Source: Bacteroides caecimuris (GTDB lineage: Bacteria > Bacteroidota > Bacteroidia > Bacteroidales > Bacteroidaceae). Taken from it: a stretch of DNA of 64,000 bases. The DNA lies in the NCBI RefSeq assembly GCF_001688725.2, contig NZ_CP015401.2:1798001-1862000 (forward strand). Reading direction: 5' to 3'. Of this stretch, positions 1 through 64,000 are shown one piece after another (the stretch's first letter is position 1; the number at the start of each line of letters is the position of its first letter). The translations under genes were made by a program, and so were the position numbers. The notes under the pieces are model-generated. The model was not told the origin of the DNA. It made no database searches and worked only from the letters and a program-made list of their open reading frames with translations.

Positions 1-1
1 T

Positions 2-412
2 GTTTTCTTTTGGGTGTTCCCGGCATTTTTGCTTGGGGCAGGAGAGTTTGAACTCTTTCCCGTAGGAGGTTTGGTAGATAACGCACCGGCTATCTATTAT
101 TTTGAGACGGTCGGCATTTTGCTCACAGCTTTGTGTGTGCCTCTTTCTCTCAAATTATTTAGCATGGTGCTTAAGAAAAAGATAGACCACATGACTATTA
201 CGCTTGCCTTGAAGCGATATGTGCAATGGAGCATTGTGCGCTTGGGAGTGCTTGAAGTAGCTATTGTGGTGAACCTTTTGTGCTACTACCTGACGTTGAG
301 CAGTACGGGTAACCTCTGTATGCTGATTGGCCTCACGGCGTCACTTTTCTGCCTGCCCAGCGAGAAGAGATTGCGTAACGAACTTCACATTGCAAAAGAA
401 GAAAAGCTATGA
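2..412 (+). CDS. Membrane protein, 5'-truncated by the window edge
   Basis: The frame is open from the first bases of the window, so the true start lies upstream; a GTG at 14 is only the first internal start codon. The visible part, about 136 residues, has three hydrophobic stretches (roughly residues 30-50, 70-95 and 100-115 of the visible part) separated by short basic segments, which indicates an inner-membrane protein. Its stop overlaps the start of the GNAT gene by four bases (ATGA), so the two are co-transcribed and probably translationally coupled. I do not recognise a family. It belongs to the chromosomal flank rather than the mobile element. Confidence 0.7.
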   Translation, partial: VFFWVFPAFLLGAGEFELFPVGGLVDNAPAIYYFETVGILLTALCVPLSLKLFSMVLKKKIDHMTITLALKRYVQWSIVRLGVLEVAIVVNLLCYYLTLSSTGNLCMLIGLTASLFCLPSEKRLRNELHIAKEEKL

Positions 413-945
413 GACAGTCTTTCTTGATGAACGATCGTATCTATCTTCGTGCGGTAGAACCGGAAGATATGGATATAATGTATGAGATGGAAAATGATCC
501 TTCGATGTGGGACATCAGTAACTTTACGGTTCCATACTCCCGTTATGTGTTGCGCCAATATATTGAAGGTTCGCAGTGTGATGTATTTGCGGATAAGCAA
601 TTACGTCTGATGATGGTACGCAAATCCGACCAGTGTATCCTTGGTACGATTGATATTACGGATTTCGTTCCCCTTCATTCGCGGGGAGAAGTAGGAATTG
701 CCGTGCATAAGGATTATCGTCAGCAAGGTTATGCCACCGACGCACTGAAGCTGCTTTGTGAATATGCTTTTGATTTTCTGTCTTTAAGTCAGCTTTATGC
801 ACATGTCACGACAGATAACGACGTTTGTGTAAAGCTGTTCACGTCTTGTGGCTTCGTTCAATGTGGATTATTGAAAAACTGGCTGCAAGTGGAGGGCTGC
901 TACAAAGATGCATTGCTCCTCCAATATTTGAATCCTAAGAAATAA
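409..945 (+). CDS. GNAT family N-acetyltransferase (RimJ/RimL-like)
   Basis: A 178-residue protein of the length and pattern of GNAT acetyltransferases of the RimJ/RimL type, which transfer acetyl from acetyl-CoA to an amine. The N-terminal part RIYLRAVEPEDMD is the usual beta1-alpha1 start. The acetyl-CoA loop is at about residues 104-110 (RQQGYAT, fitting R/QxxGxG/A), followed by LYAHVTTDNDVCVKLFTSCGF, the usual beta5/alpha4 segment. The substrate cannot be told from sequence. The start overlaps the upstream stop by four bases, so it is the second gene of a small operon. Family call is firm; substrate unknown. Confidence 0.88.
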   Translation: MRQSFLMNDRIYLRAVEPEDMDIMYEMENDPSMWDISNFTVPYSRYVLRQYIEGSQCDVFADKQLRLMMVRKSDQCILGTIDITDFVPLHSRGEVGIAVHKDYRQQGYATDALKLLCEYAFDFLSLSQLYAHVTTDNDVCVKLFTSCGFVQCGLLKNWLQVEGCYKDALLLQYLNPKK

Positions 946-949
946 AATA

Positions 950-1540
950 TTAGTTGAGAGTAGGCACTTGCGGGAAGCGTGACCACGTTTCGTACTTGCT
1001 GCCTAGTTTCTCTAAAGCAGTTCGCCACATATCCTTGATATTGTTTTTCATCAGATATGATTTTTCTTCTTCAGACACCAACCATGTGTTTTCTCTGATT
1101 TCGTTATTCAACTGTTCGCTGTCCCATCCGGAATATCCCAGGAAGAAACGGATACATTCGTTGATTTTATTTCCTTGTAATATATATTTCTTTATTTCAT
1201 CAAAATCTCCATTCAGATAAAGCCCTTTGCTGATAGAGATAGAGCCGGGGATGTCCGATAGTGTATGGAGGTAAAATAAAGTATCAGTGGCAATCGGTCC
1301 ACCTTTGTATAGAGGAATCTCGTCCAAATATTTAAATTCCATGATGATTTCGTTCAGGAATAATGGCAGTTGTTTGTTGATAACCAATCCCATACTTCCT
1401 TCGTCCGTATGATCGACCAGTAAAATTACGGACCTGCCAAACGTAGCGTCACACAGGAAAGGTTCAGATATTAAAATCTTTCCTCTTGATGGTAATACAT
1501 TATTCGATTGAATCTTAAATATGTCAGAGTCGATATTCAT
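950..1540 (-). CDS. YqgE/AlgH family protein
   Basis: The translation contains [19 protein letters not shown] and [13 protein letters not shown], the signature of the YqgE/AlgH (DUF179) family, whose molecular function is not settled. I place the start at the ATG at 1540 (MNIDSDIFK), giving 196 residues. A longer in-frame ATG at 1597 would place the first 19 codons inside a strong hairpin with flanking A and T tracts (1554-1594) that looks like the terminator of the preceding aminotransferase gene. The stop is only a few bases from the convergent GNAT gene. Chromosomal, not part of the mobile element. Confidence 0.9.
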
Positions 1541-1553
1541 GCCACTAAAGTAA

Positions 1554-1594
1554 GAAAAAAAACGGAATAACAATCGTTCTTTCCGTTTTTTTTT
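1554..1594 (-). terminator. Probable intrinsic terminator downstream of the aminotransferase gene
   Basis: An A-tract plus ACGGAA pairs with TTCCGT plus a T-tract across a 12-13 base loop. Read on the minus strand it ends in a run of U. It lies between the aminotransferase stop (1636) and the YqgE start chosen here (1540). It argues against starting yqgE at 1597. Confidence 0.65.
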
Positions 1595-1635
1595 CATTTT
1601 AAGGATGGCTTTTACGAATATCTTATGTCAAATAA

Positions 1636-2955
1636 TCAGGCTATCGGATGATTTTCAGCAAATAGTTTCATTCTTTCGTCCAGTTGCGCATACTGATGGT
1701 CTTTAATAAAAGAGGTACACGCGCGTAATCCTTCTTGATGGCTTCCTGTTGTAACCAATGAGATCGCGCTTACTCCGTAGTACATCAGTTCTTTGGCCAG
1801 TTCGCCGCTGGTCATTCCCGGATATCCGATGGTAAAATAGAATCCGTCCGCAATCGGGTCGCCCAAGTCGTTGTCATATACTAGGTGGAAACCGTGACGG
1901 AGGAAGATTTCTTTCAATTTTTGTGCTCTCTCACCATAGATCTTCACCTCGTTGAGGAAGTTATATTGTCCTTCGTTAGCAGCTTTCAGCATGGCAGCCA
2001 TGGCGAATTGTGCGGAATGACTCGTTCCTGATGAAAGTGCATAAAGTACGCGATGGATGAAAACAGTTCCAAAGGTACCGCCACCATATCGTTTGGTCAG
2101 TCCCGGATAGCTTCGGTGGTATAGTTTATCTGAGATACAGCTTACGCCAATACGCTGTCCGGCGTAGCTGAATGCTTTCGAACCGGAAATCAGCAATACG
2201 TAATTATCTGTATAATGGGCTACTGATGGCTGGAAAGGAGGTTGGTATGGTTTGCTCAAATCCTGCCGGAAGTCCATGGCGAAATAAGCCAAGTCTTCCA
2301 GAACAATCACATCATACTGCGTTGCCAATTCACCGATAATCTGCAATTCTTCCTCTTTCAGGCAAATCCAGCTGGGGTTATTGGGATTCGAATAAATGAT
2401 AGCTGATATATTTCCTTTTTTCAGATAGCTTTCCAGTTTCTCTTTCAGTTTGTCTCCGCGGTAGTCATATACATCAAATGTTTCGAACTTTTGTCCCATT
2501 ACTACCAGCTGCTGTTTCTGTACCGGAAATCCGGGATCGATGAATAAAATCGTATCTTTCTTTTCGTCGCATTGGCTGCAAGTGAGGAATGAAGCGAATG
2601 TTCCTTGCATAGAGCCGGTGACAGGTACACAGCCCTCCGGATTTAAATCGACGTTGATAAATGCTTTGATAAAGTTGGACGCTTCTTTTTTCAGTTCCGG
2701 CAATCCGTTGATATCGGGGTATAGGCTGGCAATGCCATTTTGCAACGCTTCAATCTCTGCCGCCACACCTACTGCGGAAGGAGGAAGTCCCGGAACGCCC
2801 ATTTCCATTTTGATAAATTCAACTCCCGATGCAGCTTCTGCTTTCGAAGCAATGGCTTTCACTTCTCGAATGGTGGCTTTTGAAAAATCGACAATTTGAA
2901 ACTCGTTGTTTATAGTTTCGTCAATCAGATGTCGTTCGATTGGTGTATTTTTCAT
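1636..2955 (-). CDS. Pyridoxal-phosphate-dependent aminotransferase (class I/II fold)
   Basis: A 439-residue fold-type I aminotransferase. The NPNNPS motif is at about residues 190-195. VIVLEDLAYFAM near 216-227 supplies the Asp that contacts the pyridine nitrogen and a Tyr. SGSKAFSYAGQRIG near 257-270 contains the Schiff-base lysine (about K260). Members transfer an amino group between an amino acid and a 2-oxo acid; the substrate is not clear from sequence. It is transcribed leftward from a TAnnTTTG promoter at 2982-2989 (minus strand) and followed by a terminator hairpin. It is the last clearly chromosomal gene before the mobile region. Confidence 0.88.
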   Translation of the reverse strand: MKNTPIERHLIDETINNEFQIVDFSKATIREVKAIASKAEAASGVEFIKMEMGVPGLPPSAVGVAAEIEALQNGIASLYPDINGLPELKKEASNFIKAFINVDLNPEGCVPVTGSMQGTFASFLTCSQCDEKKDTILFIDPGFPVQKQQLVVMGQKFETFDVYDYRGDKLKEKLESYLKKGNISAIIYSNPNNPSWICLKEEELQIIGELATQYDVIVLEDLAYFAMDFRQDLSKPYQPPFQPSVAHYTDNYVLLISGSKAFSYAGQRIGVSCISDKLYHRSYPGLTKRYGGGTFGTVFIHRVLYALSSGTSHSAQFAMAAMLKAANEGQYNFLNEVKIYGERAQKLKEIFLRHGFHLVYDNDLGDPIADGFYFTIGYPGMTSGELAKELMYYGVSAISLVTTGSHQEGLRACTSFIKDHQYAQLDERMKLFAENHPIA

Positions 2956-2981
2956 TCTGTTTTCTATTTTATTAGTAGCTG

Positions 2982-2989
2982 CAAATGTA
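2982..2989 (-). promoter_or_regulatory. Bacteroides -7 box (TACATTTG) of the aminotransferase gene
   Basis: On the minus strand TACATTTG sits about 27 bases upstream of the aminotransferase ATG and fits the Bacteroides TAnnTTTG box. The ten bases GTACATTTGC also match the attB consensus GTANNTTTGC published for CTnDOT, but I found no clear partner at the other end of the element. Confidence 0.6.
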
Positions 2990-3392
2990 CACGATAATTC
3001 TAAATAAACCCACTTTTTCAGAGAAAAACTGCGGGAAAAGTTTAATTAACTAATTGTCAAGACGTAAAGAGTAGAAAGTTAGGTAACAGGTAACGAATTA
3101 GTAACGGTGCGGGGTTCTTTGCGTTTCTTCGCTCTGCGCTGATAACTTGGTACAAATATACGAATTTGGACTGAAAACAGGAAATAAATGCGGTGTTTTT
3201 TTATTGGGGGGAGTTTTGAGGGGGAACGGATGGACTGGAAATGAAAGGGGTGCAAAAAGAGGATTGCACAGTGCATTTTCATGAGATTGTAAATCGTTGA
3301 TATTCAGGGTGTATTTTACAGGTGCAGGGTGCAGCTATATATATAGATATAGCTGCACCCTGCACCTGCCCTATGACTTATCTTAAAGGGGG
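2990..3392. other. Intergenic region left of the insertion sequence, no gene seen
   Basis: No convincing coding sequence. It probably contains the left junction of the ICE. GTAAC-type words recur at 3083-3108 and appear inverted at 60570-60630 near the integrase end, which would suit integrase arm sites, but this is weak. The main structure is the 22-bp perfect hairpin at 3319-3368. The block ends in a GGGGG run directly abutting the IS end. Confidence 0.5.
3319..3368. repeat. Perfect 22-bp inverted repeat (long hairpin)
   Basis: The arm at 3319-3340 begins CAGGTGCAGGGTGCAGC and its exact reverse complement is at 3347-3368, with the 6-base spacer ATATAG. It lies 24 bases from the left end of the IS1182-type element. 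There is no T-run directly after it, so it is not a standard terminator. It could be a REP-like interspersed palindrome. Confidence 0.85.
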
Positions 3393-5424
3393 AGACTGTC
3401 CGAGAACTCCTCTTTAAACAGAGGTTTGTCGTTGTCCCTCCGCAATAGCCCCTGTTTGTAGCATGGTTTAACATTAGATATTCATGCTTCTCATTCATTT
3501 TTCTTATCTTTACCTAAGCTAAGAAACAGAGTTATGGCATATAAGAAAGGTGAAGAACGACAACAGAAAGTACTTTTCCCCGATTGCATAGACGACTATG
3601 TTGAGGAGGATGCTCCGGTTCGTTTGTTTGATGCATTCGTTGATAGTTTGGATATGGGCAAGTTAGAGTTTATACGGAACATTCCCAAAGCCACGGGAAG
3701 TCCCGGGTACGACCCTCGTGACCTGTTAAAACTGTATATTTATGGTTACTTTTACCAAGTGCGTTCATCGCGCAAGTTGGCCCGTGAGTGCAAATGCAAC
3801 GTGGAGGTGATGTGGCTACTGGGCAAATTATATCCTGATTTTCGCACCATTTCCGATTTTCGCAAGGATAATAAGGATAGCATAACTAAAGTATTCAAGG
3901 AGTTCAATAAGTTCTGCATGGGGTTGAAGCTCTTCTCCAAGTCATACATATCTATTGACGGAAGCAAGTTCAAGGCTGTAAATGCCAAGGATAACAATTT
4001 TACGCTCAACAAACTTGACGACCGTATCAAACGTTTGGATGAACATATCACTTTATACATGGAAGAGCTTGACTCATGCGATCGGGAAGAAGGTCGCAAA
4101 CTTTCCAGAGAAGAACTTGAGCACAAACTGAATGTCTGTAAAGAACGCAAAGCCCGTTACGAAGCATACCGCACTACATTAGAGGAGTCTAATGAAAAAC
4201 AGATATCGCTTACTGACCCGGATGCAAGACTGATGAAAGCGAATGAAGGTTTCTGCGTAGGCTATAACATGCAGACGGCTGTTGACGCGGACAGCCACAT
4301 GATTGCCGGCTTCCGGGTCACTAACAGTCCTACTGACCATGGCCAAATAACAAACGTAGCTACAGATGTGAAAAAAGACTATGGGATTGACATCCTTGAG
4401 ACTACAGCAGACAAGGGCTATGAATGCCCCGAAGACCATACCGACGCACTTGCATCGGGCATTGTACCCAATGTCATCCGGCGTGACGGTGGCTGCACCG
4501 AGCAGGTTGAGTTTGAGTACATTGGAAACACCATAACCGATGAACAGAAAGTTAGTACCAACCCCGAGGACTTGAAGGCATGTCTTCAAGCCGGAGTAAT
4601 TCCCGATGTCTACAACGGAATCTTAACTGATATGGAAATTGTTGAGGTAAAAAAGCGTACATTGCCGACATCCGATTCAGCAGTGCTGGACATGACTTCC
4701 GAACAAATGCGTGCCAAAGCTCTTGAAGGCTTCTTCGTTAGGGATGCCGAACGTAACCTTGTCTATTGTCCGCAAGGTGAGATTCTTAGACAGAAATCCA
4801 TTAAACGAAACGGCAATATACGTTACTGCAACAAGTTGGCCTGCAAGAAATGCAAATGCAAGTGTACCATATCCAAGTTCAAGGAAGCGGACTTTAGTAA
4901 GGATGATCTAATAAAGGTTGCTGATACCCGAAGGAAACAAGATGCAGCAAATGACGGCAATGCGAATCTGAAACCAACAAGAATAACCGTTATGAAAAAG
5001 GTGGTACGCTATGTGCTACATCTTGACCAAAAGAAAATGGATAATCGCAAATGTTTGTCGGAACATCCGTTCGGGACAATTAAAAGAACGCTCGGATACT
5101 ACTATTTTTTACTAAAAGGTTTTGCAAAAGTAGGTGCAGAGATGGGATTGCTCTGTCTATCCTATAACCTACGTCGTGCTATAAGTCTCAAAGGTGTACC
5201 CGCACTGCTTGCCGCACTCCGATAAAAGACTTGCCGAGGTGCACATCCTTACGAATATAGGTAATAACCACATTTTAAAGTGCATTTTAAGCTTCTAAAA
5301 CCGATTATCATGAGAGAATTTATTCTTTCAATTGAAAAACAAATTCCACCAGATAGTCTCTACGACCTCAAATCCGCTGCAAGAATGCCATCCTACAGCG
5401 AAAATCAGAGTTCTCGGACGGTCT
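3393..5424 (+). mobile_element. IS1182-family insertion sequence, complete
   Basis: The element runs between 17-bp terminal inverted repeats: AGACTGTCCGAGAACTC at 3393-3409, and its reverse complement with one mismatch at 5408-5424. Total length 2032 bp, enclosing one full transposase gene. The outer flanks are a run of 5 G on the left (3388-3392) and 12 G on the right (5425-5436), so the target was a G-tract and any target duplication is made of G only. It lies about 100 bp upstream of the TetR gene and may supply or remove transcription to it. Confidence 0.9.
3534..5225 (+). CDS. IS1182 family transposase
   Basis: A 563-residue DDE transposase of the IS1182 type. The N-terminus has GYDPRDLLKLYIYGY and FRTISDFRKDN, typical of the family. 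ISIDGSKFKA near residue 142 carries the first catalytic Asp, and TTADKGYECPED near 295 the second. The C-terminal HPFGTIKRTLGYYYFLLKG holds the expected region of the last acidic residue, as in related transposases. A Cys-rich segment (CNKLACKKCKCKC) around 430-445 looks like a metal-binding knuckle. The frame is intact, so the element may be active. The GTT-ATG start lies about 140 bp inside the left repeat. Confidence 0.93.
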   Translation: MAYKKGEERQQKVLFPDCIDDYVEEDAPVRLFDAFVDSLDMGKLEFIRNIPKATGSPGYDPRDLLKLYIYGYFYQVRSSRKLARECKCNVEVMWLLGKLYPDFRTISDFRKDNKDSITKVFKEFNKFCMGLKLFSKSYISIDGSKFKAVNAKDNNFTLNKLDDRIKRLDEHITLYMEELDSCDREEGRKLSREELEHKLNVCKERKARYEAYRTTLEESNEKQISLTDPDARLMKANEGFCVGYNMQTAVDADSHMIAGFRVTNSPTDHGQITNVATDVKKDYGIDILETTADKGYECPEDHTDALASGIVPNVIRRDGGCTEQVEFEYIGNTITDEQKVSTNPEDLKACLQAGVIPDVYNGILTDMEIVEVKKRTLPTSDSAVLDMTSEQMRAKALEGFFVRDAERNLVYCPQGEILRQKSIKRNGNIRYCNKLACKKCKCKCTISKFKEADFSKDDLIKVADTRRKQDAANDGNANLKPTRITVMKKVVRYVLHLDQKKMDNRKCLSEHPFGTIKRTLGYYYFLLKGFAKVGAEMGLLCLSYNLRRAISLKGVPALLAALR

Positions 5425-5482
5425 GGGGGGGGGGGGATGTGAGGTTTTACGGGTGGAGATATGGCTGTTCGGAAGAAATGTA

Positions 5483-5507
5483 TTATCTTCGTGGAAACCA
5501 AAGATAA
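5483..5507. promoter_or_regulatory. Candidate TetR operator (7-bp inverted repeat)
   Basis: TTATCTT at 5483-5489 and AAGATAA at 5501-5507 are perfect inverted arms across 11 bases, directly upstream of the TetR start at 5525. TetR regulators usually bind such palindromes near their own start, so autoregulation is a reasonable inference. No binding data exist here. Confidence 0.45.
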
Positions 5508-5524
5508 ATATATGCTGCGCTGAT

Positions 5525-6124
5525 ATGAAAACGAATAAGGCTGAAATATATAAAAATGCGTTCCGGCTGTTCTTACAGGACAATTACGAGAAGGTGACGG
5601 TGGTAAAACTGGAGAAAGCTATCGGATTGTCGTGCCGGGGTATCTATCATCATACGAAGGATAAACTGGGACTGTTCAAGGCGGTTGTAGATACCTATAT
5701 CTTTGAACCGCACAAGGTGGAAAACAAGTTTGTGTATGCGGAAGATATTTCATTGCGGGACTTCCTGCAAACCTATATCGAAGGTGTGGAAAGAACAATG
5801 GATTATCTAAGCAATGAACTGGGGGTGGATAGAAAGGAATGTGCCAAATGCTATTTTCAGTTCTTGTTCCAAGCGTACAAGTATTATCCGAACTTTGTGA
5901 AAAAAATGGATGCTATCTTTGAGAAAGACCAACAAATGTGGCGAAAGATAATTGATAAGGCAATCGCTTCGGGGGAAATCAGAAATGATATTGCCACGGA
6001 AGAGGTCGTCGATATGTTCCGAATGGCACATCTGGGAATGTCATACGTGCTGGCTTTTACCACGGGACTTGATACTGAACGACTGAAACGGCAATTTGAC
6101 GCTGTATATAAACTGCTGAAATGA
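5525..6124 (+). CDS. TetR/AcrR family transcriptional regulator
   Basis: A 199-residue protein. The N-terminal helix-turn-helix covers about residues 5-50 (AEIYKNAFRLFLQDNYEKV followed by LEKAIGLSCRGIYHHTKDK and LGLFKAVVD), the classic TetR DNA-binding domain. The rest is helical and should bind a ligand. I start at the ATG at 5525, since upstream in-frame codons run into the G-tract beside the IS. It has a palindrome just upstream and its own terminator at 6174-6198, so it is monocistronic. Its target is unknown; it stands between the IS and the AraC-immunity operon. Confidence 0.88.
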   Translation: MKTNKAEIYKNAFRLFLQDNYEKVTVVKLEKAIGLSCRGIYHHTKDKLGLFKAVVDTYIFEPHKVENKFVYAEDISLRDFLQTYIEGVERTMDYLSNELGVDRKECAKCYFQFLFQAYKYYPNFVKKMDAIFEKDQQMWRKIIDKAIASGEIRNDIATEEVVDMFRMAHLGMSYVLAFTTGLDTERLKRQFDAVYKLLK

Positions 6125-6173
6125 TTCTTTTGAACGGAAATTGAATATCATTCAATCTTTTATGTGATATGTG

Positions 6174-6198
6174 AAGCACCTTTCGGGGTGCTTTTTTT
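6174..6198 (+). terminator. Intrinsic terminator of the TetR gene
   Basis: AAGCACC (6174-6180), a short loop, then GGTGCT followed by seven to eight T. It lies about 50 bp after the TetR stop. Confidence 0.85.
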
Positions 6199-6214
6199 AT
6201 GTCTGCATGGAAAT

Positions 6215-6432
6215 AAAACACATCAATCACTGTGTTTTCTAAAAGTTTGCATTATATTTGGGGAAAATGGACTGCACCCGGTGTAATTAAACAAGTTTGT
6301 TCTTATTCCCGGTTGCGACATTTTAGGTAACAGACGAGAAAGAAAGCCGTTATATATTCCTGTTGTGAGCGACTATCGAAAAAGAATGGATAGGAAGCGA
6401 AAAAAGATATGTGAGGTAACGGGGTATTTTTG
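6215..6432 (+). promoter_or_regulatory. Repeated regulatory module, copy A (upstream of araC-immunity operon)
   Basis: The parts in order are an inverted repeat AAAACACA/TGTGTTTT (6215-6238), a TATATTTG box (6253-6260), AAGCCGTTATATATTCC (6344-6360), a 35-bp motif starting CGACTATCGAAAAAGAATGG at 6370, and TATTTTTG (6425-6432) exactly 55 bp after the motif start. The same order and spacing recur at copies C and D, and the last two parts also at copy B. It probably gives two promoters with a regulator site placed just upstream of the second. Confidence 0.75.
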
Positions 6433-6474
6433 CCGCCATTGAAATATAAAATATATGAATTGCATGATACGGAT

Positions 6475-7353
6475 ATGGAAACAACATCAACACTAAGCAA
6501 AGAACTGCTGCGGGCGGTGGCGGCAGAACCGGAGATTGCGGAGAAGGTGCAAGCTCTGGTGGAAACAATGGAAGGAATGATACGAAGCAAGCAAGATGCT
6601 GGGGAATTTGCCGGGCTGGAACAGCTTGCCGAGGACGGACGGGTAATGCGGTTCGTGGCAGATACGCTGAACAAGCTACCGGAAGCGGTGACGTACAGCG
6701 ACAAGGGTTTCGAGGTGTATGTGATGCTGGTTGCCTTGTCACGGGAAGATGCGGCACTGCGGTATGTGTTCCGGTTATCGAGTTGGTATATCAACTACGG
6801 GTGCAACAGGGAACTGCTGTACTTGTGCCGGATATTGCACATCTATCCTGAACGGGGGTATCTGAACGGGGTGTATAACCGACTGGCGCAGTATGTGCAG
6901 CAAATGAAACGGAAGCGTCCGCACTGCACCAAGAGCGAGGAATTACCGAAAGGTGCAACGGAACTGGAAATACCTATTGCCCGTGCAAAGATAAAGGAAA
7001 TGACGGGTGAAGAGTTGTTGCAGGCAGAGGTGTATCTGGGAATGGTGAAGAATAAAAGGCTCGTGGAGAAGGTTACGAAGCACTACATGAAGGCAAAGAA
7101 TACGGGACATCTGGCTGACCTTTGCGGGTACAGCCTAAGCACTTTCCGGCGGCTGTTCCGTGAAGAGTTCCGTACTACTCCCCACGAATGGCTGAAAGGA
7201 CTGCGGAAAGACAAGGTGAAGAACCTGCTCACACAAACAGACTTGCCGCTGCTGGAAGTGGCAGAGGTATGCGGGTTTGTGTCGCAATCGTACCTGACGG
7301 AGTTCTGCCAGATGAATTTCGGGGCAAGTCCGGGTGAGATACGGAAAAATTGA
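6475..7353 (+). CDS. AraC family transcriptional regulator, first gene of the immunity operon
   Basis: Start chosen at ATG 6475 (METTSTLSKELL), 292 residues; a TTG at 6430 lies inside the -7 box and cannot be used. The C-terminal 95 residues are a double helix-turn-helix AraC domain (LADLCGYSLSTFRRLFREEF, then LLEVAEVCGFVSQSYLTEFC and FGASPGEIRKN). The N-terminal half, about 190 helical residues, matches no sensor domain I know. It is followed after 26 bp by the Imm5/YezG-like gene and is preceded by regulatory copy A, so it probably regulates itself. It is the best candidate for the protein that reads the four repeated motifs. Confidence 0.85.
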   Translation: METTSTLSKELLRAVAAEPEIAEKVQALVETMEGMIRSKQDAGEFAGLEQLAEDGRVMRFVADTLNKLPEAVTYSDKGFEVYVMLVALSREDAALRYVFRLSSWYINYGCNRELLYLCRILHIYPERGYLNGVYNRLAQYVQQMKRKRPHCTKSEELPKGATELEIPIARAKIKEMTGEELLQAEVYLGMVKNKRLVEKVTKHYMKAKNTGHLADLCGYSLSTFRRLFREEFRTTPHEWLKGLRKDKVKNLLTQTDLPLLEVAEVCGFVSQSYLTEFCQMNFGASPGEIRKN

Positions 7354-7379
7354 TAATGAAAGATTAATGATAAGTTACA

Positions 7380-8504
7380 ATGAATATAAAAACACTTCTT
7401 TCCCATTTTATGAAAAGCAAAAAAGTTGAAATAAGCGAGCTAAGGGCGGTTATAGAGCAAAGCGGTAACGGTCATTTGCCTTTGTCCTGCCGTGTGGAAC
7501 TGTTACAGTCCATCGGTAACGTAGAGATAGTGAACAAAGTGTTTGCGGAGTGCTGCAAAAAGGTATATCCTCTTTGGGGAAATGAGATTGAAGATACCTT
7601 GTTGCGGAAACTGCTGTGTTCGGCGGACGAATGCCTTTACCACGGAAAAGGAAAAGCGGATGCCTTAGTCGAAGAAGCGAATAGACTACGTAACTATGTA
7701 GAGGGGCAATCCTGTACGGAAAGTATGGCAGGATGGGCGGTAATCTCACTTTGCTATTCGATAGCGGATCATGCTGACGCTATGCTGGAAATTGATGAAT
7801 ACGAGGGGGAAGATGATGGTGCGTTTGAGTATGAGGTATGGAATACGGACTTTTTTGCTTCGATGGCTTTTGCCGGGGGAAATCCTTTTGTGGATGAAGG
7901 GGATGCGGGAAAAAGGCGGGAGTTCTGGAACTGGTATCTTGATACAGTAGAAACACTGTGCCGCAAATCAGATGTGCCGCTGATCCGAATAGATGCCCCT
8001 AAGAAAAAAGAGGTGGAACAAAACACTATTCCACAACGGACACAGACTTATCAGACACCTGCGATATTATCTAAAATTCAAGAAGTCATAGATAGCGCAT
8101 TAATGTTATATGATAAGGATTACAATGATAAATGGGATAAAATTATAATATCTACTCGTTGTATGGCTGTGGGGCTAAGAGCAAAAAATGCTGTAATTAA
8201 AGAAGGGCAAGAACATAGAATGAAAATATCTTTGCAGGTGTTTGATATAATGAACGATATTAAAAAAGAAATGTACAATCAAGCAAAAGAGGAAGGTGCA
8301 TGGTTCTATTGTATCATTGAGCTAAATCCTGACTTGACGTATTCTATCCGATTTATCTATGACGATAAAAGCCAGATTCCACAAGACCACTTAGTAGATT
8401 CAGATGATTTTGTTGCTGAATTTAAGAAGTACCCACGTGCCAAAGAATATACTCCGATGTGGTGGCAAGAGATATTGGGAAAGAAAGCGAAGTATTTAGA
8501 GTAA
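7380..8504 (+). CDS. Fused immunity-type protein: Imm5-like N-terminus, YezG/DUF600-like C-terminus
   Basis: A 374-residue protein with no signal peptide. Residues about 1-200 resemble the Imm5 immunity family (LCYSIADHADAMLEIDEYEG, WNTDFFASMAFAGGNPF, REFWNWYLDTV). After a linker around 205-225, residues 226-370 resemble the YezG/DUF600 immunity family (GAWFYCIIELNPDLTYSIRF, PMWWQEILGKK). Both families neutralise polymorphic toxin domains inside the cell. A joined pair would protect against two different toxins with no cognate toxin gene nearby, as expected of orphan immunity arrays (acquired interbacterial defence). The domain calls are by eye. It is second in the araC operon. Confidence 0.62.
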   Translation: MNIKTLLSHFMKSKKVEISELRAVIEQSGNGHLPLSCRVELLQSIGNVEIVNKVFAECCKKVYPLWGNEIEDTLLRKLLCSADECLYHGKGKADALVEEANRLRNYVEGQSCTESMAGWAVISLCYSIADHADAMLEIDEYEGEDDGAFEYEVWNTDFFASMAFAGGNPFVDEGDAGKRREFWNWYLDTVETLCRKSDVPLIRIDAPKKKEVEQNTIPQRTQTYQTPAILSKIQEVIDSALMLYDKDYNDKWDKIIISTRCMAVGLRAKNAVIKEGQEHRMKISLQVFDIMNDIKKEMYNQAKEEGAWFYCIIELNPDLTYSIRFIYDDKSQIPQDHLVDSDDFVAEFKKYPRAKEYTPMWWQEILGKKAKYLE

Positions 8505-8526
8505 CTATATCTGTAAAATCAAGCGT

Positions 8527-9192
8527 ATGGCAAAGAAAGTAAAATGTACGACGGGCGATGTGTTTGCTATTCCGGTGTCCGAAACGGAGTTTATATTCGG
8601 AAGGGTGCTGTTTGATGTAACGAAACAGTATATTAAGATTGTGCCGGAAGAAGAAAGAGTATTTAATTATCTGGGATTCTTCAATAAGAGTGTGCTGATT
8701 GAAATGTTCTTGGGTGTGTACACTTCGGTGAAAGGTGTGGACTTTGAGAAAAAAGCTGTTACCGGGACGTTCGTGTTTAACGATTTTCTTAGTGAATACA
8801 AGGGAATGATAGTCGGTAAAAGAGAGGTTAATCCAATTGAAGTGAGTTTCCCGGAAACATTGGGAAGCCGGAATATGGATTATTACCTGACATTGGGAGA
8901 ACTGGCGTTCCCCATAGATATAACAGAACAGATTTATTATGATGAAATAAAAGTGATGCCATCTACCGGATATGGTTACTATGAGGTTGTTGTTGCCACA
9001 TTAGATTTTTCCGGGCGGGACGATTTAATTAAAGAGGATGCCAAAATGGATAATTATTTTAGAGATTCTGATTTGCGCTCTTTGCCAGATGTGCGTAAAC
9101 GTATATGGAAACTTGCCGGAGAGGATATGAATAAGAGTTATTACGAATTGGCTAAAGGGAAAGGGGTTGACTTGGCACGATTGTATGTGTAA
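8527..9192 (+). CDS. Imm26-like immunity protein
   Basis: A 221-residue soluble protein. The opening CTTGDVFAIPVSETEFIFGR is the hallmark of the Imm26 family (GDxFAIPL...GxV/I), found as toxin-neutralising proteins in polymorphic toxin systems. The rest is beta-rich, with an acidic helical C-terminus. It follows the fused Imm protein after 22 bp and ends the araC operon; regulatory copy B begins 36 bp downstream. No toxin gene is nearby, so it is probably an orphan immunity gene against toxins of other Bacteroidales. The exact target is unknown. Confidence 0.65.
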   Translation: MAKKVKCTTGDVFAIPVSETEFIFGRVLFDVTKQYIKIVPEEERVFNYLGFFNKSVLIEMFLGVYTSVKGVDFEKKAVTGTFVFNDFLSEYKGMIVGKREVNPIEVSFPETLGSRNMDYYLTLGELAFPIDITEQIYYDEIKVMPSTGYGYYEVVVATLDFSGRDDLIKEDAKMDNYFRDSDLRSLPDVRKRIWKLAGEDMNKSYYELAKGKGVDLARLYV

Positions 9193-9227
9193 ATTACGGT
9201 AAAACAGCCTCTTTTGTGCGATTTGAG

Positions 9228-9290
9228 CGATTATCGAAAAAGAATGGACGGGAAACAGAAAAAGTAATATCCGGATTGCCAGTAACTTTG
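9228..9290 (+). promoter_or_regulatory. Repeated regulatory module, copy B (upstream of rteC)
   Basis: The 35-bp motif starts CGATTATCGAAAAAGAATGG at 9228 and the box TAACTTTG is at 9283-9290, again 55 bp from motif start to TA. The ACAGT-type palindrome and the AAGCCGTTA element found in the other copies are not present here. rteC starts 32 bp after the box. Confidence 0.75.
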
Positions 9291-9321
9291 CAGCCGTTTT
9301 TAGAAACCTAAAAAGGATTGC

Positions 9322-10143
9322 ATGGATAAATTTTTTGATTCGATGTTACAGGAGATTGACCGCTATACGGGGACGGTCAATCTGGAAGGGGAAAACATTA
9401 TTCCGGGCTGCCGTGAAATGATGAATTACCTGAAAGGCAAAATGATTGAACTGAAAAACTTTGCGTTGTCCCGTGAGTTTAAGGACGACGCAGAGGAAAT
9501 CCGATTTTTTAAGTACCAAAAGCCGCTGATACTCGGACGGCTGCTGTACTTCTACAAGCTATACCAGATCGAGAGCAACCGACCGCCAAGCTATGAACTT
9601 GCCACAGGTTATTACCAATGTGAGATTGAGAAACTGAAAACGGTCTTTGAACGCAGCCTTTCCTTTTTCCAGTATTACCGTAGCGGGGCTACGTACCGGG
9701 ACAACTTCTACTTCAAACGGGGACAAACGGAGATAAGCCCGGAAACGGACACGTTCATTTTCGAGCCGGAAGCGGAGCTATCCACCGGATATGACCGACT
9801 GGTCGCCCGGCTGATTGCGGTGGAACTGCTGTTAGCCTTCCTGACAAGGCGGATGCGTGAGCCTGCGGACGGTGAGCCGCTATCGGGAAAGAAACTGTAC
9901 TGGACGGACAAGAAAGCGGCGGCGGTGGAACTGATATACGGCATCCATGCGGTGGGAAGCGTGGATAACGGGAAGGCGGACATTATCGACATCGTGACGG
10001 CATTTGAACGGACGTTCCATATTGATCTGGGCGACGTGTACCACACGTTTATCGCCATGCGTAACCGGAAGAACAGCCGGACGGTGTATCTTGACCAGAT
10101 GATCGAGCAACTGCTCAAACGGATGGACGAAACGGATAGCTAA
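9322..10143 (+). CDS. rteC: RteC family regulator of excision/transfer
   Basis: A 273-residue protein matching RteC of CTnDOT-type elements (FFKYQKPLILGRLLYFYKLY, SFFQYYRSGATYRDNFYFKR). In CTnDOT, RteC activates the excision operon by binding an inverted repeat upstream of its promoter. Here the usual partners tetQ, rteA and rteB are missing, and rteC is headed by regulatory copy B instead. Excision control may therefore have been rewired to the AraC-linked regulon. A likely target is the palindrome at 58408-58455 upstream of the HTH pair near the integrase. A strong terminator follows at 10234-10278. Confidence 0.88.
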   Translation: MDKFFDSMLQEIDRYTGTVNLEGENIIPGCREMMNYLKGKMIELKNFALSREFKDDAEEIRFFKYQKPLILGRLLYFYKLYQIESNRPPSYELATGYYQCEIEKLKTVFERSLSFFQYYRSGATYRDNFYFKRGQTEISPETDTFIFEPEAELSTGYDRLVARLIAVELLLAFLTRRMREPADGEPLSGKKLYWTDKKAAAVELIYGIHAVGSVDNGKADIIDIVTAFERTFHIDLGDVYHTFIAMRNRKNSRTVYLDQMIEQLLKRMDETDS

Positions 10144-10233
10144 CTTATTGAAAACCAATGATAGGATTACCAAGTTCGTACCAAGCTGCTAAAAGCGACT
10201 TTATCGAGCCCTAACCAGTGACAAGCGGCTTGC

Positions 10234-10278
10234 AGCCGCCGGAAGAACCGAAATAAAAGGCTCTCCGGCGGCTTTTTT
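10234..10278 (+). terminator. Intrinsic terminator of rteC
   Basis: AGCCGCCGGA (10234-10243) pairs with TCCGGCGGCT (10264-10273), followed by T residues. Ten GC-rich base pairs. Confidence 0.88.
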
Positions 10279-10377
10279 CGTGCCGGAAAAAATCTTTGGC
10301 AAGGTGGTACGGACGTGAAAAGAAAAACAATCGAATAGACGGACATTTGCGACCATAATTTTAAAAATCAACAGATT

Positions 10378-10788
10378 ATGGAAGTAATAACAATCGAAAG
10401 CAAAGCGTTTGCCGCCCTCGTGGAGAAGATAGACGGGATAGCGGCATACGTGGAAGCGTCCCGGCAAAGGGAACCGGACGGGCAGCAGGGACAGGAAGAG
10501 AAGAACAGCCGGACGACGGGCAAGTGGATGACGGGCAGCGAGGTGTGCGAATATCTCGAAATCAGCCCCCGTACCTTGCAACGCTACCGCACGAACCGGA
10601 TTATCGCCTTCTCCATCTGCGGGAAGAAAATCCGCTACCGCCGCACGGACGTGGAACAGTTCCGGGAACGGTGGATGCGGGAAACGCCCGACAAGCAGAT
10701 CGACCGGATGATTGAACAACACCCTTTGCATGAACGTAAATACAAGCTGTATGGTAAGAAAAGAGGAAATACTGGCAAGGACGAGTAA
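10378..10788 (+). CDS. Helix-turn-helix (excisionase/MerR-like) protein
   Basis: A 136-residue protein with an N-terminal coiled or helical segment (residues 1-35), a charged linker, and a winged HTH at about 50-110 (MTGSEVCEYLEISPRTLQRY, then RRTDVEQF). This is the helix-turn-helix 17 type common in Bacteroides mobile elements, often annotated as excisionase-like. It overlaps the start of the primase-helicase gene. Three relatives occur in this window (12828, 58533, 58828), each beginning with a similar helical part. Role inferred as DNA binding for replication or excision. Confidence 0.8.
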   Translation: MEVITIESKAFAALVEKIDGIAAYVEASRQREPDGQQGQEEKNSRTTGKWMTGSEVCEYLEISPRTLQRYRTNRIIAFSICGKKIRYRRTDVEQFRERWMRETPDKQIDRMIEQHPLHERKYKLYGKKRGNTGKDE

Positions 10789-12853
10789 CGGGCTGGACGT
10801 GTTCCGCCACTACCTGCCCGTGAAGTGGCGGGTAGGCAGGAATTTCCTGAACCCGCTGTACGAGGACAGCAAGGCTTCGTGCAACGTGTATTATGACCGC
10901 CGTAGCGAAACGTACAGGATGAAAGACTTCGGGAACGGGGACTTTTCGGGCGACTGTTTCTTTATCGTGGCGAAAATCAAGGGGCTGGACTGCAAGAACG
11001 CCGCCGACTTCGTGGAGATACTGGAAACGATAGACCGTGAGCTGTGTCTGGGTATCAGCGAGGATGTACCGCCGGAAACGGTACGGGAACGGCAGGCTGC
11101 CATGCGGGTTGTCCCGTTGGCGGAAGGAAACGGGATGAACGGTGACGGAACGGCAGAACCGACCGGGACGGAAGAACGGACGGCAGAGCCGGAACACAAG
11201 CCACGCCCGTACCGGACGGTGCAGCAGCCGTTCACGGAAAAGGAACTGGAGTATTGGGCTGGGTACGGGATAACGGAAGCGGTGCTGAACCGATACGGGG
11301 TGCAATCGCTGAAGGAGTACCGGAGCGAAACGAAAGACGGGAAAGCGTTCGGTTTCACGTCCACAGCCATAGAACCGATGTTCGGGTATGCGGGGAAATG
11401 GGGCGTAAAGGTGTACCGCCCGAAATCGGAAGTACGGTTCGTGTACGGCGGTCATACGGGAGATAATTATTGTTTCGGGCTGGAAGAGTTGCCGCCCAAA
11501 GGCGACACGCTGTTCCTGACGGGCGGGGAAAAGGACGTGCTGACGCTGGCGGCGCACGGGTTCCATGCGATCTGTTTCAATTCGGAAACATCGGTGATAC
11601 CTGCAAAGATCATCCGGAAGCTGGTGTATCGGTTCAAGCATATCGTTCTGCTGTACGATGTGGATAAGATAGGGCTGGAAAGCTCCGAGAAACACCGACA
11701 GCAGCTAACGGAGTACGGGGTGAAACGGCTGGTGCTGCCGCTGACGGGTGAAAAGACGGACAAGGACGTGTCGGACTACTTCAAGGCGGGACGGACACGG
11801 GACGAGTTTGTGAAGCTGTTCCTTAAAATGCTGGATAGCCTGTACGGTGATACGATGGCGGTGCTGAAATCCTGCGAGATAGACTATGACCACCCGCCAC
11901 AGCAGGCGGTCGCCATCGTGACCGCCGGGGACGTGCCGCTGGGTTCGGAAGAGAACATCCTCTGCATCACGGGCGGGGAAGGCACGGGAAAGAGTAATTA
12001 TACGGCTGCGCTTGTCGCCGGGGCGATTCAGGAGAAGGAAACGGATGCGGACTTGTTGGGCGTTCGGGTAGAGCCGAACCGGAAAGGGCGTGCGGTGCTG
12101 CTCTACGATACGGAGCAGAGCGAGCAACAACTGTACAAGAACACAGGGCGGATGCTGCGGCGTGCAGGACGGGAGAAGATGCCGCCCTACCTGCACGTGT
12201 ACTGCCTGACGGGAATGTCACGGAGCGAGCGACTGACGGCTATCATGCAGAGCATGGATAAGTACCATTACCTGCACGGGGGTATTCATTTAGTGGTGAT
12301 CGACGGGGTGGCGGACTTGATACGCTGCGCCAATGACGAGGGGGAAAGCGTGGCGTTGATAGACGAGATTTACCGACTGGCGGGGATTTACCGCACGTGC
12401 ATCGCCGCCGTGGTGCATTTCGTTCCGAACGGGTTGAAGTTAAGGGGGCACTTGGGCAGCGAGTTGCAGCGCAAGTCGGCGGCTATCCTCTCGATAGAGA
12501 AGGACGATAACCCGGAAATCTCGGTCGTGAAGGCGTTGAAAGTGCGTGACGGCAGCCCGCTGGATATTCCTATCATGCAGTTCCGCTGGGACAAACAGAT
12601 GGGGATGCCCGTGTACGTGGGCGAAAAGCCCCGTGCGGAGAAGGAGAAGCGCAAGGAGAAGGAGCTGGCGGAAATGGCACGGGAAGCGTTCACCCGGCAG
12701 GAGAAGTACGGCTACATCGAACTGTGCGAACTGATACAGGAAATGCTGGAAGTGAAGGAACGGACGGCAAAGGGATATATCCGCTATATGCGTGAGAAGG
12801 AAATCGTCGAAAAGGAAGGAGATTACTATGTACACGGACAGGGAAGAGTTTGA
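10751..12853 (+). CDS. Primase-helicase type protein: Toprim plus RecA-like ATPase
   Basis: Start chosen at ATG 10751 (MVRKEEILARTSNG), about 700 residues; another ATG at 10712 would add 13. The N-terminus (about 1-85) resembles the CHC2-type primase fold without clear zinc cysteines. The Toprim-like domain spans about 245-345 (DTLFLTGGEKDVLTLAAHG, IVLLYDVDKIGLESSEKH). A RecA/RepA-type ATPase at about 395-600 has Walker A ITGGEGTGKSNYT and Walker B LVVIDGVADLI. The C-terminal tail looks like a winged helix. It probably primes or unwinds element DNA after excision or transfer. It overlaps both HTH neighbours. Confidence 0.75.
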   Translation: MVRKEEILARTSNGLDVFRHYLPVKWRVGRNFLNPLYEDSKASCNVYYDRRSETYRMKDFGNGDFSGDCFFIVAKIKGLDCKNAADFVEILETIDRELCLGISEDVPPETVRERQAAMRVVPLAEGNGMNGDGTAEPTGTEERTAEPEHKPRPYRTVQQPFTEKELEYWAGYGITEAVLNRYGVQSLKEYRSETKDGKAFGFTSTAIEPMFGYAGKWGVKVYRPKSEVRFVYGGHTGDNYCFGLEELPPKGDTLFLTGGEKDVLTLAAHGFHAICFNSETSVIPAKIIRKLVYRFKHIVLLYDVDKIGLESSEKHRQQLTEYGVKRLVLPLTGEKTDKDVSDYFKAGRTRDEFVKLFLKMLDSLYGDTMAVLKSCEIDYDHPPQQAVAIVTAGDVPLGSEENILCITGGEGTGKSNYTAALVAGAIQEKETDADLLGVRVEPNRKGRAVLLYDTEQSEQQLYKNTGRMLRRAGREKMPPYLHVYCLTGMSRSERLTAIMQSMDKYHYLHGGIHLVVIDGVADLIRCANDEGESVALIDEIYRLAGIYRTCIAAVVHFVPNGLKLRGHLGSELQRKSAAILSIEKDDNPEISVVKALKVRDGSPLDIPIMQFRWDKQMGMPVYVGEKPRAEKEKRKEKELAEMAREAFTRQEKYGYIELCELIQEMLEVKERTAKGYIRYMREKEIVEKEGDYYVHGQGRV

Positions 12854-13130
12854 AGGCTGGATGCAGCGGATCATGCAGCGGTTCGACACGACCGAAAAGC
12901 TGCTGGAAAGGGTGCTGAAAAAGAACAGCCAACTGGATGGTGAAGAGGTGCTGGATAATCAGGACTTGTGCCTGCTGCTGAAAGTCGGCATACGGACGTT
13001 GCAACGCTACCGGGCTATGGGGCTACTGCCCTACTTCACGATCAGCGGGAAGGTATTCTACCGGGCGAAAGATGTGCATGAGTTTATCCGCAACCGATTC
13101 GATGCAGTAGCGGAGAGAAAGCGTAAGTGA
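12828..13130 (+). CDS. Helix-turn-helix protein, excisionase-like
   Basis: A 100-residue protein starting at ATG 12828, preceded by GGAAGGAG, one of the clearer ribosome binding sites in the window. An N-terminal helix (residues 1-35) is followed by the HTH core NQDLCLLLKVGIRTLQRYR and the wing ISGKVFYRAKDVHEFI. It overlaps the primase-helicase gene by 26 bp, so it is translationally coupled. Same family as the protein at 10378. A terminator follows at once. Confidence 0.8.
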   Translation: MYTDREEFEGWMQRIMQRFDTTEKLLERVLKKNSQLDGEEVLDNQDLCLLLKVGIRTLQRYRAMGLLPYFTISGKVFYRAKDVHEFIRNRFDAVAERKRK

Positions 13131-13143
13131 AAAGTGAACGGTT

Positions 13144-13183
13144 GCCCCGCTTTGTCGTTAGATAAGGCGGGGCTATTCTTTTG
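13144..13183 (+). terminator. Intrinsic terminator after the HTH gene
   Basis: GCCCCGC (13144-13150) and GCGGGGC (13167-13173), with further CTT/AAG pairing in the loop, then a T-rich tail. Confidence 0.85.
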
Positions 13184-13478
13184 TAGTTCGGTTGGTTTGC
13201 ACTATATTTGCAACAGAAAATATGAAAGTTCATTGCCCGGCTTGAACGCAAGCGGGTTTTGATTATATAGATTGTACGTTCGCTGAACGTCTCGGTACGA
13301 AAACTGGCACTTTTCACTAAGAAACGGGATTACGGCGCAATGCACATGTTGTATGCACATACAGCGTGTCTTGCCTGTTTCGTTTCTTAGGTATGCCAGT
13401 ACCTCGTACCGGAATAGCGTAATTCACGCTGTTTTTTTATGGCAGTTGGCGGGCATAACCGATAAAAAGAAAAGTGTT
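13179..13478 (+). ncRNA. Promoter and long structured leader of the DHFR-like gene (candidate cis-regulatory RNA)
   Basis: A TTTTG -33 element (13179-13183) and a TATATTTG -7 box (13203-13210) would start RNA near 13217, leaving a leader of about 260 nt. Three perfect stems nest inside one another: CGGTACGA/TCGTACCG (13293-13300, 13404-13411), ACTGGCA/TGCCAGT (13303-13309, 13394-13400) and CTAAGAAACG/CGTTTCTTAG (13317-13326, 13381-13390). A small hairpin AGCGT/ACGCT (13416-13430) followed by seven T lies 40 bases before the ATG. This layout fits an attenuator or riboswitch, or a folded recombination site; the ligand is unknown. Confidence 0.55.
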
Positions 13479-13964
13479 ATGAAACAGATTACTTTGTATG
13501 TGTACCAAACCATTGACGGATGCGCCGCCCGTGCCGACAAGCAGGTGGACGATGCTATTCTGAAAGCCGATTGCCTGCTCTTGGATGAAGAAACTTATCT
13601 GGATGTATTTATGAATCACCTCGGCTGGCCGCTGGCGGAGAAAGAAACTTTTGTAGTGGCGCAAGCCGATTGTAACCTAACGGAAAAAGAAGGGGTGCAG
13701 TTCATCACGGGGGATGCCGTGGCGGAACTCTCACGAATGAAAGCTGCGGGTGACGGGGTGATGGTCGCCTATGGCGAAAGAATTGCGGCTGTGCTGCTCA
13801 ATAGCGGGCTGGCGGATGAAATCGTGGTAGTTACGCTGCCGAAAGTTGCAGGGGGTGAAGAAAAGGCTTTGCGGCATATTACGGGGGACGGTGCGGCATG
13901 GGTGGTACGGTCTTGCAAGGTGCTGGATGGTGAGAAGGTACGAACGGTGTACGGAAGGGTGTAA
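13479..13964 (+). CDS. Dihydrofolate reductase / RibD C-terminal family protein
   Basis: A 161-residue protein starting at ATG 13479 (MKQITLYVYQTIDG). The opening matches the N-terminal strand of RibD-C/DHFR-like reductases (xxYxxxSLDG), and LLNSGLADEIVVVTLP matches their LxxxGLVDE segment. The usual GG of the NADPH loop is replaced by VAYGERIAAVL, so cofactor binding may differ. Such proteins reduce pterin or pyrimidine substrates; the true substrate here is unknown. It stands alone, with a structured leader before it and three hairpins after it. Family call moderate, function open. Confidence 0.68.
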   Translation: MKQITLYVYQTIDGCAARADKQVDDAILKADCLLLDEETYLDVFMNHLGWPLAEKETFVVAQADCNLTEKEGVQFITGDAVAELSRMKAAGDGVMVAYGERIAAVLLNSGLADEIVVVTLPKVAGGEEKALRHITGDGAAWVVRSCKVLDGEKVRTVYGRV

Positions 13965-14049
13965 TTACGAAACTGGCAGTTTCGTAATTTGGCAACGGAT
14001 GGTTGCCAAATTGGGAAAAGACAAATGCGCAACAAGCGGTTGCGCATTT
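13964..14049. repeat. Array of three consecutive perfect stem-loops
   Basis: Hairpin 1 has arms ATTACGAAACT and its complement (13964-13974, 13978-13988) with a 3-base loop. Hairpin 2 has TTTGGCAAC/GTTGCCAAA (13988-13996, 14002-14010). Hairpin 3 has AAATGCGCAA/TTGCGCATTT (14023-14032, 14040-14049). They fill the gap between two convergent genes. The word TACGAAACTGGCA in hairpin 1 nearly repeats TACGAAAACTGGCA in the leader upstream of the gene (13296), so the DHFR-like gene is bracketed by related structured sequence. Confidence 0.8.
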
Positions 14050-14059
14050 ACTCTCTTCA

Positions 14060-15190
14060 TTACTGGTGGATGGTCTTTAAGATTAAATCTTTGAGTTGCT
14101 GCTCGGTCGGTAGTTGGAGCTTGTATTTGGAAACAAATATCTGCTCGTCCAGTCCGGCAGTGGTATATTGTACCAGTGCATCGTTCTTGTCCGTTACCAA
14201 TAAAATACCTATCGGCGGGTTATCGTCCGGTTCCATGACTTCGGCTTTGTAGTAGTTCAGGTATGAATAAAGCTGCGATACATGGGCGTGGGCGAATGGA
14301 GAAATTTTGACTTCCAGCAAAATATGAGCTTTAAGAATACGATGGTAAAAGACCATATCAATAAAAAAATACTCGTCACCGATAAGGATGCGCTTTTGTC
14401 TTGCCTCGAAACAAAAACCATTCCCTAATTCAATAATGAAGTCACGCAAATGGTCGAGCAACCGGGTTTCGAGTTCATTCTCTTTAAGAAGTAAAGCCCG
14501 TTGTTGCGGTATGTTCAGAAACTCAAAGAAATAATCATCTTTGACAACATCGGTTACGGTTTGCGGATGTATTTTCTGCCTAATAGCGGTAAGCGCATAT
14601 TCCATATCACCGGACAAGCCGACACGCTCGTAACTCAATGCTCCGATTTGCCGTCTTAGTTCACGGACGGAAAGCCCGGTCTGGATGGTTAGCATTTCGT
14701 AATACATGCGCTTGACCGGATTGTCTATTTTCATCAGTTCGATAAAGTGAGAAAATGATATAGAAGAGATTAATTTCTCTGCTGATATTTTGTTGTTATC
14801 ATCTTCTTTATCAGAATATTGTAATTTATGCGACAGTGTCGCATAAATTTGTTCCCCATCATTCTGCAAAGATTTATGCGACATTGTCGCATAAATCTGA
14901 TGGAATAAATTATCTATCAGCCTTGCAAAAGTCGGGTAAGTAAGATAGAATTTTCTTGCCCATTGAAACAAGGTGACATTTAACCCTTGCTGATCTATTC
15001 GTTTTTCTAAATTCTTTAATAACAAATCGCCATACACAGCACGGTCTTCCCCGTTCTGCTCGAACTCCACGATATAAAATCCCATTAACCAGTTACGCAC
15101 AGTCTGGCATTGGTTTACGGCTTTGACCGCACTCTGTTGTAGCTGCTGGTGCGTGTCGGTTATGATGGTTGCTAATTGTTCAAAATTCAT
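14060..15190 (-). CDS. DUF1016 / YhcG-type PDDEXK nuclease domain protein
   Basis: A 376-residue protein. The N-terminal DUF1016-N part has TVRNWLMGFYIVEFEQNGED and related text; the C-terminal PDDEXK part contains FFIDMVFYHR and HILLEVKISPFAHAHVSQLYSYLNYY, giving Asp and ExK catalytic residues. YhcG-type proteins are frequent in mobile elements and beside restriction systems, but their role is not settled. The middle (about residues 100-125) holds two copies of YAT(M/L)SHK, each encoded by a 27-bp perfect palindrome. It is transcribed from a TACCTTTG promoter at 15303-15310, with two hairpins in the leader. Confidence 0.85.
   Translation of the reverse strand: MNFEQLATIITDTHQQLQQSAVKAVNQCQTVRNWLMGFYIVEFEQNGEDRAVYGDLLLKNLEKRIDQQGLNVTLFQWARKFYLTYPTFARLIDNLFHQIYATMSHKSLQNDGEQIYATLSHKLQYSDKEDDNNKISAEKLISSISFSHFIELMKIDNPVKRMYYEMLTIQTGLSVRELRRQIGALSYERVGLSGDMEYALTAIRQKIHPQTVTDVVKDDYFFEFLNIPQQRALLLKENELETRLLDHLRDFIIELGNGFCFEARQKRILIGDEYFFIDMVFYHRILKAHILLEVKISPFAHAHVSQLYSYLNYYKAEVMEPDDNPPIGILLVTDKNDALVQYTTAGLDEQIFVSKYKLQLPTEQQLKDLILKTIHQ
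14823..14897. repeat. Two 27-bp palindromes inside the DUF1016 coding region
   Basis: Arms of 13 bp around a single centre base at 14823-14849 and 14871-14897. The shared core is TTTATGCGACA, the outermost base pair differs, and the centre is G in one and T in the other. They encode the repeated peptide YAT(M/L)SHK. They look like an inserted, self-similar palindromic unit carried in frame. Confidence 0.88.
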
Positions 15191-15255
15191 ATCATACTAT
15201 TATTGAAAGTTGATTAAAGGCGTTCGGGGTATTGCTGCCCTGAACGTCTGCCATC

Positions 15256-15310
15256 CGGTCACTCTGAAAAGGCAAAGCCGCCCTTTCGGAGTGACCGATT
15301 GGCAAAGGTA
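15256..15310 (-). promoter_or_regulatory. Promoter and leader hairpin of the DUF1016 gene
   Basis: On the minus strand TACCTTTG (15303-15310) is a good -7 box. Just downstream is a hairpin of 17-base arms with one mismatch (15256-15272 and 15281-15297), and then a second, weaker one (about 15212-15237). The leader therefore begins with stable structure, which may protect the message or terminate transcription from the gene upstream. Confidence 0.6.
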
Positions 15311-15325
15311 CTAATTATTATGGGA

Positions 15326-15793
15326 TTAAGGGTGTAATACCTTAAAATCCTGGCTGCCGCCGTCGTCTATCAGCCCGTCCTTGCGTAGCCGCAAAAGAAT
15401 TTCGGTTGTTGACTGGCTGCCGAAATTGCGGACACAGTGCAGACGGGAGAAACGATAGCGGCGAAGGTGGATAAGCAGGTGTTCGACCGTGAACAGGCTT
15501 AGTTCACGGCAAGCCCTGACGATGCGCTGCGACAAGCCGAAATCATCCAGCGGGGTGTCTAACAGCCTGCGGTGCTTGCCCGGTCTGCCCCGTCCCTTCT
15601 CCGGCTGCATATCGTCATAGATGGTATCTACCCGGTTACGCTCGAAAAGGGCGAAAAGGGATGCGCTGTCAATCATCAGAACGGTATCGAAACGGGCAAA
15701 AGCGATGTGGTTGCCGTTCATCCAGAGGGTGATGCGCTGCACGTCCGTTCCACAGATACGGGCGGCTTCTTCCACGGATAACCAGCCGTTCAT
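15326..15793 (-). CDS. HTH protein with RNA-polymerase alpha-CTD-like C-terminus
   Basis: A 155-residue protein starting at ATG 15793, which overlaps the topB stop by four bases (ATGA), so it is translated after topB. The N-terminal part (1-55) is an excisionase-like HTH (WLSVEEAARICGTDVQRITL). A basic linker near 65-75 follows (GRGRPGKHRR). Residues 85-145 (RACRELSLFTVEHLL, RFSRLHCVRNFGSQSTTEIL) resemble the helix-hairpin-helix alpha-CTD fold (SxRxxNxL...LLxxxNFGxKSLxEI). A DNA-binding protein with a piece resembling polymerase alpha could contact promoter or element DNA. Function not known. Confidence 0.68.
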   Translation of the reverse strand: MNGWLSVEEAARICGTDVQRITLWMNGNHIAFARFDTVLMIDSASLFALFERNRVDTIYDDMQPEKGRGRPGKHRRLLDTPLDDFGLSQRIVRACRELSLFTVEHLLIHLRRYRFSRLHCVRNFGSQSTTEILLRLRKDGLIDDGGSQDFKVLHP

Positions 15794-17868
15794 CGTCTGC
15801 CGCCCTTTCCTTTTGCCTTGTCCGTGCGGGGCGGGAACTCGTACACGGTGCGGAAGTCCTTGTCGAAGGTAACGTGTGCATCGAAGGTTTTGCCATCCTT
15901 GTTCTGAAAGCCTTTGATAAGGGACGTTTTGCCTTTGGTTACAAGGTCGGTAATCTGTTTGTCGGTAAGTTCCTTTCCGCCCTTGTTGCGGAAGATGGTA
16001 ACGCCACAATCGACGTTGCTGCACTTGGCGACTTTCGGATAGAAGAGGATGCGCCCGGACTGGCATTTGGGGCAAGGGATGCGTTCCCCGTCCGCCACCG
16101 ATACCTGCACCTGCAAAAGCTCTTCGGTAATCTGGGCGGTATAGACCTCGATTCCCTTGCGGAACGTGGCTGCGTCCATCCCGCCCATCTCGATGCGGGC
16201 AAGGGCGGTTTCCCATTGCCCGGTCATTTCGACATCGGCAATGCGTTTGCCCTTTACGGTATGGTACACCGCCAGACCTTTCTCGGTCGGGACAAGGTTC
16301 TTCTTGTCACGGCGCACGTAGTCACGGGAAAACAGGGTTTCGATAATGGACGCACGGGTGGCGGGCGTGCCGATACCGATGTCTTTCAGGCTGTCCCGCA
16401 GTTCGGTTTCCTGCAACTCCTTGCCGCAGCTCTCCATAGCCGAAAGCAGGCTGCTCTCGGTGTGCAGTGGGCGGGGCTTGGTCTGTTTCTCCATGTTCTC
16501 CGCCGATTGCAGGGGGAAGGTTTCACCGGGCTGCAAAGGCGGAAGGGCGGCGGATTCTTCCTCTTCGTCCTTCTCGCCACGAACGGCACGCCATCCGGCG
16601 GACTTGATAACCGTCCCTTTGGTGGTAAAGTCGCTACCCGCTGCGGTGAAACGAACGGTTGTAACGTCCTTTACGCAACGGGCGGAGAAGGATTCAAGCA
16701 GGCGGGCGGCAACCATATCGTACACCTTGCGCTCGTCCTCCGGGAGTTTGCCGGGCAGACATTCGGTGATAATCAGGGCATGGTGATCGGTGACTTTCCC
16801 GGCATCCACGCTGCGGCGGTTGAGTGCCGTCCCTTTCAGGGTGGCGGCACAGGCAGAGAAAGCGGGGTATTGCTCCAAAAGGGCGATGCGGGACGGGATT
16901 TCGTCGAAAACATCGTCGGAGATAAAACGGGAGCCGGTACGGGGGTAGCTAAGTACCTTTTTCTCGTAAAGCGACTGCGCTATGGAAAGGGTTTTGTCGG
17001 CTGAAAAGCCGAGCTTGCTGTTGGCTTCCTTCTGCAACGAAGTAAGGTCGTAGAGCAGCGGCGGTTCTTGGTTCACTTCCTTGCGCTGCACATCGGCAAC
17101 CATGACCGTACCCGTGGCGGTAACGGCACTAAGGGCGGTCGTTGCTGCCGGAAGGGTTTCGTACTTGTGTTCGGAGATGGCGGAGAAGGGCGTGCCGTCC
17201 TTTTCCGCTGTGACCTTTAGCTGGTAATAGGTCTGCGGGGTGAAATCCTTGTTCTCCAGATACCGGGAGCAGATCATCATCAAGGTGGGTGTCTGCACCC
17301 GTCCGAGCGAGAAGATTCCTTGTCCGGCGGCGATGGAAAGTGCTTGCGTGCTGTTGATGCCGACCAGATAGTCGGCGATGGCACGGGCTTCGGCGGCACG
17401 GTAGAGGTTATCATAATCGCTGCCGGGTTTGAGCTTATCCAGCCCGTCACGGATGGCACGGTCGGTCAGTGAGGAAATCCACAAGCGGACGAAAGGCTTG
17501 CGGCAACCGAGGTAGTTGTAAATATAGCGAAAGATTCCTTCGCCTTCACGACCCGCATCGGTTGCCACGATGATCCGGTTGGACTGGGCGAAAACTTCGT
17601 CAATGACCTTTAGTTGTTTGAGTACGCCGGGATCGGATTTGTACTCTTTTCCTTCCCGTATCTGGCGGGGTATGAACTTGAACTCCTGCGGGATGATGGG
17701 AAGGTTTTCACGGCGGAAGCCCGTAAACCCGTAAGCATCGGGCATGGCAAGCTGGACGAGATGGCCGAACGCCCAGGTGACGAGGTAGTCGTTGCCTGAG
17801 AGGTAGCCATCGTGACGCTGGCGAACATTCAACACGTTTGCTATGTCCTTCGCTACGGAAGGTTTCTC
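15790..17868 (-). pseudogene. topB: DNA topoisomerase III (topB), main fragment, disrupted by the RIT element
   Basis: A type IA topoisomerase that should pass and decatenate single strands. The fragment is open from GAGAAACCTTCC (E-K-P-S) at 17868 down to 15790. It keeps the Toprim DxD-type motif (VATDAGREGEG), the active-site tyrosine region (VLSYPRTGSRFISDD) and a C-terminal zinc-type cluster (CPKCQSG, CSNVDCG). A stop codon of the RIT end precedes E-K-P-S. Its real start (MITAIIAEK) is at 21430, beyond the insertion. The first start inside the fragment is a GTG at 17835, which would lack the catalytic Toprim glutamate. The intact protein would be about 699 residues. Confidence 0.88.
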
Positions 17869-18014
17869 TTATCACAAGTAAATTGTTATCCAAAGCTATA
17901 GGCTAATACATCAAATAACTGACAGATAATCAATCAAACTCGTGATAATAATGTTCTGATAATAATATGCTATATTGTGGAGAGAGTAATGTTGCTCCCT
18001 CCAAATATAGTATT

Positions 18015-19244
18015 ATGGACAATAAAAATCATTTTGAATCCAAAGTTTCGGATTTTTTAGAAGCGTTGCGTAAAGCCGGATATTCAGAATCGACTATCCG
18101 ACAGTATAAAAAGACCTGTCGTCTTTTTATCGTTTACATGGATATAAACTACATACAAGACTGTAATGTAGAATCCATCAATTTGTTTTTAAAGACTATG
18201 CCACAAGAAAAAACGCGGTTGATACATGGAACCAATTATCGATTGCTGCTATTCGTTAATTATCTTACGGATAGAACTATCCAAAAACCAGTTGTGAGAT
18301 ACGTTATACGCAAATTCTCAGGAGAAATAGGAGGCATTATGACAAAATACCTTCATCTCTTGGAAGAACAAAGACTATCTCCTAAAACGATAGATGGCTA
18401 CGAACATGTATTTAGCTATTTTCTCAGGCATTTGTCTTTGAGGAATGTATTCCGTATCTCAGATATAGGTGAGGATGATGTGCTAACTTTTATATCTTCC
18501 AGCCAAAACAGTAAACAAAGAGTATTGGCAACGATGCGTGTATTTTGTCGTTACCTGTACGAACAAAAGCTTATCAATAAGAATATTGATTATGTGATAG
18601 GAAGAAACCGTTATGTTGTAAAAGAAAAACTACCGTCAACATACACTTGTGAAGAAGTCTTGCAAATAGAATCTTCGGTAAATCAATCCACTCCTGTAGG
18701 AAAACGAGATTACGCCATGCTCCTATTAGCGACACGGTTAGGACTACGTTCCTCCGATATTGCTGGATTACAATTCAGTAATTTAGATTGGGATAGAAAC
18801 ATTATCCGCCTGATACAGTACAAGACTAAGCGTGAAATAGAATTGCCGCTATTAAAGGATGTGGGGGAAGCTATTATAAATTATGTAAAATATGGCAGAC
18901 CAAGTTCTTCTTCCAAACAGATATTCCTATCCTCTTTAGCCCCATATAATCCTGTGAATGGGGCGGTAGTTTCTTTGTCGGTCAGAAAGATTATCTGCCA
19001 TTCAAGAATAGATACAAGGGATAGAAAAAAAGGCCCTCACGCAATGAGACATACTTTAGCCAGCCAGCTATTGCGTAATGGCGTATCACTGCCCGTCATT
19101 TCTGAAACATTGGGACACAAAACTACGCAAACGACAATGGGCTATCTTCGGATAGACATTGATGGTTTGATGAAATGTGTCCTTGAAGTTCCGGATGTCC
19201 CATCCGATTTCTACACACAGAAAGGAGGTTTGTTCTATGTCTGA
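18015..19244 (+). CDS. RIT tyrosine recombinase A
   Basis: Start taken at ATG 18015 (MDNKNHFESK), about 409 residues; an in-frame ATG at 17967 lies within the left end. An N-terminal SAM-like arm (ALRKAGYSESTIRQYKKTC) precedes the catalytic domain, which has the Arg motif LLATRLGLRSSDIAGL, HAMRHTLASQLLRNG and LGHKTTQTTMGYL with the nucleophile tyrosine. All key residues are present. It overlaps the next recombinase by eight bases. In RIT elements the three recombinases are thought to act together; their individual jobs are not known. Confidence 0.88.
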   Translation: MDNKNHFESKVSDFLEALRKAGYSESTIRQYKKTCRLFIVYMDINYIQDCNVESINLFLKTMPQEKTRLIHGTNYRLLLFVNYLTDRTIQKPVVRYVIRKFSGEIGGIMTKYLHLLEEQRLSPKTIDGYEHVFSYFLRHLSLRNVFRISDIGEDDVLTFISSSQNSKQRVLATMRVFCRYLYEQKLINKNIDYVIGRNRYVVKEKLPSTYTCEEVLQIESSVNQSTPVGKRDYAMLLLATRLGLRSSDIAGLQFSNLDWDRNIIRLIQYKTKREIELPLLKDVGEAIINYVKYGRPSSSSKQIFLSSLAPYNPVNGAVVSLSVRKIICHSRIDTRDRKKGPHAMRHTLASQLLRNGVSLPVISETLGHKTTQTTMGYLRIDIDGLMKCVLEVPDVPSDFYTQKGGLFYV

Positions 19245-20244
19245 ACAATTCATATATCAAAGCGTGTTCGCTCCTTATTTTAAGGATTTTCTTGCGATGA
19301 AAGAGAGTCAAGTTTCCGACATTGGACGGATAAAGTGGATGCTCTTGGAGTTTGACAAGTTCTTCGTTAATAGCAACATCAGGGATGTGTTCATAACTAA
19401 AAGCATGATTGATGCATGGAAGTGCACCCGCATACATGACAAAAAGAAAACCCTCTATGACAAGGTGTCCATGTTCCGGCAGTTTTGCCTATACTTATGC
19501 CACATAGGAAAAGAATGCTATATACCCAAGTTACCAAAGAAGGAATATTCGGATTTTACTCCTTATGTGTTTACTCGTGGACAGATACAGGATATATTTG
19601 AAACCTGTGACAAGCAAAGGATGTATAGTCATAATATATATTGTAATCTTTTTGCATTACCTACTTTATATAGAATCTTATATGCTACAGGGATTAGAAT
19701 CGGAGAAGCCATATCCATTAGGAATCGGGATGTTGATTTGAGAAGGAATTGCATCATTGTTCGGAAGACAAAGAACAAGATGGAAAGGCTTATTCCTTTA
19801 AGTGGCTCCCTGTCCAAGGTTCTACAACAGTATTTGGAATATCGCAATAAGATGCCCTTGCCAGATGTTGATGCCCCGGACAAGTTCCTGTTAATATCTC
19901 CATCAGGACGACCGTTATCTTCTTGCACTGTCTTGGGCGGTTTTAAGAAAGTGTTGGAAAAATGCAATATACCCTGTTCGAGCAACCGTTCCGGAGGAGC
20001 CTGCATACATAGTCTCAGACATACTTTTGCCGTCCATTCCCTTGCAAAGATGGTGCAAGAAGGAATGGACATATATTGTGCGCTTCCCCTTTTGTCGGTC
20101 TTCTTGGGGCATAAGACGTTGAAAGGGACTGAAACCTACGTGCGCCTGACACAAGACATGTTTCCCGATATTCTATTGAAACAAACTACCATAACACGGT
20201 TTGTATATCCTGAAATGAACGTAATAACAGATTCAAACATATAG
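19237..20244 (+). CDS. RIT tyrosine recombinase B
   Basis: Start at ATG 19237, preceded by AAAGGAGG, the best ribosome binding site of the element, giving 335 residues. The catalytic motifs are YATGIRIGEAISIRN, HSLRHTFAVHSLAK and LGHKTLKGTETYVRL. The C-terminal box is stretched by a short insertion (EGMDIYCALPLLSVF) before LGHK, as in the RIT middle recombinase class. It overlaps recombinase A, and four bases separate it from recombinase C, so the three are translated from one message. Confidence 0.88.
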   Translation: MSEQFIYQSVFAPYFKDFLAMKESQVSDIGRIKWMLLEFDKFFVNSNIRDVFITKSMIDAWKCTRIHDKKKTLYDKVSMFRQFCLYLCHIGKECYIPKLPKKEYSDFTPYVFTRGQIQDIFETCDKQRMYSHNIYCNLFALPTLYRILYATGIRIGEAISIRNRDVDLRRNCIIVRKTKNKMERLIPLSGSLSKVLQQYLEYRNKMPLPDVDAPDKFLLISPSGRPLSSCTVLGGFKKVLEKCNIPCSSNRSGGACIHSLRHTFAVHSLAKMVQEGMDIYCALPLLSVFLGHKTLKGTETYVRLTQDMFPDILLKQTTITRFVYPEMNVITDSNI

Positions 20245-20248
20245 GCTT

Positions 20249-21274
20249 ATGAGAACAACAGATTCTGCAAAGCATTTAACGTCCTTTTTCACAGAGTACC
20301 TTATCGGAGAAAAGGGCGTAAGCCCTAATACCATACGGTCATACAGCGAATCATTTAGCTTGCTGTTAAACTTTCTGGACGAACAGGTAAACATAAAGGC
20401 TGATAATCTTAGATTGGAACATATTACCAGAAAAATGGTTTTAAACTTCCTTGATTGGTTACAAGACACGAAAAAATCGAGTAACGCGACAAGAAATCAA
20501 AGATTGGCGGCATTACGTTCTTTTTGTACGTATATGCAATATGAGGATGTAAAGCATCTGGAACAATGGCAAGAGATATTATCCATCAAGGTAAAAACAC
20601 ATGAAAAAAGAAGTGTCAATTATCTCAGCATAGATGGTATTAGGCTTTTATTGGCACAAATACCAATCAACACGAAAAAAGGACGGCGGGATTTAGCTTT
20701 GATATCCCTACTCTATGATAGTGGAGCCAGAGTACAAGAATTAATAGACTTGACACCCGCATCTTTGAAATTGGAAAAGCCTTGTCATGTCACCTTATTT
20801 GGTAAAGGACGCAAAAAAAGAATTGTCCCTTTACAAGACGAACAAGTGAATTTACTACGCAGTTATATGGAAGAAAATCGTTTAGACCTGTCCGGTTTTA
20901 ATCAAAGACCTCTTTTCTTTAACAGTTGTGGCAGAAAGCTGACAAACTCTGGCATATCTTATATCTTGAACAATTATATTAATCACGCCCGAATACAAAA
21001 TCCGGAACTTATACCGGAAAAAATAAGCCCGCATACTTTACGGCACAGTAAAGCTATGCACTTGTTACAAGCTGGTGTAAATTTGGTCTATATTCGTGAT
21101 ATTTTAGGACATGTATCTATACAAACTACTGAAATATATGCTCGGGCTGATTCTAAACAAAAAAGAGAGGCTTTGGAATCAGCTTATGTTAATATGATAC
21201 CAAACGATATAACAGAACGTTCATGGGAAAAAGACCAAGAACTTAAGATATGGCTAAGGAATCTATCTAAATGA
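20249..21274 (+). CDS. RIT tyrosine recombinase C
   Basis: A 341-residue integrase closest in form to XerC/XerD proteins. The N-terminal arm has EKGVSPNTIRSYSESF. The catalytic motifs are LYDSGARVQELIDL, HTLRHSKAMHLLQAG and LGHVSIQTTEIYARA, with complete R-H-R-H-Y residues. It starts four bases after recombinase B. About 130 bp of AT-rich sequence with the right inverted end follow its stop. Confidence 0.88.
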   Translation: MRTTDSAKHLTSFFTEYLIGEKGVSPNTIRSYSESFSLLLNFLDEQVNIKADNLRLEHITRKMVLNFLDWLQDTKKSSNATRNQRLAALRSFCTYMQYEDVKHLEQWQEILSIKVKTHEKRSVNYLSIDGIRLLLAQIPINTKKGRRDLALISLLYDSGARVQELIDLTPASLKLEKPCHVTLFGKGRKKRIVPLQDEQVNLLRSYMEENRLDLSGFNQRPLFFNSCGRKLTNSGISYILNNYINHARIQNPELIPEKISPHTLRHSKAMHLLQAGVNLVYIRDILGHVSIQTTEIYARADSKQKREALESAYVNMIPNDITERSWEKDQELKIWLRNLSK

Positions 21275-21404
21275 AGATGATTATTATCCAAAGCTGTAAT
21301 ATAAAGTAATGTATTTAATTAGCTGATATACAGACTAACAAAAAATAAGAGCTTTGGATAATAATTTACTTATGATAAGAAAAGTTATCATAACTTGTGA
21401 TAAC

Positions 21405-21430
21405 TTCTCTGCGATAATTGCTGTAATCAT
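21405..21430 (-). pseudogene. topB: topB 5' fragment (codons 1-8/9) separated by the RIT element
   Basis: Read on the minus strand from ATG at 21430 the codons give MITAIIAEK, the expected N-terminus of topoisomerase III, including the catalytic Toprim glutamate (codon 8, GAG). The frame then runs into the RIT end. Joined to the fragment ending at 17868 it rebuilds MITAIIAEKPSVAKDIAN. Confidence 0.85.
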
Positions 21431-21461
21431 ATTTCTTTAGTTTTTAATGGTTTGACAAAAA

Positions 21462-21488
21462 GTGTCCCGTCACTTGGGGACGGGACAC
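21462..21488 (-). terminator. Stem-loop between the DUF3945 gene and topB
   Basis: GTGTCCCGTC (21462-21471) and GACGGGACAC (21479-21488) form a perfect 10-bp stem with a 7-base loop. In the minus direction a modest A/T tract follows. It could be a terminator or an intercistronic processing hairpin. Confidence 0.6.
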
Positions 21489-21531
21489 CTCGGATAGTTA
21501 CTTGTGATCATCTTACCAGATAAGACGGGTA

Positions 21532-23082
21532 TCAGAGGCGGGGACTTTTGCGCTGCCGGGGTTTGGGCTTGTCCTGTTGCTGTTCCTGTTTCTTATCTTC
21601 TTTCTTGCCCTCTTTCTGTTCCTGCTTGCGGTCTTGCTGCTCCTTCTGCTCTCCGGTGGGACGGGTTTGCGCGGACTGCAAGGCTTCTTTCAGGCTCTTG
21701 GTGGCTTCGTTGGTCTTGCCCTCGGAATTGACGGCTACCTGCACCTCGTTCTCGACGGCGGGTTTGACACGTCCCTCTTCGAGTGCGGTCTTGTAATCCT
21801 TGGGGAACATGAAGGCGGGGTATTTCTGTCCGGGCTGCCATGTGATGTACCCCTGATAGGGTTTGCCGTTCTTGTCTTTCAAACCGGAAACTTTGACCGT
21901 GCCGCCGCCCGCAAGTTCCGTTTGCGACTTTTCGGTGAGTTCCTGTTTGCGGAAAGTTTTGGGGACTTCTTGGTTGGCGGTCTGTTTCTGCAACTCCTTG
22001 TGTGCGTCCATCGCCAGTTTAGCCCGGTCGTTGAACAACAATTCAAGTTGCATCTTGGCGGCGTTGAACTGGACGGGGGCTTCGTAGGTTTTGGGCTTCT
22101 GCCCTTCTTTGGCTTTGGTCTGGAATTTACATACCACGGCTTCGCCCTTTTTCAGCCGTGCCACCTCGTCAGGGGTGAAGGTATGCCCGTTCTTTTCCGC
22201 CGGGATGCGCACCTTGTCAGCCGGGAAGGATGCGAGTTCATTCGTTTTCTGGTTACGGCTGACGAGGGACGGGACTTTCTCGCCCGCCCGGTTGGTGAGT
22301 TCGACAATGCGCCCCATGTTCCCGGCGGTCTTGATAGCGTCGCTATCTTCCTTCGTGAAGGTATGCCCGAAGAATTGTTGCTGCAACTTTGACGGATCGA
22401 GAATACCGTGGCTGCAAACGACTACCCTACCGTCGGGGGCTTCACGCAAGGAAAGCTGGCTGTCGTTGGCATGGGAGATCGAATCGAGATTGAAATATAC
22501 CCGGACGGTCTTGTCGGTCTGGAAGCCCCGTAGCATCTGGTCGAGCATACCGTTCTGTTCGATCTGTTCACGTTTGATGCCGAGATTGGCGAGCGAGTTC
22601 CAATCTATCTTTTCCACATCGTACTTGTACTGCGGCTGTTGCTGCGCCTGCTCTTGCTGCGGTGCTTCTGTCGGCTGCTGTTGTTGCTGCCCGGCGGCAG
22701 GCTGCGCCTGTTGCTCGCCCTGTTGTTGTGCCTGTGCGGGATGTTGTACCTCGTACTGTGCCATGCGTGCCTGTCCTTCGGGCGTGGGGGTCTGCACGGT
22801 CTGCTGGAAATCTGCCGCTACCCGTTGCACATCTTCTTCCGGCACACGGAAGAAATGGAAACGGGTGGGATCTTTCAACTGGTTCCAAAGATTGGAAAAG
22901 AAGTTGGAGAACATATCGCCGTGGCGATCTACCCGTAGCAGGTCGTTGTTGTCCTCTAACGGGTTCTTGGTTTGTAACTCTCCGTCCTTTACTCCGCTGA
23001 CGGCTTGGATGGTCTTTTTCTCCTGATCCATGACAAGAAGAATATCCATCAGTTGTTCGCTGTTGTCCGGTCTTTCGTCCAT
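21532..23082 (-). CDS. DUF3945/DUF4099-type protein of Bacteroides conjugative elements
   Basis: A 516-residue soluble protein upstream of topB in the same direction, a pairing usual in Bacteroides ICEs. The N-terminus has LLVMDQEKKTIQAVSGVKDG; a glutamine-rich low-complexity linker covers about residues 105-150. The middle has IKREQIEQNGMLDQMLRGF and repeated DUF3945-like units (VRIPAEKNGHTFTPDEVARL, FTKEDSDAIKTAGNMGRIVE). The C-terminus is a long K/E/Q-rich tail. Function is not established; the link to topB suggests DNA handling during transfer. Confidence 0.78.
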   Translation of the reverse strand: MDERPDNSEQLMDILLVMDQEKKTIQAVSGVKDGELQTKNPLEDNNDLLRVDRHGDMFSNFFSNLWNQLKDPTRFHFFRVPEEDVQRVAADFQQTVQTPTPEGQARMAQYEVQHPAQAQQQGEQQAQPAAGQQQQQPTEAPQQEQAQQQPQYKYDVEKIDWNSLANLGIKREQIEQNGMLDQMLRGFQTDKTVRVYFNLDSISHANDSQLSLREAPDGRVVVCSHGILDPSKLQQQFFGHTFTKEDSDAIKTAGNMGRIVELTNRAGEKVPSLVSRNQKTNELASFPADKVRIPAEKNGHTFTPDEVARLKKGEAVVCKFQTKAKEGQKPKTYEAPVQFNAAKMQLELLFNDRAKLAMDAHKELQKQTANQEVPKTFRKQELTEKSQTELAGGGTVKVSGLKDKNGKPYQGYITWQPGQKYPAFMFPKDYKTALEEGRVKPAVENEVQVAVNSEGKTNEATKSLKEALQSAQTRPTGEQKEQQDRKQEQKEGKKEDKKQEQQQDKPKPRQRKSPRL

Positions 23083-23302
23083 AAACTTAAATTTTTAATG
23101 GTGAATACTAACGGTTTCAGTGGAAACCGGACGTAAATATATAGGGGAATGTGTTGATAATTAGCAAGTTTACGGTGGGGTGTCGCTACTTGTCGTCCGG
23201 TTCGCAGGTTTGTCGTGGCGGATGGCGGGAGAACGGGGGAAATTCGGGGTGCAAAGTGATATAAGACAAAGGGGGAAGTCTTTTATCAGGCATCAGGGAA
23301 AT

Positions 23303-23453
23303 AAAATACAGTAATCACTGTATTTTTTCGAGATTTTGTTTTATATTTGGGCAAAAGGACAAATGAAGCCGTTAAATATCCTTTTGCGGACGATTATCGA
23401 AAAAGAACGGACGGGAAACGAAAAGGGAATTGAGGGGCGGCGGGGTATCTTTG
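23303..23453 (+). promoter_or_regulatory. Repeated regulatory module, copy C (upstream of the TonB/TPR/LRR operon)
   Basis: The parts are a perfect inverted repeat AAAATACAGT/ACTGTATTTT with spacer AATC (23303-23326), TATATTTG (23342-23349), GAAGCCGTTAAATATCC (23365-23381), the 35-bp motif from 23391 (CGATTATCGAAAAAGAACGG) and TATCTTTG (23446-23453). Motif start to box is 55 bp, as in all copies. The first gene starts 43 bp further on. Confidence 0.78.
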
Positions 23454-23496
23454 GCGAAGAATGGAAACGGGATTGTTCAACTTGAAATATTGAGGA

Positions 23497-24240
23497 ATGA
23501 AAACAGTAATAACCCTATTAATATGTATAGCTATGGCGACTTGTTCCAGTGCCAAACGAGGGACTTCTTCCGATGGAGAAGTGGCAAACTCCAATGATCC
23601 GGTATTTTGTGCGGATAGCTTGGTAGGAAATGAACTTATTAGTTTGTATCCTTTCATGTTGTACGACAAGCCGGACGGTAATCTAACTTATAGCTGTGAT
23701 TATGAGAATGGATATATCTGCATAGCCGGAGAGATAAAGGATGATTGGATAAGGCTGGATTACATAAGGTCAAATACGGATAAACTGACATCGCCATTTT
23801 ATGGCTGGTCGAAATGGTGCAATAATGATTCAATCCTATTCAAAGTTGTAGGTAAGGGATTTCCTATTGTTTCGCCTTATGACGAGAATGCTGTTTATGA
23901 ATTTCCGACGTACAGCCCGGAATATCCTCAATATCCGGGTGGTGAGGAAGCCATCGAGCAATTTCTGAAAAAAGAAGTACAAAAACGTTATCCACCAACA
24001 GCCCGACAGATGGGGGTACAAGGTCGAATCATGGTTTCTTTCGTTGTGGAGAAAGACGGTACAATGTCGGACTTTAGAATCCAGAATAGTGTAAACGATG
24101 AAATAGATGAAGCTGCTATTGAGTGTATAAAGAACTTGCCGAAGCGTTGGAAACCTACCAGAACAAAATTGGAGTTTGATACGGCTGAAAGAACGGTACG
24201 ATGCAAAGTAAAGTTGCCTGTATCTTTTAGAATTGAATGA
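23497..24240 (+). CDS. Exported protein with TonB C-terminal domain
   Basis: A 247-residue protein. The N-terminus MKTVITLLICIAMATCSSA is a signal peptide with a cysteine placed as in lipoproteins, though MATC is an imperfect lipobox. Residues about 150-245 form a TonB C-terminal-like domain (MGVQGRIMVSFVVEKDGTMS, EAAIECIKNLPKRWKPTR). Lacking the proline-rich spanner and a membrane anchor helix, it is unlikely to be a working TonB for ExbBD; this class in Bacteroidetes is of unknown role. It is the first gene of the operon under regulatory copy C. Confidence 0.72.
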   Translation: MKTVITLLICIAMATCSSAKRGTSSDGEVANSNDPVFCADSLVGNELISLYPFMLYDKPDGNLTYSCDYENGYICIAGEIKDDWIRLDYIRSNTDKLTSPFYGWSKWCNNDSILFKVVGKGFPIVSPYDENAVYEFPTYSPEYPQYPGGEEAIEQFLKKEVQKRYPPTARQMGVQGRIMVSFVVEKDGTMSDFRIQNSVNDEIDEAAIECIKNLPKRWKPTRTKLEFDTAERTVRCKVKLPVSFRIE

Positions 24241-24291
24241 TAGATAAGATGCAGTAAAATTTGATATTTAGTACTATAAAATAATAAGCGT

Positions 24292-26028
24292 ATGGAAAAG
24301 TTAGCCATTGTCATATTGCTCTTCGTATTCTCTTTTATGAGTTACGGACAGACAAACAGAAGTAAACAGAACAGTACTTCTAAAGATGGAGTTACCGACA
24401 GTATTGTATGGACTCTGTTAATAAAACCGCATATAGTTTATTCTTCCGAGACTGTTTCTGACTCTGCCGCTGCCTATTATAAAAAAGGAACTGAAAATTT
24501 TTATTCCGAAGATTATAAGGGAGCGATTGAAGATTATAGTAAAGCCATTGAATTTAATCCCAATTATATGGCTGCCTATACCAACCGGGGAATTTCCAAA
24601 GGAGAGTCTGGTGATTATAAAGGGGCGATTGTGGATTATGACAAGGTTATTAGTCTTGATCCTGATGATGCTTTTGTTTATTGTTATCGTGGAGCAGCTA
24701 AGAGTAGATTAGGTGAGATGGAAGGAGCTGTTGCAGATTTTGACAAAGCCCTTACGATTGATCCTGCACATACTCTCGCATACCTTAATCGGGGAACTAT
24801 TAAATATGTTACAGGTGATTACGAAGGCGCACTTTCCGATTATTCAAAGGCGATTGAAATTCGTCCTAATGCAATTTTTTACCTCGTGCGTGCTGCGGTT
24901 AAACATGAAATGGGCGATTATAAAGGCGAGATAGCCGATTATCGTCAGTCTTTCATATATGGTACTCCCAATGCGGCATTATACGACAGACTTGGACGTG
25001 CATTGTATGAACAGAAACAGTACGAGGAAGCATTAAAAGTATATGACGAAGGAATATCCGCTTATCCAAAAGATCATGATTTATATTATGGTCTTGAACA
25101 GGCTTGTAACCAGTTGAGCGATAAAGACAAGACCGCTAATACAGTTGCAGACACCATCACATTCAAAATAAAAAGTTCTCTTTATCTTATGGCTACACCG
25201 GGATTTGAATTTATTGTTTCAGACGGGAGCCGAACAGAAGAAATTATAGGGAAAGGATTTGCTGCCGGAGACTCTATAAAATACGAATTTTCAACGGACG
25301 AAGAACGAACGGTAACTATTATCGGTGCAGTTGGGAATTTACTATTCGCATCAGCCACTAACAACTTGTCTTATAGGAATTATCTTCGGAAGCAAGGGAG
25401 AAAGAAAACGCTTGTTGTGTTTGCCGAGGATGTGTTACAACTTGATATTAGCAAAAATAAATCTTTGCGTCATGTGTTGTGCCGTGAATGCCGGTTATCT
25501 GAACTCGATGTGACACGCAATCACGGTTTGGAAGAACTGGACTGTTCAGAAAATCAGTTGAAATCCCTTGATGTAAGTCGGAATAAAAATCTTCAGGTAT
25601 TGTTTTGTACTAAAAACAAATTGATAAACATAGATGTAAGCCATAATCTGCTGCTTGAAGAACTGGTTTGCTTTGATAATGATAATTTATCACTGGATGT
25701 AAGCGCAAATAAGAATTTGGAATTTCTTAGTTGTGGCGGGTTATTAAAAGAAATTGATCTTACCAACAATACAGAACTAAAGGAATTAATATGCCGATGT
25801 AAATTAACCAAACTTGATTTGAGTAAAAATAAGAAGTTGAAAAAACTACGGATTGATGGAAATAATTTATCAGCTAAAGAACTTAACTTTATTTTCAAAG
25901 CTCTTCCTACAGTAGATTATTATAAGGATCATACAGAAATTGATTTTTCCGATAATCCGGGCACTTCTGACTGTGACCGTTCTATTTTAGAAGAAAAAGG
26001 TTGGTTGTCACCTGATAGTAATATGTGA
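24292..26028 (+). CDS. Exported TPR plus leucine-rich-repeat protein
   Basis: A 578-residue protein with signal peptide MEKLAIVILLFVFSFMSYGQ. Residues about 60-290 are six to seven TPR units (YKKGTENFYSEDYKGAIEDY and following). Residues 295-375 are a beta-rich insert. Residues 380-560 are Bacteroides-type LRRs (LDVTRNHGLEELDCSENQL and related), a fold for binding proteins. The TPR part is paralogous to the gene at 27015 (ALYDRLGRALYEQKQYEEA compare DLYNNLGRALYDLKRFKEA). It is probably periplasmic or surface exposed. A TPR-LRR fusion of this kind is unusual; partner unknown. Confidence 0.72.
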   Translation: MEKLAIVILLFVFSFMSYGQTNRSKQNSTSKDGVTDSIVWTLLIKPHIVYSSETVSDSAAAYYKKGTENFYSEDYKGAIEDYSKAIEFNPNYMAAYTNRGISKGESGDYKGAIVDYDKVISLDPDDAFVYCYRGAAKSRLGEMEGAVADFDKALTIDPAHTLAYLNRGTIKYVTGDYEGALSDYSKAIEIRPNAIFYLVRAAVKHEMGDYKGEIADYRQSFIYGTPNAALYDRLGRALYEQKQYEEALKVYDEGISAYPKDHDLYYGLEQACNQLSDKDKTANTVADTITFKIKSSLYLMATPGFEFIVSDGSRTEEIIGKGFAAGDSIKYEFSTDEERTVTIIGAVGNLLFASATNNLSYRNYLRKQGRKKTLVVFAEDVLQLDISKNKSLRHVLCRECRLSELDVTRNHGLEELDCSENQLKSLDVSRNKNLQVLFCTKNKLINIDVSHNLLLEELVCFDNDNLSLDVSANKNLEFLSCGGLLKEIDLTNNTELKELICRCKLTKLDLSKNKKLKKLRIDGNNLSAKELNFIFKALPTVDYYKDHTEIDFSDNPGTSDCDRSILEEKGWLSPDSNM

Positions 26029-26065
26029 AATTAATAATATTTTCAATCACTAAATTCTTTTTATC

Positions 26066-27010
26066 ATGGGATTAGTTGCCTTACTATCACCAGTCTGTTT
26101 TATTTGCCTTCTGGTTATCATACTTAATTTATTCACGAATACAACTACTAATAATAATCTGAAACTTGGTTGGAAACAACGGTTGTGGATAGTTCTAAAT
26201 TTACTGATGTGGGCTTATGAACTATTTTTTACGATAGTAATTTGCGATGGTGTTGAAGGTTTGAATGTTCATTTCGGTAGCGGGTTAGGTGACTTGTTAT
26301 ATGTCTTCACACTTATGGGCATGGCTCTGCTGCATATTGTCTTGCTCGCTATTTTTACATACAATCATCTACATACCTTCTTTTTTGTAGTTCTTATGTG
26401 TATGCCTGTATTCCCTTTGATGTTGATGCACCTGAATGCAGCACGGGGAAATGAGGAGAACGGTTATATGATTTCAGGCAACCATGCCGGACTGTATTAT
26501 AACAGTCAAGCCCAATATGAACAAAGGATGCGTGAACGGGAAGCGGAAGAGGCGAAAAAACCGAAGAAACCTGAATTTGCCACACAGTTCGAATCGTATT
26601 TGTATGATGCAGAACATGGGGAAGGAAAGGCACAGAATCATATAGGAAGGTGCTATGCACTGGGTGATGGCGTTGAACAAAATGATTCGTTGGCTATCAA
26701 GTGGTATCGTCTTGCAGCAGAGGGTGGATATGATATGGGGCAAAGAAATTTGGGGGTATGTTATTATAAGGGTTTGTGTGGTCTTGATGTTGATTATACA
26801 GAAGCCGTTAAATGGCTTCGCAAAGCGGCTGAACAAGGAAATGATGATGCCCAATATTTGATGGGGTGTTGTTATAAAGACGGTAAAGGTGTCGAGCAAA
26901 ACGATGAAGAGGCTTTCCGGTGGCTTCGGCTTGCTGCACGGCAAGAACATGAGGGGGCACAGAAATTACTTCGAGAAAATAAACAAGTTTGGCAGTTGAG
27001 TAACAAATAA
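26066..27010 (+). CDS. Membrane protein with Sel1-like repeats
   Basis: A 314-residue protein. The first 140 residues hold four hydrophobic segments (VALLSPVCFICLLVIILNLF; LWIVLNLLMWAYELFFTIVI; LLYVFTLMGMALLHIVLLAI; FFFVVLMCMPVFPLMLM). A charged helix follows (QRMREREAEEAKKPKKP). Residues 190-310 are about three Sel1 repeats (AQNHIGRCYALGDGVEQND, AIKWYRLAAEGG, EAVKWLRKAAEQG). Sel1 repeats mediate protein contacts. The start lies 37 bp after the TPR-LRR stop and the stop is a few bases before the next gene, so it belongs to the same operon. Confidence 0.75.
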   Translation: MGLVALLSPVCFICLLVIILNLFTNTTTNNNLKLGWKQRLWIVLNLLMWAYELFFTIVICDGVEGLNVHFGSGLGDLLYVFTLMGMALLHIVLLAIFTYNHLHTFFFVVLMCMPVFPLMLMHLNAARGNEENGYMISGNHAGLYYNSQAQYEQRMREREAEEAKKPKKPEFATQFESYLYDAEHGEGKAQNHIGRCYALGDGVEQNDSLAIKWYRLAAEGGYDMGQRNLGVCYYKGLCGLDVDYTEAVKWLRKAAEQGNDDAQYLMGCCYKDGKGVEQNDEEAFRWLRLAARQEHEGAQKLLRENKQVWQLSNK

Positions 27011-27014
27011 TCGT

Positions 27015-28310
27015 ATGGATAAGTGGATAGTTTACATATTACTGGCTGTATGTCTGCCAAGTTACGGACAAGCGAATGGAAATAAGCAGGTAAAACAAGG
27101 AACAGATTCTTTGCAAAATGATACTGTTATGCCCTATTCGGTGGATTCATTAGTACATACTTATATGGAAAGCGGACGTGTAAAATCCGAGAATGGCGAT
27201 AAATTAGGGGCAATTGCGGAATATAACAAAGTTATTGAGATTGATTCAAATTACGCTGTTGCCTATTATAAACGGGGAAATCAAAATGCAGATTTGGGAA
27301 AAAATGAGGATGCGATTACAGATTACAACAAAGCAATTGAGATTAATCCGGATTATGCCTTTGCGTATTCTAATCGAGGAACTGTAAAAGCGGCATTAGG
27401 AGATCATACTGGAGCGATTACAGATTATAATAAGGCGATTGAAATTAAGCCTGATTTTGCTCTTGCTTATTCCAATAGAGGAAAGGCTAAAGCTGATTTA
27501 GGTAATAATATAGAGGCAATTATAGATTATGATAAGGCGATTGAAATTAATCCTAATTATGCTATTGCATATTCAGGCAGAGGAACTGTAAAAGCCGCAC
27601 TAAATAACAACACTGGGGCAATTGCAGATTATGACAAAGCTATTGAAATTAATCCTAATTATGCTATTGCATATACCAACAGAGGAGTGGCAAAAGCCAC
27701 ACTAAATAACAACACTGGAGCGATTGCGGATTATGATAAAGCAATTGAAATTAATCCTAATTATCCTCTTGCATATACCAACAGAGGAAAGGCTAAAGCC
27801 GATTTAGATAATAATATTGGGGCAATTGCAGATTATGACAAAGCAATTGAAATTAATCCCAATTATGCTATTGCATATTACAATCGAGGCAATTTAAAAT
27901 CAGATATGGGAGATTTCGAAGGTGCACTTGCAGATTATAACAAAACACTTAAAATCAAACCAGATCATATTGGTAGCTATATCAATCTTGGTGTACTAAA
28001 ATATAAAATGGGAGATTACGAGGGAGAAATCGCTACTTATCGGTTGGCGATAAAAAACTGCTCTCCCGATGCGGATTTGTATAATAATCTGGGGCGTGCG
28101 CTGTATGACCTGAAACGGTTTAAGGAAGCTGCGGAAGCATACGGCGAAGGAATAAAGGCTTTTCCGAGTGACGGAAAGTTGTACTATGGTCGTGGGCTGG
28201 CACGTAACCAGTCGGGCGATAAGAACGGGGCTTGTGAGGACTGGCATAGAAGTAGTGAATTGGGATGCTTGCAGGCTAATGCGTTGTTGCCATTGTGCGG
28301 TGAGAAATAG
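27015..28310 (+). CDS. Exported TPR protein with eleven repeats
   Basis: A 431-residue protein with signal peptide ending SYGQ, as in the paralogue at 24292. Eleven 34-residue TPR units fill residues about 48-425. Units 4-8 are nearly identical (AIADYDKAIEINPNYAIAY), and their DNA repeats at 102-bp spacing. TPR solenoids bind partner proteins; here probably in the periplasm together with the other products of this operon. The tandem DNA repeats make gain or loss of units by recombination likely. It is the last gene before a bidirectional terminator at 28341. Confidence 0.78.
   Translation: MDKWIVYILLAVCLPSYGQANGNKQVKQGTDSLQNDTVMPYSVDSLVHTYMESGRVKSENGDKLGAIAEYNKVIEIDSNYAVAYYKRGNQNADLGKNEDAITDYNKAIEINPDYAFAYSNRGTVKAALGDHTGAITDYNKAIEIKPDFALAYSNRGKAKADLGNNIEAIIDYDKAIEINPNYAIAYSGRGTVKAALNNNTGAIADYDKAIEINPNYAIAYTNRGVAKATLNNNTGAIADYDKAIEINPNYPLAYTNRGKAKADLDNNIGAIADYDKAIEINPNYAIAYYNRGNLKSDMGDFEGALADYNKTLKIKPDHIGSYINLGVLKYKMGDYEGEIATYRLAIKNCSPDADLYNNLGRALYDLKRFKEAAEAYGEGIKAFPSDGKLYYGRGLARNQSGDKNGACEDWHRSSELGCLQANALLPLCGEK
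27380..27900 (+). repeat. 102-bp tandem coding repeats within the TPR gene
   Basis: About five consecutive 102-bp units share words such as GATTATGACAAAGC and GAAATTAATCCTAATTATGC with few differences. They encode the near-identical TPR units 4-8. Confidence 0.85.
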
Positions 28311-28340
28311 TTGATAAATATAAATTTGCAAGATTATAGA

Positions 28341-28387
28341 AACGGATATTCCGCCAGCCATGTGTCTGGCCGGAATATCCGTTTTTC
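28341..28387. terminator. Bidirectional terminator between TPR gene and coupling-protein gene
   Basis: AACGGATATTCCG (28341-28353) is the exact complement of CGGAATATCCGTT (28371-28383), with further GGC/GCC pairing inside and T-runs following the + strand arm. It separates two convergent transcription units. Confidence 0.88.
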
Positions 28388-28392
28388 ATTTA

Positions 28393-30399
28393 TCATACGT
28401 TCTTAATCAAGTGCGAGAGTTCGGGATCAGCCTTGATACGCTCGATTTCGTCGGCGACAATCTGCTTGACCTCGTTCTTGATGCGGTAGTAGTTCGCATC
28501 AATCTGTTGCTGCATGGTGTCGTTGCCGTCCTTGTCGGTGAAGTCGATAATCTGCGGTATCTTCACGTAACGGGCGGTTTCCCGTTTGACCTGCTCGTTA
28601 TCCACGACAATCTCGGCATGGAAAATCTTCTGCTCGATGCGCTCGTCGAAGTTATCGGCGACTGCACCGACAAACATACCCTGCGTTAAGTTGCTGATTT
28701 TGGAAGCCGGAATAAGGCTATCCATCTGGGTATTGATGGAAACGGAAGTCTCGTTGCGGTTGATGGTCATATTCTGCCGTTTCTGCAAGACCTTGCCGAA
28801 GCGTTCACTTAACGTTTTGGCAGTTTCGGCAACTACCTGACCAGCAAAGACATTGCCAACTGTATTGCAGATAACGGCACTCTCCTTGTCGCCGTAATCC
28901 CTTTTTAACTGGCTGAAATCCTGAAAGCCGAGCATGACGGCTACCTTGTTACTTCGGGCGGTGGCAATCAGGTTATCCAGCCCACGCATGTAGATGGTGG
29001 GTAACTCGTCAATGATAACGGCGGATTTGAGCCGTTTCTTCTTGTTTATCAGCTTGACAATGCGGGAGTTATACAGTCCCAACGCTGCGCCGTATATGCC
29101 CTGCCTGTCGGGATTGTTACCTACTACAAGCACTTTCGGTTCTTCGGGATTGTTGATGTCGAGCGTGAAATCATCGGCTGTCATTACCCAATAGAGAGCC
29201 GGGGAAATCATGCGGGAAAGCGGGATTTTGGCACTGGCTATCTGCCCCTGCAACTGCTCCACCGCCGAACTTTCCCAAGCGTCCATGAACGGGGAAAGAT
29301 AGTTCTCCAGTTCGGGGTAACTTGTCAGGATGGGGAAAATATCGGCGTACTTCCGGTTCAGAAATTCTATCGCATGGGGGAAGGTGCAATACTTGCCGTT
29401 CTTGTAGATTTTCAAATACCATATGATACTGGCTAACAGAATAATAGGTGATTCAACAAAGAAGTCGCCCTGCTTGCTGATCCAAGTCCGATTGAGGTTG
29501 AGCATAATCGTGTAAGCACTTTCGTAAGCATCGGATATGTCCGTCATAAAGTCCGGGTGAATGGGGTTACAACGGTGGCTACCCGCCGGATCATCGAAAT
29601 TTATCACGTAGAATTTCGGTTTGACCTTGTACCCGTCCAGATTGTTAATCAGATGGTTGTAAGCAATCTCGGAGAGGTCGGGATATTTGAAATCATACAA
29701 AAAGACGGAAAATCCTTTTTCGATAACCTGTTTAATGTATTGATTGATAATCGCATAGGATTTTCCGCTGCCCGGAGTTCCCAATACCATTGTCGCACGA
29801 AAAATATTAACAAGGTTAATCCATCCGTCATACGTCTTTCCCCTGAACCAGAAGCGGGTGCGGAGATTGACGGAATACTCGTTCTCCTTCAATTCAGTTT
29901 CCTGCATAAAGGATTCGTTCTCCAGATTGAACATATCTTCGAGTAGGTTGGTTTTGAGCAGGCGGGACATCCATAGTCCTGCCATGAGTAGAAAGATATA
30001 TCCGGCTGTGAGGGTGGCGATGTAGAACACCGTGTTTGCCGACAAGGGCAAAGGGAGTGCCAAGAGCCACCAGTTGAAAAAGAACAATAACAAGCCCGTC
30101 ACGCCGCAAAGGATTATCTTGCGCCAAGTGATTTTCTGCTCCTTCACGCCCTTTGTCCCCAAACAGGAAAGGGCGAGGAACAGCACGGCAAAGAGCTTCG
30201 TCCAAAAGATACTGGAAAACAGCCCGGCGGTGCGCTGGAAACCGAGCAGGATTCTATCGACCACGCCGATATTGATGCCCCACTCCTGAATAGATTGGAA
30301 ACAGAACCAATAAATATTGATTACTACAAATAAAATGCTGATAGCACGCATGAACTCCATTACTTTGGCAAGTCCACGCAAATCATCTTCGTTTTGCAT
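28393..30399 (-). CDS. mobC: Type IV coupling protein (TraG/VirD4-like, MobC of Bacteroides ICEs)
   Basis: A 668-residue ATPase that should carry the relaxase-DNA complex to the secretion channel at the inner membrane. Four N-terminal hydrophobic segments (about residues 15-165) are followed by Walker A TMVLGTPGSGKSYAI (near 213) and Walker B SAVIIDELPTIYMRG. The C-terminal part has CNTVGNVFAGQVVAETAK, typical of the TraG/VirD4 family. It is transcribed in the order mobA, mobB, this gene. Full length and intact. Confidence 0.9.
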   Translation of the reverse strand: MQNEDDLRGLAKVMEFMRAISILFVVINIYWFCFQSIQEWGINIGVVDRILLGFQRTAGLFSSIFWTKLFAVLFLALSCLGTKGVKEQKITWRKIILCGVTGLLLFFFNWWLLALPLPLSANTVFYIATLTAGYIFLLMAGLWMSRLLKTNLLEDMFNLENESFMQETELKENEYSVNLRTRFWFRGKTYDGWINLVNIFRATMVLGTPGSGKSYAIINQYIKQVIEKGFSVFLYDFKYPDLSEIAYNHLINNLDGYKVKPKFYVINFDDPAGSHRCNPIHPDFMTDISDAYESAYTIMLNLNRTWISKQGDFFVESPIILLASIIWYLKIYKNGKYCTFPHAIEFLNRKYADIFPILTSYPELENYLSPFMDAWESSAVEQLQGQIASAKIPLSRMISPALYWVMTADDFTLDINNPEEPKVLVVGNNPDRQGIYGAALGLYNSRIVKLINKKKRLKSAVIIDELPTIYMRGLDNLIATARSNKVAVMLGFQDFSQLKRDYGDKESAVICNTVGNVFAGQVVAETAKTLSERFGKVLQKRQNMTINRNETSVSINTQMDSLIPASKISNLTQGMFVGAVADNFDERIEQKIFHAEIVVDNEQVKRETARYVKIPQIIDFTDKDGNDTMQQQIDANYYRIKNEVKQIVADEIERIKADPELSHLIKNV

Positions 30400-30436
30400 A
30401 TTGATATACTTTTAAAATTGTAAATACTGTGGAAGG

Positions 30437-31735
30437 TTACTGCTGCCTGCCGTACCTGCGCCTTTTCTTCTTTTTCCGCTGCTGCGGTGCGGGCTGGTCG
30501 CCGGATGCGCCGCCCTGTACGGGTGCAAACAGGCTGAAAGCGTCCGCCACGTTTTGGGCGGTGTTGTCCTTGTGGTCGGGCTGGTATTCGGTATCATGCC
30601 CGTTCCATTCGGATGCGCCTGTATGCCCTTGCTGCTGTGCGGGACGTTCCACTCCGGCGGATTGCTGCGGCGGGTGAATACCGTCCTGTCCGGCGAAAAG
30701 GTCGTTGAATACATTGGCGGAAAACTCCTTACCCAGACGGGAACCGTTGAAAACGGTCTTGTCGGCATGGTTGATGAAGGTCGCCCCATAGATGCGCCCC
30801 GCATCGTTGGTGCGGAATACCACGCCGATACCCTGCCGCATGAGTTCACGCTCGAAAAGTGTCCGGTCACGCCCTGCGGTCTGCATGGCGGATGCTATGC
30901 GGGCGGCGGTATCGGTGGCAATGTCCTTGTGGCTCTTCATCCATGCGGCGGAAGAGAGCATACGCTTTTCCAGTGCGGCAATGCCCACTTCTTTACCAAA
31001 GACGGAAGACTTGAAGGGTTTGCCGACCTTGTTGCCGTCCTTGTCCGTCGCCGAATAGGACAAGCCGTGATACTCCCGTCCGCCATATTCCCCTTTGACT
31101 TCATCCACCGTTATGCCGTAAAGTGAAAGTACCGCACGGTATTCGCCCAATGTCCCGAAACGCCACTCACGGGCTATCGGTCGGATCACTCCCGCCAACT
31201 GCCCTTTGAGGTTGCCGCCCTCGTAATCGACGGGCGACAAGGGCAACCCTTCCTTCCACTCCTTTTTGGTAGCCGGGGTAAGGTCGAACTGCTGTTCCAA
31301 TTCCCGGCAGACCTTCATCGAACGCTCGTGTTCGTAGCTGTCGGAAATCGCCCGCCCGGTTTCGTCCACACGGACGGAAACGATATGCAGGTGTTCCCGC
31401 CCGATGTCGTTGTGGCGGTAAACGATATAGGGCTGGTCGCCGAAGCCCATGCGCTGCATATACTGCTCCGCCAATTTTATGAACTGTTCCTCGGTCACGC
31501 AATCTTTCGGATCGGGATTGAGCGAGATGTGCAGGATGGGTTTCTCGGTCTTGCGGTTGGCGGTCAGGTAGTCCACGAACGAACGGGAAATATGCTCTAT
31601 CGTATAAGGATTGTCGCCCGGCGGTTCGATAATCCGGTTGCCGAAAAGCACGTCCGCATGAAGTTCGTCCACCTTGATTTGGTTGTAGGCAAGCACCCCG
31701 TACAGGCTGCCGCCGTGTGAAATCTTGGCTATCAT
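30437..31735 (-). CDS. mobB: Relaxase / mobilisation nuclease (MobB)
   Basis: A 432-residue relaxase. The N-terminal 200 residues carry the relaxase fold: ILHISLNPDPKDCVTEEQ, and VYRHNDIGREHLHIVSVR with the metal-binding histidines (HxxxxxHxH pattern). GVLAYNQIKV near the N-terminus supplies the candidate nicking tyrosine. The C-terminal tail is Q/P-rich and ends in basic residues (RKKKKRRRYGRQQ), suited to DNA binding. It nicks the transfer origin and leads the strand into the recipient. Its start overlaps the mobA stop by four bases. Confidence 0.9.
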   Translation of the reverse strand: MIAKISHGGSLYGVLAYNQIKVDELHADVLFGNRIIEPPGDNPYTIEHISRSFVDYLTANRKTEKPILHISLNPDPKDCVTEEQFIKLAEQYMQRMGFGDQPYIVYRHNDIGREHLHIVSVRVDETGRAISDSYEHERSMKVCRELEQQFDLTPATKKEWKEGLPLSPVDYEGGNLKGQLAGVIRPIAREWRFGTLGEYRAVLSLYGITVDEVKGEYGGREYHGLSYSATDKDGNKVGKPFKSSVFGKEVGIAALEKRMLSSAAWMKSHKDIATDTAARIASAMQTAGRDRTLFERELMRQGIGVVFRTNDAGRIYGATFINHADKTVFNGSRLGKEFSANVFNDLFAGQDGIHPPQQSAGVERPAQQQGHTGASEWNGHDTEYQPDHKDNTAQNVADAFSLFAPVQGGASGDQPAPQQRKKKKRRRYGRQQ

Positions 31736-32187
31736 CTGACGGGGTATCTGGTTTGAAACTCTTCCGCCAGTGCGGAAATCTGTTTGCTAAGTTCCACCAG
31801 TTCGAGGGTGTGCTGTTCCAATTTGTAGAGGAAAGCGAGTGCCTTCTTCTCCGAGAAATTGGATTTGAGCGCACGCACGCATTGGTTGTAGTTCACGCCG
31901 ATGCTGCGGAACTGGGAATGAAAAGAGGTCAGGCGCATGTAGAAATCCTGCGTGCCCTTATCCAGTTTGACGACCTTTATCTCCCTGCCGAAGAGTGCGG
32001 AAACGATAAATTCGGCACGGGTTGCCTTGCCGGATTCATCGAAAAGGGCAAGGAAACGGGCGTTGTCCCCGTCACTTAGACGGAACACGTAGCGGTGGCG
32101 CATCTTGTCGGTCTTGGGCTTTCGCCCGTGGTTGTTGGAATACTTCTTCTGACTATCCATAGTCCTATCAAATTTTAAGTGAAACAT
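31732..32187 (-). CDS. mobA: Relaxosome accessory protein MobA (ribbon-helix-helix type)
   Basis: A 151-residue basic protein: KPKTDKMRHRYVFRLSDGDNARFLALFDES, then KATRAEFIVSALFG, matches the MobA/MobC-like ribbon-helix-helix accessory proteins of Bacteroides ICEs. The C-terminal part has the usual NYNQCVRALKSNFSEKKALA segment. It should bind the transfer origin, probably the region just upstream (32190-32450), and recruit MobB. Confidence 0.85.
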   Translation of the reverse strand: MFHLKFDRTMDSQKKYSNNHGRKPKTDKMRHRYVFRLSDGDNARFLALFDESGKATRAEFIVSALFGREIKVVKLDKGTQDFYMRLTSFHSQFRSIGVNYNQCVRALKSNFSEKKALAFLYKLEQHTLELVELSKQISALAEEFQTRYPVR

Positions 32188-32580
32188 GGGTTGAAAACTG
32201 CCGTATGCTTACGGCTCTCCCCGCATAAGGAAAATCCAACTCCGGCGGATTTTGCACCAGCGGGGCAAGGTGGTGGTGTGGCACGGAAAGCGAAGCGAGT
32301 GCCGCAGCACACAACTTGCTAATTTCGGTTGAAATTAAAATCCGTCCTACCGGACAGATTGGAGATGCCCTTGTCTGTTGGTGACTGCCGGGGCAGTCCT
32401 TCGGGCGGTTACTGTTCTTGTTCATCTTCTCTGAATTTTGGTTCAACGCTGCAAAGTAACAGCCCTTTTTCCGTCCGGTCATTATGCCCGGATGCGACAA
32501 ACCTACGGGTGGAAAGACAAGGTGCGACACGCTGATAATCAGACGGATAATCTACCGATATTTTGATATTCCTTTGCGCC
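32188..32580. other. Region between mobA and traA, candidate transfer origin
   Basis: No gene. It lies between divergent mobA and the tra operon, where Bacteroides ICEs keep oriT. GTGTGGCAC (about 32275-32283) and GTGCCGCAGCACAC (about 32301-32314) form an interrupted inverted repeat, following a G-rich stretch (GCGGGGCAAGGTGGTGG). On the minus strand TTACTTTGC near 32444-32452 could be the mobA promoter. The nick site is not identifiable by eye. Confidence 0.45.
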
Positions 32581-32882
32581 GTGGAAGCGGTAAAACGGCT
32601 GTTCAACCGGATGGGAAAACGGATGCCCAAACGAGTGGATGATTGACTGGATGAACAGCCGGACGGATGATGATTTTGCCGGACGAACGGATGGACGAAC
32701 GGCTAAACGGTTAGCCGGATGAATGGCTAAACAGCTAAACGGTTAAACGGCTAAACAGCCGGATGAACGGTCGGATGGTTAGACGAATGAATAAATGGCT
32801 GGCTGCACGGCTGACCGATTGAATGACCGATTGATTGAATGAACAGATAACCGATTGCTTAGGCAACCGAATGAATAACTAA
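32580..32882 (+). repeat. Degenerate short repeats upstream of traA (GGCTAAAC / GGATGAAC words)
   Basis: About 300 bp are built of loosely repeated 8-12 base words: GGCTAAAC, GGTTAAAC, GCCGGATGAAC, GATTGAATGA. The same words reappear at 37965-38095 between the VirB4-like gene and the DUF3876 gene. There is no coding frame and no palindromic symmetry, and the purine-rich words all run in the same direction. Confidence 0.8.
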
Positions 32883-32894
32883 TTGATTGACGAT

Positions 32895-33677
32895 ATGGAT
32901 AAACAGACTTTGAACGTGGCTTTCGCCACACAAAAGGGCGGTAGCGGGAAAACGGCTATCACGGTGCTGGTGGCGAGTTACCTGCACTACAACTGCGGGT
33001 GTCCGCTGGCGGTGATCGACTGCGACTTTCCGCAACACAGCCTGTATGAGATGCGGGAACGGGACAGCCGGGCGGTACTGGAAAACGAGTACCTGAAACG
33101 GATGGCATACGAGCAGATGCGTGAGCTGGGACGTGCCGCCTATCCGGTACAGAAGTGCCGGGTGGAACGTGCGCCGGACATGGCGGCGGAACTGGCGGGC
33201 AGTGGAAACTATGACCTGCTGTTCTTCGACCTGCCCGGTACGGTGAACTCGTCGGGCATATTGCGCACCATTGCGCAAATGGATTACATCTTCGCTCCGG
33301 TGAGTGCCGACCAAACGGTACTGGAAAGCACGCTCGCTTTCTTGGACGTGTTGCAGCGGATGATGTTAGGAAAGGAAACAAGCCGACTGAAAGGGCTTTA
33401 CCTCTTCTGGAATCTGGTCGATAAACGGGAAAAGAGCGAACTGTACGGACGGTATGAAAAAGTAATCGCCGGAATGGGGCTGCCGATGCTCACTACCCAG
33501 ATACCGGACACGAAACGCTTCCGCAAGGAACTGGATGCGGAAAACCGGACGGTGTTCCGCTCCACGCTGTTCGCTCCCGACAAGCGGATGGTTGCGGGCA
33601 GCGGAATCCCCGAACTGGCACATGAAATAATATCCATCCTCAAACTATCAGGCTATGAAGAAACAGCAAACAGATAA
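32895..33677 (+). CDS. traA: ParA family ATPase (TraA of Bacteroides ICEs)
   Basis: Start at ATG 32895 (MDKQTLNVAFATQ), 260 residues; a TTG at 32883 is less likely. The Walker A of deviant ParA type is QKGGSGKT; LAVIDCDFPQHS and LLFFDLPGTVNS are the following switch motifs. ParA proteins head the tra operon in CTnDOT-like elements and are thought to act in positioning or segregation. Its stop lies 23 bp inside the next gene. Confidence 0.9.
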   Translation: MDKQTLNVAFATQKGGSGKTAITVLVASYLHYNCGCPLAVIDCDFPQHSLYEMRERDSRAVLENEYLKRMAYEQMRELGRAAYPVQKCRVERAPDMAAELAGSGNYDLLFFDLPGTVNSSGILRTIAQMDYIFAPVSADQTVLESTLAFLDVLQRMMLGKETSRLKGLYLFWNLVDKREKSELYGRYEKVIAGMGLPMLTTQIPDTKRFRKELDAENRTVFRSTLFAPDKRMVAGSGIPELAHEIISILKLSGYEETANR

Positions 33678-34137
33678 GCCCATCGACGAAGAACTGCTTA
33701 TGCGGATGATGGCGGGGGAAACGGAAAAGCCGCAAGGCAACGGTGATGCGCCGGAAACAGAAGAAGAGGCGGAAGAACCGGAACAGGAAACAGAAAAAGG
33801 GGAAACTGCCGTGCCAATGGAAAACAGGGTTGCCGGGAAGGTGGCTGACGGGAAAGTGCCGGATGGAAAAACGGCTGACGGCAAGCGGCGCAAGGTGAAG
33901 CAGGCGGCGGACTATGACACGACCTTCCTCAAAGGGATGGATATACCCGCCCGTTACGGAAAGCCCGTGTATGTGCGGCGTGAATACCACGAACGGATCG
34001 CCAAAATCTCCATGATGCTGACAGGCGGCAAGGTGTCGCTATCCGCCTACATAGACAACGTGCTGGCGCAACACTTCGAGCAGTACCGGGAAGAAATCGA
34101 AGCGGCATACGCCGGAAAGATGGAAAAACTCTTCTAA
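33655..34137 (+). CDS. DUF3408 protein (TraB/TraC-like)
   Basis: A 160-residue protein. An acidic, repetitive N-terminal half (EEEAEEPEQETEKGE, then GKVADGKVPDGKTADGKRRK) is followed by a DUF3408 domain (GKPVYVRREYHERIAKISMM, LSAYIDNVLAQHFEQY) resembling ribbon-helix-helix proteins. Together with the ParA protein it probably forms a ParA/ParB-like or regulatory pair. The reading frame starts inside the traA end. Only one DUF3408 gene is present, where CTnDOT has two. Confidence 0.82.
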   Translation: MKKQQTDKPIDEELLMRMMAGETEKPQGNGDAPETEEEAEEPEQETEKGETAVPMENRVAGKVADGKVPDGKTADGKRRKVKQAADYDTTFLKGMDIPARYGKPVYVRREYHERIAKISMMLTGGKVSLSAYIDNVLAQHFEQYREEIEAAYAGKMEKLF

Positions 34138-34157
34138 AGCGGAAAGGAGAAAGGAAC

Positions 34158-34829
34158 ATGATATTGAAACTGATATTCTCCGTACTGCTGCTGTACTATC
34201 TCTGCGTGCTGTGGAAATATTACCGCACCGACATGGCTGGACTGCTGGGAAAAACGGATGCCGAAGAAAGGACGGACGAACCGGACGAAGAAGCGGAAAA
34301 GCCGGGCGAACCGTACACGGTTATCGGGAAAAGCACCTACCGGAAAAGACAAACCTACGAGCCGGAAGACAAGCGGGGACACACTGAAAATCAAGCGGAT
34401 AAAACGGATAATTTCGTACCCGGAACGCCGGAAGGTACTCCGGAAAAGGCTGCGGGTAACGGCACGGAACAGGCGGAAGAATCCGCTGCGGACGAGGATG
34501 CGGACTACTCCGACATCGAGGTAGAACCGGAAGAGGACGAGCCGGAAGAAGAGGGATATGTACCCACGCCGGAAGAGTTGGAAGAGGAAGAAGAACTGGG
34601 GGCATACTATCCCGACAGCAACCCCGACTTTGCCACCGGGTACACTTTCGAGGACTTGAAGATGGTACACAAAGTTATCGCCACGGACGATGCGGACGAG
34701 CAGGAGAAACAGCAAGCCCGTGAGGTGCTGCCCGCCGTGATGGGATCGGACGTGTGGGACGAGATGCTGGATGAATTTGAAGGGGCACGGCAGCGTGTCG
34801 CCCGACTGATGAATAATAGTAATGTTTAA
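34158..34829 (+). CDS. traD: DUF4122 protein (TraD-like)
   Basis: A 223-residue protein with one N-terminal membrane segment (LIFSVLLLYYLCVLWKYY), a long acidic low-complexity middle (residues 40-135, many E, D and P), and a folded C-terminal end (TGYTFEDLKMVHKVIATDD). The order after ParA/DUF3408 and before TraE fits TraD (DUF4122) of CTnDOT. Its role in transfer is unknown. Confidence 0.75.
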   Translation: MILKLIFSVLLLYYLCVLWKYYRTDMAGLLGKTDAEERTDEPDEEAEKPGEPYTVIGKSTYRKRQTYEPEDKRGHTENQADKTDNFVPGTPEGTPEKAAGNGTEQAEESAADEDADYSDIEVEPEEDEPEEEGYVPTPEELEEEEELGAYYPDSNPDFATGYTFEDLKMVHKVIATDDADEQEKQQAREVLPAVMGSDVWDEMLDEFEGARQRVARLMNNSNV

Positions 34830-34846
34830 TTTAATCTTAAAAGACA

Positions 34847-35146
34847 ATGACAAAAAAGAGATTCTTTTTAATGGCAGCCTGTGTAATGGCTGCCGCTGGT
34901 GCGATGGCACAAGGTAACGGACAAGCGGGTATCACGGAAGCCACGCAGATGGTGACTTCGTATTTCGATCCCGGCACGAAATTGATTTATGCCATCGGTG
35001 CGGTGGTGGGATTGATTGGTGGGGTAAAGGTGTACGGGAAGTTCAGCAGCGGTGATCCCGATACGTCGAAGACGGCGGCGAGCTGGTTCGGAGCCTGTAT
35101 TTTCCTGATTGTCGCCGCTACTATCCTGCGCTCTTTCTTCCTGTAA
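34847..35146 (+). CDS. traE: TraE (DUF4134), small membrane protein
   Basis: A 99-residue protein with signal sequence FFLMAACVMAAAGAMAQ and two membrane segments (LIYAIGAVVGLIGGVKVYG; ASWFGACIFLIVAATILRSF). This is the size and form of VirB2-like pilin-type proteins of Bacteroides ICEs (DUF4134). Confidence 0.9.
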   Translation: MTKKRFFLMAACVMAAAGAMAQGNGQAGITEATQMVTSYFDPGTKLIYAIGAVVGLIGGVKVYGKFSSGDPDTSKTAASWFGACIFLIVAATILRSFFL

Positions 35147-35157
35147 ACAAGCGGGTT

Positions 35158-35478
35158 ATGAACTTTGAAATTAACAAGGGGATTGGCAGGAACGTGGAGT
35201 TCAAGGGCTTGGAAAGCCAGTATCTTTTCGTGTTCGCCGCCGGGTTGCTTGCCGTGTTCGTGGTGTTCGTTATCCTGTACATGACGGGCGTGAACCAGTG
35301 GGTATGTATCGGCTTCGGTGTGACTGCGGCTACGCTGCTGGTATGGCTGACGTTCCGGCTCAATGCCAAATACGGCACGCACGGGCTGATGAAAGCTGCC
35401 GCCCGCAAACGGCATCCGAGGTATGTATTGAACCGCCTGAAAATTCCCCGATTATTTACCAAAAACAAGAAAGAATGA
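35158..35478 (+). CDS. traF: TraF (DUF4133), VirB3-like
   Basis: A 106-residue protein beginning NFEINKGIGRNVEFKGLESQ, the standard start of TraF (DUF4133), with two membrane helices (YLFVFAAGLLAVFVVFVILY and VCIGFGVTAATLLVWL). VirB3-like proteins sit in the inner membrane and work with the VirB4 ATPase. Its stop overlaps the VirB4-like gene by four bases. Confidence 0.9.
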   Translation: MNFEINKGIGRNVEFKGLESQYLFVFAAGLLAVFVVFVILYMTGVNQWVCIGFGVTAATLLVWLTFRLNAKYGTHGLMKAAARKRHPRYVLNRLKIPRLFTKNKKE

Positions 35479-37976
35479 GAAATGTAATGAAAGCGGCAAC
35501 GCTGGAAAGCAAGTTTCCGCTGCTTGCCGTGGAGAACGGTTGCATCGTGTCAAAAGATGCGGACGTGACGGTAGCCTTCAAGGTGGAACTGCCGGAACTG
35601 TTCACCGTTACCAGTAACGAGTACGAGGCGATACATTCGGCATGGCACAAGGCGGTGAAGGTATTGCCGGACTTCTCTATCGTGCATAAACAGGACTTCT
35701 TCATCGAAGAGAAGTACCAGCCGGAGATTGACAAGGACGAACTTAGTTTTCTAAGCCGGAGCTTTGAGAGGCACTTTAACGAACGCCCGTTCCTGAATCA
35801 CTTCTGCTACCTGTTCCTTACCAAGACCACGAAGATGCGCAGCCGTCAGGAGAGCACGTTCAGCACGCTGTGCAAAGGCAAGATTATCCCGAAGGAGATC
35901 GAGGACAAGGAAACGGTAACGAAGTTCCTCGAAGCGGTCGGACAGTTCGAGCGGATCATGAACGACAGCGGGTTTATCACGCTCCGCCGCCTGCGGGCGG
36001 ACGAGATTGTCGGGACGGAAACGACGGCGGGCATTGTGGAGAAATATTTCGCCCTTTCGCAAAACGATACCACTGTTCTAAAGGATATTTCGCTGAACCC
36101 CGAAGAGATGCGGATAGGCGACGACTTTCTCTGCCTGCATACCCTTTCGGACGTAGAGGATCTGCCGGGTAACGTGGGTACGGATAGCCGCTATGAACGG
36201 TTATCCACCGACCGGAGCGATTGCCGTTTGTCGTTCGCCGCCCCGGTGGGCGTGCTGCTGACGTGTAACCATTGTTACAACCAGTACATCTTTATTGACG
36301 ACCATGCGGAGAACCTGAAACGGTTCGAGCAGACCGCAAGGAATATGCAGTCGCTATCCCGTTACTCCCGTTCCAACCAGATCAACAAGGCTTGGATAGA
36401 GGAATACCTGAACGAAGCGCACAGCAAGGGGCTGGTTTCGGTACGCTGCCACTGTAACGTGATGGCATGGTCGGACAACCGGGAAGAACTGAAACACATC
36501 AAGAATGACGTGGGCAGCCAGCTCGCCCTTATGGAGTGCAAGCCACGGTATAACACCGTGGACGTGCCTACGCTTTTTTGGGCGGGCATACCGGGAAACG
36601 AGGGGGATTTTCCTTTCGAGGAAAGTTTCTACACATTCATCCCGCAAGCCCTGTGCTTCTTCACGGAAGAAACGAATTACAAGAGTTCGCTCTCGCCCTT
36701 CGGTATCAAGATGGTGGATCGGGTGACGGGCAGACCGCTGCATCTGGATATTTCGGACTTGCCGATGAAGAAGGGGGTGATTACCAATCGCAACAAGTTC
36801 GTCTTGGGGCCGAGTGGTAGCGGGAAATCGTTCTTTATGAACCATTTAGTCAGGCAATATTACGAACAGAACAGCCATATCGTACTGGTCGATACGGGAA
36901 ACTCGTATCAAGGTCTGTGCGAAATGATACACCGGAAAACAAAGGGGGCTGACGGGATTTATTACACGTACTCGGAAGAGAAGCCGATCAGTTTCAATCC
37001 TTTCTTTACAGACGATTACAAGTTCAACGTGGAGAAAAAGGACAGCATAAAAACGCTGTTGCTCACCCTTTGGAAGAGCGAGGACGACAAGATCACGAAA
37101 ACGGAAAGCGGCGAGTTGGGAAGTGCGGTATCGGCGTATATCAAGAAGATACAGCAAGACCGCAGTATCGTGCCGTGCTTCGATACCTTCTACGAGTATA
37201 TGCTGAATGATTACCGGGCGGAACTGGAGAAAAGGGACATCAAGGTAAGCCGGGAAGATTTCAATATTGACAACTTCCTGACTACGCTACGGCAGTATTA
37301 CAAGGGCGGACGCTTCGACTTCCTGCTGAACTCCCGTGAGAATATCGACCTGCTGCACAAACGGTTCATAGTATTTGAAATTGACAGTATAAAGGATAAT
37401 GCCGAACTTTTCCCGGTGGTGGTAATCATCATCATGGAAGCCTTTATCAACAAGATGCGGCGGTTGAAAGGGATTCGCAAGCTCCTGATTGTGGAAGAAG
37501 CGTGGAAGGCACTTACCACGGAGAATATGGCAAATTATTTAAAATATATGTACAAAACGGTCAGGAAGTATTTCGGTGAGGCGATTGTCGTCACGCAGGA
37601 AGTCGATGATATAATCTCGTCCCCCGTGGTGAAGGAAAGTATCATCAATAACTCGGACTGCAAAATCCTTTTAGACCAGAAAAAGTACATGAACAAGTTT
37701 GACGGCATACAGGCGATGCTCGGACTGACGGAGAAGGAGAAAGCGCAGATACTATCCATCAACCTTGCCAACCATCCCGGACGAAAATACAAAGAGGTCT
37801 GGATCGGACTGAACGGGGTGCAGTCGGCGGTGTATGCAACGGAAGTTTCGCCCGCCGAATACCTGACATACACCACCGAAGAGAGCGAGAAAACGGAAGT
37901 GTTCAACCTTGCGGAAGAATTGGGCGGCGACTTGGAGCTTGCCATCAGACGGCTGGCTAATCGGCTGAACGGTTGA
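35475..37976 (+). CDS. traG: TraG, VirB4-like conjugation ATPase
   Basis: Start at ATG 35475 (MRNVMKAATLESKFP) in an ATGA overlap with traF, giving 833 residues, the usual length. Walker A is KFVLGPSGSGKSFFMNH near residue 442 and Walker B is KLLIVEEAWKAL near 675; a conserved VTQEVDDII follows. The protein powers assembly of the mating apparatus at the inner membrane. Intact. A stretch of degenerate repeats follows the stop. Confidence 0.93.
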   Translation: MRNVMKAATLESKFPLLAVENGCIVSKDADVTVAFKVELPELFTVTSNEYEAIHSAWHKAVKVLPDFSIVHKQDFFIEEKYQPEIDKDELSFLSRSFERHFNERPFLNHFCYLFLTKTTKMRSRQESTFSTLCKGKIIPKEIEDKETVTKFLEAVGQFERIMNDSGFITLRRLRADEIVGTETTAGIVEKYFALSQNDTTVLKDISLNPEEMRIGDDFLCLHTLSDVEDLPGNVGTDSRYERLSTDRSDCRLSFAAPVGVLLTCNHCYNQYIFIDDHAENLKRFEQTARNMQSLSRYSRSNQINKAWIEEYLNEAHSKGLVSVRCHCNVMAWSDNREELKHIKNDVGSQLALMECKPRYNTVDVPTLFWAGIPGNEGDFPFEESFYTFIPQALCFFTEETNYKSSLSPFGIKMVDRVTGRPLHLDISDLPMKKGVITNRNKFVLGPSGSGKSFFMNHLVRQYYEQNSHIVLVDTGNSYQGLCEMIHRKTKGADGIYYTYSEEKPISFNPFFTDDYKFNVEKKDSIKTLLLTLWKSEDDKITKTESGELGSAVSAYIKKIQQDRSIVPCFDTFYEYMLNDYRAELEKRDIKVSREDFNIDNFLTTLRQYYKGGRFDFLLNSRENIDLLHKRFIVFEIDSIKDNAELFPVVVIIIMEAFINKMRRLKGIRKLLIVEEAWKALTTENMANYLKYMYKTVRKYFGEAIVVTQEVDDIISSPVVKESIINNSDCKILLDQKKYMNKFDGIQAMLGLTEKEKAQILSINLANHPGRKYKEVWIGLNGVQSAVYATEVSPAEYLTYTTEESEKTEVFNLAEELGGDLELAIRRLANRLNG

Positions 37977-38095
37977 ACAGCCGGACGGTTGGCTAAACGA
38001 TCAAACGTTTGGCTGGCTGAATGACTAAACGGCTAAACGTACAAACGGCTGTATGATTGGCTGTATGAATGAATAATCAATTAAAAAAACGAAAT
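37965..38095 (+). repeat. Second block of GGCTAAAC-type degenerate repeats
   Basis: Words GGCTAATC, GGCTGAAC, GGCTAAAC, GGCTGGCTGAATGA and GACTAAACGGCTAAAC run from the end of traG to the DUF3876 gene. They share vocabulary and direction with the block upstream of traA. Confidence 0.8.
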
Positions 38096-38099
38096 CAGT

Positions 38100-38459
38100 A
38101 TGAAACGATTGAATTTAATCCTGCTGCTGTCGGCGGTGACGGTGGCATTGGCGTTCGTCATTTCCTGCAAGGAGACGAACACCGGACGGCTGGAAAAGAT
38201 GCGGGGCGACTGGGTAAGCACGGGCAATAAGCCGCCCTTCACCCTTTCGGAAGAGAACGGGCAATACCGGGTAACGGTGATAAAGAAAAGCCATGCGGGA
38301 AGTACCCGGACGGAAACGTATCTGATACGGGAAACGGACGGCTACCTCTTTATCGAAACGGGGCTGGCGGTAATGCTGACCTACGACAAGGAGAAAGACC
38401 GCATACACCTGTCGCCCGGCGGGGAATATAAACGGAGTAACCATCAATTAAACAAGTAA
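38100..38459 (+). CDS. DUF3876 lipoprotein-like protein
   Basis: A 119-residue protein. N-terminal signal LILLLSAVTVALAFVISCKE ends in a lipobox-like VISC, so it is probably a lipoprotein. The body matches DUF3876: MRGDWVSTGNKPPFTLSEEN, TETYLIRETDGYLFIETG, IHLSPGGEY. This family recurs between traG and traI in Bacteroides ICEs; function unknown. Confidence 0.82.
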   Translation: MKRLNLILLLSAVTVALAFVISCKETNTGRLEKMRGDWVSTGNKPPFTLSEENGQYRVTVIKKSHAGSTRTETYLIRETDGYLFIETGLAVMLTYDKEKDRIHLSPGGEYKRSNHQLNK

Positions 38460-38463
38460 GAAC

Positions 38464-39096
38464 ATGAAACAGATAAAAGCAATAGTCATGGGGTTGGCGT
38501 GCCTGCTGGCAGCGGGTACGGCTAACGCACAGTGGGTCGTGAGCGATCCGGGGAACTTGGCGCAAGGGATTATCAATACCGTCAAACAGATTGCGCAGAC
38601 CTCTACAACGGCGAAAAATACATTGGACGGTTTTAAAGAAACCGCCAAAGTGTTTGAGCAAGGTAAAAAATATTATGATGCGCTAAAGGATGTACACGAC
38701 GTGATAAAGGGCGGCGTGAAGGTGAAGAAGAGCATCGAGATGGTGGCGGATATTTCGGAAATCTATGTGCGGAACTATCAGAAGATGTTAGGCGATCCGA
38801 ACTATACGCCGGATGAATTGAGTACTATCTCCTTCGGGTACGCAAAGTTGCTAAGCGAGAGTGCGGACATATTGCAGGATTTGAAAAACGTGGTGAATAT
38901 CACCGGAATGTCGCTATCGGATGCGGAGCGGCTGGCAATCATCGACCAGAGCTATAAGCGGTTACTGGAATACCGTAATCTGGTGCAGTACTACACGAAC
39001 AAAAATATCTCGGTGAGTTACCTGCGGGCGAAAAAGAAAAAGGACACCGACCGGGTGATGGCACTGTACGGCTCGGCGGACGAACGCTATTGGTGA
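38464..39096 (+). CDS. traI: TraI (DUF4141)
   Basis: A 210-residue exported protein with signal peptide MGLACLLAAGTANAQ. The helical body (QWVVSDPGNLAQGIINTVKQ, KKIEMVADISEIY-like segments) is typical of the TraI/DUF4141 family, in the position of VirB5-like proteins. It should act in the periplasmic part of the mating channel. In operon with traJ. Confidence 0.88.
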   Translation: MKQIKAIVMGLACLLAAGTANAQWVVSDPGNLAQGIINTVKQIAQTSTTAKNTLDGFKETAKVFEQGKKYYDALKDVHDVIKGGVKVKKSIEMVADISEIYVRNYQKMLGDPNYTPDELSTISFGYAKLLSESADILQDLKNVVNITGMSLSDAERLAIIDQSYKRLLEYRNLVQYYTNKNISVSYLRAKKKKDTDRVMALYGSADERYW

Positions 39097-39132
39097 GAAC
39101 GGATTCCTATACATATATATAAATAAGGTAAG

Positions 39133-40140
39133 ATGATGTTATTATCAATAGACTTTGAAAACCTGCATCAGATATTGCACACGCTGTATCAGGAAATGAT
39201 GCCGCTATGCTCGAATTTGACGGGCGTAGCCAAAGGGATAGCCGGGTTGGGTGCGCTGTTCTATGTTGCCGCCAAAGTGTGGCAAGCCCTTGCCCGTGCC
39301 GAACCTATCGACGTGTACCCGCTGCTGCGTCCCTTCGTCATCGGGCTGTGTATCATGTTCTTCCCGACCTTCGTACTGGGTACGATTAACACGGTTCTCT
39401 CCCCCGTGGTGAAAGGCTGCCACGGGATGCTGGAAACACAGACCTTCGACATGAACAAGTACCGGGAACAGAAGGACAAGCTGGAATATGAGGCGAACAA
39501 GCGGAATCCGGAAACGGCGTACCTTGTGGATAAGGAAGAGTTCGACAAGAAACTGGATGAACTCGGATGGTCGGCGGGCGACCTGATTACGATGGGCGGG
39601 ATGTACATAGACCGGGCGGAATACCGGATGAAACAGAATATACGCAGGTGGTTTCAGGAACTCTTGGAACTGTTGTTCCAGTCCGCCGGGCTGGTGATAG
39701 ACACGATACGGACGTTCTTTCTGATCGTCCTCTCCATCTTAGGGCCTATCGCCTTTGCGATAAGCGTCTATGATGGATTCCAAAGCACCCTGACGCAGTG
39801 GATCACCCGGTATATCTCCGTCTATATGTGGCTGCCCGTGAGCGACCTGTTCAGCTCGGTGCTGGCAAGGATTCAGGTGTTGATGCTCACCAAGGACATA
39901 GAGGCGATGAGCGATCCCACCTTTATACCGGACAGCAGTAATACGGTGTACATGGTATTCCTGATTATCGGGATATTCGGGTACTTCACGATACCGACCG
40001 TTGCGAACTGGATCATCATGGCGGGCGGCGTAAGCGGCGCGAACCGTGCGATGAACACGACTGCCTCCAAAGCGGGGAATGTTGCCGCTGCCGGGGCGGG
40101 TGCTGCCGTGGGGAATGTTGCCGGAAAACTTATCAAGTAA
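39133..40140 (+). CDS. traJ: TraJ, VirB6-like inner-membrane protein
   Basis: A 335-residue protein with several membrane segments (IAGLGALFYVAAKVWQALA; FVIGLCIMFFPTFVLGTI; VIDTIRTFFLIVLSILGPIA; TVYMVFLIIGIFGYFTIPTV). It matches TraJ of CTnDOT, the VirB6-like core channel subunit. The Ala/Gly-rich C-terminus (AAAGAGAAVGNVAGK) is usual. Confidence 0.9.
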   Translation: MMLLSIDFENLHQILHTLYQEMMPLCSNLTGVAKGIAGLGALFYVAAKVWQALARAEPIDVYPLLRPFVIGLCIMFFPTFVLGTINTVLSPVVKGCHGMLETQTFDMNKYREQKDKLEYEANKRNPETAYLVDKEEFDKKLDELGWSAGDLITMGGMYIDRAEYRMKQNIRRWFQELLELLFQSAGLVIDTIRTFFLIVLSILGPIAFAISVYDGFQSTLTQWITRYISVYMWLPVSDLFSSVLARIQVLMLTKDIEAMSDPTFIPDSSNTVYMVFLIIGIFGYFTIPTVANWIIMAGGVSGANRAMNTTASKAGNVAAAGAGAAVGNVAGKLIK

Positions 40141-40160
40141 CTAAAAAATCAAGAAAGGAA

Positions 40161-40784
40161 ATGGAATTTAAAAGTTTGAAGAATATCGAAACGAGTTTCA
40201 GGCAGATACGTCTGTTTGCGCTGGTGTTCATCTGCCTGTGTGCGGTGGTGACGGGCTTTGCGCTCTGGAAGTCGTACAGCTTTGCCGAAGCGCAACGGCA
40301 GAAGATTTATGTGCTGGATAACGGGAAGTCGCTGATGCTGGCACTCTCGCAGGACGTGCAGCAGAACCGCCCGGTGGAAGCACGGGAACACGTGCGCAGG
40401 TTTCACGAGCTGTTTTTCACGCTCTCGCCGGACAAGTCGGCTATCGAGGGCAATATCAAACGCTCGCTGATGCTGGCGGACAAGAGCGCATTTAACTACT
40501 ACAAAGACCTCTCGGAAAAGGGGTATTATAACCGGGTGATTTCGGGGAACATCAACCAGATGGTACAGATTGACAGCGTGCGGTGTGACTTTGACAAGTA
40601 CCCGTACAACGTGCGGACGTTCGCCCGCCAGATCATCCTACGGGAAAGCTCGGTGACGGAAAGAAGCCTTGTCACCCGCTGCCGGTTGTTGGATGCCGTC
40701 AGGAGTGACAACAACCCGCAGGGGTTCATCATCGAGGGCTTCGAGATTACCGAGAACAAGGACTTGCAAACCATCAAACGCTAA
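40161..40784 (+). CDS. traK: TraK (proposed VirB8-like)
   Basis: A 207-residue protein starting EFKSLKNIETSFRQIRLFAL, the standard TraK opening. One membrane helix (LFALVFICLCAVVTGFALW) anchors a periplasmic domain (LSPDKSAIEGNIKRSLML, YNVRTFARQIILRESS). It is thought to bridge inner-membrane and outer-membrane parts of the channel. Confidence 0.9.
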   Translation: MEFKSLKNIETSFRQIRLFALVFICLCAVVTGFALWKSYSFAEAQRQKIYVLDNGKSLMLALSQDVQQNRPVEAREHVRRFHELFFTLSPDKSAIEGNIKRSLMLADKSAFNYYKDLSEKGYYNRVISGNINQMVQIDSVRCDFDKYPYNVRTFARQIILRESSVTERSLVTRCRLLDAVRSDNNPQGFIIEGFEITENKDLQTIKR

Positions 40785-40788
40785 CGGC

Positions 40789-41058
40789 ATGGTCGGAAAA
40801 TTTATGGCGAAGGTCATTGCTGAAATACAGGACTGGGCGGACGTAAAGCTCCGCCGCCTGTGCGGGCGTATCACGCCGGATCAGCGGGTGGTGGTTATCC
40901 TTGTGATGTTCGTGGTGTTCGGCGGGTTGTCGGTGTACATGACCGTCGCAGCCATTTACAACATCGGCAAAAGTGACGGTCGGGAACTGGGAATAGAGCA
41001 TATCGATCCCATCCGGCTAAAGAATGACAGTATAATCAATCCTTTTAACAACCAGTAA
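40789..41058 (+). CDS. traL: TraL (DUF3989)
   Basis: An 89-residue protein starting at ATG 40789, four bases after traK; an internal ATG at 40804 is also possible. One membrane helix (VVVILVMFVVFGGLSVYMTV) and the C-terminal GIEHIDPIRLKNDS are typical of TraL (DUF3989). Small inner-membrane component of the transfer machine. Confidence 0.85.
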   Translation: MVGKFMAKVIAEIQDWADVKLRRLCGRITPDQRVVVILVMFVVFGGLSVYMTVAAIYNIGKSDGRELGIEHIDPIRLKNDSIINPFNNQ

Positions 41059-41061
41059 ATC

Positions 41062-42465
41062 ATGGAAGAACAGAATCAGGAAAAAGAAACGGTAACGCAG
41101 CACGTAACGGTGACGGATGCCGCAGCCCCGGACACGGGGAAAGGGGACAAAGGGAAAAAAGGCGGCGGAAAGGACAAGAAAGCCGCCAGAGAACTGACGC
41201 CGAAACAGATGCAGCAGCGGAAAAAGCTGTTGGTGTACCCGTTGATGGGGTTGCTGTTTTTGGGTAGTATGTGGCTGATCTTCGCACCTTCGGACAAGAA
41301 GGACGAAGGCGGGGAAACGGTCGGAGCGTTCAACGCCGATATTCCACTGCCGGAGAATGACGGGATTATCGGTGACAAGCGGAAAGCCTACGAGCAGGCG
41401 CAGGTAGAAAAGAAACAGGCGGACAAGGTGCGCTCGTTGCAGGACTTCGCTTTTGCGGCTGACAACGGAACGGACGAGGTGGAAATGGAACTGCCGGACA
41501 GCGAGCCGGAACGGGAGCCGTTCAGGGATTATTCGGGTTCTACACGGGGAAAGGGTGTGAACTCTTCGGCGGTTGCCTACCGGGACATCAACCGACAACT
41601 CGGCACGTTCTACGAAACGCCGAAGGTGGATGCCGAAAAGGAAGAACTGAAACGTCAGGTGGAAGAACTGACCGCCCGGCTGGATGCGCAGCAGGGACAG
41701 GCGGGCGGCATAGACGAGCAGGTCGCCCTGATGGAAAAGAGTTACGAGCTTGCCGCCAAGTACATGGGGCAGAACGGGCAGGCAGGACAAAGCGGCGCAA
41801 TCGTGCAAGTTCCCGTTACCGGACAGAGTACCGGGCAAGGGACGGGAAAGCCCGCCATTGCGGTACAGGCGGCACGGCAACAAACGGTGTCGGGGCTGCA
41901 ACAGCCGATGAGCGATGCGGAGTTCATGCGGGCGTACAGCCAGCCGAGAAACTACGGGTTCAATACGGCGGTCGGCAGCGGGTACGCTATGGGAAAGAAT
42001 ACGATACGGGCGTGCATCCACCAAGACCAGACGATTATGGACGGACAGACGGTGAAGCTCCGGCTGCTCGAACCGCTGCAAGCGGGAAACCTTGTGATTC
42101 CGCAGAATACCCTTGTTTCGGGTACGGGAAAGGTACAGGGGGAACGGTTGGATATTGTGGTGTCGTCCATCGAATACCGGGGGAACTTGCTGCCCGTGGA
42201 ACTGGCGGTGTATGACAGTGACGGGCAGAAAGGCTTGTCCGTTCCTTCGTCGCTGGAACAGGAAGCGGCAAAGGAAGCCCTTGCGAATATCGGCGGCGGA
42301 CTGGGGACAAGCATTTCGTTCGCGCAGAGTGCCGGACAGCAGATCGCTATGGACTTGACAAGGGGTGTGATGCAGGGCGGCAGCCAGTATCTTGCGAAGA
42401 AGTTCCGGACGGTGAAGGTGCATCTGAAAGCGGGATATGAATTGATGCTTTATGCCAAAGAGTAG
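41062..42465 (+). CDS. traM: TraM, VirB10-like
   Basis: A 467-residue protein. A basic N-terminus (KGKKGGGKDKKAARELTPKQ) and one membrane helix (KLLVYPLMGLLFLGSMWLIF, about residues 54-74) precede a long periplasmic linker with a coiled segment, and a C-terminal VirB10-like domain (TIRACIHQDQTIMDGQTVKL, QAGNLVIPQNTLVSGTGKV). It should span the envelope and transmit ATPase energy to the outer-membrane pore. Confidence 0.9.
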   Translation: MEEQNQEKETVTQHVTVTDAAAPDTGKGDKGKKGGGKDKKAARELTPKQMQQRKKLLVYPLMGLLFLGSMWLIFAPSDKKDEGGETVGAFNADIPLPENDGIIGDKRKAYEQAQVEKKQADKVRSLQDFAFAADNGTDEVEMELPDSEPEREPFRDYSGSTRGKGVNSSAVAYRDINRQLGTFYETPKVDAEKEELKRQVEELTARLDAQQGQAGGIDEQVALMEKSYELAAKYMGQNGQAGQSGAIVQVPVTGQSTGQGTGKPAIAVQAARQQTVSGLQQPMSDAEFMRAYSQPRNYGFNTAVGSGYAMGKNTIRACIHQDQTIMDGQTVKLRLLEPLQAGNLVIPQNTLVSGTGKVQGERLDIVVSSIEYRGNLLPVELAVYDSDGQKGLSVPSSLEQEAAKEALANIGGGLGTSISFAQSAGQQIAMDLTRGVMQGGSQYLAKKFRTVKVHLKAGYELMLYAKE

Positions 42466-42717
42466 TACTTTTTCTTTTGTCTTGATACAAAAGAAAAAGA
42501 TACCAAAAAGAAAAAATTAAGACTGCATTTTCTACGCTACTCTCTTCCTGCGTTTCGCTAAAGAAAAAGAACTCGCTACGCTCAAACAGCTTTTTCTTTT
42601 TGACGCTACACTACGGTCGTTCGCTTCACGCTGCGAAAATGAGGTCGGGATGCCATGCGGATTGGATGCTATGCAGGCTTGGAATGTGAAAATAACAATG
42701 ATTAAAAAGAAAAGACA
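42466..42717. repeat. Intergenic hairpin-rich stretch between traM and traN
   Basis: CTTTTTCTTTTGT and ACAAAAGAAAAAG (about 42471-42498) form a long stem directly after traM. Further on, GAAAAAGAACTCGC and AGCTTTTTCTTTTTG give weaker pairing. No gene is seen. It belongs to the CTTTCTTT-type hairpins scattered in this element (also near 50.7 and 52.7 kb). Confidence 0.65.
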
Positions 42718-43656
42718 ATGAAAAAGATTTTGGGATTGGTTGCCCTCGTTATGGGCGCAGTAATGTGTGTGAACGCACAAGTGAATGACACGGTACGGAC
42801 GGTTGCCGGAAACGACCTGTATCAAGGGATCACGCAAAAGTTACCGTATCGGCAGATGGTTACTCCGTTCGGGGTACAGGTGACGTTTGCCAAGACAGTG
42901 CATATTATATTCCCGTCAGCGGTGAAGTACGTGGACTTGGGTAGTAACTGGATTATTGCCGGAAAAGCGGACGGGGCGGAGAACGTAATCCGGGTGAAGG
43001 CTACGACCGAAGGGTTTCCGGGGGAAACGAATTTCTCGGTGATTTGTGAGGATGGTAGTTTTTACAGTTTCAACGCCAAATATGCGCATGAGCCGGAAAT
43101 GCTGAACATCGAAATGAAGGACTTTTTAGAGAATGAGGACACAACAGACTTTTCGCATACCCGCATGAATATCTATTTCCGTGAACTGGGCAACGAAAGC
43201 CCGTTGCTGGTGAAGCTGATTATGCAGAGCATCTATAAGGCGGACAAGCGGGAAATCAAGCATCTGGGTTGTAAACGCTTCGGGGTGCAATTCCTTTTGA
43301 AATCCATCCACTCGCATAACGGGCTGTTCTATTTCCACACGGAAACGAGGAACAGGTCGAACGTGGCTTTCAACACGGACTTTATCAAGTTCAAGATTGT
43401 GGATAAGAAAGTGCCGAAGCGCACCGCCATTCAGGAACGGGCGATAGATCCGGTACGCAGCTATAACGAGGTACTGGTAACGAACGGGAAAAGCAATGTG
43501 CGCACGGTGTACGTCGTTCCGCAATTCACCATACCGGACGATAAGATTCTGGTGATTGAACTGTTCGAGAAGAACGGCGGCAGGCATCAGACGATACGGG
43601 TGGAGAACACCGACCTTGTGGCGGCAAAAGTGATTAACGAACTGAAAATCAAATAA
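42718..43656 (+). CDS. traN: TraN, VirB9-like
   Basis: A 312-residue exported protein (signal LGLVALVMGAVMCVNAQ). FAKTVHIIFPSAVKYVDLGS and GLFYFHTETRNRSNVAFN are the conserved TraN segments. It corresponds to VirB9, part of the outer-membrane core with TraM. In operon with traO. Confidence 0.9.
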   Translation: MKKILGLVALVMGAVMCVNAQVNDTVRTVAGNDLYQGITQKLPYRQMVTPFGVQVTFAKTVHIIFPSAVKYVDLGSNWIIAGKADGAENVIRVKATTEGFPGETNFSVICEDGSFYSFNAKYAHEPEMLNIEMKDFLENEDTTDFSHTRMNIYFRELGNESPLLVKLIMQSIYKADKREIKHLGCKRFGVQFLLKSIHSHNGLFYFHTETRNRSNVAFNTDFIKFKIVDKKVPKRTAIQERAIDPVRSYNEVLVTNGKSNVRTVYVVPQFTIPDDKILVIELFEKNGGRHQTIRVENTDLVAAKVINELKIK

Positions 43657-43661
43657 AGGAT

Positions 43662-44243
43662 ATGAAAAAGGTATTGTTGATTATCATGCTCTTCGGGGTG
43701 TGCCTGCATTTTAACCAGGCACACGCCCAAAGATGCCTGCCCGGAATGAGGGGAATACAGTTCACGGGCGGACTTTCGGACGATCTGCGCTGGAAAAACG
43801 GTAACGGTTTCGGTTACCATGCCGGGATAGCGGTAAGCACTTACATGAAGAACGCCCATCATTGGGTGGTCGGTGCGGAGTATCTGGAAAAGCGGTATGA
43901 CTACCGGGGCTGCCTTTATCCGGTCAGCCAGTTTACGGGGGAAGGCGGGTATTACCTGAACTTCCTTTCGGACAGGAAGAAGACATTTTTTGCGGCACTG
44001 GGATTGTCCGCCCTTGCCGGATATGAAACGGTGAACTGGGGCGAACAGATGATGCCGGACGGTTCACGGCTGACTGATGGGGATAATTTTATTTACGGGG
44101 GTGCACTGACGCTGGAATTGTCCGCATACCTGACGGATAAGATTGTCTTGCTGGTAAACGGACGGCAAAGGATGCTGTTCGGGGGTGATTGTGGAAAATT
44201 CCACTCGCAGGTCGGCGTGGGAATTAGGTTTATGATTCGATGA
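43662..44243 (+). CDS. traO: TraO, outer-membrane conjugation protein
   Basis: A 193-residue exported protein (signal LLIIMLFGVCLHFNQAHAQ). GMRGIQFTGGLSDDLRWKNG and the beta-rich repeats ending in an aromatic or basic end (VGVGIRFMIR) suggest a small beta-barrel, as for TraO. It follows traN by five bases. Confidence 0.88.
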   Translation: MKKVLLIIMLFGVCLHFNQAHAQRCLPGMRGIQFTGGLSDDLRWKNGNGFGYHAGIAVSTYMKNAHHWVVGAEYLEKRYDYRGCLYPVSQFTGEGGYYLNFLSDRKKTFFAALGLSALAGYETVNWGEQMMPDGSRLTDGDNFIYGGALTLELSAYLTDKIVLLVNGRQRMLFGGDCGKFHSQVGVGIRFMIR

Positions 44244-44258
44244 CTACTATAATAAATA

Positions 44259-44696
44259 ATGTATATGAAGAAGATAATTTATCAAATGCTCGTGGGTTGC
44301 TACATAGTGGCCGCCCTCGTGCTTGTGTGTGCCTGTAATAGCCAGTTGGATATTCAGACGAGATACCCGTTCACGGTGGAGATGATGCCCGTCCCGAAAA
44401 AACAGAAGGTGAACGAAACGGCGGAAATCCGCTGTGAACTCAAACGGGATGGACGTTGGGAAGATACGGAGTACACGATACGCTGGTTCCTGTATGACGG
44501 GAAAGGCACGCTTAAACTGGATGATGGCACGGTGCTGTTGCCGAATGACCGCTACCCGCTGGAGAAAGAAATGTTCCGGCTGTATTTTACTTCGCAGTCG
44601 GACGATCAGAGCAGTTTGAAGGTGTGGGTGGAAGATTCGTTCGGGCAGACGGTGGAACTGGAGCTAAGTTTCAATAATGACAATTCGGAAGAATGA
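44259..44696 (+). CDS. traQ: TraQ-like DUF3872 lipoprotein
   Basis: A 145-residue protein with a lipoprotein signal ending VLVCAC. DIQTRYPFTVEMMPVPKKQK and YTIRWFLYDGKGTLKLDDGT match DUF3872 (TraQ). It should sit in the periplasm or outer membrane. TraP (a primase), which lies before TraQ in CTnDOT, is missing here. Confidence 0.85.
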   Translation: MYMKKIIYQMLVGCYIVAALVLVCACNSQLDIQTRYPFTVEMMPVPKKQKVNETAEIRCELKRDGRWEDTEYTIRWFLYDGKGTLKLDDGTVLLPNDRYPLEKEMFRLYFTSQSDDQSSLKVWVEDSFGQTVELELSFNNDNSEE

Positions 44697-44711
44697 CTAA
44701 AAAGGTAAACA

Positions 44712-45860
44712 ATGAGAGAGAATACAGTTCCGGGGGTGTATCTTCTTAATATAGATATGGGGTGCGAACAGGCGAAAGAGGAATTTAAACGGATGGGATT
44801 TACAGACGGGGAAAAGCAGGACTTTCAAGGGTTTACTCCGCAAGCCTTGTCCGTAACTCCGCTTTGGCTGGTTTGGCACGGGACGATACACAACGGCAAT
44901 ATGTTGCTGAAAAGTGATGAAGAACTGATACCGCTGGGTATCAGTTCAAAAACAGAGCTTCCTATCCGCAGGTTGAGTGAAATAGTCCGGGAATATAGCC
45001 ATAGAGCGGGAAGGTATCAGGACGAAACGGAGAACGGGGATTATTCTCTGGAAAGATTGTGCCGATTTGAACGCACGAGTGAGAAGTGCATGACTGCCGT
45101 CCGGCAAGACGGCTGGGAACTGGCACACGTGCCGGAAGAGGTGAAAACGCCGGAAATGTGCCGTCTTGCACTTGATAACAGTGCAGATTTGGCTTATGAA
45201 AACTTGGAACTGTTGCACTATGTGCCGTTCCCGGATATTTGTCTGGAATATATCAAGGCGAATAACGGGTGCGGCGATGTTGAACTGCCGGAAGTATTGA
45301 GTGCCCTTGCACCGGGAGTTATTGACAGCCGGATAGCGGACTATGCCATCGAACAGGACGGACGGTGTTTGGGTGTGCTGCCTGCCCATCTGCAAACCGT
45401 GGAACGGGCTGAAAAGGCGGTAAAGGAAGCAGGTACGGAAGCCCTTGCGGGCGAAAAAGTACGTGCGGAACTGAAAACGGAAGGGTTGTACCGGAAATGT
45501 GCGGAACATAGCTGGATGTCATTCGCCCTGCTTCCGAAAGCGGAGCGTTCACCGGAAATCTGCCTGCTGGCAGCAAAACTCTATCCCCAAGAAACAGCCA
45601 AACGTCCGGACTTGATACCGGAAAGCGTGAAAAACGGGTGCAACGTGTATTCGCTCTGCAAAATGATGGAAGCACGGACAGGGGAAAAGTTCACATACCA
45701 ACAGATGACGGACTTCTACAACGGGAAGCCGCTGAACGTGCGCCGGATGGAAATGCCGGACGGGGTACAGAAAGACAAGGCGGTGAAGTTCGACAAGGAG
45801 AAACAGGAGTTTTCTTTCTCGGCTATCCGGCAGGAACGGAAAAGAGGATTGCGGATGTGA
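44712..45860 (+). CDS. DUF4116-like repeat protein at the end of the tra operon
   Basis: A 382-residue soluble protein, no signal. Residues about 110-330 contain helical repeats of the DUF4116 kind (SEKCMTAVRQDGWELAHVP, TPEMCRLALDNSADLAYENL, ERSPEICLLAAKLYPQE). The C-terminus is basic. Role unknown; its place after traQ suggests a late accessory function. The last 60 bp are copied, degraded, at 48236-48299 beyond the next two genes, so the segment between was probably inserted here. A terminator follows at 45888. Confidence 0.65.
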   Translation: MRENTVPGVYLLNIDMGCEQAKEEFKRMGFTDGEKQDFQGFTPQALSVTPLWLVWHGTIHNGNMLLKSDEELIPLGISSKTELPIRRLSEIVREYSHRAGRYQDETENGDYSLERLCRFERTSEKCMTAVRQDGWELAHVPEEVKTPEMCRLALDNSADLAYENLELLHYVPFPDICLEYIKANNGCGDVELPEVLSALAPGVIDSRIADYAIEQDGRCLGVLPAHLQTVERAEKAVKEAGTEALAGEKVRAELKTEGLYRKCAEHSWMSFALLPKAERSPEICLLAAKLYPQETAKRPDLIPESVKNGCNVYSLCKMMEARTGEKFTYQQMTDFYNGKPLNVRRMEMPDGVQKDKAVKFDKEKQEFSFSAIRQERKRGLRM

Positions 45861-45887
45861 TATGAGCCGACAATACAAAATAGTGAG

Positions 45888-45913
45888 AAAGCATCCTTCG
45901 GGATGCTTTTTTG
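45888..45913 (+). terminator. Intrinsic terminator of the tra operon
   Basis: AAAGCATCC, TTCG loop, GGATGCTTTTTT. Very stable tetraloop hairpin, 28 bp after the last stop. Confidence 0.92.
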
Positions 45914-45928
45914 TATGGGTAACAATGA

Positions 45929-46080
45929 AAAATACAGTAAATACTGTGTTTTATAAAAATCTTATCTTATATTTGGCAAAAGATGCCAGATGAAGCCGTT
46001 AAATATCCTAATATGGTCGATTACCGAAAAAGAACGGACTGAAAACGAAAAGGGAGTTTAGGGGTGGCGGAGTATCTTTG
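45929..46080 (+). promoter_or_regulatory. Repeated regulatory module, copy D (upstream of the beta-barrel/DUF2931 pair)
   Basis: The parts are inverted repeat AAAATACAGT/ACTGTGTTTT with spacer AAAT (45929-45952), TATATTTG (45968-45975), GAAGCCGTTAAATATCC (45992-46008), the 35-bp motif from 46018 (CGATTACCGAAAAAGAACGG) and TATCTTTG (46073-46080), 55 bp from motif start. Spacing between parts equals copy C to within a base or two. Confidence 0.78.
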
Positions 46081-46118
46081 GTACTATCAATGAAAAGGAA
46101 ATAATAAAATACAGGATT

Positions 46119-46967
46119 ATGAATATTAAAACATTTTTAATTATGCCTATAAGGGCATTTGCGACTTATGGCAATACACAAGTGAAAATAAAGAGTTTGT
46201 CACCTATATTCAAGCGACAACTTGCAGTAATGGTCTTTTTAATTATCAGCATACTGCCGATAACTGCACAAGAAACCAATCAGACCTCAAAAGAAAAGCA
46301 AAAAGTGGAATCTTCACGGCTGCCCTTTATGATGTCATTTTCGATTGGTTCAAATTTCAATACCGGGGGAAGTGATTATGCTGAATGGTTTGGCTCACGG
46401 GCGGATGTTGCCACGCAGTTTGACTGGCGAATGAATGTTCCGTTGTTCCGTCATTGGTGTGCATATTTAGATTTGGGTGTCAGCTTTTTCAACATACAAA
46501 CAGACAATTCGGGTGAAAATATTGCAGGTGCAGTCATCGACAAGCTATTCCCCGGACTAAGCAAGATAAAACCATCACTTAGCACAGGAATCACTTACGT
46601 TGTAGAAAAAAGGAAATGGCAGATCATGCCGAGAGCCGGAATAGGCTGGACGAGTGCAGGCAATTCAAATAAGACGAAAAGTGCTGACGGAAAGGTTTAT
46701 CAACTCGAAATAAACAGGTCACCCATGTTCTTTAACACCGGGGCTTCCATAGGTTACCGCACATCAAATTTATGTAGTTTCATCCTTGATATTAACTACC
46801 GTTGCCCTTTGCAATCCTGCAAAGCGACCTATACAACTACCTTGCAAGATTTACCCCCTGTAACAGAAGTCATGAAATCCCGTTCATGGGCAAACGATTT
46901 GAGCGTTTCACTTGGTATTCAGTTGCAATTAGGGAAGAATAATAAGAACAAAATCAAACTAAAATGA
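46119..46967 (+). CDS. Exported beta-barrel-like protein
   Basis: A 282-residue protein. The first ATG after the promoter is at 46119; an internal ATG at 46230 would start directly at the signal peptide (VFLIISILPITAQ). The mature part is beta-rich with alternating aromatic residues (FMMSFSIGSNFNTGGSDYAE, HWCAYLDLGVSFFN, MPRAGIGWTSAGNS) and a C-terminal LGIQLQLGK, in keeping with an outer-membrane barrel. Family unknown. It overlaps the next gene by four bases and is under regulatory copy D. Confidence 0.62.
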   Translation: MNIKTFLIMPIRAFATYGNTQVKIKSLSPIFKRQLAVMVFLIISILPITAQETNQTSKEKQKVESSRLPFMMSFSIGSNFNTGGSDYAEWFGSRADVATQFDWRMNVPLFRHWCAYLDLGVSFFNIQTDNSGENIAGAVIDKLFPGLSKIKPSLSTGITYVVEKRKWQIMPRAGIGWTSAGNSNKTKSADGKVYQLEINRSPMFFNTGASIGYRTSNLCSFILDINYRCPLQSCKATYTTTLQDLPPVTEVMKSRSWANDLSVSLGIQLQLGKNNKNKIKLK

Positions 46968-48217
46968 AAATAATCTTGCATATTCTTCTTTATCTACTGA
47001 CTTTTTTCGCTTACCTTGGAGCGGTGGGATGGGCTATTGAGCAAGGTTCTGCAAAAATGTCAGGTGATGCGATGAGTCAAGGCATGAAGCAAGCTTTCAG
47101 CACATTATTTTATACAGTTTTGGTTATTGTGGCGGTTTATGTGGTTAGCGTGCTGATTGCAAAGTTCCTTTTGAAAGGAAGCATTTTACTATCGGCTTGT
47201 ATCAATGCCGGGCTGATACTACTGTGGGTAGCCATCTTTGTTTTTGCCAGCTTGAATAAAAAAGTACGACCTATCTCTGATTATCTGTTAGTGGAAATAA
47301 ATAGTCCTCGCCTTTATCCTGTTACCGTTAGTGACTGCAAAATAACTCTATCAAACGGTGAGGCATACAGGTTTGGCAGAAAGGGGCATAAAATGATAGC
47401 GGTAGAAGGTGACGCATGGGGAAAAGAGGGCGAAATAACATATATTCCAGGCGATTCGCTTCCCGCACATATTGATATAAGTTATTTGTCTTATGTGGAA
47501 GATAAAGTATATCATGTAGAAGCTGATTTACCCGTAGAAAAATTAAATAAGTTGTATCATCAGGGATGGTTGAATGGATGGAATGAAGAGCAGCATTATG
47601 ACGGCTTGGTCATTGGGTGTGCTCCATTCGGAATTGTTAAAATATGGCTGCGCAGTGATATACATGGGGGACGGCGTACTGAGCTATGTTCATTCAAGGG
47701 AAAAGAAGATTGGGAAGCTCTGTTGGGATACAAGATGGATTGTAATGGTATACATTATAAATGTGATAAGGAAAGAGTTCGGAATAAGGTCTGGGAAAAT
47801 CAGGAAACGAACGGACTGCCGGACACACTCTTTTTTGATAACAGCCATATCCGGTATAATTACCGTATCGTGGTTGAAACGGAATCGCCGGATGATAAGT
47901 TGCATAATATGGAGTTGGTTCTCTGTAATGGAGAATATGATAATACGTCCCAAAGTAAAACTCCCGATTGTGATTATAAGATGCAAGTCTGCCCTAAATA
48001 TATTCGGCTGGAATGGCGGTACAGAAGGAAAAATACCTGCTTGGATTTTAACCCCAAAGAGATTGTCGAGTTTTTCAATTCGTCTTTCGGTGATGATTGT
48101 TCACAACCGGGCGACTTGGTGATACGATTGGATGAATATGGCAATCTAAAAAAAATAAGCCTGAAAATCGGGAAGAACGTATATCGCTATGATAAGGAAG
48201 CAGAAAAAGAACAATAA
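46964..48217 (+). CDS. Membrane protein with DUF2931-like domain
   Basis: A 417-residue protein. Three N-terminal membrane helices (about residues 5-25, 45-65 and 75-95) precede a DUF2931-like domain (residues about 110-240: YPVTVSDCKITLSNGEAYRF, LPAHIDISYLSYVEDKVYHV, YDGLVIGCAPFGIVKIWL). Normal DUF2931 proteins are lipoproteins without these helices, so the N-terminal part looks like a fusion. The C-terminal 170 residues are unassigned. ATGA overlap with the barrel gene means a two-gene operon. Function unknown. Confidence 0.6.
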   Translation: MKIILHILLYLLTFFAYLGAVGWAIEQGSAKMSGDAMSQGMKQAFSTLFYTVLVIVAVYVVSVLIAKFLLKGSILLSACINAGLILLWVAIFVFASLNKKVRPISDYLLVEINSPRLYPVTVSDCKITLSNGEAYRFGRKGHKMIAVEGDAWGKEGEITYIPGDSLPAHIDISYLSYVEDKVYHVEADLPVEKLNKLYHQGWLNGWNEEQHYDGLVIGCAPFGIVKIWLRSDIHGGRRTELCSFKGKEDWEALLGYKMDCNGIHYKCDKERVRNKVWENQETNGLPDTLFFDNSHIRYNYRIVVETESPDDKLHNMELVLCNGEYDNTSQSKTPDCDYKMQVCPKYIRLEWRYRRKNTCLDFNPKEIVEFFNSSFGDDCSQPGDLVIRLDEYGNLKKISLKIGKNVYRYDKEAEKEQ

Positions 48218-48235
48218 AAATGATATAGGATAAGG

Positions 48236-48299
48236 GGAAACAGGACTTTTCTTTCTCGACTATCCGGCAGAAAGAACGGAAAAGAGGATTGCGGATGTG
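48236..48299 (+). repeat. Degraded copy of the 3' end of the DUF4116-like gene
   Basis: AACAGGACTTTTCTTTCTCG and AACGGAAAAGAGGATTGCGG repeat 45799-45859 almost base for base, with a 3-base insertion and a few changes that remove the stop. The two copies flank the module 45.86-48.24 kb. This points to insertion or replacement of that module by recombination. Confidence 0.88.
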
Positions 48300-48447
48300 G
48301 TGGCTGGATGAATGGCAATAACAAAAATTAGCTTGTCAGAAAATAATCTAACAGGCTATTTTTGTACACAACTGATTTTCTCGGTAATAAATAACCAGTT
48401 TATAAAATTGAATGAGTAATTTTGCGTAATTTAAAATATTAGTATAA
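48300..48447 (+). promoter_or_regulatory. Terminator-like hairpin and promoter before the 748-residue gene
   Basis: AGCTTGT and AACAGGCT (about 48332-48358) pair, followed by ATTTTTG, a likely terminator for the upstream pair. TAATTTTG at 48417-48424 fits the -7 box, 24 bp before the ATG at 48448. Confidence 0.55.
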
Positions 48448-50694
48448 ATGAGTTTAGAGAATATTGCTGAAATATGTATTGCTATAGATACTGCTATTCT
48501 TGGTATCGCTTATCCTATTATAATTGATAAGATTTCCAATATTGGAGATAAATATTCTTCGGATTATTTATCAAATGTATTCAATACAGAATTCCCGCAA
48601 AATGAAATTAATTTGGGAAGTAAGAAGGTATCAACTTTTCAATTTATGCTATATTTGAATATCCTAATTTTAGTCTTTTTGGTTTTCAGAATGGAACCAC
48701 TGTTCGGCTGGGATAATTGGATTATTAATAATTCTGCGGATATATTGGTGTTACTATCGACTTCTTGTTTGACTACTATCTTTTTTATATGGTTAAATAA
48801 GGTGTTGTTATTTAACGGAAAAGCTACTACTATCTTAAAACATATAATTAATAAATATTCAAATACAGATAAAGATTCAGAGGTAAATTTATATTGTTTG
48901 AAAGCCATAAACGATTTTACTTATTATACAATAGAAAAACAAGATGAACATTTACAAGAAACCTTATTGAATTTTTATCACGAGTTATTTACTGCTATTC
49001 GCAAAGAACATGATAAAACACAAGATTTAGTTTATCCTATTGATTTATATACAATGATATATAAATTAAATAGGGATTTAAGTAACAAACAAAATCCTAA
49101 ACTTTTAGCTATTGAGCATCGTGCTGTTAGTGGAATATGGTTATTAGGAGATGATTTTGAACAAATTAAAATATCAGAGGCTACATACACTCAACTATGG
49201 TTGAATATTTATAACATATATACAAACCCTCGATTAGTCAAACTGTTTTGGGCTAACTCTTTTCAATATTTTACTTATAAACTGGAAAAAATAGATCCGA
49301 TATATAATACTGATTGGCAAATAACCAACACTAAAGAAAGAGAGGAAAGAGAAAAGGAAAGAGACCGTTTTTTAGAATTTCATTATGCTTTAGGTGGACT
49401 TTTATTGTATGGGAAACAGTATAATACTTTAAAATATATTCTTACATATTCACAAAGTATGCCTGCTTCATACCCGCTGTTACCTCAAACAATGACTGAG
49501 GTTTTTAGGTGGTTTCAAATATTCTATGATGATTTAAGGAATAATCCACCTATGGATATGAAATATTATTTCCCAGAACTTGATAACTTGGGAATAAGAC
49601 GTCAAGTGAATAGTTGGATATGTAAATATGTAGTAATTTTGTTTATACGACAGTTTTCACTCAATAAAAGTTATACTTATCAAGATTTCACTTCACTACC
49701 TCGTTTCTCTGATAAGATATATGAATTATTACAATTAAAAGAGTTGCTGCCTACGTTTGAACATTACTTCTTGGAAATAACATATAATTCAGAGTTGTTA
49801 GAGCAATTAGGTTATAGAGAATTAATAAAAAAGGAATCGGTTTATAAATTCATAGAGGGACTGACTAATACTATTGATTTAGAAATTAACAAATTAAAGA
49901 AAAATACTCCTTTGTCAAAAGATAAGATAAAGATATTCAACGATACGACTAATAAAATTGTAAGCAATGCGTTTAAAGAATATGACAAAATATTTATTAA
50001 TGAAGAAGATAAAGAAATAGATAATGAGATAAAAACTGCAATATCTGGTTCACAAATACTTTTTGAAAAGTCAGCTTTTGTAGATAATGATATACCACAT
50101 TTGAATTATGATTCTGTTTTTGCTGGTCATTTGGCAAGAGAAGTGATAAAACGCTATATTCCTAATTCATTTATTATGGCAAGAACAAGAAGCTATCTTT
50201 TAAATTCAAATAACATAGTAAAAGGTATAGAAAGGAGTATGAACAGTATAAATATTGATGATATAATTATAATCGCAATTAATATAGATATTCCAATAGA
50301 CAATCTATTAAAAGAGAATTTTGAAACATATTATTGCAAATTACATTCTACATCTAATATTAGAAATGTGTTGTTCGTTTTGAAAAAAAGCTATTTGCCT
50401 TATATAAGCTATAAAAAACCTAATTTAGAGGATATAAAGAAAGAACATCTACAATTAATAAATGAAAATATAAATTTGTACACTTCTATAATTGATTTGA
50501 GTTTGCCAGAAAATAAGTCTTTAAAAGATGAATGGGAAATTAGTGATGATGAAACTAAGGTACAAGTAACGATAGCTTTTCATGCTATAATTCATTGGAA
50601 AAAAGAGCGTGAAATTATTCAGTTCAATATTAGTTCACAGTATAAAGAACAAGGAGTAGAAAACGAGGTGAACGATATAATTGCACTTAAATAA
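48448..50694 (+). CDS. Large AT-rich membrane protein of unknown family
   Basis: A 748-residue protein. Two strong membrane helices lie at about residues 65-82 (FMLYLNILILVFLVF) and 95-115 (LLSTSCLTTIFFIWL), with a weaker one near the N-terminus. The remaining 600 residues are charged and helical with no motif I know; the end is FNISSQYKEQGVENEVN. The DNA is much more AT-rich than the tra genes, so it was acquired separately. It stands alone with its own promoter in a cargo position, where defence genes are often found; that role is only a guess. Confidence 0.6.
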   Translation: MSLENIAEICIAIDTAILGIAYPIIIDKISNIGDKYSSDYLSNVFNTEFPQNEINLGSKKVSTFQFMLYLNILILVFLVFRMEPLFGWDNWIINNSADILVLLSTSCLTTIFFIWLNKVLLFNGKATTILKHIINKYSNTDKDSEVNLYCLKAINDFTYYTIEKQDEHLQETLLNFYHELFTAIRKEHDKTQDLVYPIDLYTMIYKLNRDLSNKQNPKLLAIEHRAVSGIWLLGDDFEQIKISEATYTQLWLNIYNIYTNPRLVKLFWANSFQYFTYKLEKIDPIYNTDWQITNTKEREEREKERDRFLEFHYALGGLLLYGKQYNTLKYILTYSQSMPASYPLLPQTMTEVFRWFQIFYDDLRNNPPMDMKYYFPELDNLGIRRQVNSWICKYVVILFIRQFSLNKSYTYQDFTSLPRFSDKIYELLQLKELLPTFEHYFLEITYNSELLEQLGYRELIKKESVYKFIEGLTNTIDLEINKLKKNTPLSKDKIKIFNDTTNKIVSNAFKEYDKIFINEEDKEIDNEIKTAISGSQILFEKSAFVDNDIPHLNYDSVFAGHLAREVIKRYIPNSFIMARTRSYLLNSNNIVKGIERSMNSINIDDIIIIAINIDIPIDNLLKENFETYYCKLHSTSNIRNVLFVLKKSYLPYISYKKPNLEDIKKEHLQLINENINLYTSIIDLSLPENKSLKDEWEISDDETKVQVTIAFHAIIHWKKEREIIQFNISSQYKEQGVENEVNDIIALK

Positions 50695-50962
50695 AGTTGG
50701 TTCTTTGCTACTTTGCTTTCCCGTCACAGCGTCACGAAGAAAGTAGTGGAAAAATCCGGTTGAAAAAGTGGTTTCTTTGCTTCTTGTCTTTTCCGCTACG
50801 GCTCACGAAAGAAAGAAGTCCGGCAAAATATCCGGTAAAGAACAAAGGGCGGTAAAAAAAGAAGTCCGGGCGGATCGCTACCCGTCCCGAACTTCCGGCG
50901 ATGAAACAAAAGAGTAGAAAGAAAGTGGCGGGCGGATTTCTCCGCCCTTGCTTTCTGTTTGG
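50695..50962. repeat. CTTTCTTT-type hairpins and GGGCGGA hairpin after parB
   Basis: No gene. Two stem-loops of the type TTCTTTGCTACTTTGCTTTC with GAAGAAAGTAG lie at 50702-50749 and 50770-50818. GGGCGGATTTCTCCGCCC (about 50932-50949) directly follows parB in the minus direction. The same two motifs recur at 52.73-52.80 kb, and the second again at 53.95 kb. Confidence 0.75.
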
Positions 50963-52678
50963 TTAGGCTGCAATCCCTTCGGGTTGCGGTTGTTCTTCGG
51001 CTTGGGTGATTTCATGCCCTTTTGCCTTCGTCTTTTCCTGTACCAAAAGAACGGCTTTGCGTTCCTCGATGCGCTGGTGTCGTTTCTCGTACACTTCGTT
51101 ATATCCGCTTTCGATGGCTGAAAGTTCTTCGGGCATGTGCTTACGGGCGAAGTCGAGCAAAAGGGATGCTTCGGTATTGTTGCCGTATGCGCTTCGGAAA
51201 TTGGCTATCAGATAATCCCTGCGGATAATGGTCTTTATCCTGACGGTGAGATTTTCCACGATATTCATTTTGTCCTCGTTCGTGAGGTAGTGTTTCCCTT
51301 CTTCGGTGATACCCACGGCTGCAAAATGTTCGCTCCGCAAATTGGAGAGCATGAAGAAATAAAGCATCTTTTCCTCGTCCGCTCCGAACTTGCCGCCCGT
51401 TATGTCGGCTTCCATTATCTGCCGTTTGGTATCTTCAACCGTTCTTTCTACGGCTATCTCCTTGTTACGCTCGTCCTGCTTCTCCAACTTCTGAACGGGT
51501 GAAAGGGTGGCTTCGGTGGACGTTCCGTCCGCTTCGGTTACGTTCTCCACATAACAGAAAGTAATCTCCTGTTTCCCTATCTTGGCGTAAACGGTGATTT
51601 CTCCCGCTTCGCTCCGCCCTGTGATTTCTTCCTCTTTCTCCATGTAGTCCGCCCATTGCTGCTCGTAACGGGTGCGGGCTTCCTCGTAACGTTCGGGATT
51701 GTTGAAATTTTCCTCTTTGGGTTCGTTGGGACTTGTGGGAAAAGCGGTGTGTTTTTCAAGACTTTCAACCTCGTACCCTAAAGCGATTAACCGCTCTATC
51801 ACTGTTTCGTTGGTGCTGTAACGGTCACGGCAAAGGGAAACCTTGGGCTGTTGCCGTATGATTTGGACGGCTCTCTCCATGAGGAAAGATGCGTTCATTT
51901 CAGCCAGACAAGTACGGTTGGCGCAATGTCCGCAGCCGCCATCGGCAAACAAAAGCAGGTTGTTCGTGTTGTGGGCACACGTTGCACACTCGGTCTTGTC
52001 AAAGGAGTAATACCGTAAATCGGTGGTATAGTTGCTCTCTATCCGTTTGGCTACATCGGCAGCTTTCAGTCCCCGCCAACTGTTGTAGTTGTTCCCGTCC
52101 TGCAAATGTTTCTCGTACACTTCACGCTGTATATCTTCCCCGTAACGGCAGATTTCGGCTGCTACACTGATAGTGATTTCGTCCGTTTCCAATAATTCAG
52201 CTATTTCGGGGATTAGGGCGGTGAATTTCAAACGGGTACGGATATAGTTCTCGTTCTTGCCGAAACGTACCGCCAATGTTGCTACGGTGTGCCTTCCCGT
52301 TTCAATCATGCGTTGGTAGGCGTTGGCTTCCTCGATGGGTGTCACGTCCTCACGCTGCAAGTTTTCTGCTATGGCTGCATCTTCGGCTGCATCGTCCGTC
52401 AGTTCCGAAACAATGACGGGTATCTGTTCCATTTCCGCAATGACGGATGCACGGTATCTGCGTTCACCGAAAACAATCTCGTAACGGTCTGTGTCGGCTA
52501 TCGGGCGCACGGTGATAGGCTGCAAAACTCCCTGCTGTCTGATGCTTTCCGCCAGTTCATACAGGGCGGATTCGCTGAAATATTTACGAGGATTGAAACT
52601 GCTCGGCTGAATGTTTGCCAATGATACCAATGTGATGTTTTTCTCTGCTGCTGATTGATTTACTGTTGTTGCTTTCAT
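50963..52678 (-). CDS. ParB/RepB/Spo0J family protein
   Basis: A 571-residue protein. The ParB N-terminal domain is at about residues 12-125 (IQPSSFNPRKYFSESALYEL, VFGERRYRASVIAEM, AIAENLQREDVTPIEEANAY), with a KorB-like HTH after it (VATLAVRFGKNENYIRTRL). Residues 228-260 hold a cysteine cluster (CATCAHN, CGHCANRTC) that could bind metal. The C-terminal 300 residues are mostly helical. It is longer than chromosomal ParB. Likely DNA binding for maintenance or regulation of the excised element. Last gene of the ardA-parB operon. Confidence 0.85.
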   Translation of the reverse strand: MKATTVNQSAAEKNITLVSLANIQPSSFNPRKYFSESALYELAESIRQQGVLQPITVRPIADTDRYEIVFGERRYRASVIAEMEQIPVIVSELTDDAAEDAAIAENLQREDVTPIEEANAYQRMIETGRHTVATLAVRFGKNENYIRTRLKFTALIPEIAELLETDEITISVAAEICRYGEDIQREVYEKHLQDGNNYNSWRGLKAADVAKRIESNYTTDLRYYSFDKTECATCAHNTNNLLLFADGGCGHCANRTCLAEMNASFLMERAVQIIRQQPKVSLCRDRYSTNETVIERLIALGYEVESLEKHTAFPTSPNEPKEENFNNPERYEEARTRYEQQWADYMEKEEEITGRSEAGEITVYAKIGKQEITFCYVENVTEADGTSTEATLSPVQKLEKQDERNKEIAVERTVEDTKRQIMEADITGGKFGADEEKMLYFFMLSNLRSEHFAAVGITEEGKHYLTNEDKMNIVENLTVRIKTIIRRDYLIANFRSAYGNNTEASLLLDFARKHMPEELSAIESGYNEVYEKRHQRIEERKAVLLVQEKTKAKGHEITQAEEQPQPEGIAA

Positions 52679-52801
52679 AATTCTGTTATTTTTTAGTTGA
52701 TTAAAATTCTGTTTGATAAAATGGTTTCTTTGCTATCTTTCTTTCACCGCTTCGGCTCACCGAAAGAAAGTAGCGGGCGGACTGCTCCGCCCTTGTGAGC
52801 C

Positions 52802-53509
52802 TTATTTGCGGTTATAGCATACGTTTACAAAATTCATTTTCCGTTCTACCGCATTTTTCAGCGTGTAATATGTTCCGCCAACGGGGGCGAGTGCATCGTA
52901 ATAGACCATAAGGAAAGCGGAGTTATTTAAAAGGTAGTCGTTACGGCACAAAAAACAGCCTTCAAAATAGTTTTCGGATAGGGTTACCACTTCATCGGCT
53001 TGCGCCAAAATGTTGTTATAACGCTGTTTGTAGGCTTCGGGGTATCGGTCTGCCTGCCCTTTGAACGGAATAACGCATTTTAGACGGATGTACGGGTATT
53101 CCTTTTTGAGCCTTAAAACTTCTTCGGCTGCAATGATGTCGAAGCCGTCAGCCATTCCCGACAAAAAGGTGTGATAACCTTTCTTTATGCAAAATTCCTC
53201 TATCGCTGCCCACGTGGTATGTGCCACGTTTATAAAAAAACGTTGGCGGTCGGTCGTGAATTTGGCTATCCGATTGGCACGGTGTCCCGAAAAAGCAACG
53301 GTACTTTTTTTCAGCCATTCGTCACGCTCTTTCCGGCATTGCTCCAATGTGGGACGCAATGTTGAAAACAACTCACCGTTTAAGTGTCGGTAGTCATATT
53401 GGTAGTATATTTTTCCTCTGAACGCTCCTAAACAGCATTTTATATACTTTTCCTCTCCCAAACCTTTGGTTGTTGATATTCCGTTTTCAGTCAATTTCTT
53501 TGTTTCCAT
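52802..53509 (-). CDS. SLOG family (DUF1273/YpsA-like) protein
   Basis: A 235-residue protein. Residues 62-230 match the SLOG/DUF1273 fold: VAFSGHRANRIAKFTTDR, FLSGMADGFDIIAAEEVLRL and VYYDALAPVGGTYYTLKNA, with the nucleotide-binding SGH and GG(T) motifs. SLOG proteins bind nucleotides or nucleotide signals, and some act in immunity. The N-terminal 60 residues are a separate small domain. It follows two small genes in the ardA operon; a GGGCGGA hairpin follows its stop. Confidence 0.78.
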   Translation of the reverse strand: METKKLTENGISTTKGLGEEKYIKCCLGAFRGKIYYQYDYRHLNGELFSTLRPTLEQCRKERDEWLKKSTVAFSGHRANRIAKFTTDRQRFFINVAHTTWAAIEEFCIKKGYHTFLSGMADGFDIIAAEEVLRLKKEYPYIRLKCVIPFKGQADRYPEAYKQRYNNILAQADEVVTLSENYFEGCFLCRNDYLLNNSAFLMVYYDALAPVGGTYYTLKNAVERKMNFVNVCYNRK

Positions 53510-53531
53510 ATTGGTATATTTTAGATTGTTA

Positions 53532-53726
53532 TTACTTGGTTATTTCTTCCCATACGCCACGCTGTTTGTCAAAATCAACGTTGAAATAATAGGCGGTCTT
53601 TGTCTTGGGCTTCTTCCGTCCGCCCAAAACTTGGGTTTCTAAAACCTTGTACCCTTTGCGGGTTTCCGCCACAATTTCACAGGTGAGATATGACAAAAAT
53701 CTGTGCTTGAATTTCTTTCCTTCCAT
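53532..53726 (-). CDS. Small hypothetical protein
   Basis: A 64-residue basic protein (KFKHRFLSYLTCEIVAETRK, RKKPKTKTAYYFNVDFDKQR), not recognised. It lies tightly between the small membrane gene (3 bp) and the SLOG gene on the minus strand, which supports it being real. Confidence 0.55.
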   Translation of the reverse strand: MEGKKFKHRFLSYLTCEIVAETRKGYKVLETQVLGGRKKPKTKTAYYFNVDFDKQRGVWEEITK

Positions 53727-53729
53727 AAT

Positions 53730-53939
53730 TCAGAATATTAAAAGAATGATTATCAGAACGAAGACGATACCCACAAACAACCGCCAAACAAGGGCGAGAA
53801 TAAACCGTGCCACGAAGTAAAACAGGAGTACGGCAAAGAATAAGGCGAAAAACTGCCCTACGGTGGTGGTGAAAAAGTAAATCACCACAGACCAAAGGAT
53901 TAGGCGGTATATCAGTTTGTATATGAGTATCGTTTTCAT
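53730..53939 (-). CDS. Small hydrophobic membrane protein
   Basis: A 69-residue protein that is almost wholly hydrophobic, with two to three membrane segments (LIYRLILWSVVIYFF; FFALFFAVLLFYFVARFILA; LFVGIVFVLIIILLIF). It is placed between ardA and the 64-residue gene. Function unknown. Confidence 0.5.
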   Translation of the reverse strand: MKTILIYKLIYRLILWSVVIYFFTTTVGQFFALFFAVLLFYFVARFILALVWRLFVGIVFVLIIILLIF

Positions 53940-53954
53940 TTTATCGGGTGTTAT

Positions 53955-53977
53955 GGGCGGATTGCTCCGCCCTTGTT
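53955..53977 (-). repeat. Third copy of the GGGCGGA hairpin, after ardA
   Basis: GGGCGGATTGCTCCGCCCTTG on the + strand directly downstream of the ardA stop. Sister copies lie after the SLOG gene (about 52775-52795) and after parB (about 50932-50953). Each is within 30 bp of the preceding stop codon. Confidence 0.85.
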
Positions 53978-53982
53978 AGTAT

Positions 53983-54510
53983 TTAGGCACAGAATACAAA
54001 ACCGTCAAGGAACTTGTAACCGTCATTGAACAAGTCACGGGCGAAAGCTGCGTAATCGAAATAATTCAGAGCAAAATCGGGTAGTTCGTAACATTGTTCT
54101 ATTACTTCACGGGCATAATCTTCTTCCTCGTCATATTGCCCGATATATTCATCATTGAATTTTTTTACAAGGTCGTCCGCATCGGCTTTGCTTAAATCCC
54201 TGCTTTCGTAATCCAACCAAGCGGAAAAGGCTTCTTGTACGGTTGAGTCCATATCTTCCACTTTGTCCCGTAGCTCGAAGAATATCTCTGAAATCCAACT
54301 TTCGCTAACGAGTTCTTCGGGTATGTTTTCCCGGTCTTGAAACATAAATTCGGGGTCTTCCTCGTCTTTGTGTAGTTCCTTGCACGCTTCCATAAATTCG
54401 TCTTTGTCGGCAAAATCGGAGAGATTGAACCATTTGCCGAAAAGTGAACCTGCATTGTACTTGGCGTATGTGCCTACATAAATTGCTGCTTCTGAAAAAT
54501 CTGCTGCCAT
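53983..54510 (-). CDS. ardA: Antirestriction protein ArdA
   Basis: A 175-residue acidic protein. IYVGTYAKYNAGSLFGKWFN is the ArdA start; DPEFMFQDRENIPEELVSES and an acidic C-terminus complete the family pattern. ArdA mimics DNA and blocks type I restriction enzymes when the element enters a new host. First gene of the minus-strand operon; its stop is followed by a GGGCGGATTGCTCCGCCC hairpin. Confidence 0.92.
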   Translation of the reverse strand: MAADFSEAAIYVGTYAKYNAGSLFGKWFNLSDFADKDEFMEACKELHKDEEDPEFMFQDRENIPEELVSESWISEIFFELRDKVEDMDSTVQEAFSAWLDYESRDLSKADADDLVKKFNDEYIGQYDEEEDYAREVIEQCYELPDFALNYFDYAAFARDLFNDGYKFLDGFVFCA

Positions 54511-54570
54511 AACTCAAAAAATTAAATTGTTACTACTTGTTTTTGTTATCATCGCTTGCCGCCCCAACCA

Positions 54571-54758
54571 AATTTTTTCCCTTTGGCTGATTGGGAAGAA
54601 CATTGACAATAATCAAGAGCGGAAAGGGAGAATTGCAATTATCTGAAAAAATGGTAAATACTACCCGCAGGGTGGAGATTTGGCATTTTTTGCGGATTTG
54701 CTTTCGCCCCCGCCTACCTTCGTCAATGTTTTCCCAATCAGCCCTAAGGGGGAAAATT
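54571..54758. repeat. 188-bp segment bounded by about 35-bp inverted repeats (MITE-like or origin)
   Basis: The left arm contains GGCTGATTGGGAAGAACATT (from 54585), continuing to 54607. The right arm (54722-54743) is its reverse complement with one base missing. Both arms extend outward through T- and C-rich matches to 54571 and 54758. About 110 bp lie between the inner ends. No gene fits. It may be a small non-autonomous element, a replication or transfer origin, or a regulatory RNA. Confidence 0.8.
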
Positions 54759-55442
54759 CAACCTTTCAGTAAATTGAATGAATGATAAATTACTTATCGG
54801 TACAAGTAGATTGTATTTGTTATGAAAACCGGAAAACTCCGTTTCCGGAAAGGAAAAGAAAAGCAGGTTGGTAATGCGGGGTGGAAAGACAACTCTTTGG
54901 CGTGGGGGATTCTTCTTTTGCCGATTTATCGGATTAGAAAGAAGGGTACACCACGACAATGTGTTGTGCGGGTTGGCGAGGTGCTTTTCGTCCGGTTACG
55001 GTAAACGGACAGAGCAATCAGCTATCCGGCTTTTGCGGATGGCCGTGCGATGGCAGTGGCGGAAACGGGCGGAAAGTTCCGCAGACAAAGGATTATCCTT
55101 TCAGTCATGGCAAAGCCCAAAGAAGAAAATAACGGTTGAAAAAACGGGTAAGACAATAAGGGACTGCCGGGACTGCCAGTACTCTCTGACGTTCAAACAA
55201 GGGTGAATCCATATTCACCCAGCGTTAGGGATTGAAGGGTAAAGCCCACAGCCCAGCGAGGACTTGCAACGAAAAGCCCGACCGTCTAAGGGAACGCCCC
55301 CCAGAACATCTACAAACACATTAAAAACAGAGTATTGACTTTTATAAAACATTATAATTTACAGACAATTTATTTAGTGTACAAGAACGAAAAGCAAACT
55401 ATTATTTTTATTGAATTAATTCAGATTTATTGCTCTTTTCAG
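54759..55442. other. Gene-free stretch with GC-rich structured segment
   Basis: No convincing gene; a 112-codon frame at 54868-55206 has no family features. GGGTGAAT/ATTCACCC (55201-55220) is a perfect 8-bp hairpin. From there to about 55310 runs a GC-rich block with GCGTTAGGGATTGAAGGG at one end and TCTAAGGGAACGCCCCCC at the other, whose GCGTT and AACGC words can pair. It then turns sharply AT-rich. A conserved non-coding RNA is possible. Confidence 0.5.
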
Positions 55443-55450
55443 TAACTTTG
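55443..55450 (+). promoter_or_regulatory. -7 box (TAACTTTG) of the KAP NTPase gene
   Basis: TAACTTTG lies 22 bp before the ATG at 55472, with TTATTGCTC at the expected -33 distance. Confidence 0.65.
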
Positions 55451-55471
55451 AAACCAGTAACTAATATAGCC

Positions 55472-57358
55472 ATGAATAAAAACATAATCAACTTTTTAAA
55501 TGAATACGTCAAAATACCCAATCCACAATATGCCATTATGCTAAGAGGAGCTTGGGGATGTGGTAAGACATTCTTCATTCATCAATGGATGAAACAGTTA
55601 AGCAATAACAAGGATGCAGACAAGTTAGAATGGCAACCTATTTATGTTTCTTTATATGGTTTGACCAATATCCAGCAGATTACAGAACAAATCAATAAAG
55701 AAATTTCTCCGTGGTTATATAGCAAAGGAATGAAGTTTGCTAAGAAAATACTAAAAGTCGCTTCGAAAATCGCACTAAAGTATGATCTCGATATGGATGG
55801 TAATGGAAAAAATGAAGGAAGTGTAACTTATAATCTGGATTCCATTCTATTATTGAAAGAGGACAATACCGAGATAAAAGGGAATAAGATTTTGATTTTT
55901 GATGACCTCGAAAGATGTGATGTAAAATTGGAAACCTTGTTAGGATACATCAATTACTTTTCAGAACACTGTAAATGCAAAGTTATCATCATTGGTGATG
56001 AAGATAAAATTACCGAAAAGGAGAATAAGGACAGTAATTTGAAGTTTAAAGATTTCAAAGAGAAGACTATCGGACGCACTTTCGAAATTAAAGTAAATGT
56101 AGAAGAAACACTTGATTTTTTCATCAATGAAATATCTGCCAACAACAGAAATCTTCTGCTGGAAAACAAAGAGTTAATAATTAAAATATTCCATGCTTCT
56201 AAATTCAATAACTTGCGAGTGCTCCGTCAATGCTTGAACGACTATCATAGAATAGTTATGGCGTTACCCGAACATTATCATAAATCTCCTAAATATAAAC
56301 TTATCATAACATCATTATTGGCAAATTTTGTCGCTGTTTATTGTGAATATAAAAGTGGAAATACCCAGATTGGACATTTATTCAATAGCTTATCCAAAAT
56401 GTTTACTGATAGGGAAATAGATGAAGAACGTGAAAATATTTTATCCAAATACCGTTTTATTGAAATAGGTAGAAAGCTGGATATTTTTAGTGATTTTCTT
56501 GTCAATGAAATTGTTTGTTACTTGGAAAGTGGATATTTTGATACAACTTACCTGCAACAATATTTTGCTGCTGAAAATACCAGTTTGAAAAGTTGGGAGT
56601 ACCTATATGACTATTGGAGATTAGATAATGAAGAATATGAAAAATATTACGATGAAACGATACGATATTATTTAGCAGATAAAAGCACGGATTTGAGAGA
56701 ACTCTTTATCATTATATCAGTTCTTTCTGTCTTATCTAATGATAATCTTGTTTCCGTATCTGAAAAGGACATTATAACCCAAGGTAAACATTCTATAAAC
56801 AGGCTGATGGAAGGAATTAGCGGCATTGAGGATCTATTGAATTGCAAATCAAAAGTACATTCAGGTATAGGAAGAAACCATAATAATGTCGGCTCTTACA
56901 AAATTTTGAATAAGTTGATTGCGTATTTTGAGAAACTGTTTGAGCAAAGATTTGAAAAATGTCCCAATAAAGTGTCTGTTATGTTGGAAAATTTAACGGA
57001 TGAGACTTGCGAACGTTTGAGTTTGGCACTTAACGACATGCTTCCGGTTAGACAGATACTTTATAGAGATACTTCGATATTTCAAGAGGCTGATGCGGAT
57101 AAAGTTTCGAATAGTATTTTGGGATTATCAAATGAATCACGAAATACTTTCCTGCATTTTTTATTATTCCGTTATAAATTTACCTCTTCCGGCAATGAAA
57201 TAGAATACTTGAGTAAATGTTGTCAATTAGATTTACCGCAACTAAAATTAATCAACCGGAAATTAAAGATAGAAGCGGCAAACAAAAGATTTATAGAAAA
57301 GTATTCTATTGAGAAAATCACGAACCTAATAGATGAAATTACTGCAAAAATAGAATAG
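55472..57358 (+). CDS. KAP-family P-loop NTPase
   Basis: Start at ATG 55472 (MNKNIINFLNEYVK), as the upstream ATG at 55430 precedes the promoter box; 628 residues. Walker A is MLRGAWGCGKTFFIHQW near residue 29, Walker B is KILIFDDLERCDV near 142, with sensor-like KVIIIGDEDKI. It fits KAP-type STAND-like NTPases. There is no membrane insert of the classic KAP kind. The C-terminal 350 residues are helical and unknown. Strongly AT-rich, alone on its own promoter, so separately acquired cargo. KAP NTPases are often linked with phage defence; here that is inference. Confidence 0.75.
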   Translation: MNKNIINFLNEYVKIPNPQYAIMLRGAWGCGKTFFIHQWMKQLSNNKDADKLEWQPIYVSLYGLTNIQQITEQINKEISPWLYSKGMKFAKKILKVASKIALKYDLDMDGNGKNEGSVTYNLDSILLLKEDNTEIKGNKILIFDDLERCDVKLETLLGYINYFSEHCKCKVIIIGDEDKITEKENKDSNLKFKDFKEKTIGRTFEIKVNVEETLDFFINEISANNRNLLLENKELIIKIFHASKFNNLRVLRQCLNDYHRIVMALPEHYHKSPKYKLIITSLLANFVAVYCEYKSGNTQIGHLFNSLSKMFTDREIDEERENILSKYRFIEIGRKLDIFSDFLVNEIVCYLESGYFDTTYLQQYFAAENTSLKSWEYLYDYWRLDNEEYEKYYDETIRYYLADKSTDLRELFIIISVLSVLSNDNLVSVSEKDIITQGKHSINRLMEGISGIEDLLNCKSKVHSGIGRNHNNVGSYKILNKLIAYFEKLFEQRFEKCPNKVSVMLENLTDETCERLSLALNDMLPVRQILYRDTSIFQEADADKVSNSILGLSNESRNTFLHFLLFRYKFTSSGNEIEYLSKCCQLDLPQLKLINRKLKIEAANKRFIEKYSIEKITNLIDEITAKIE

Positions 57359-58300
57359 CTATTTCTGTTCGTCCTCAAAAGCGATGGTCTTGGCAAGGAA
57401 CAGACCGATTACAAACTTTGCTCCGTGTTCGATCAGTTTGCGCTTCGTTTGTATGAATCCTTCGCCAGTTGTCAGTAGATCATCAATTAACAGAACGCAT
57501 TTGTCCTTGAAATATTCGGGATGAAATTGCAGGTTTGCGGTCTTGTCCTGCCCGTGTGTGCCTTTGAGTTGAGGACGGTCGGCGGCAAGGGTGATAGCCC
57601 CGTAGCCGTCGGCTATTCCGATGTCCGCCGATAGTTTCCGGCAAAACTCTTCGTAACGGATGCGGTTCTTCTCACGGGTGGATGCGGGAATAGGAACGAG
57701 TACGGCACGGTGCTTGTTCTCCTGAATGGCACGGATTCGGCTGATAGCAATGGAAAAGAGCTTGACGGTGAGGTCGGTTTTGTGCCCGGACTTGAATTTG
57801 AAAATAAGGTTGGAAATCTTCTTGCCCTCAAAGGTGATCTTGTCGTTGCGCCGGACGGGGCAATAATCATACAGGTAAAGGCACAGGCTGCCGTCCAGAC
57901 GGAAAAAGCCCTGAAAACGGTTATCCAACGGGTAAAAGGCTTTGCGGAAATCGTTCAGGAAGGTAAAGATGAGAACGTTGTTCCAGAAACGGGCTTCGTC
58001 CTCGCTGCCGGACTTCAAATAGTACATGAAGCCTGCCAGATGCCCGCTTTCGTACAAGCCCATGCCGATAGTCAGCCTCTCGTTGAAACAGGTCTGATTG
58101 ACGATATGCCATCCGTAAGATGCAAACTGCTGTTCGTAATCGGAACGGGTTTCGAGCAGGAAATAGAATTTGCCGTCGTCCTCGAAACGGATCACGTACT
58201 CGCACCGAAGGGCGACCTTGCATAAAATGCGGTTTTCTTCCTCGAAAGTTTCGGGAATGGCAAGAAAGGTGTATTGGGCTACAAATATAGGGCGTTCCAT
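57359..58300 (-). CDS. Phosphoribosyltransferase-domain protein
   Basis: Start at ATG 58300 (MERPIFVAQYTFLA), 313 residues. The C-terminal part has the PRPP-binding motif CVLLIDDLLTTGEGF near residue 275 and resembles ComF-like phosphoribosyltransferases. The N-terminal 200 residues are not recognised. Such genes often lie beside the integrase in Bacteroides ICEs, role unknown. Divergent from the HTH pair, sharing a regulatory region with a 12-bp palindrome. Confidence 0.72.
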   Translation of the reverse strand: MERPIFVAQYTFLAIPETFEEENRILCKVALRCEYVIRFEDDGKFYFLLETRSDYEQQFASYGWHIVNQTCFNERLTIGMGLYESGHLAGFMYYLKSGSEDEARFWNNVLIFTFLNDFRKAFYPLDNRFQGFFRLDGSLCLYLYDYCPVRRNDKITFEGKKISNLIFKFKSGHKTDLTVKLFSIAISRIRAIQENKHRAVLVPIPASTREKNRIRYEEFCRKLSADIGIADGYGAITLAADRPQLKGTHGQDKTANLQFHPEYFKDKCVLLIDDLLTTGEGFIQTKRKLIEHGAKFVIGLFLAKTIAFEDEQK

Positions 58301-58407
58301 AGTTAAACGTGTTTGTTCATTTGCAAAGGAATGGATTCCTTGCGAACCTGCAAATAAACAGCGGGGAAAATATGCAGGCTGCAAGAAAATATGTTGCCCT
58401 TTGCTTC

Positions 58408-58455
58408 GTTTTGCACCACTTCGGACACGACAAAGCTACAAGCGTGGAGCAAAAC
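58408..58455. promoter_or_regulatory. Inverted repeat upstream of the excisionase-like pair (candidate RteC site)
   Basis: GTTTTGCACCAC (58408-58419) and GTGGAGCAAAAC (58444-58455) are 12-bp arms with one mismatch. They lie about 47 bp upstream of the TATATTTG box (58502-58509) of the HTH gene at 58533. In CTnDOT, RteC binds an inverted repeat just upstream of the -33 region of the excision operon. Position and form fit; binding is inferred. Confidence 0.5.
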
Positions 58456-58532
58456 ACGGACAAGCGGTACATAAACGCACCGGGGCATCCGTAACAGTCT
58501 GTATATTTGCGGGAAACAGTAAATTATCGGAT

Positions 58533-58826
58533 ATGGAAATAGTGACTATTGAGAAAAAGACCTTTGAAGAGATGAAAGAGAAGTTCAATCGGTTCAGCGA
58601 GCATTTACAACAGTTGTGTTCACGGTACAGACCGCCGGAAAAGATGAACTGGCTGGATAATGCGGACGTGTGCGAGAAACTCAACGTGAGCAAACGGACA
58701 TTACAGACGTACCGTGACAGCGGAAGGCTGGCATACAGCCAGATAAACCATAAGTTGTATTACAGGCTGGAAGATGTGGAAGCGTTCTTAACGGCAATGA
58801 GCAAGGAACAGGTAGAGGAAGAATAA
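58533..58826 (+). CDS. Helix-turn-helix protein, excisionase-like (first of pair)
   Basis: A 97-residue protein starting at ATG 58533, 24 bp after a TATATTTG box. An N-terminal helix (IEKKTFEEMKEKFNRFSEHL) is followed by the HTH core NADVCEKLNVSKRTLQTYRD and the wing NHKLYYRLEDVEAFL. It resembles Xis2c/Xis2d-type small basic proteins of CTnDOT in size, tandem arrangement and nearness to the integrase. The next gene starts after one base. Confidence 0.8.
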   Translation: MEIVTIEKKTFEEMKEKFNRFSEHLQQLCSRYRPPEKMNWLDNADVCEKLNVSKRTLQTYRDSGRLAYSQINHKLYYRLEDVEAFLTAMSKEQVEEE

Positions 58827-58827
58827 G

Positions 58828-59145
58828 ATGGAAGTGATTACAAAGGACATGGAAGAGGTAAAGGCGTATTTCGAGGCTCTGGAACGGGGCACGAAGTACG
58901 TGGATAACGTAACGGCGAACTTTCACCCGGTGATGAACGGCGAGGTGTACCTGACGGGGGAAGAGGTATGCAGGATATTGCATATCACTACCCGCACCTT
59001 GCAGGATTACCGGGCGCAACGGATTATCCCGTTCATTTCGCTGCCGGGCAAAACGCTGTACAGACAATCGGACTTGCTGCGTATGTTGGAAGAGAACTAT
59101 GTGCAGATGAAGCAAAAGAGCAAACGAAGGAAAAGCTCTACTTAA
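58828..59145 (+). CDS. Helix-turn-helix protein, excisionase-like (second of pair)
   Basis: A 105-residue protein, HTH core LTGEEVCRILHITTRTLQDY and wing ISLPGKTLYRQSDLLRML, with a basic tail (QKSKRRKSST). Paired with the gene before it and ended by a terminator at 59175. Likely directs excision together with the integrase. Confidence 0.8.
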   Translation: MEVITKDMEEVKAYFEALERGTKYVDNVTANFHPVMNGEVYLTGEEVCRILHITTRTLQDYRAQRIIPFISLPGKTLYRQSDLLRMLEENYVQMKQKSKRRKSST

Positions 59146-59174
59146 CTTTTGGGTGCGGTGCATGGGTAAATGCA

Positions 59175-59213
59175 GCAAAGGCAGGAGTTCCACCGGGGAG
59201 TTCCTGCCTTTGC
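59175..59213. terminator. Terminator between the HTH pair and the integrase gene
   Basis: GCAAAGGCAGGA (59175-59186) pairs perfectly with TCCTGCCTTTGC (59202-59213). It lies between convergent genes and could serve both. Confidence 0.8.
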
Positions 59214-59238
59214 CGTATTTTGCCTTGCCGGATGGGAT

Positions 59239-60534
59239 TCAGGCGGTTTCACGCATGGCGACTGCCTGCTTTTTGACCTTCTTTTGTGTCTTGTCAAGGA
59301 CTTTCTTCTGCATGGCTGCGAGGTTGCCGGAGATCGAACGGAAATCGGAGCTTACCATCTTGTTAGTCACTTCGGCGTATATTTGGGTGGTGCTGATATG
59401 CTTGTGACCGAGTATCTTTGAAAGTGCCTCAATCGTACCGCCGTTACAGAGATAGACCGTCGTAGCGAAGGTATGCCTCGAAAGGTGGAAGGTGACTTCC
59501 TTGTTGATTTTGCAAACGGCGGCTATCTTTTTAAGGTAGTCGTTACAAGTGCCGTTGCCCGGCATGGGAAACACGTAATCATCTTCCGCAAGCCCCTTGT
59601 AGCGTTCGATCAGTTCTTTGGCAATCTCCATCAGGGGGACGTTGCTCGATACCTTGGTCTTTGTCCTGCGGGTGATAATCCATTCTTCGCCGTCGAAATC
59701 CATACGCTGGATCTTGTCATAGGTGAGTGTCTTTATATCTATGTAACTCAATCCGGTAAAGCAGCCGAAAAGGAACATATCACGGACGAGGTTGGTCTGT
59801 TTATCCACAAACACGGTATTGGCTATCAGTTTCAGTTCTTCTTCCGTGAGGTAGCCCCGGTCGGTTTCCTGCATTTCGAGGCTGTACTCGCTGAACGGAT
59901 CGGTGCGGATAATTCCCCTGCGCCAAGCCTTGTCGGTCAGGCTGAGTATGGGCATGGTGTAAATCCAGAGGGTATTTGCGCTCAATCCCTTTTCGTTCCG
60001 CAGGTAGCTGTCGAAATCGTCTATGAAGTCTTTCGTCAGTTCCTTGTAAGCCATATCGGTACGCTTCCTCTTCTCCCACATGAAGGCTTCGAGGTGCTTG
60101 TAAACGGTCAGGTATTTGTTATAGGTGGACTTCGCACGGAGTTTCTTTTCCACCATTTCGCCAAATTCCCTGTTCATGGTCTGGAAGTCTTTTAGGATGC
60201 AGTTCTCCATCACGCCGATGCCTAAAAAGGCATTGCGCACCTTCTCGGAAGTGACAAAATCGTCCGCCCGGAGTATCTGGTAGTAGTGGTTGTTGATGCG
60301 GGCTTTGATCTCTTCCAACTGCGGGTTGATCTCCAAGGCTTCGGCGGACTTGCCGCTTACTTTTCCGGCTTCGGCGTTCCACAAGGAAGGGGTGACGAAC
60401 AGCTTTGCGCTGAACGTGGCAATATCGCCGTCAATGGTGATACGTGCCATTACAGGGGCTTTTCCGTCGCTTACTCTCACTGCTGTTCTCTTCACGTAGA
60501 ACAGGACTTTAAAGGTGCTTCTCTTTGTTTTCAT
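59239..60534 (-). CDS. int: Tyrosine integrase of the ICE (IntDOT-like)
   Basis: A 431-residue integrase with the N-terminal arm domain (FYVKRTAVRVSDGKAPVMAR), SAM-like core-binding domain (MAYKELTKDFIDDFDSYLRN) and catalytic domain. HLSRHTFATTVYLCNGG and LGHKHISTTQIYAEV hold H-R-H-Y. The first arginine box reads CFTGLSYIDIKTL: serine replaces the usual arginine, a known oddity of IntDOT. It sits at the right end reading inward, so the right attachment end should lie within the next few hundred bases. Confidence 0.92.
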   Translation of the reverse strand: MKTKRSTFKVLFYVKRTAVRVSDGKAPVMARITIDGDIATFSAKLFVTPSLWNAEAGKVSGKSAEALEINPQLEEIKARINNHYYQILRADDFVTSEKVRNAFLGIGVMENCILKDFQTMNREFGEMVEKKLRAKSTYNKYLTVYKHLEAFMWEKRKRTDMAYKELTKDFIDDFDSYLRNEKGLSANTLWIYTMPILSLTDKAWRRGIIRTDPFSEYSLEMQETDRGYLTEEELKLIANTVFVDKQTNLVRDMFLFGCFTGLSYIDIKTLTYDKIQRMDFDGEEWIITRRTKTKVSSNVPLMEIAKELIERYKGLAEDDYVFPMPGNGTCNDYLKKIAAVCKINKEVTFHLSRHTFATTVYLCNGGTIEALSKILGHKHISTTQIYAEVTNKMVSSDFRSISGNLAAMQKKVLDKTQKKVKKQAVAMRETA

Positions 60535-60844
60535 AACTCTAAATATTCGTTTGTAAAGGTAATTACTTTCCCGTTACCACGAGTTATGAAGGATTACGCA
60601 AAATAGTGAAACAGAACTTGTTACCGTTATAGTAGGGTGTCATGGATTAGGTAATGACTTAGTACCTGAACTATGGCTTAACCCTACTTTTCGGGGCTTT
60701 TTTTGCCTATGGCTGTTTCTTTCCGCTTTGCTACTAAGATGCTGACCTGCTTATTTTTAAGCTAAACTTTGCTTTTCTTTGCGACTGTTCCCGATTTTTC
60801 AATGAAAAAGATACTGAAGCTATTGCAGGTTTCAAAAAAATATC
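60535..60844. other. Right end region of the ICE with a candidate small structured RNA
   Basis: No gene. GTAGGGT (60632-60638) pairs with ACCCTAC (60681-60687), enclosing a GTCAT/ATGAC hairpin (60639-60643, 60654-60658). TTTTCGGGGC and a run of seven T (to 60704) follow at once, giving a terminator-like end. This could be a short RNA or the end of a read-through transcript. Words such as GTTACCA and GTTACCG upstream of int could be integrase arm sites. The right junction with the chromosome is somewhere here. Confidence 0.45.
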
Positions 60845-60852
60845 TACCTTTG
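60845..60852 (+). promoter_or_regulatory. -7 box (TACCTTTG) of the tRNA-Asp gene
   Basis: TACCTTTGC lies 38 bp before the tRNA, with TTGCAGG about 20 bp further upstream as a -33 element. Confidence 0.7.
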
Positions 60853-60889
60853 CATCCGCAATCGAGAGAGATGCTTTAGTGGATGTTTT

Positions 60890-60963
60890 GGTGCGTTAGT
60901 TCAGTTGGTTAGAATACATGCCTGTCACGCATGGGGTCACGGGTTCGAGTCCCGTACGCACCG
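60890..60963 (+). tRNA. tRNA-Asp (GTC)
   Basis: The acceptor stem GGTGCGT pairs with ACGCACC (60956-60962). The D arm is GTTCAGTTGGTTAGAAT; the anticodon loop CTGTCAC with stem ATGC/GCAT gives anticodon GTC; the T arm is GGGTTCGAGTCCC. The discriminator base is G. The CCA end is not encoded. It resembles tRNA-Asp of other bacteria closely. Confidence 0.95.
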
Positions 60964-60995
60964 CAACAAATATTGATTATCAATTTGTTATAATA

Positions 60996-61040
60996 AAACA
61001 CCCAATTTTACATTCAATAATGTGTAAAGTTGGGTGTTTT
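60996..61040 (+). terminator. Terminator after tRNA-Asp
   Basis: AAAACACCCAA and TTGGGTGTTTT are the outer arms of a long hairpin with inner TTTTACA/TGTGTAAA pairing. T-rich on both sides. Confidence 0.85.
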
Positions 61041-61074
61041 ATTTATGCTTTTAAAGTTGGAATTCTAATTGCGT

Positions 61075-61121
61075 AAAAACTGAGCTGGTAAATAGATGCA
61101 CTATTTACCAGCTCAGTTTTT
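61075..61121. terminator. Perfect 21-bp bidirectional terminator
   Basis: AAAAACTGAGCTGGTAAATA (from 61075 to 61095) and its exact complement at 61101-61121, 5-base loop, with A and T tracts at the two ends. It ends the leftward cluster of four small genes and backs up the tRNA terminator. Confidence 0.9.
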
Positions 61122-61159
61122 AAAAATCGATATTAAATAGTAGAAAAGAAGCAAAAGCG

Positions 61160-61450
61160 TTAAACTTGTTTTTTCGACAAAAACAAGTAAATCAAAAAAA
61201 TGGCAGTAACAATATCTACAAAATTCCAAATATCACGTCCCAATGGAAGCTTTATCAGGGGCTGAAACAACAAGGCTAAGCTAAGAGTTATAATGTACAT
61301 TTTTTTTTGTTTTTGATAATAATAGTCATAAGCCATAACTCCAAATGCAATAGCTGATATATATCTTATCAAAATATAATAGCCGTATGGCATAGGCATT
61401 AAACATATCAGCAAAGCGATTGCCAATAGTATGTAACAGTACTTTATCAT
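61160..61450 (-). CDS. Small membrane protein (96 residues)
   Basis: Three to four hydrophobic segments (YILLAIALLICLMPMPYGYY; ISAIAFGVMAYDYY; MYIITLSLALLFQPLI; FVDIVTAIFLIYLFL). Not recognised. AT-rich, last gene of a four-gene minus-strand cluster; its start overlaps the stop of the gene before it. Confidence 0.55.
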   Translation of the reverse strand: MIKYCYILLAIALLICLMPMPYGYYILIRYISAIAFGVMAYDYYYQKQKKMYIITLSLALLFQPLIKLPLGRDIWNFVDIVTAIFLIYLFLSKKQV

Positions 61451-61707
61451 CTTTTATTACCTCCAAAAATAAAAGATAAAACAGAGGAAATTCCAAATAT
61501 CCAATAGAATACCGAATATGCAGTAGTATGAACGACGGCTTTATACAATACGTCATCAAATATTAAGCTTCTGACAAAATTGATTGGCAAGAATATTCCA
61601 TGCCAAATTCCCGAATACCAACAATATGATTCAGCAGGGTGAATATCACATAATAACCAACCGACAACACATATTGCTATTACTTGTATAAAAATCCTTG
61701 TTATCAT
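61447..61707 (-). CDS. Small membrane protein (86 residues)
   Basis: Two to three hydrophobic segments (IFIQVIAICVVGWLLCDI; HTTAYSVFYWIFGISSVLSF). Four-base overlap with the gene at 61160 and two bases from the gene at 61710, so co-transcribed. Not recognised. Confidence 0.55.
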   Translation of the reverse strand: MITRIFIQVIAICVVGWLLCDIHPAESYCWYSGIWHGIFLPINFVRSLIFDDVLYKAVVHTTAYSVFYWIFGISSVLSFIFGGNKR

Positions 61708-61709
61708 AA

Positions 61710-62231
61710 TTAACTAAACATTTTGTTCATTGCATTTATTTTTTCTATTGTATTTACAATATCGTTTTCTGTATAACCAAGTTTTTCAAATGTTTCGATC
61801 AGTAGTTCTCCTCCAATATATTTCTGTCCTTCATCTCTTGCTAGCATTACAAGACCAAAACATTGATAAAGGAGTGAATCTATAATTACTGTATCAGAAA
61901 TAGAATATAGTTGTTCCATGAGTCCGTCAGCTTGTCCATGCGTGTGAAAATAACTATCTGCCTGATCCGAAGTGACATTTAGTGAATTTCGTGTAATAGA
62001 GACTATTTTATTAGCTTCTATGTAATTCCGACTATTTCCACGAGCCAATTCTTGAAAAGAAGATAGTAAATTTAAAATAGAATACTTTTGCTCTCTTGTT
62101 AAACCACTATACATTTCTGCTAAAGGATTATCTACTACATTCACATTTGGGGGATTTATTGTTTTCTCCTTGCCTTTTTTTACAACGAGAACAATAATCA
62201 AGATGATAGCAATTATTATAAAGATTCCCAT
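61710..62231 (-). CDS. Membrane-anchored protein of unknown family (173 residues)
   Basis: One N-terminal membrane helix (GIFIIIAIILIIVLVVKKG) followed by a helical soluble part (LTREQKYSILNLLSSFQELA, CFGLVMLARDEGQKYIGGEL). Not recognised. Same minus-strand cluster. Confidence 0.6.
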   Translation of the reverse strand: MGIFIIIAIILIIVLVVKKGKEKTINPPNVNVVDNPLAEMYSGLTREQKYSILNLLSSFQELARGNSRNYIEANKIVSITRNSLNVTSDQADSYFHTHGQADGLMEQLYSISDTVIIDSLLYQCFGLVMLARDEGQKYIGGELLIETFEKLGYTENDIVNTIEKINAMNKMFS

Positions 62232-62258
62232 AATACTATTAATGTTAATGTATTGTTT

Positions 62259-62540
62259 CTAATAAGATTTCAAATATGTATCTAACATCTTCTTACAAAT
62301 GTTTTCCATTAATAGTTCATATTCAATATTTGTCAATCCGCTAGCTGAAAGTAGATTTTTATCCCGTTTTAACATGTCATAAGTTGAAGCTATTGCGGAT
62401 TTTACTAACACGCCTGCTATAAGTTCATTTCCTCCACATTGTTTTATAGCTGTCATTACTGCATTTTTGTACGTTCTTTCAATCTCATCTCTAAAAATTT
62501 CAAATTGAGTTTTTTTTCTGAATAAATCCAATAATCCCAT
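62259..62540 (-). CDS. Small hypothetical protein (93 residues)
   Basis: A soluble helical protein (GLLDLFRKKTQFEIFRDEIE, NAVMTAIKQCGGNELIAGVL). First gene of the four-gene cluster. Not recognised. Confidence 0.55.
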   Translation of the reverse strand: MGLLDLFRKKTQFEIFRDEIERTYKNAVMTAIKQCGGNELIAGVLVKSAIASTYDMLKRDKNLLSASGLTNIEYELLMENICKKMLDTYLKSY

Positions 62541-62950
62541 ATACTAATAATTTGTGTCTTTTTCAGTTCCTAAAAAGACATTCAAAATATAACAAAAAAG
62601 CGCGGAACTGCAAATGCCACGTCTTAAGTTAGAGGTCCTGAGAAAACCTTGTAGTACAGATATGGATATAGCAGCCCACGCTATAGCGTGAGAACCACTA
62701 TGCAAATCCTTGTACTACGTTTGAAATTTCTCAGATTTACGCATTATATGTATAGAATGAAAACAACATCCAATAAATTGATAACAAATATCCTGTAAAT
62801 CAAAGTTTTATAATCTTATTTTTATTTTCGGTTGTTTTCAGTACTTTCAGTAGATTGGCTCTTGTTTGGTGCAATTTTGTTTCTCATTTGTTTCTCAAAT
62901 TCGATACTTATTCGTATATTTGCAGTAGAAAAAATGAGAAAGGAATCCCT
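62541..62950. repeat. Region upstream of the second integrase with a nested palindrome
   Basis: CTGAGAAA/TTTCTCAG (62638-62645, 62727-62734) encloses GTAGTACA/TGTACTAC (62651-62658, 62711-62718), which encloses the perfect palindrome CACGCTATAGCGTG (62677-62690). This makes a hairpin of about 97 bases. A TATATTTGC box lies shortly before the integrase start. No gene is seen. Confidence 0.75.
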
Positions 62951-64000
62951 ATGGCACGAGTTAAGAATCATACAAAAGTCAAAGAGCCAATTCGTCTTCG
63001 GATGAAGTCGCTGAGCAATGGCAGCAAGAGCCTGTATCTGGATATATACCGCGACGGAAAGCGGACATATGAATACCTCAAGATGTATATTATCCCGGAA
63101 ACGGATAGCAACTCCCGCAGGCAGAATCAGACGACAATGGACGCCGCCAATGCCATCAAGTCGAAGCGTATTATCGAACTGACCAGTAATGAGGCCGGGA
63201 TTGTATTCCGTAAGGACAAGACTTTCCTGCTGGATTGGATGCAGGTTTATATGGAGGCTCAAGAGAGTGCCGGTAAGAAAGATGGCAGTCAAATCAAGAT
63301 TGCCATGCGCATACTGAAAGACTATGCCGGAGAAATGGTCACACTGGATCAGATTGACGGGGACTTTTGTCGTGGCTACATCACTTATCTGCTGACGGAA
63401 TATCATCCGAAAGGCAAGGACATATCGAACTACACGCTTCACAATTATTACCGTGCGTTGAACGGTGCGTTGAACTCTGCCGTCAGGAAGAAAAAGATGA
63501 AGGCCAACCCTTTCAACGAACTTGAGAAGTCGGAGAAAATCCGCAAGCCGGAGAGTATGCGGTCGTACATGACCATCGAAGAGGTACAGGCGTTGATTGA
63601 CACTCCTATGCCCCACGAGGAATACGAGATTGTAAAATGCGCATATCTGTTCTCCTGCTTTTGCGGATTACGCATCAGCGATATAATCAAGCTGAAATGG
63701 AATGACGTGTTCGTTGACAGGGGACAGTACCGTTTGGCCGTGTCCATGAAAAAGACCAAAGAGCCTATTTACCTGCCCCTCTCTCCTGAAGCGTTGAAGT
63801 GGATGCCGGAACGTGGGGGCAAATCATCAGAAGATAATGTGTTCGACCTGCCGTCCGCCAATACAATCAGAATGCAGCTCAAACCTTGGGCGAAAGCAGC
63901 CGGAATCTCCAAGCGGTTCTCCTACCACACCAGTCGCCATACGTTTGCCACCATGATGCTGACGCTCGGAGCGGACTTATATACTGTCTCGAAGCTGCTC
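62951..64000 (+). CDS. Tyrosine recombinase, truncated by the window end
   Basis: ATG at 62951 (MARVKNHTKVKEPIRLRM), 350 codons to the window edge without a stop. N-terminal arm domain (LYLDIYRDGKRTYEYLKMYI), SAM-like domain (IKIAMRILKDYAGEMVTLDQ) and catalytic boxes CFCGLRISDIIKLKW and YHTSRHTFATMMLTLGAD. The last tyrosine box is outside. Unlike the ICE integrase it keeps the first arginine. It probably belongs to a second mobile element beginning right of the tRNA, or is a stand-alone shufflon-type recombinase. Confidence 0.88.
   Translation, partial: MARVKNHTKVKEPIRLRMKSLSNGSKSLYLDIYRDGKRTYEYLKMYIIPETDSNSRRQNQTTMDAANAIKSKRIIELTSNEAGIVFRKDKTFLLDWMQVYMEAQESAGKKDGSQIKIAMRILKDYAGEMVTLDQIDGDFCRGYITYLLTEYHPKGKDISNYTLHNYYRALNGALNSAVRKKKMKANPFNELEKSEKIRKPESMRSYMTIEEVQALIDTPMPHEEYEIVKCAYLFSCFCGLRISDIIKLKWNDVFVDRGQYRLAVSMKKTKEPIYLPLSPEALKWMPERGGKSSEDNVFDLPSANTIRMQLKPWAKAAGISKRFSYHTSRHTFATMMLTLGADLYTVSKLL

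Follow-up and report, generated by a model that had tools for sequence, protein, structure and literature searches.

Four operons of a CTnDOT-like ICE in the Bacteroides caecimuris genome carry the same motif of about 35 bp in front of their promoters, raising the question of which regulator, if any, the motif serves. We addressed this question in the 64,000-nucleotide stretch of DNA that contains the element (hereinafter designated the window). Comparison with related elements leads us to propose, with a probability of roughly three in four, that an AraC-family protein probably acts as a class-II activator of rteC, and that this lineage copied its operator-promoter to low-GC cargo and to araC.

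The element has RteC, CTnDOT-type tra and mob genes and a tyrosine integrase, the hallmarks of a CTnDOT-like ICE. We place its ends provisionally where homology to relatives stops, at 3024-3083 on the left (against G332, G312, G317 and G437) and at 60809 on the right (against G434); a search for direct repeats at the termini, which would mark the ICE ends, gave none. The genes upstream of rteC, from 3534 to 9192, encode a transposase, the TetR and AraC regulators, Imm5 and an Imm26-like protein according to the Pfam scan.

Table 1 Features of the element and of its motif-associated promoters.
Feature	Position	Strand	Evidence or remark
CTnDOT-like ICE, approximate extent	3024..60809	.	Homology limits; relaxase, coupling protein, Tra proteins, integrase
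TetR-family regulator, ICE left end	5453..6124	+	PF00440 2.3e-06; disfavoured as binder
Operator copy 1, before araC operon	6370..6405	+	Motif scan; half-sites about 6372-6388 and 6393-6409
-7 box TATTTTTG, promoter 1	6425..6432	+	TAnnTTTG at +55
AraC-family regulator, 292 aa, proposed binder of the four operators	6475..7353	+	Pfam HTH_18 1.1e-19; structure model; AraC-rteC pairing
Imm5-family immunity-like protein	7380..8504	+	PF14423 4.4e-45; 40.7% GC
Weak Imm26-like protein	8527..9192	+	PF15428 0.00038, below cut-off; 39.6% GC
Operator copy 2, before rteC	9228..9263	+	Motif scan
-7 box TAACTTTG, promoter 2	9283..9290	+	TAnnTTTG at +55
RteC, ICE excision/transfer activator family	9322..10143	+	PF09357 3.7e-69
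Excisionase-like HTH protein, 3' of rteC	10378..10788	+	HTH_17 1.8e-12; phrog_66 9.9e-09
Operator copy 3, before exported cargo operon	23391..23426	+	Motif scan
-7 box TATCTTTG, promoter 3	23446..23453	+	TAnnTTTG at +55
Cargo operon 3: TonB_C lipoprotein-like, TPR/LRR, Sel1 and TPR proteins	23497..28310	+	Pfam; 38.4% GC
Operator copy 4, before cargo operon 4	46018..46053	+	Motif scan
-7 box TATCTTTG, promoter 4	46073..46080	+	TAnnTTTG at +55
Cargo operon 4: protein without Pfam match and DUF2931 protein	46119..48217	+	Pfam; 40.3% GC

A motif at fixed distance from four promoter boxes

Rescanning the window confirmed the four motif copies, each 55 bp before a TAnnTTTG box. All match CGAYTAYCGAAAAAGAAYGG without mismatch (4/4), with 0.07 matches expected by chance at up to three mismatches and four reached in 0 of 100 shuffles. 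Because TAnnTTTG occurs only 63 times on both strands of the window (4.9e-4 per position), four of four boxes at one offset are far beyond chance. A weight-matrix scan of the window gives no fifth site (54-63 bits for the four copies, 4.4 for the next best), and in the whole genome no further place matches with two mismatches or fewer. Allowing three yields 11 places, namely the four copies plus 7 at exactly three mismatches; in all four of these 7 that were examined, the box at +55 is absent.

The motif (~36 bp) is identical at 27-33/36 positions between copies, while pairs that include site 2 (operator copy 2) are near background in the 60 bases upstream (19-20/60) and in the spacer (6-7/19); sites 1 and 2 share 18/32 positions 3' of the box. 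The exact 55-bp geometry and conservation that resides mainly in motif and box lend good support to the first-pass annotation's suggestion of one regulator just upstream of the four promoters. A -33-type TTTG is found in none of the four copies, which is consistent with activator-dependent transcription. We considered and rejected a palindromic operator, as the motif arms match at 4-6/8 positions at best. The regulon had also been called element-wide, which is overstated: no motif copy precedes tra, mob or integrase genes in the window. As for the gene products, the immunity assignment in the araC operon holds for Imm5 and is weak for Imm26 (21.1 bits, below the Pfam cut-off of 23.3), and of the supposed barrel-DUF2931 pair only the DUF2931 protein finds a Pfam match.

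The proposed AraC start at TTG 6430 falls inside the -7 box and is corrected to ATG 6475. The protein has the C-terminal two-HTH DNA-binding domain that defines the AraC/XylS family, evident from both the HTH_18 match and the structure model (mean pLDDT 82), in which two C-terminal HTHs follow an all-helical N-domain. The best Foldseek matches are AraC-type DNA-binding domains (E about 1e-3), and no clear structural counterpart of the N-domain emerged. At 52.3%, the GC content of araC is backbone-like, compared with 38-41% for the cargo of the element. AraC proteins of this type are not rare: a cluster with 97% identity to this one comprises 751 member sequences on 161 contigs. At the order level, two AraC queries found relatives in at least 2 and at least 3 of 393 genomes, own genome counted, these being lower bounds with 5 or 6 candidates scored per genome. 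Protein searches of viral_contigs returned no AraC or RteC relatives.

The AraC-rteC module and its operator in other elements

A search for RteC loci found 61 places, 59 of which were read with their surroundings; these, minus identical sequences and plus 3 from AraC searches, form 60 distinct loci, some with short upstream DNA (8 bases at L136, 890 at L140). An AraC relative lies within 138 bp upstream of rteC on the same strand in 16 of the 60 (13/57 without the 3 that entered via the AraC search), so AraC looks like an ICE core gene. Fourteen of the 16 AraC-adjacent rteC promoters carry the TAACTTTG box.

Class-II AraC-type promoters are characterized by direct half-sites in tandem, spaced about 21 bp as for E. 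coli AraC, with the proximal one over -35/-33. As a group, the related rteC promoters show half-sites with a spacing of 21 bp in a constant position. The lag-21 score is 7.75/12 for 8 promoters outside the own element (1/300 shuffles as high) and 7.5/12 for 4 dissimilar promoters (0/300), with columns shuffled jointly and both lag and position free. Singly, the repeat is visible in 9/14 AraC-rteC pairs and lag 21 is outside the four best repeats in the other 5/14; in the own rteC promoter alone it is not significant (0.43, p=0.21). A second peak appears at lag 14 (0.51 vs 0.60 for lag 21) in the group of related rteC promoters, where the stretch compared was chosen post hoc and the promoters are not independent of one another, being related.

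Across elements, the half-site sequence tracks the AraC recognition helices. G332 and the own element share 94% of RteC, 32% of AraC and 17/40 operator positions, while G332 and G337 share 90% of AraC and 30/40 operator positions but only 39% of RteC. In G337 and G307 (RteC 98%, AraC 41%, DNA-binding domain 47%, operator 35/40) the operator looks as if it travelled with rteC, which near-identical AraC recognition helices would explain. RteC as its own regulator was rejected, since the G332 RteC, for all its 94% identity, goes with a foreign operator and a foreign AraC. The AraC-rteC module, the 21-bp half-sites of the group and this co-variation make AraC, as first proposed, the best candidate binder on sequence comparison.

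Beyond the AraC-rteC loci, the exact 20-mer occurs in 8 stretches of genome_contigs, with a box at +55 in 1/8 (G437, B. cellulosilyticus). The motif scan of viral_contigs gave 1 stretch and no box, and among 301 family genomes 23 places were found, with the box in the own 4 and in 0/19 others. We regard motif matches outside the own genome as mostly chance. G437, the only genome besides the own one found motif-first, is a relic that keeps just the ICE left end and has no AraC ortholog. The wide occurrence of the motif without AraC, named at the outset as evidence against this regulator, is thus not seen, although G437 is one such genome. Of the four genomes with motif and box (own, G312, G317 and G437), two have an intact AraC, one has a frameshifted copy and one has none, a tally biased by the fact that G312 and G317 were reached via the AraC search. 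The G312 AraC is 97% identical to ours and intact, its TAG lying ahead of the true start, and G312 has five operators.

Cargo operator copies are absent from the searched stretches of nine other elements. Within 60-80 kb around rteC (the G332 contig stops about 22 kb 3' of the gene), rteC-operator repeats before other boxes were found in none of G332, G434, G219, G315, own2, G307, G337, G303 and G601, nor at free offset in G332, G434 and G219. The best G219 box reached 27/56 (z 3.7), compared with 36-41/56 for the real copies in the own element.

A candidate AraC switch and competing explanations

We propose that the motif serves as operator for an AraC-family activator encoded by the ICE itself. 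Counted from the TA of the -7 box, this protein would contact two tandem half-sites, at roughly -53..-37 and -32..-16. The latter would occupy the place of the missing -33 element, suggesting that AraC recruits RNA polymerase in the manner of a class-II activator. Its ancestral role would be to switch on rteC, and RteC would then activate excision and transfer, by CTnDOT precedent. In the lineage of the own element and G312, the operator-promoter would have been copied before low-GC exported and immunity-like cargo and before araC itself, placing transfer, cargo expression and positive feedback on one switch. The motif, its spacing, the half-site periodicity of the group, the AraC-rteC pairing and the co-variation of operator and recognition helices are observed; we infer the binding, activation rather than repression, the function of RteC here and the feedback.

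An account without any regulator, in which the four sites are one strong promoter segment spread with cargo by duplication or recombination and conserved through recent descent, explains several of the observations. Sites 1, 3 and 4 share 11-15/19 spacer positions, and a further 37/60 upstream bases common to sites 3 and 4 mark these two as copies of a single, longer stretch. The homology of the fifth G312 copy begins inside the motif, and that of the own element to its relatives breaks just 3' of the promoters (23454, 6467 and 46192). However, site 2 resembles sites 3 and 4 little outside motif and box (19-20/60 upstream, 6/19 in the spacer), the half-sites of unrelated AraC-rteC elements lie in the same register, and duplication accounts for the origin of the copies but not for the lasting conservation of the segment. 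We consider this account unlikely.

That TetR instead of AraC binds the motif appears very unlikely to us. TetR is present in 4/4 genomes with motif and box, including the AraC-less G437, and was exchanged along with AraC in G332. Yet the motif is non-palindromic, and TetR identity fails to predict the operator: a TetR identity of 42% between G307 and own2 goes with 30/40 operator positions, and one of 41% between own and G332 with 17/40. TetR relatives (37-42% identity, five elements) also occur where the operator was found only at rteC.

An rAID array is recognized by immunity genes of less than 41% GC that share one orientation and are preceded by a tyrosine recombinase. Here, three tyrosine recombinase genes occupy 17967-21274 and stop some 2.1 kb short of operator 3; a gene on the opposite strand lies between them and operon 3. 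The cargo is of low GC and differs between relatives shortly 3' of the motif-promoter. It might be supposed that cargo cassettes recombine site-specifically at the motif, which would then be a counterpart of the intergenic motifs conserved in rAID arrays (PMC12247911). The fixed spacing to the promoter box, the copy before the core gene rteC and the unequal distances at which homology breaks behind the box (+1, +35 and +112) speak against it, and the three recombinase genes themselves belong to an insertion that G312, G332 and G434 lack. Such a role is highly improbable. The rAID interbacterial defence arrays are similar in their low-GC immunity-type genes and intergenic motifs (PMC12247911), whereas our motif is tied to promoters and has one of its copies before a core ICE gene.

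Relation to known ICE regulators

The control of rteC in Bacteroides ICEs has been described through a tetracycline-linked cascade, in which RteA and RteB act on rteC, RteB being its activator, and genes for excision and transfer are in turn under RteC control (PMC1976400); a tetracycline-independent CTn86-like ICE has also been named (PMC5729914). The present element is like CTnDOT in ICE type and in having rteC as the regulated gene. It differs in sharing the operator with cargo operons and in the place upstream of rteC, which an AraC relative takes: no RteA/RteB relative, and no kinase or sigma54 regulator, is among the 48 Pfam-scanned proteins of the window (140 ORFs listed). Searches of open-licence papers turned up nothing on rteC being under the control of an AraC protein. 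With an AraC module in the RteA/RteB position, many ICEs would have a further input for the control of transfer.

SetCD of SXT/R391 ICEs is likewise an ICE-encoded activator with several promoters, at which its motif covers the -35 or sits immediately upstream of it; this arrangement has been likened to class II, and the -35 elements are poor (PMC4344509). It is of another protein family, and its core-sequence peaks are reported mostly at transfer genes, with activation of the mosAT toxin-antitoxin as well (PMC4344509); by contrast, the targets here are rteC and cargo, with no tra promoter. TraR of Tn4371-family ICEs is likewise a regulator inside a cargo operon and couples the activation of that cargo with transfer, but it is LysR-type, from beta- and gamma-proteobacteria, and the abstract does not mention a repeated operator-promoter at cargo (PMC11448139). 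In the present element, the proposed coupling of cargo to transfer is directly testable.

More tentatively, and with more doubt than belief, we suggest that the AraC operator-promoter may serve as a portable docking site, such that each incoming gene of interbacterial-defence or envelope cargo captured directly behind it automatically joins the conjugation switch, with a possibly bistable araC loop. If so, commitment to transfer would be the very moment at which the ICE arms its host or the new recipient. This suggestion leans on G312, which relative to the own element has extra first-position genes at sites 1 and 3.

Operator copies and promoter anatomy

The first-pass annotation had reported four copies of one motif at a constant distance from a promoter box, and this arrangement is confirmed: the box TAnnTTTG, a −7 promoter element, begins exactly 55 bp after the start of CGAYTAYCGAAAAAGAAYGG in 4/4 cases. 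By chance, 0.07 matches to this 20-mer with ≤3 mismatches are expected per window, and TAnnTTTG occurs there at 4.9e-4 per position. Weight-matrix scanning of the window revealed no fifth site, and the 4.84-Mb genome contains no additional match at ≤2 mismatches. Conservation peaks in a 36-bp block (27-33/36 between copies) and in the box, which is followed by the ATG at 39-51 bp. The spacer is partly common to sites 1, 3 and 4, of which the last two are evidently copies of one longer segment; relative to the other sites, site 2 (before rteC) is near background in both its spacer and its upstream 60 bases.

TTTG is absent from the −33 position of all four promoters, an anatomy that appears to fit a class-II AraC activator. 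AraC would replace the missing −33 contact, activating rather than repressing, and would feed back on its own gene. RteC triggers excision in CTnDOT (PMC1976400), and the RteC of this integrative conjugative element (ICE) may do likewise. Regulators that link cargo with transfer are already known from other ICE families, namely SetCD (PMC4344509) and TraR (PMC11448139); AraC would resemble both in this coupling.

Positions of features and AraC recognition-helix classes (window positions unless a contig or locus is named)
Feature	Position	Recognition helices	Elements
AraC start	6475
CGAYTAYCGAAAAAGAAYGG copies, operators 1-4 (+ strand)	6370, 9228, 23391, 46018
Inverted repeat	3319-3368
Transposase gene	3534-5225
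TetR gene	5453-6124
Recombinase insertion	17869-21404
748-aa protein gene	48448-50694
KAP NTPase gene	55430-57358
Fifth operator-promoter copy	L055:14335-14397 (C1:3574335)		G312
Further AraC-rteC loci	C1:2530367-2532140; C1:664031-664870		G000
Operator/helix class 1		YSLSTFRR/GFVSQSYLTEFC	own, G312
Operator/helix class 2		MEY..FRR/GF.S..NLNDFC	G332, G337, G307, own2, G303
Operator/helix class 3			G434, G219

Candidate proteins for operator binding

AraC is probably the regulator acting through the four operators (probability about 0.75, lowered from 0.77 because 5/14 single promoters, described below, lack the 21-bp repeat among their best). In its predicted structure (mean pLDDT 82), two HTHs come after an N-domain that is helical throughout, and its top Foldseek matches are AraC-type DNA-binding domains, with marginal E-values. 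Compared with the window element, the related element G332 retains aligned backbone blocks at 92-97% and RteC at 94%, but its AraC is only 32% identical and its operator matches at 17/40; compared with G337, its AraC is 90% identical and its operator matches at 30/40, yet the RteCs share 39%. To judge from these alignments, G332 is a natural swap of AraC and operator, a finding unfavourable to binding by RteC. In G332 the TetR changed along with AraC (93% to G337 TetR), but TetR identities of 41-42% pair with operators of 30/40 and also of 17/40, and the motif has no dyad, both of which argue against TetR. Operator classes follow the AraC recognition helices in sequence comparison. Counting against this co-variation, G337 and G307 share RteC at 98% and operator at 35/40 with AraC at 41% overall and nearly the same recognition helices, so that an operator travelling with rteC would be an equally simple account of this pair.

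AraC-linked rteC promoters as a group carry a half-site repeated at 21-bp spacing (approximately −53 to −37 and −32 to −16 from the TA of the box). In five clades other than that of the window element, the lag-21 match is 0.60 versus a shuffled mean of 0.286, with a second peak at lag 14 (0.51), in a region picked after looking and among interrelated promoters. When lag and position were left unconstrained and columns were shuffled together, the score was 7.75/12 for 8 promoters, reached by 1/300 shuffles, and 7.5/12 for 4 dissimilar promoters, reached by 0/300. Taken one at a time, 9/14 adjacent AraC-rteC pairs have lag 21 among their four best repeats, and L048, L046, L106, L112 and L082 do not; in the window element's rteC promoter alone lag 21 is not significant (p=0.21).

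AraC, rteC and operators in other elements

AraC-rteC pairing is, by gene order, a recurring module: among the loci retrieved, 60 distinct RteC sequences (E<1e-20) were compared, and 16 of them are preceded by a co-oriented AraC relative at a distance of ≤138 bp. L106, one of the 16, is a near-duplicate of L046, and without the three reached via AraC searches the count is 13/57. TAACTTTG precedes rteC in 14 of these 16 loci, and the other two have no such box. Cargo intervenes between AraC and rteC in the window element and G312. The genome carrying the window (G000) has two more AraC genes before rteC, one with an rteC match spanning only 70 aa (91%; C1:664031-664870); both loci have a different operator class, and three AraC paralogs may be active in one cell.

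In G312, AraC is intact (97%) and the operator occurs five times. Relative to the window element, it carries extra cargo directly behind operators 1 and 3, and at operator 4 homology stops ~73 bp into the first gene. Its fifth copy lies ~1 kb behind the third, with homology beginning inside the motif and cargo genes both between these copies and behind the fifth. Within 60-80 kb around rteC (only ~22 kb behind it in G332), the rteC operator is not repeated in G332, G434, G219, G315, own2, G307, G337, G303 or G601, one G219 box matching weakly and in part (27/56). Operators in front of cargo therefore seem to be characteristic of the lineage of the window element and G312. Three elements look like decaying ones: G317, in which AraC has a frameshift close to its end, the second operator is shortened and RteC gives no match at E≤1e-40; G316, with a truncated AraC; and G437, a left-end relic with operator 1 and no AraC ortholog, which alone was found via the motif itself, the others via AraC.

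Backbone and cargo of the ICE

The window contains a CTnDOT-like ICE of ~58 kb, encoding RteC, an excisionase-like HTH protein, topoisomerase, DUF4099/DUF3945, coupling protein, relaxase, MobC, Tra proteins, ParB, ArdA and integrase. GC content is 52.3% in araC, 54.5% in the rteC-primase stretch and 51.7% in the tra stretch, versus 38-41% in the remaining genes behind operators 1, 3 and 4 (34-38% in G312); because of this contrast, araC is assigned to the backbone and the other genes look like cargo.

Near the left end lie a transposase gene and an abutting, loopless inverted repeat (25-nt arms, 96% complementary). The TetR gene adjoins this end, has relatives at 37-42% that precede AraC-rteC in five further elements, and may encode a second core regulator. 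A ~3.5-kb insertion of three adjacent tyrosine recombinase genes is missing from G312, G332 and G434, where 17868 joins 21405. Two genes have very low GC and are possibly cargo outside the AraC regulon: one for a 748-aa protein that matches no Pfam family (27%), the other for a KAP NTPase (32%).
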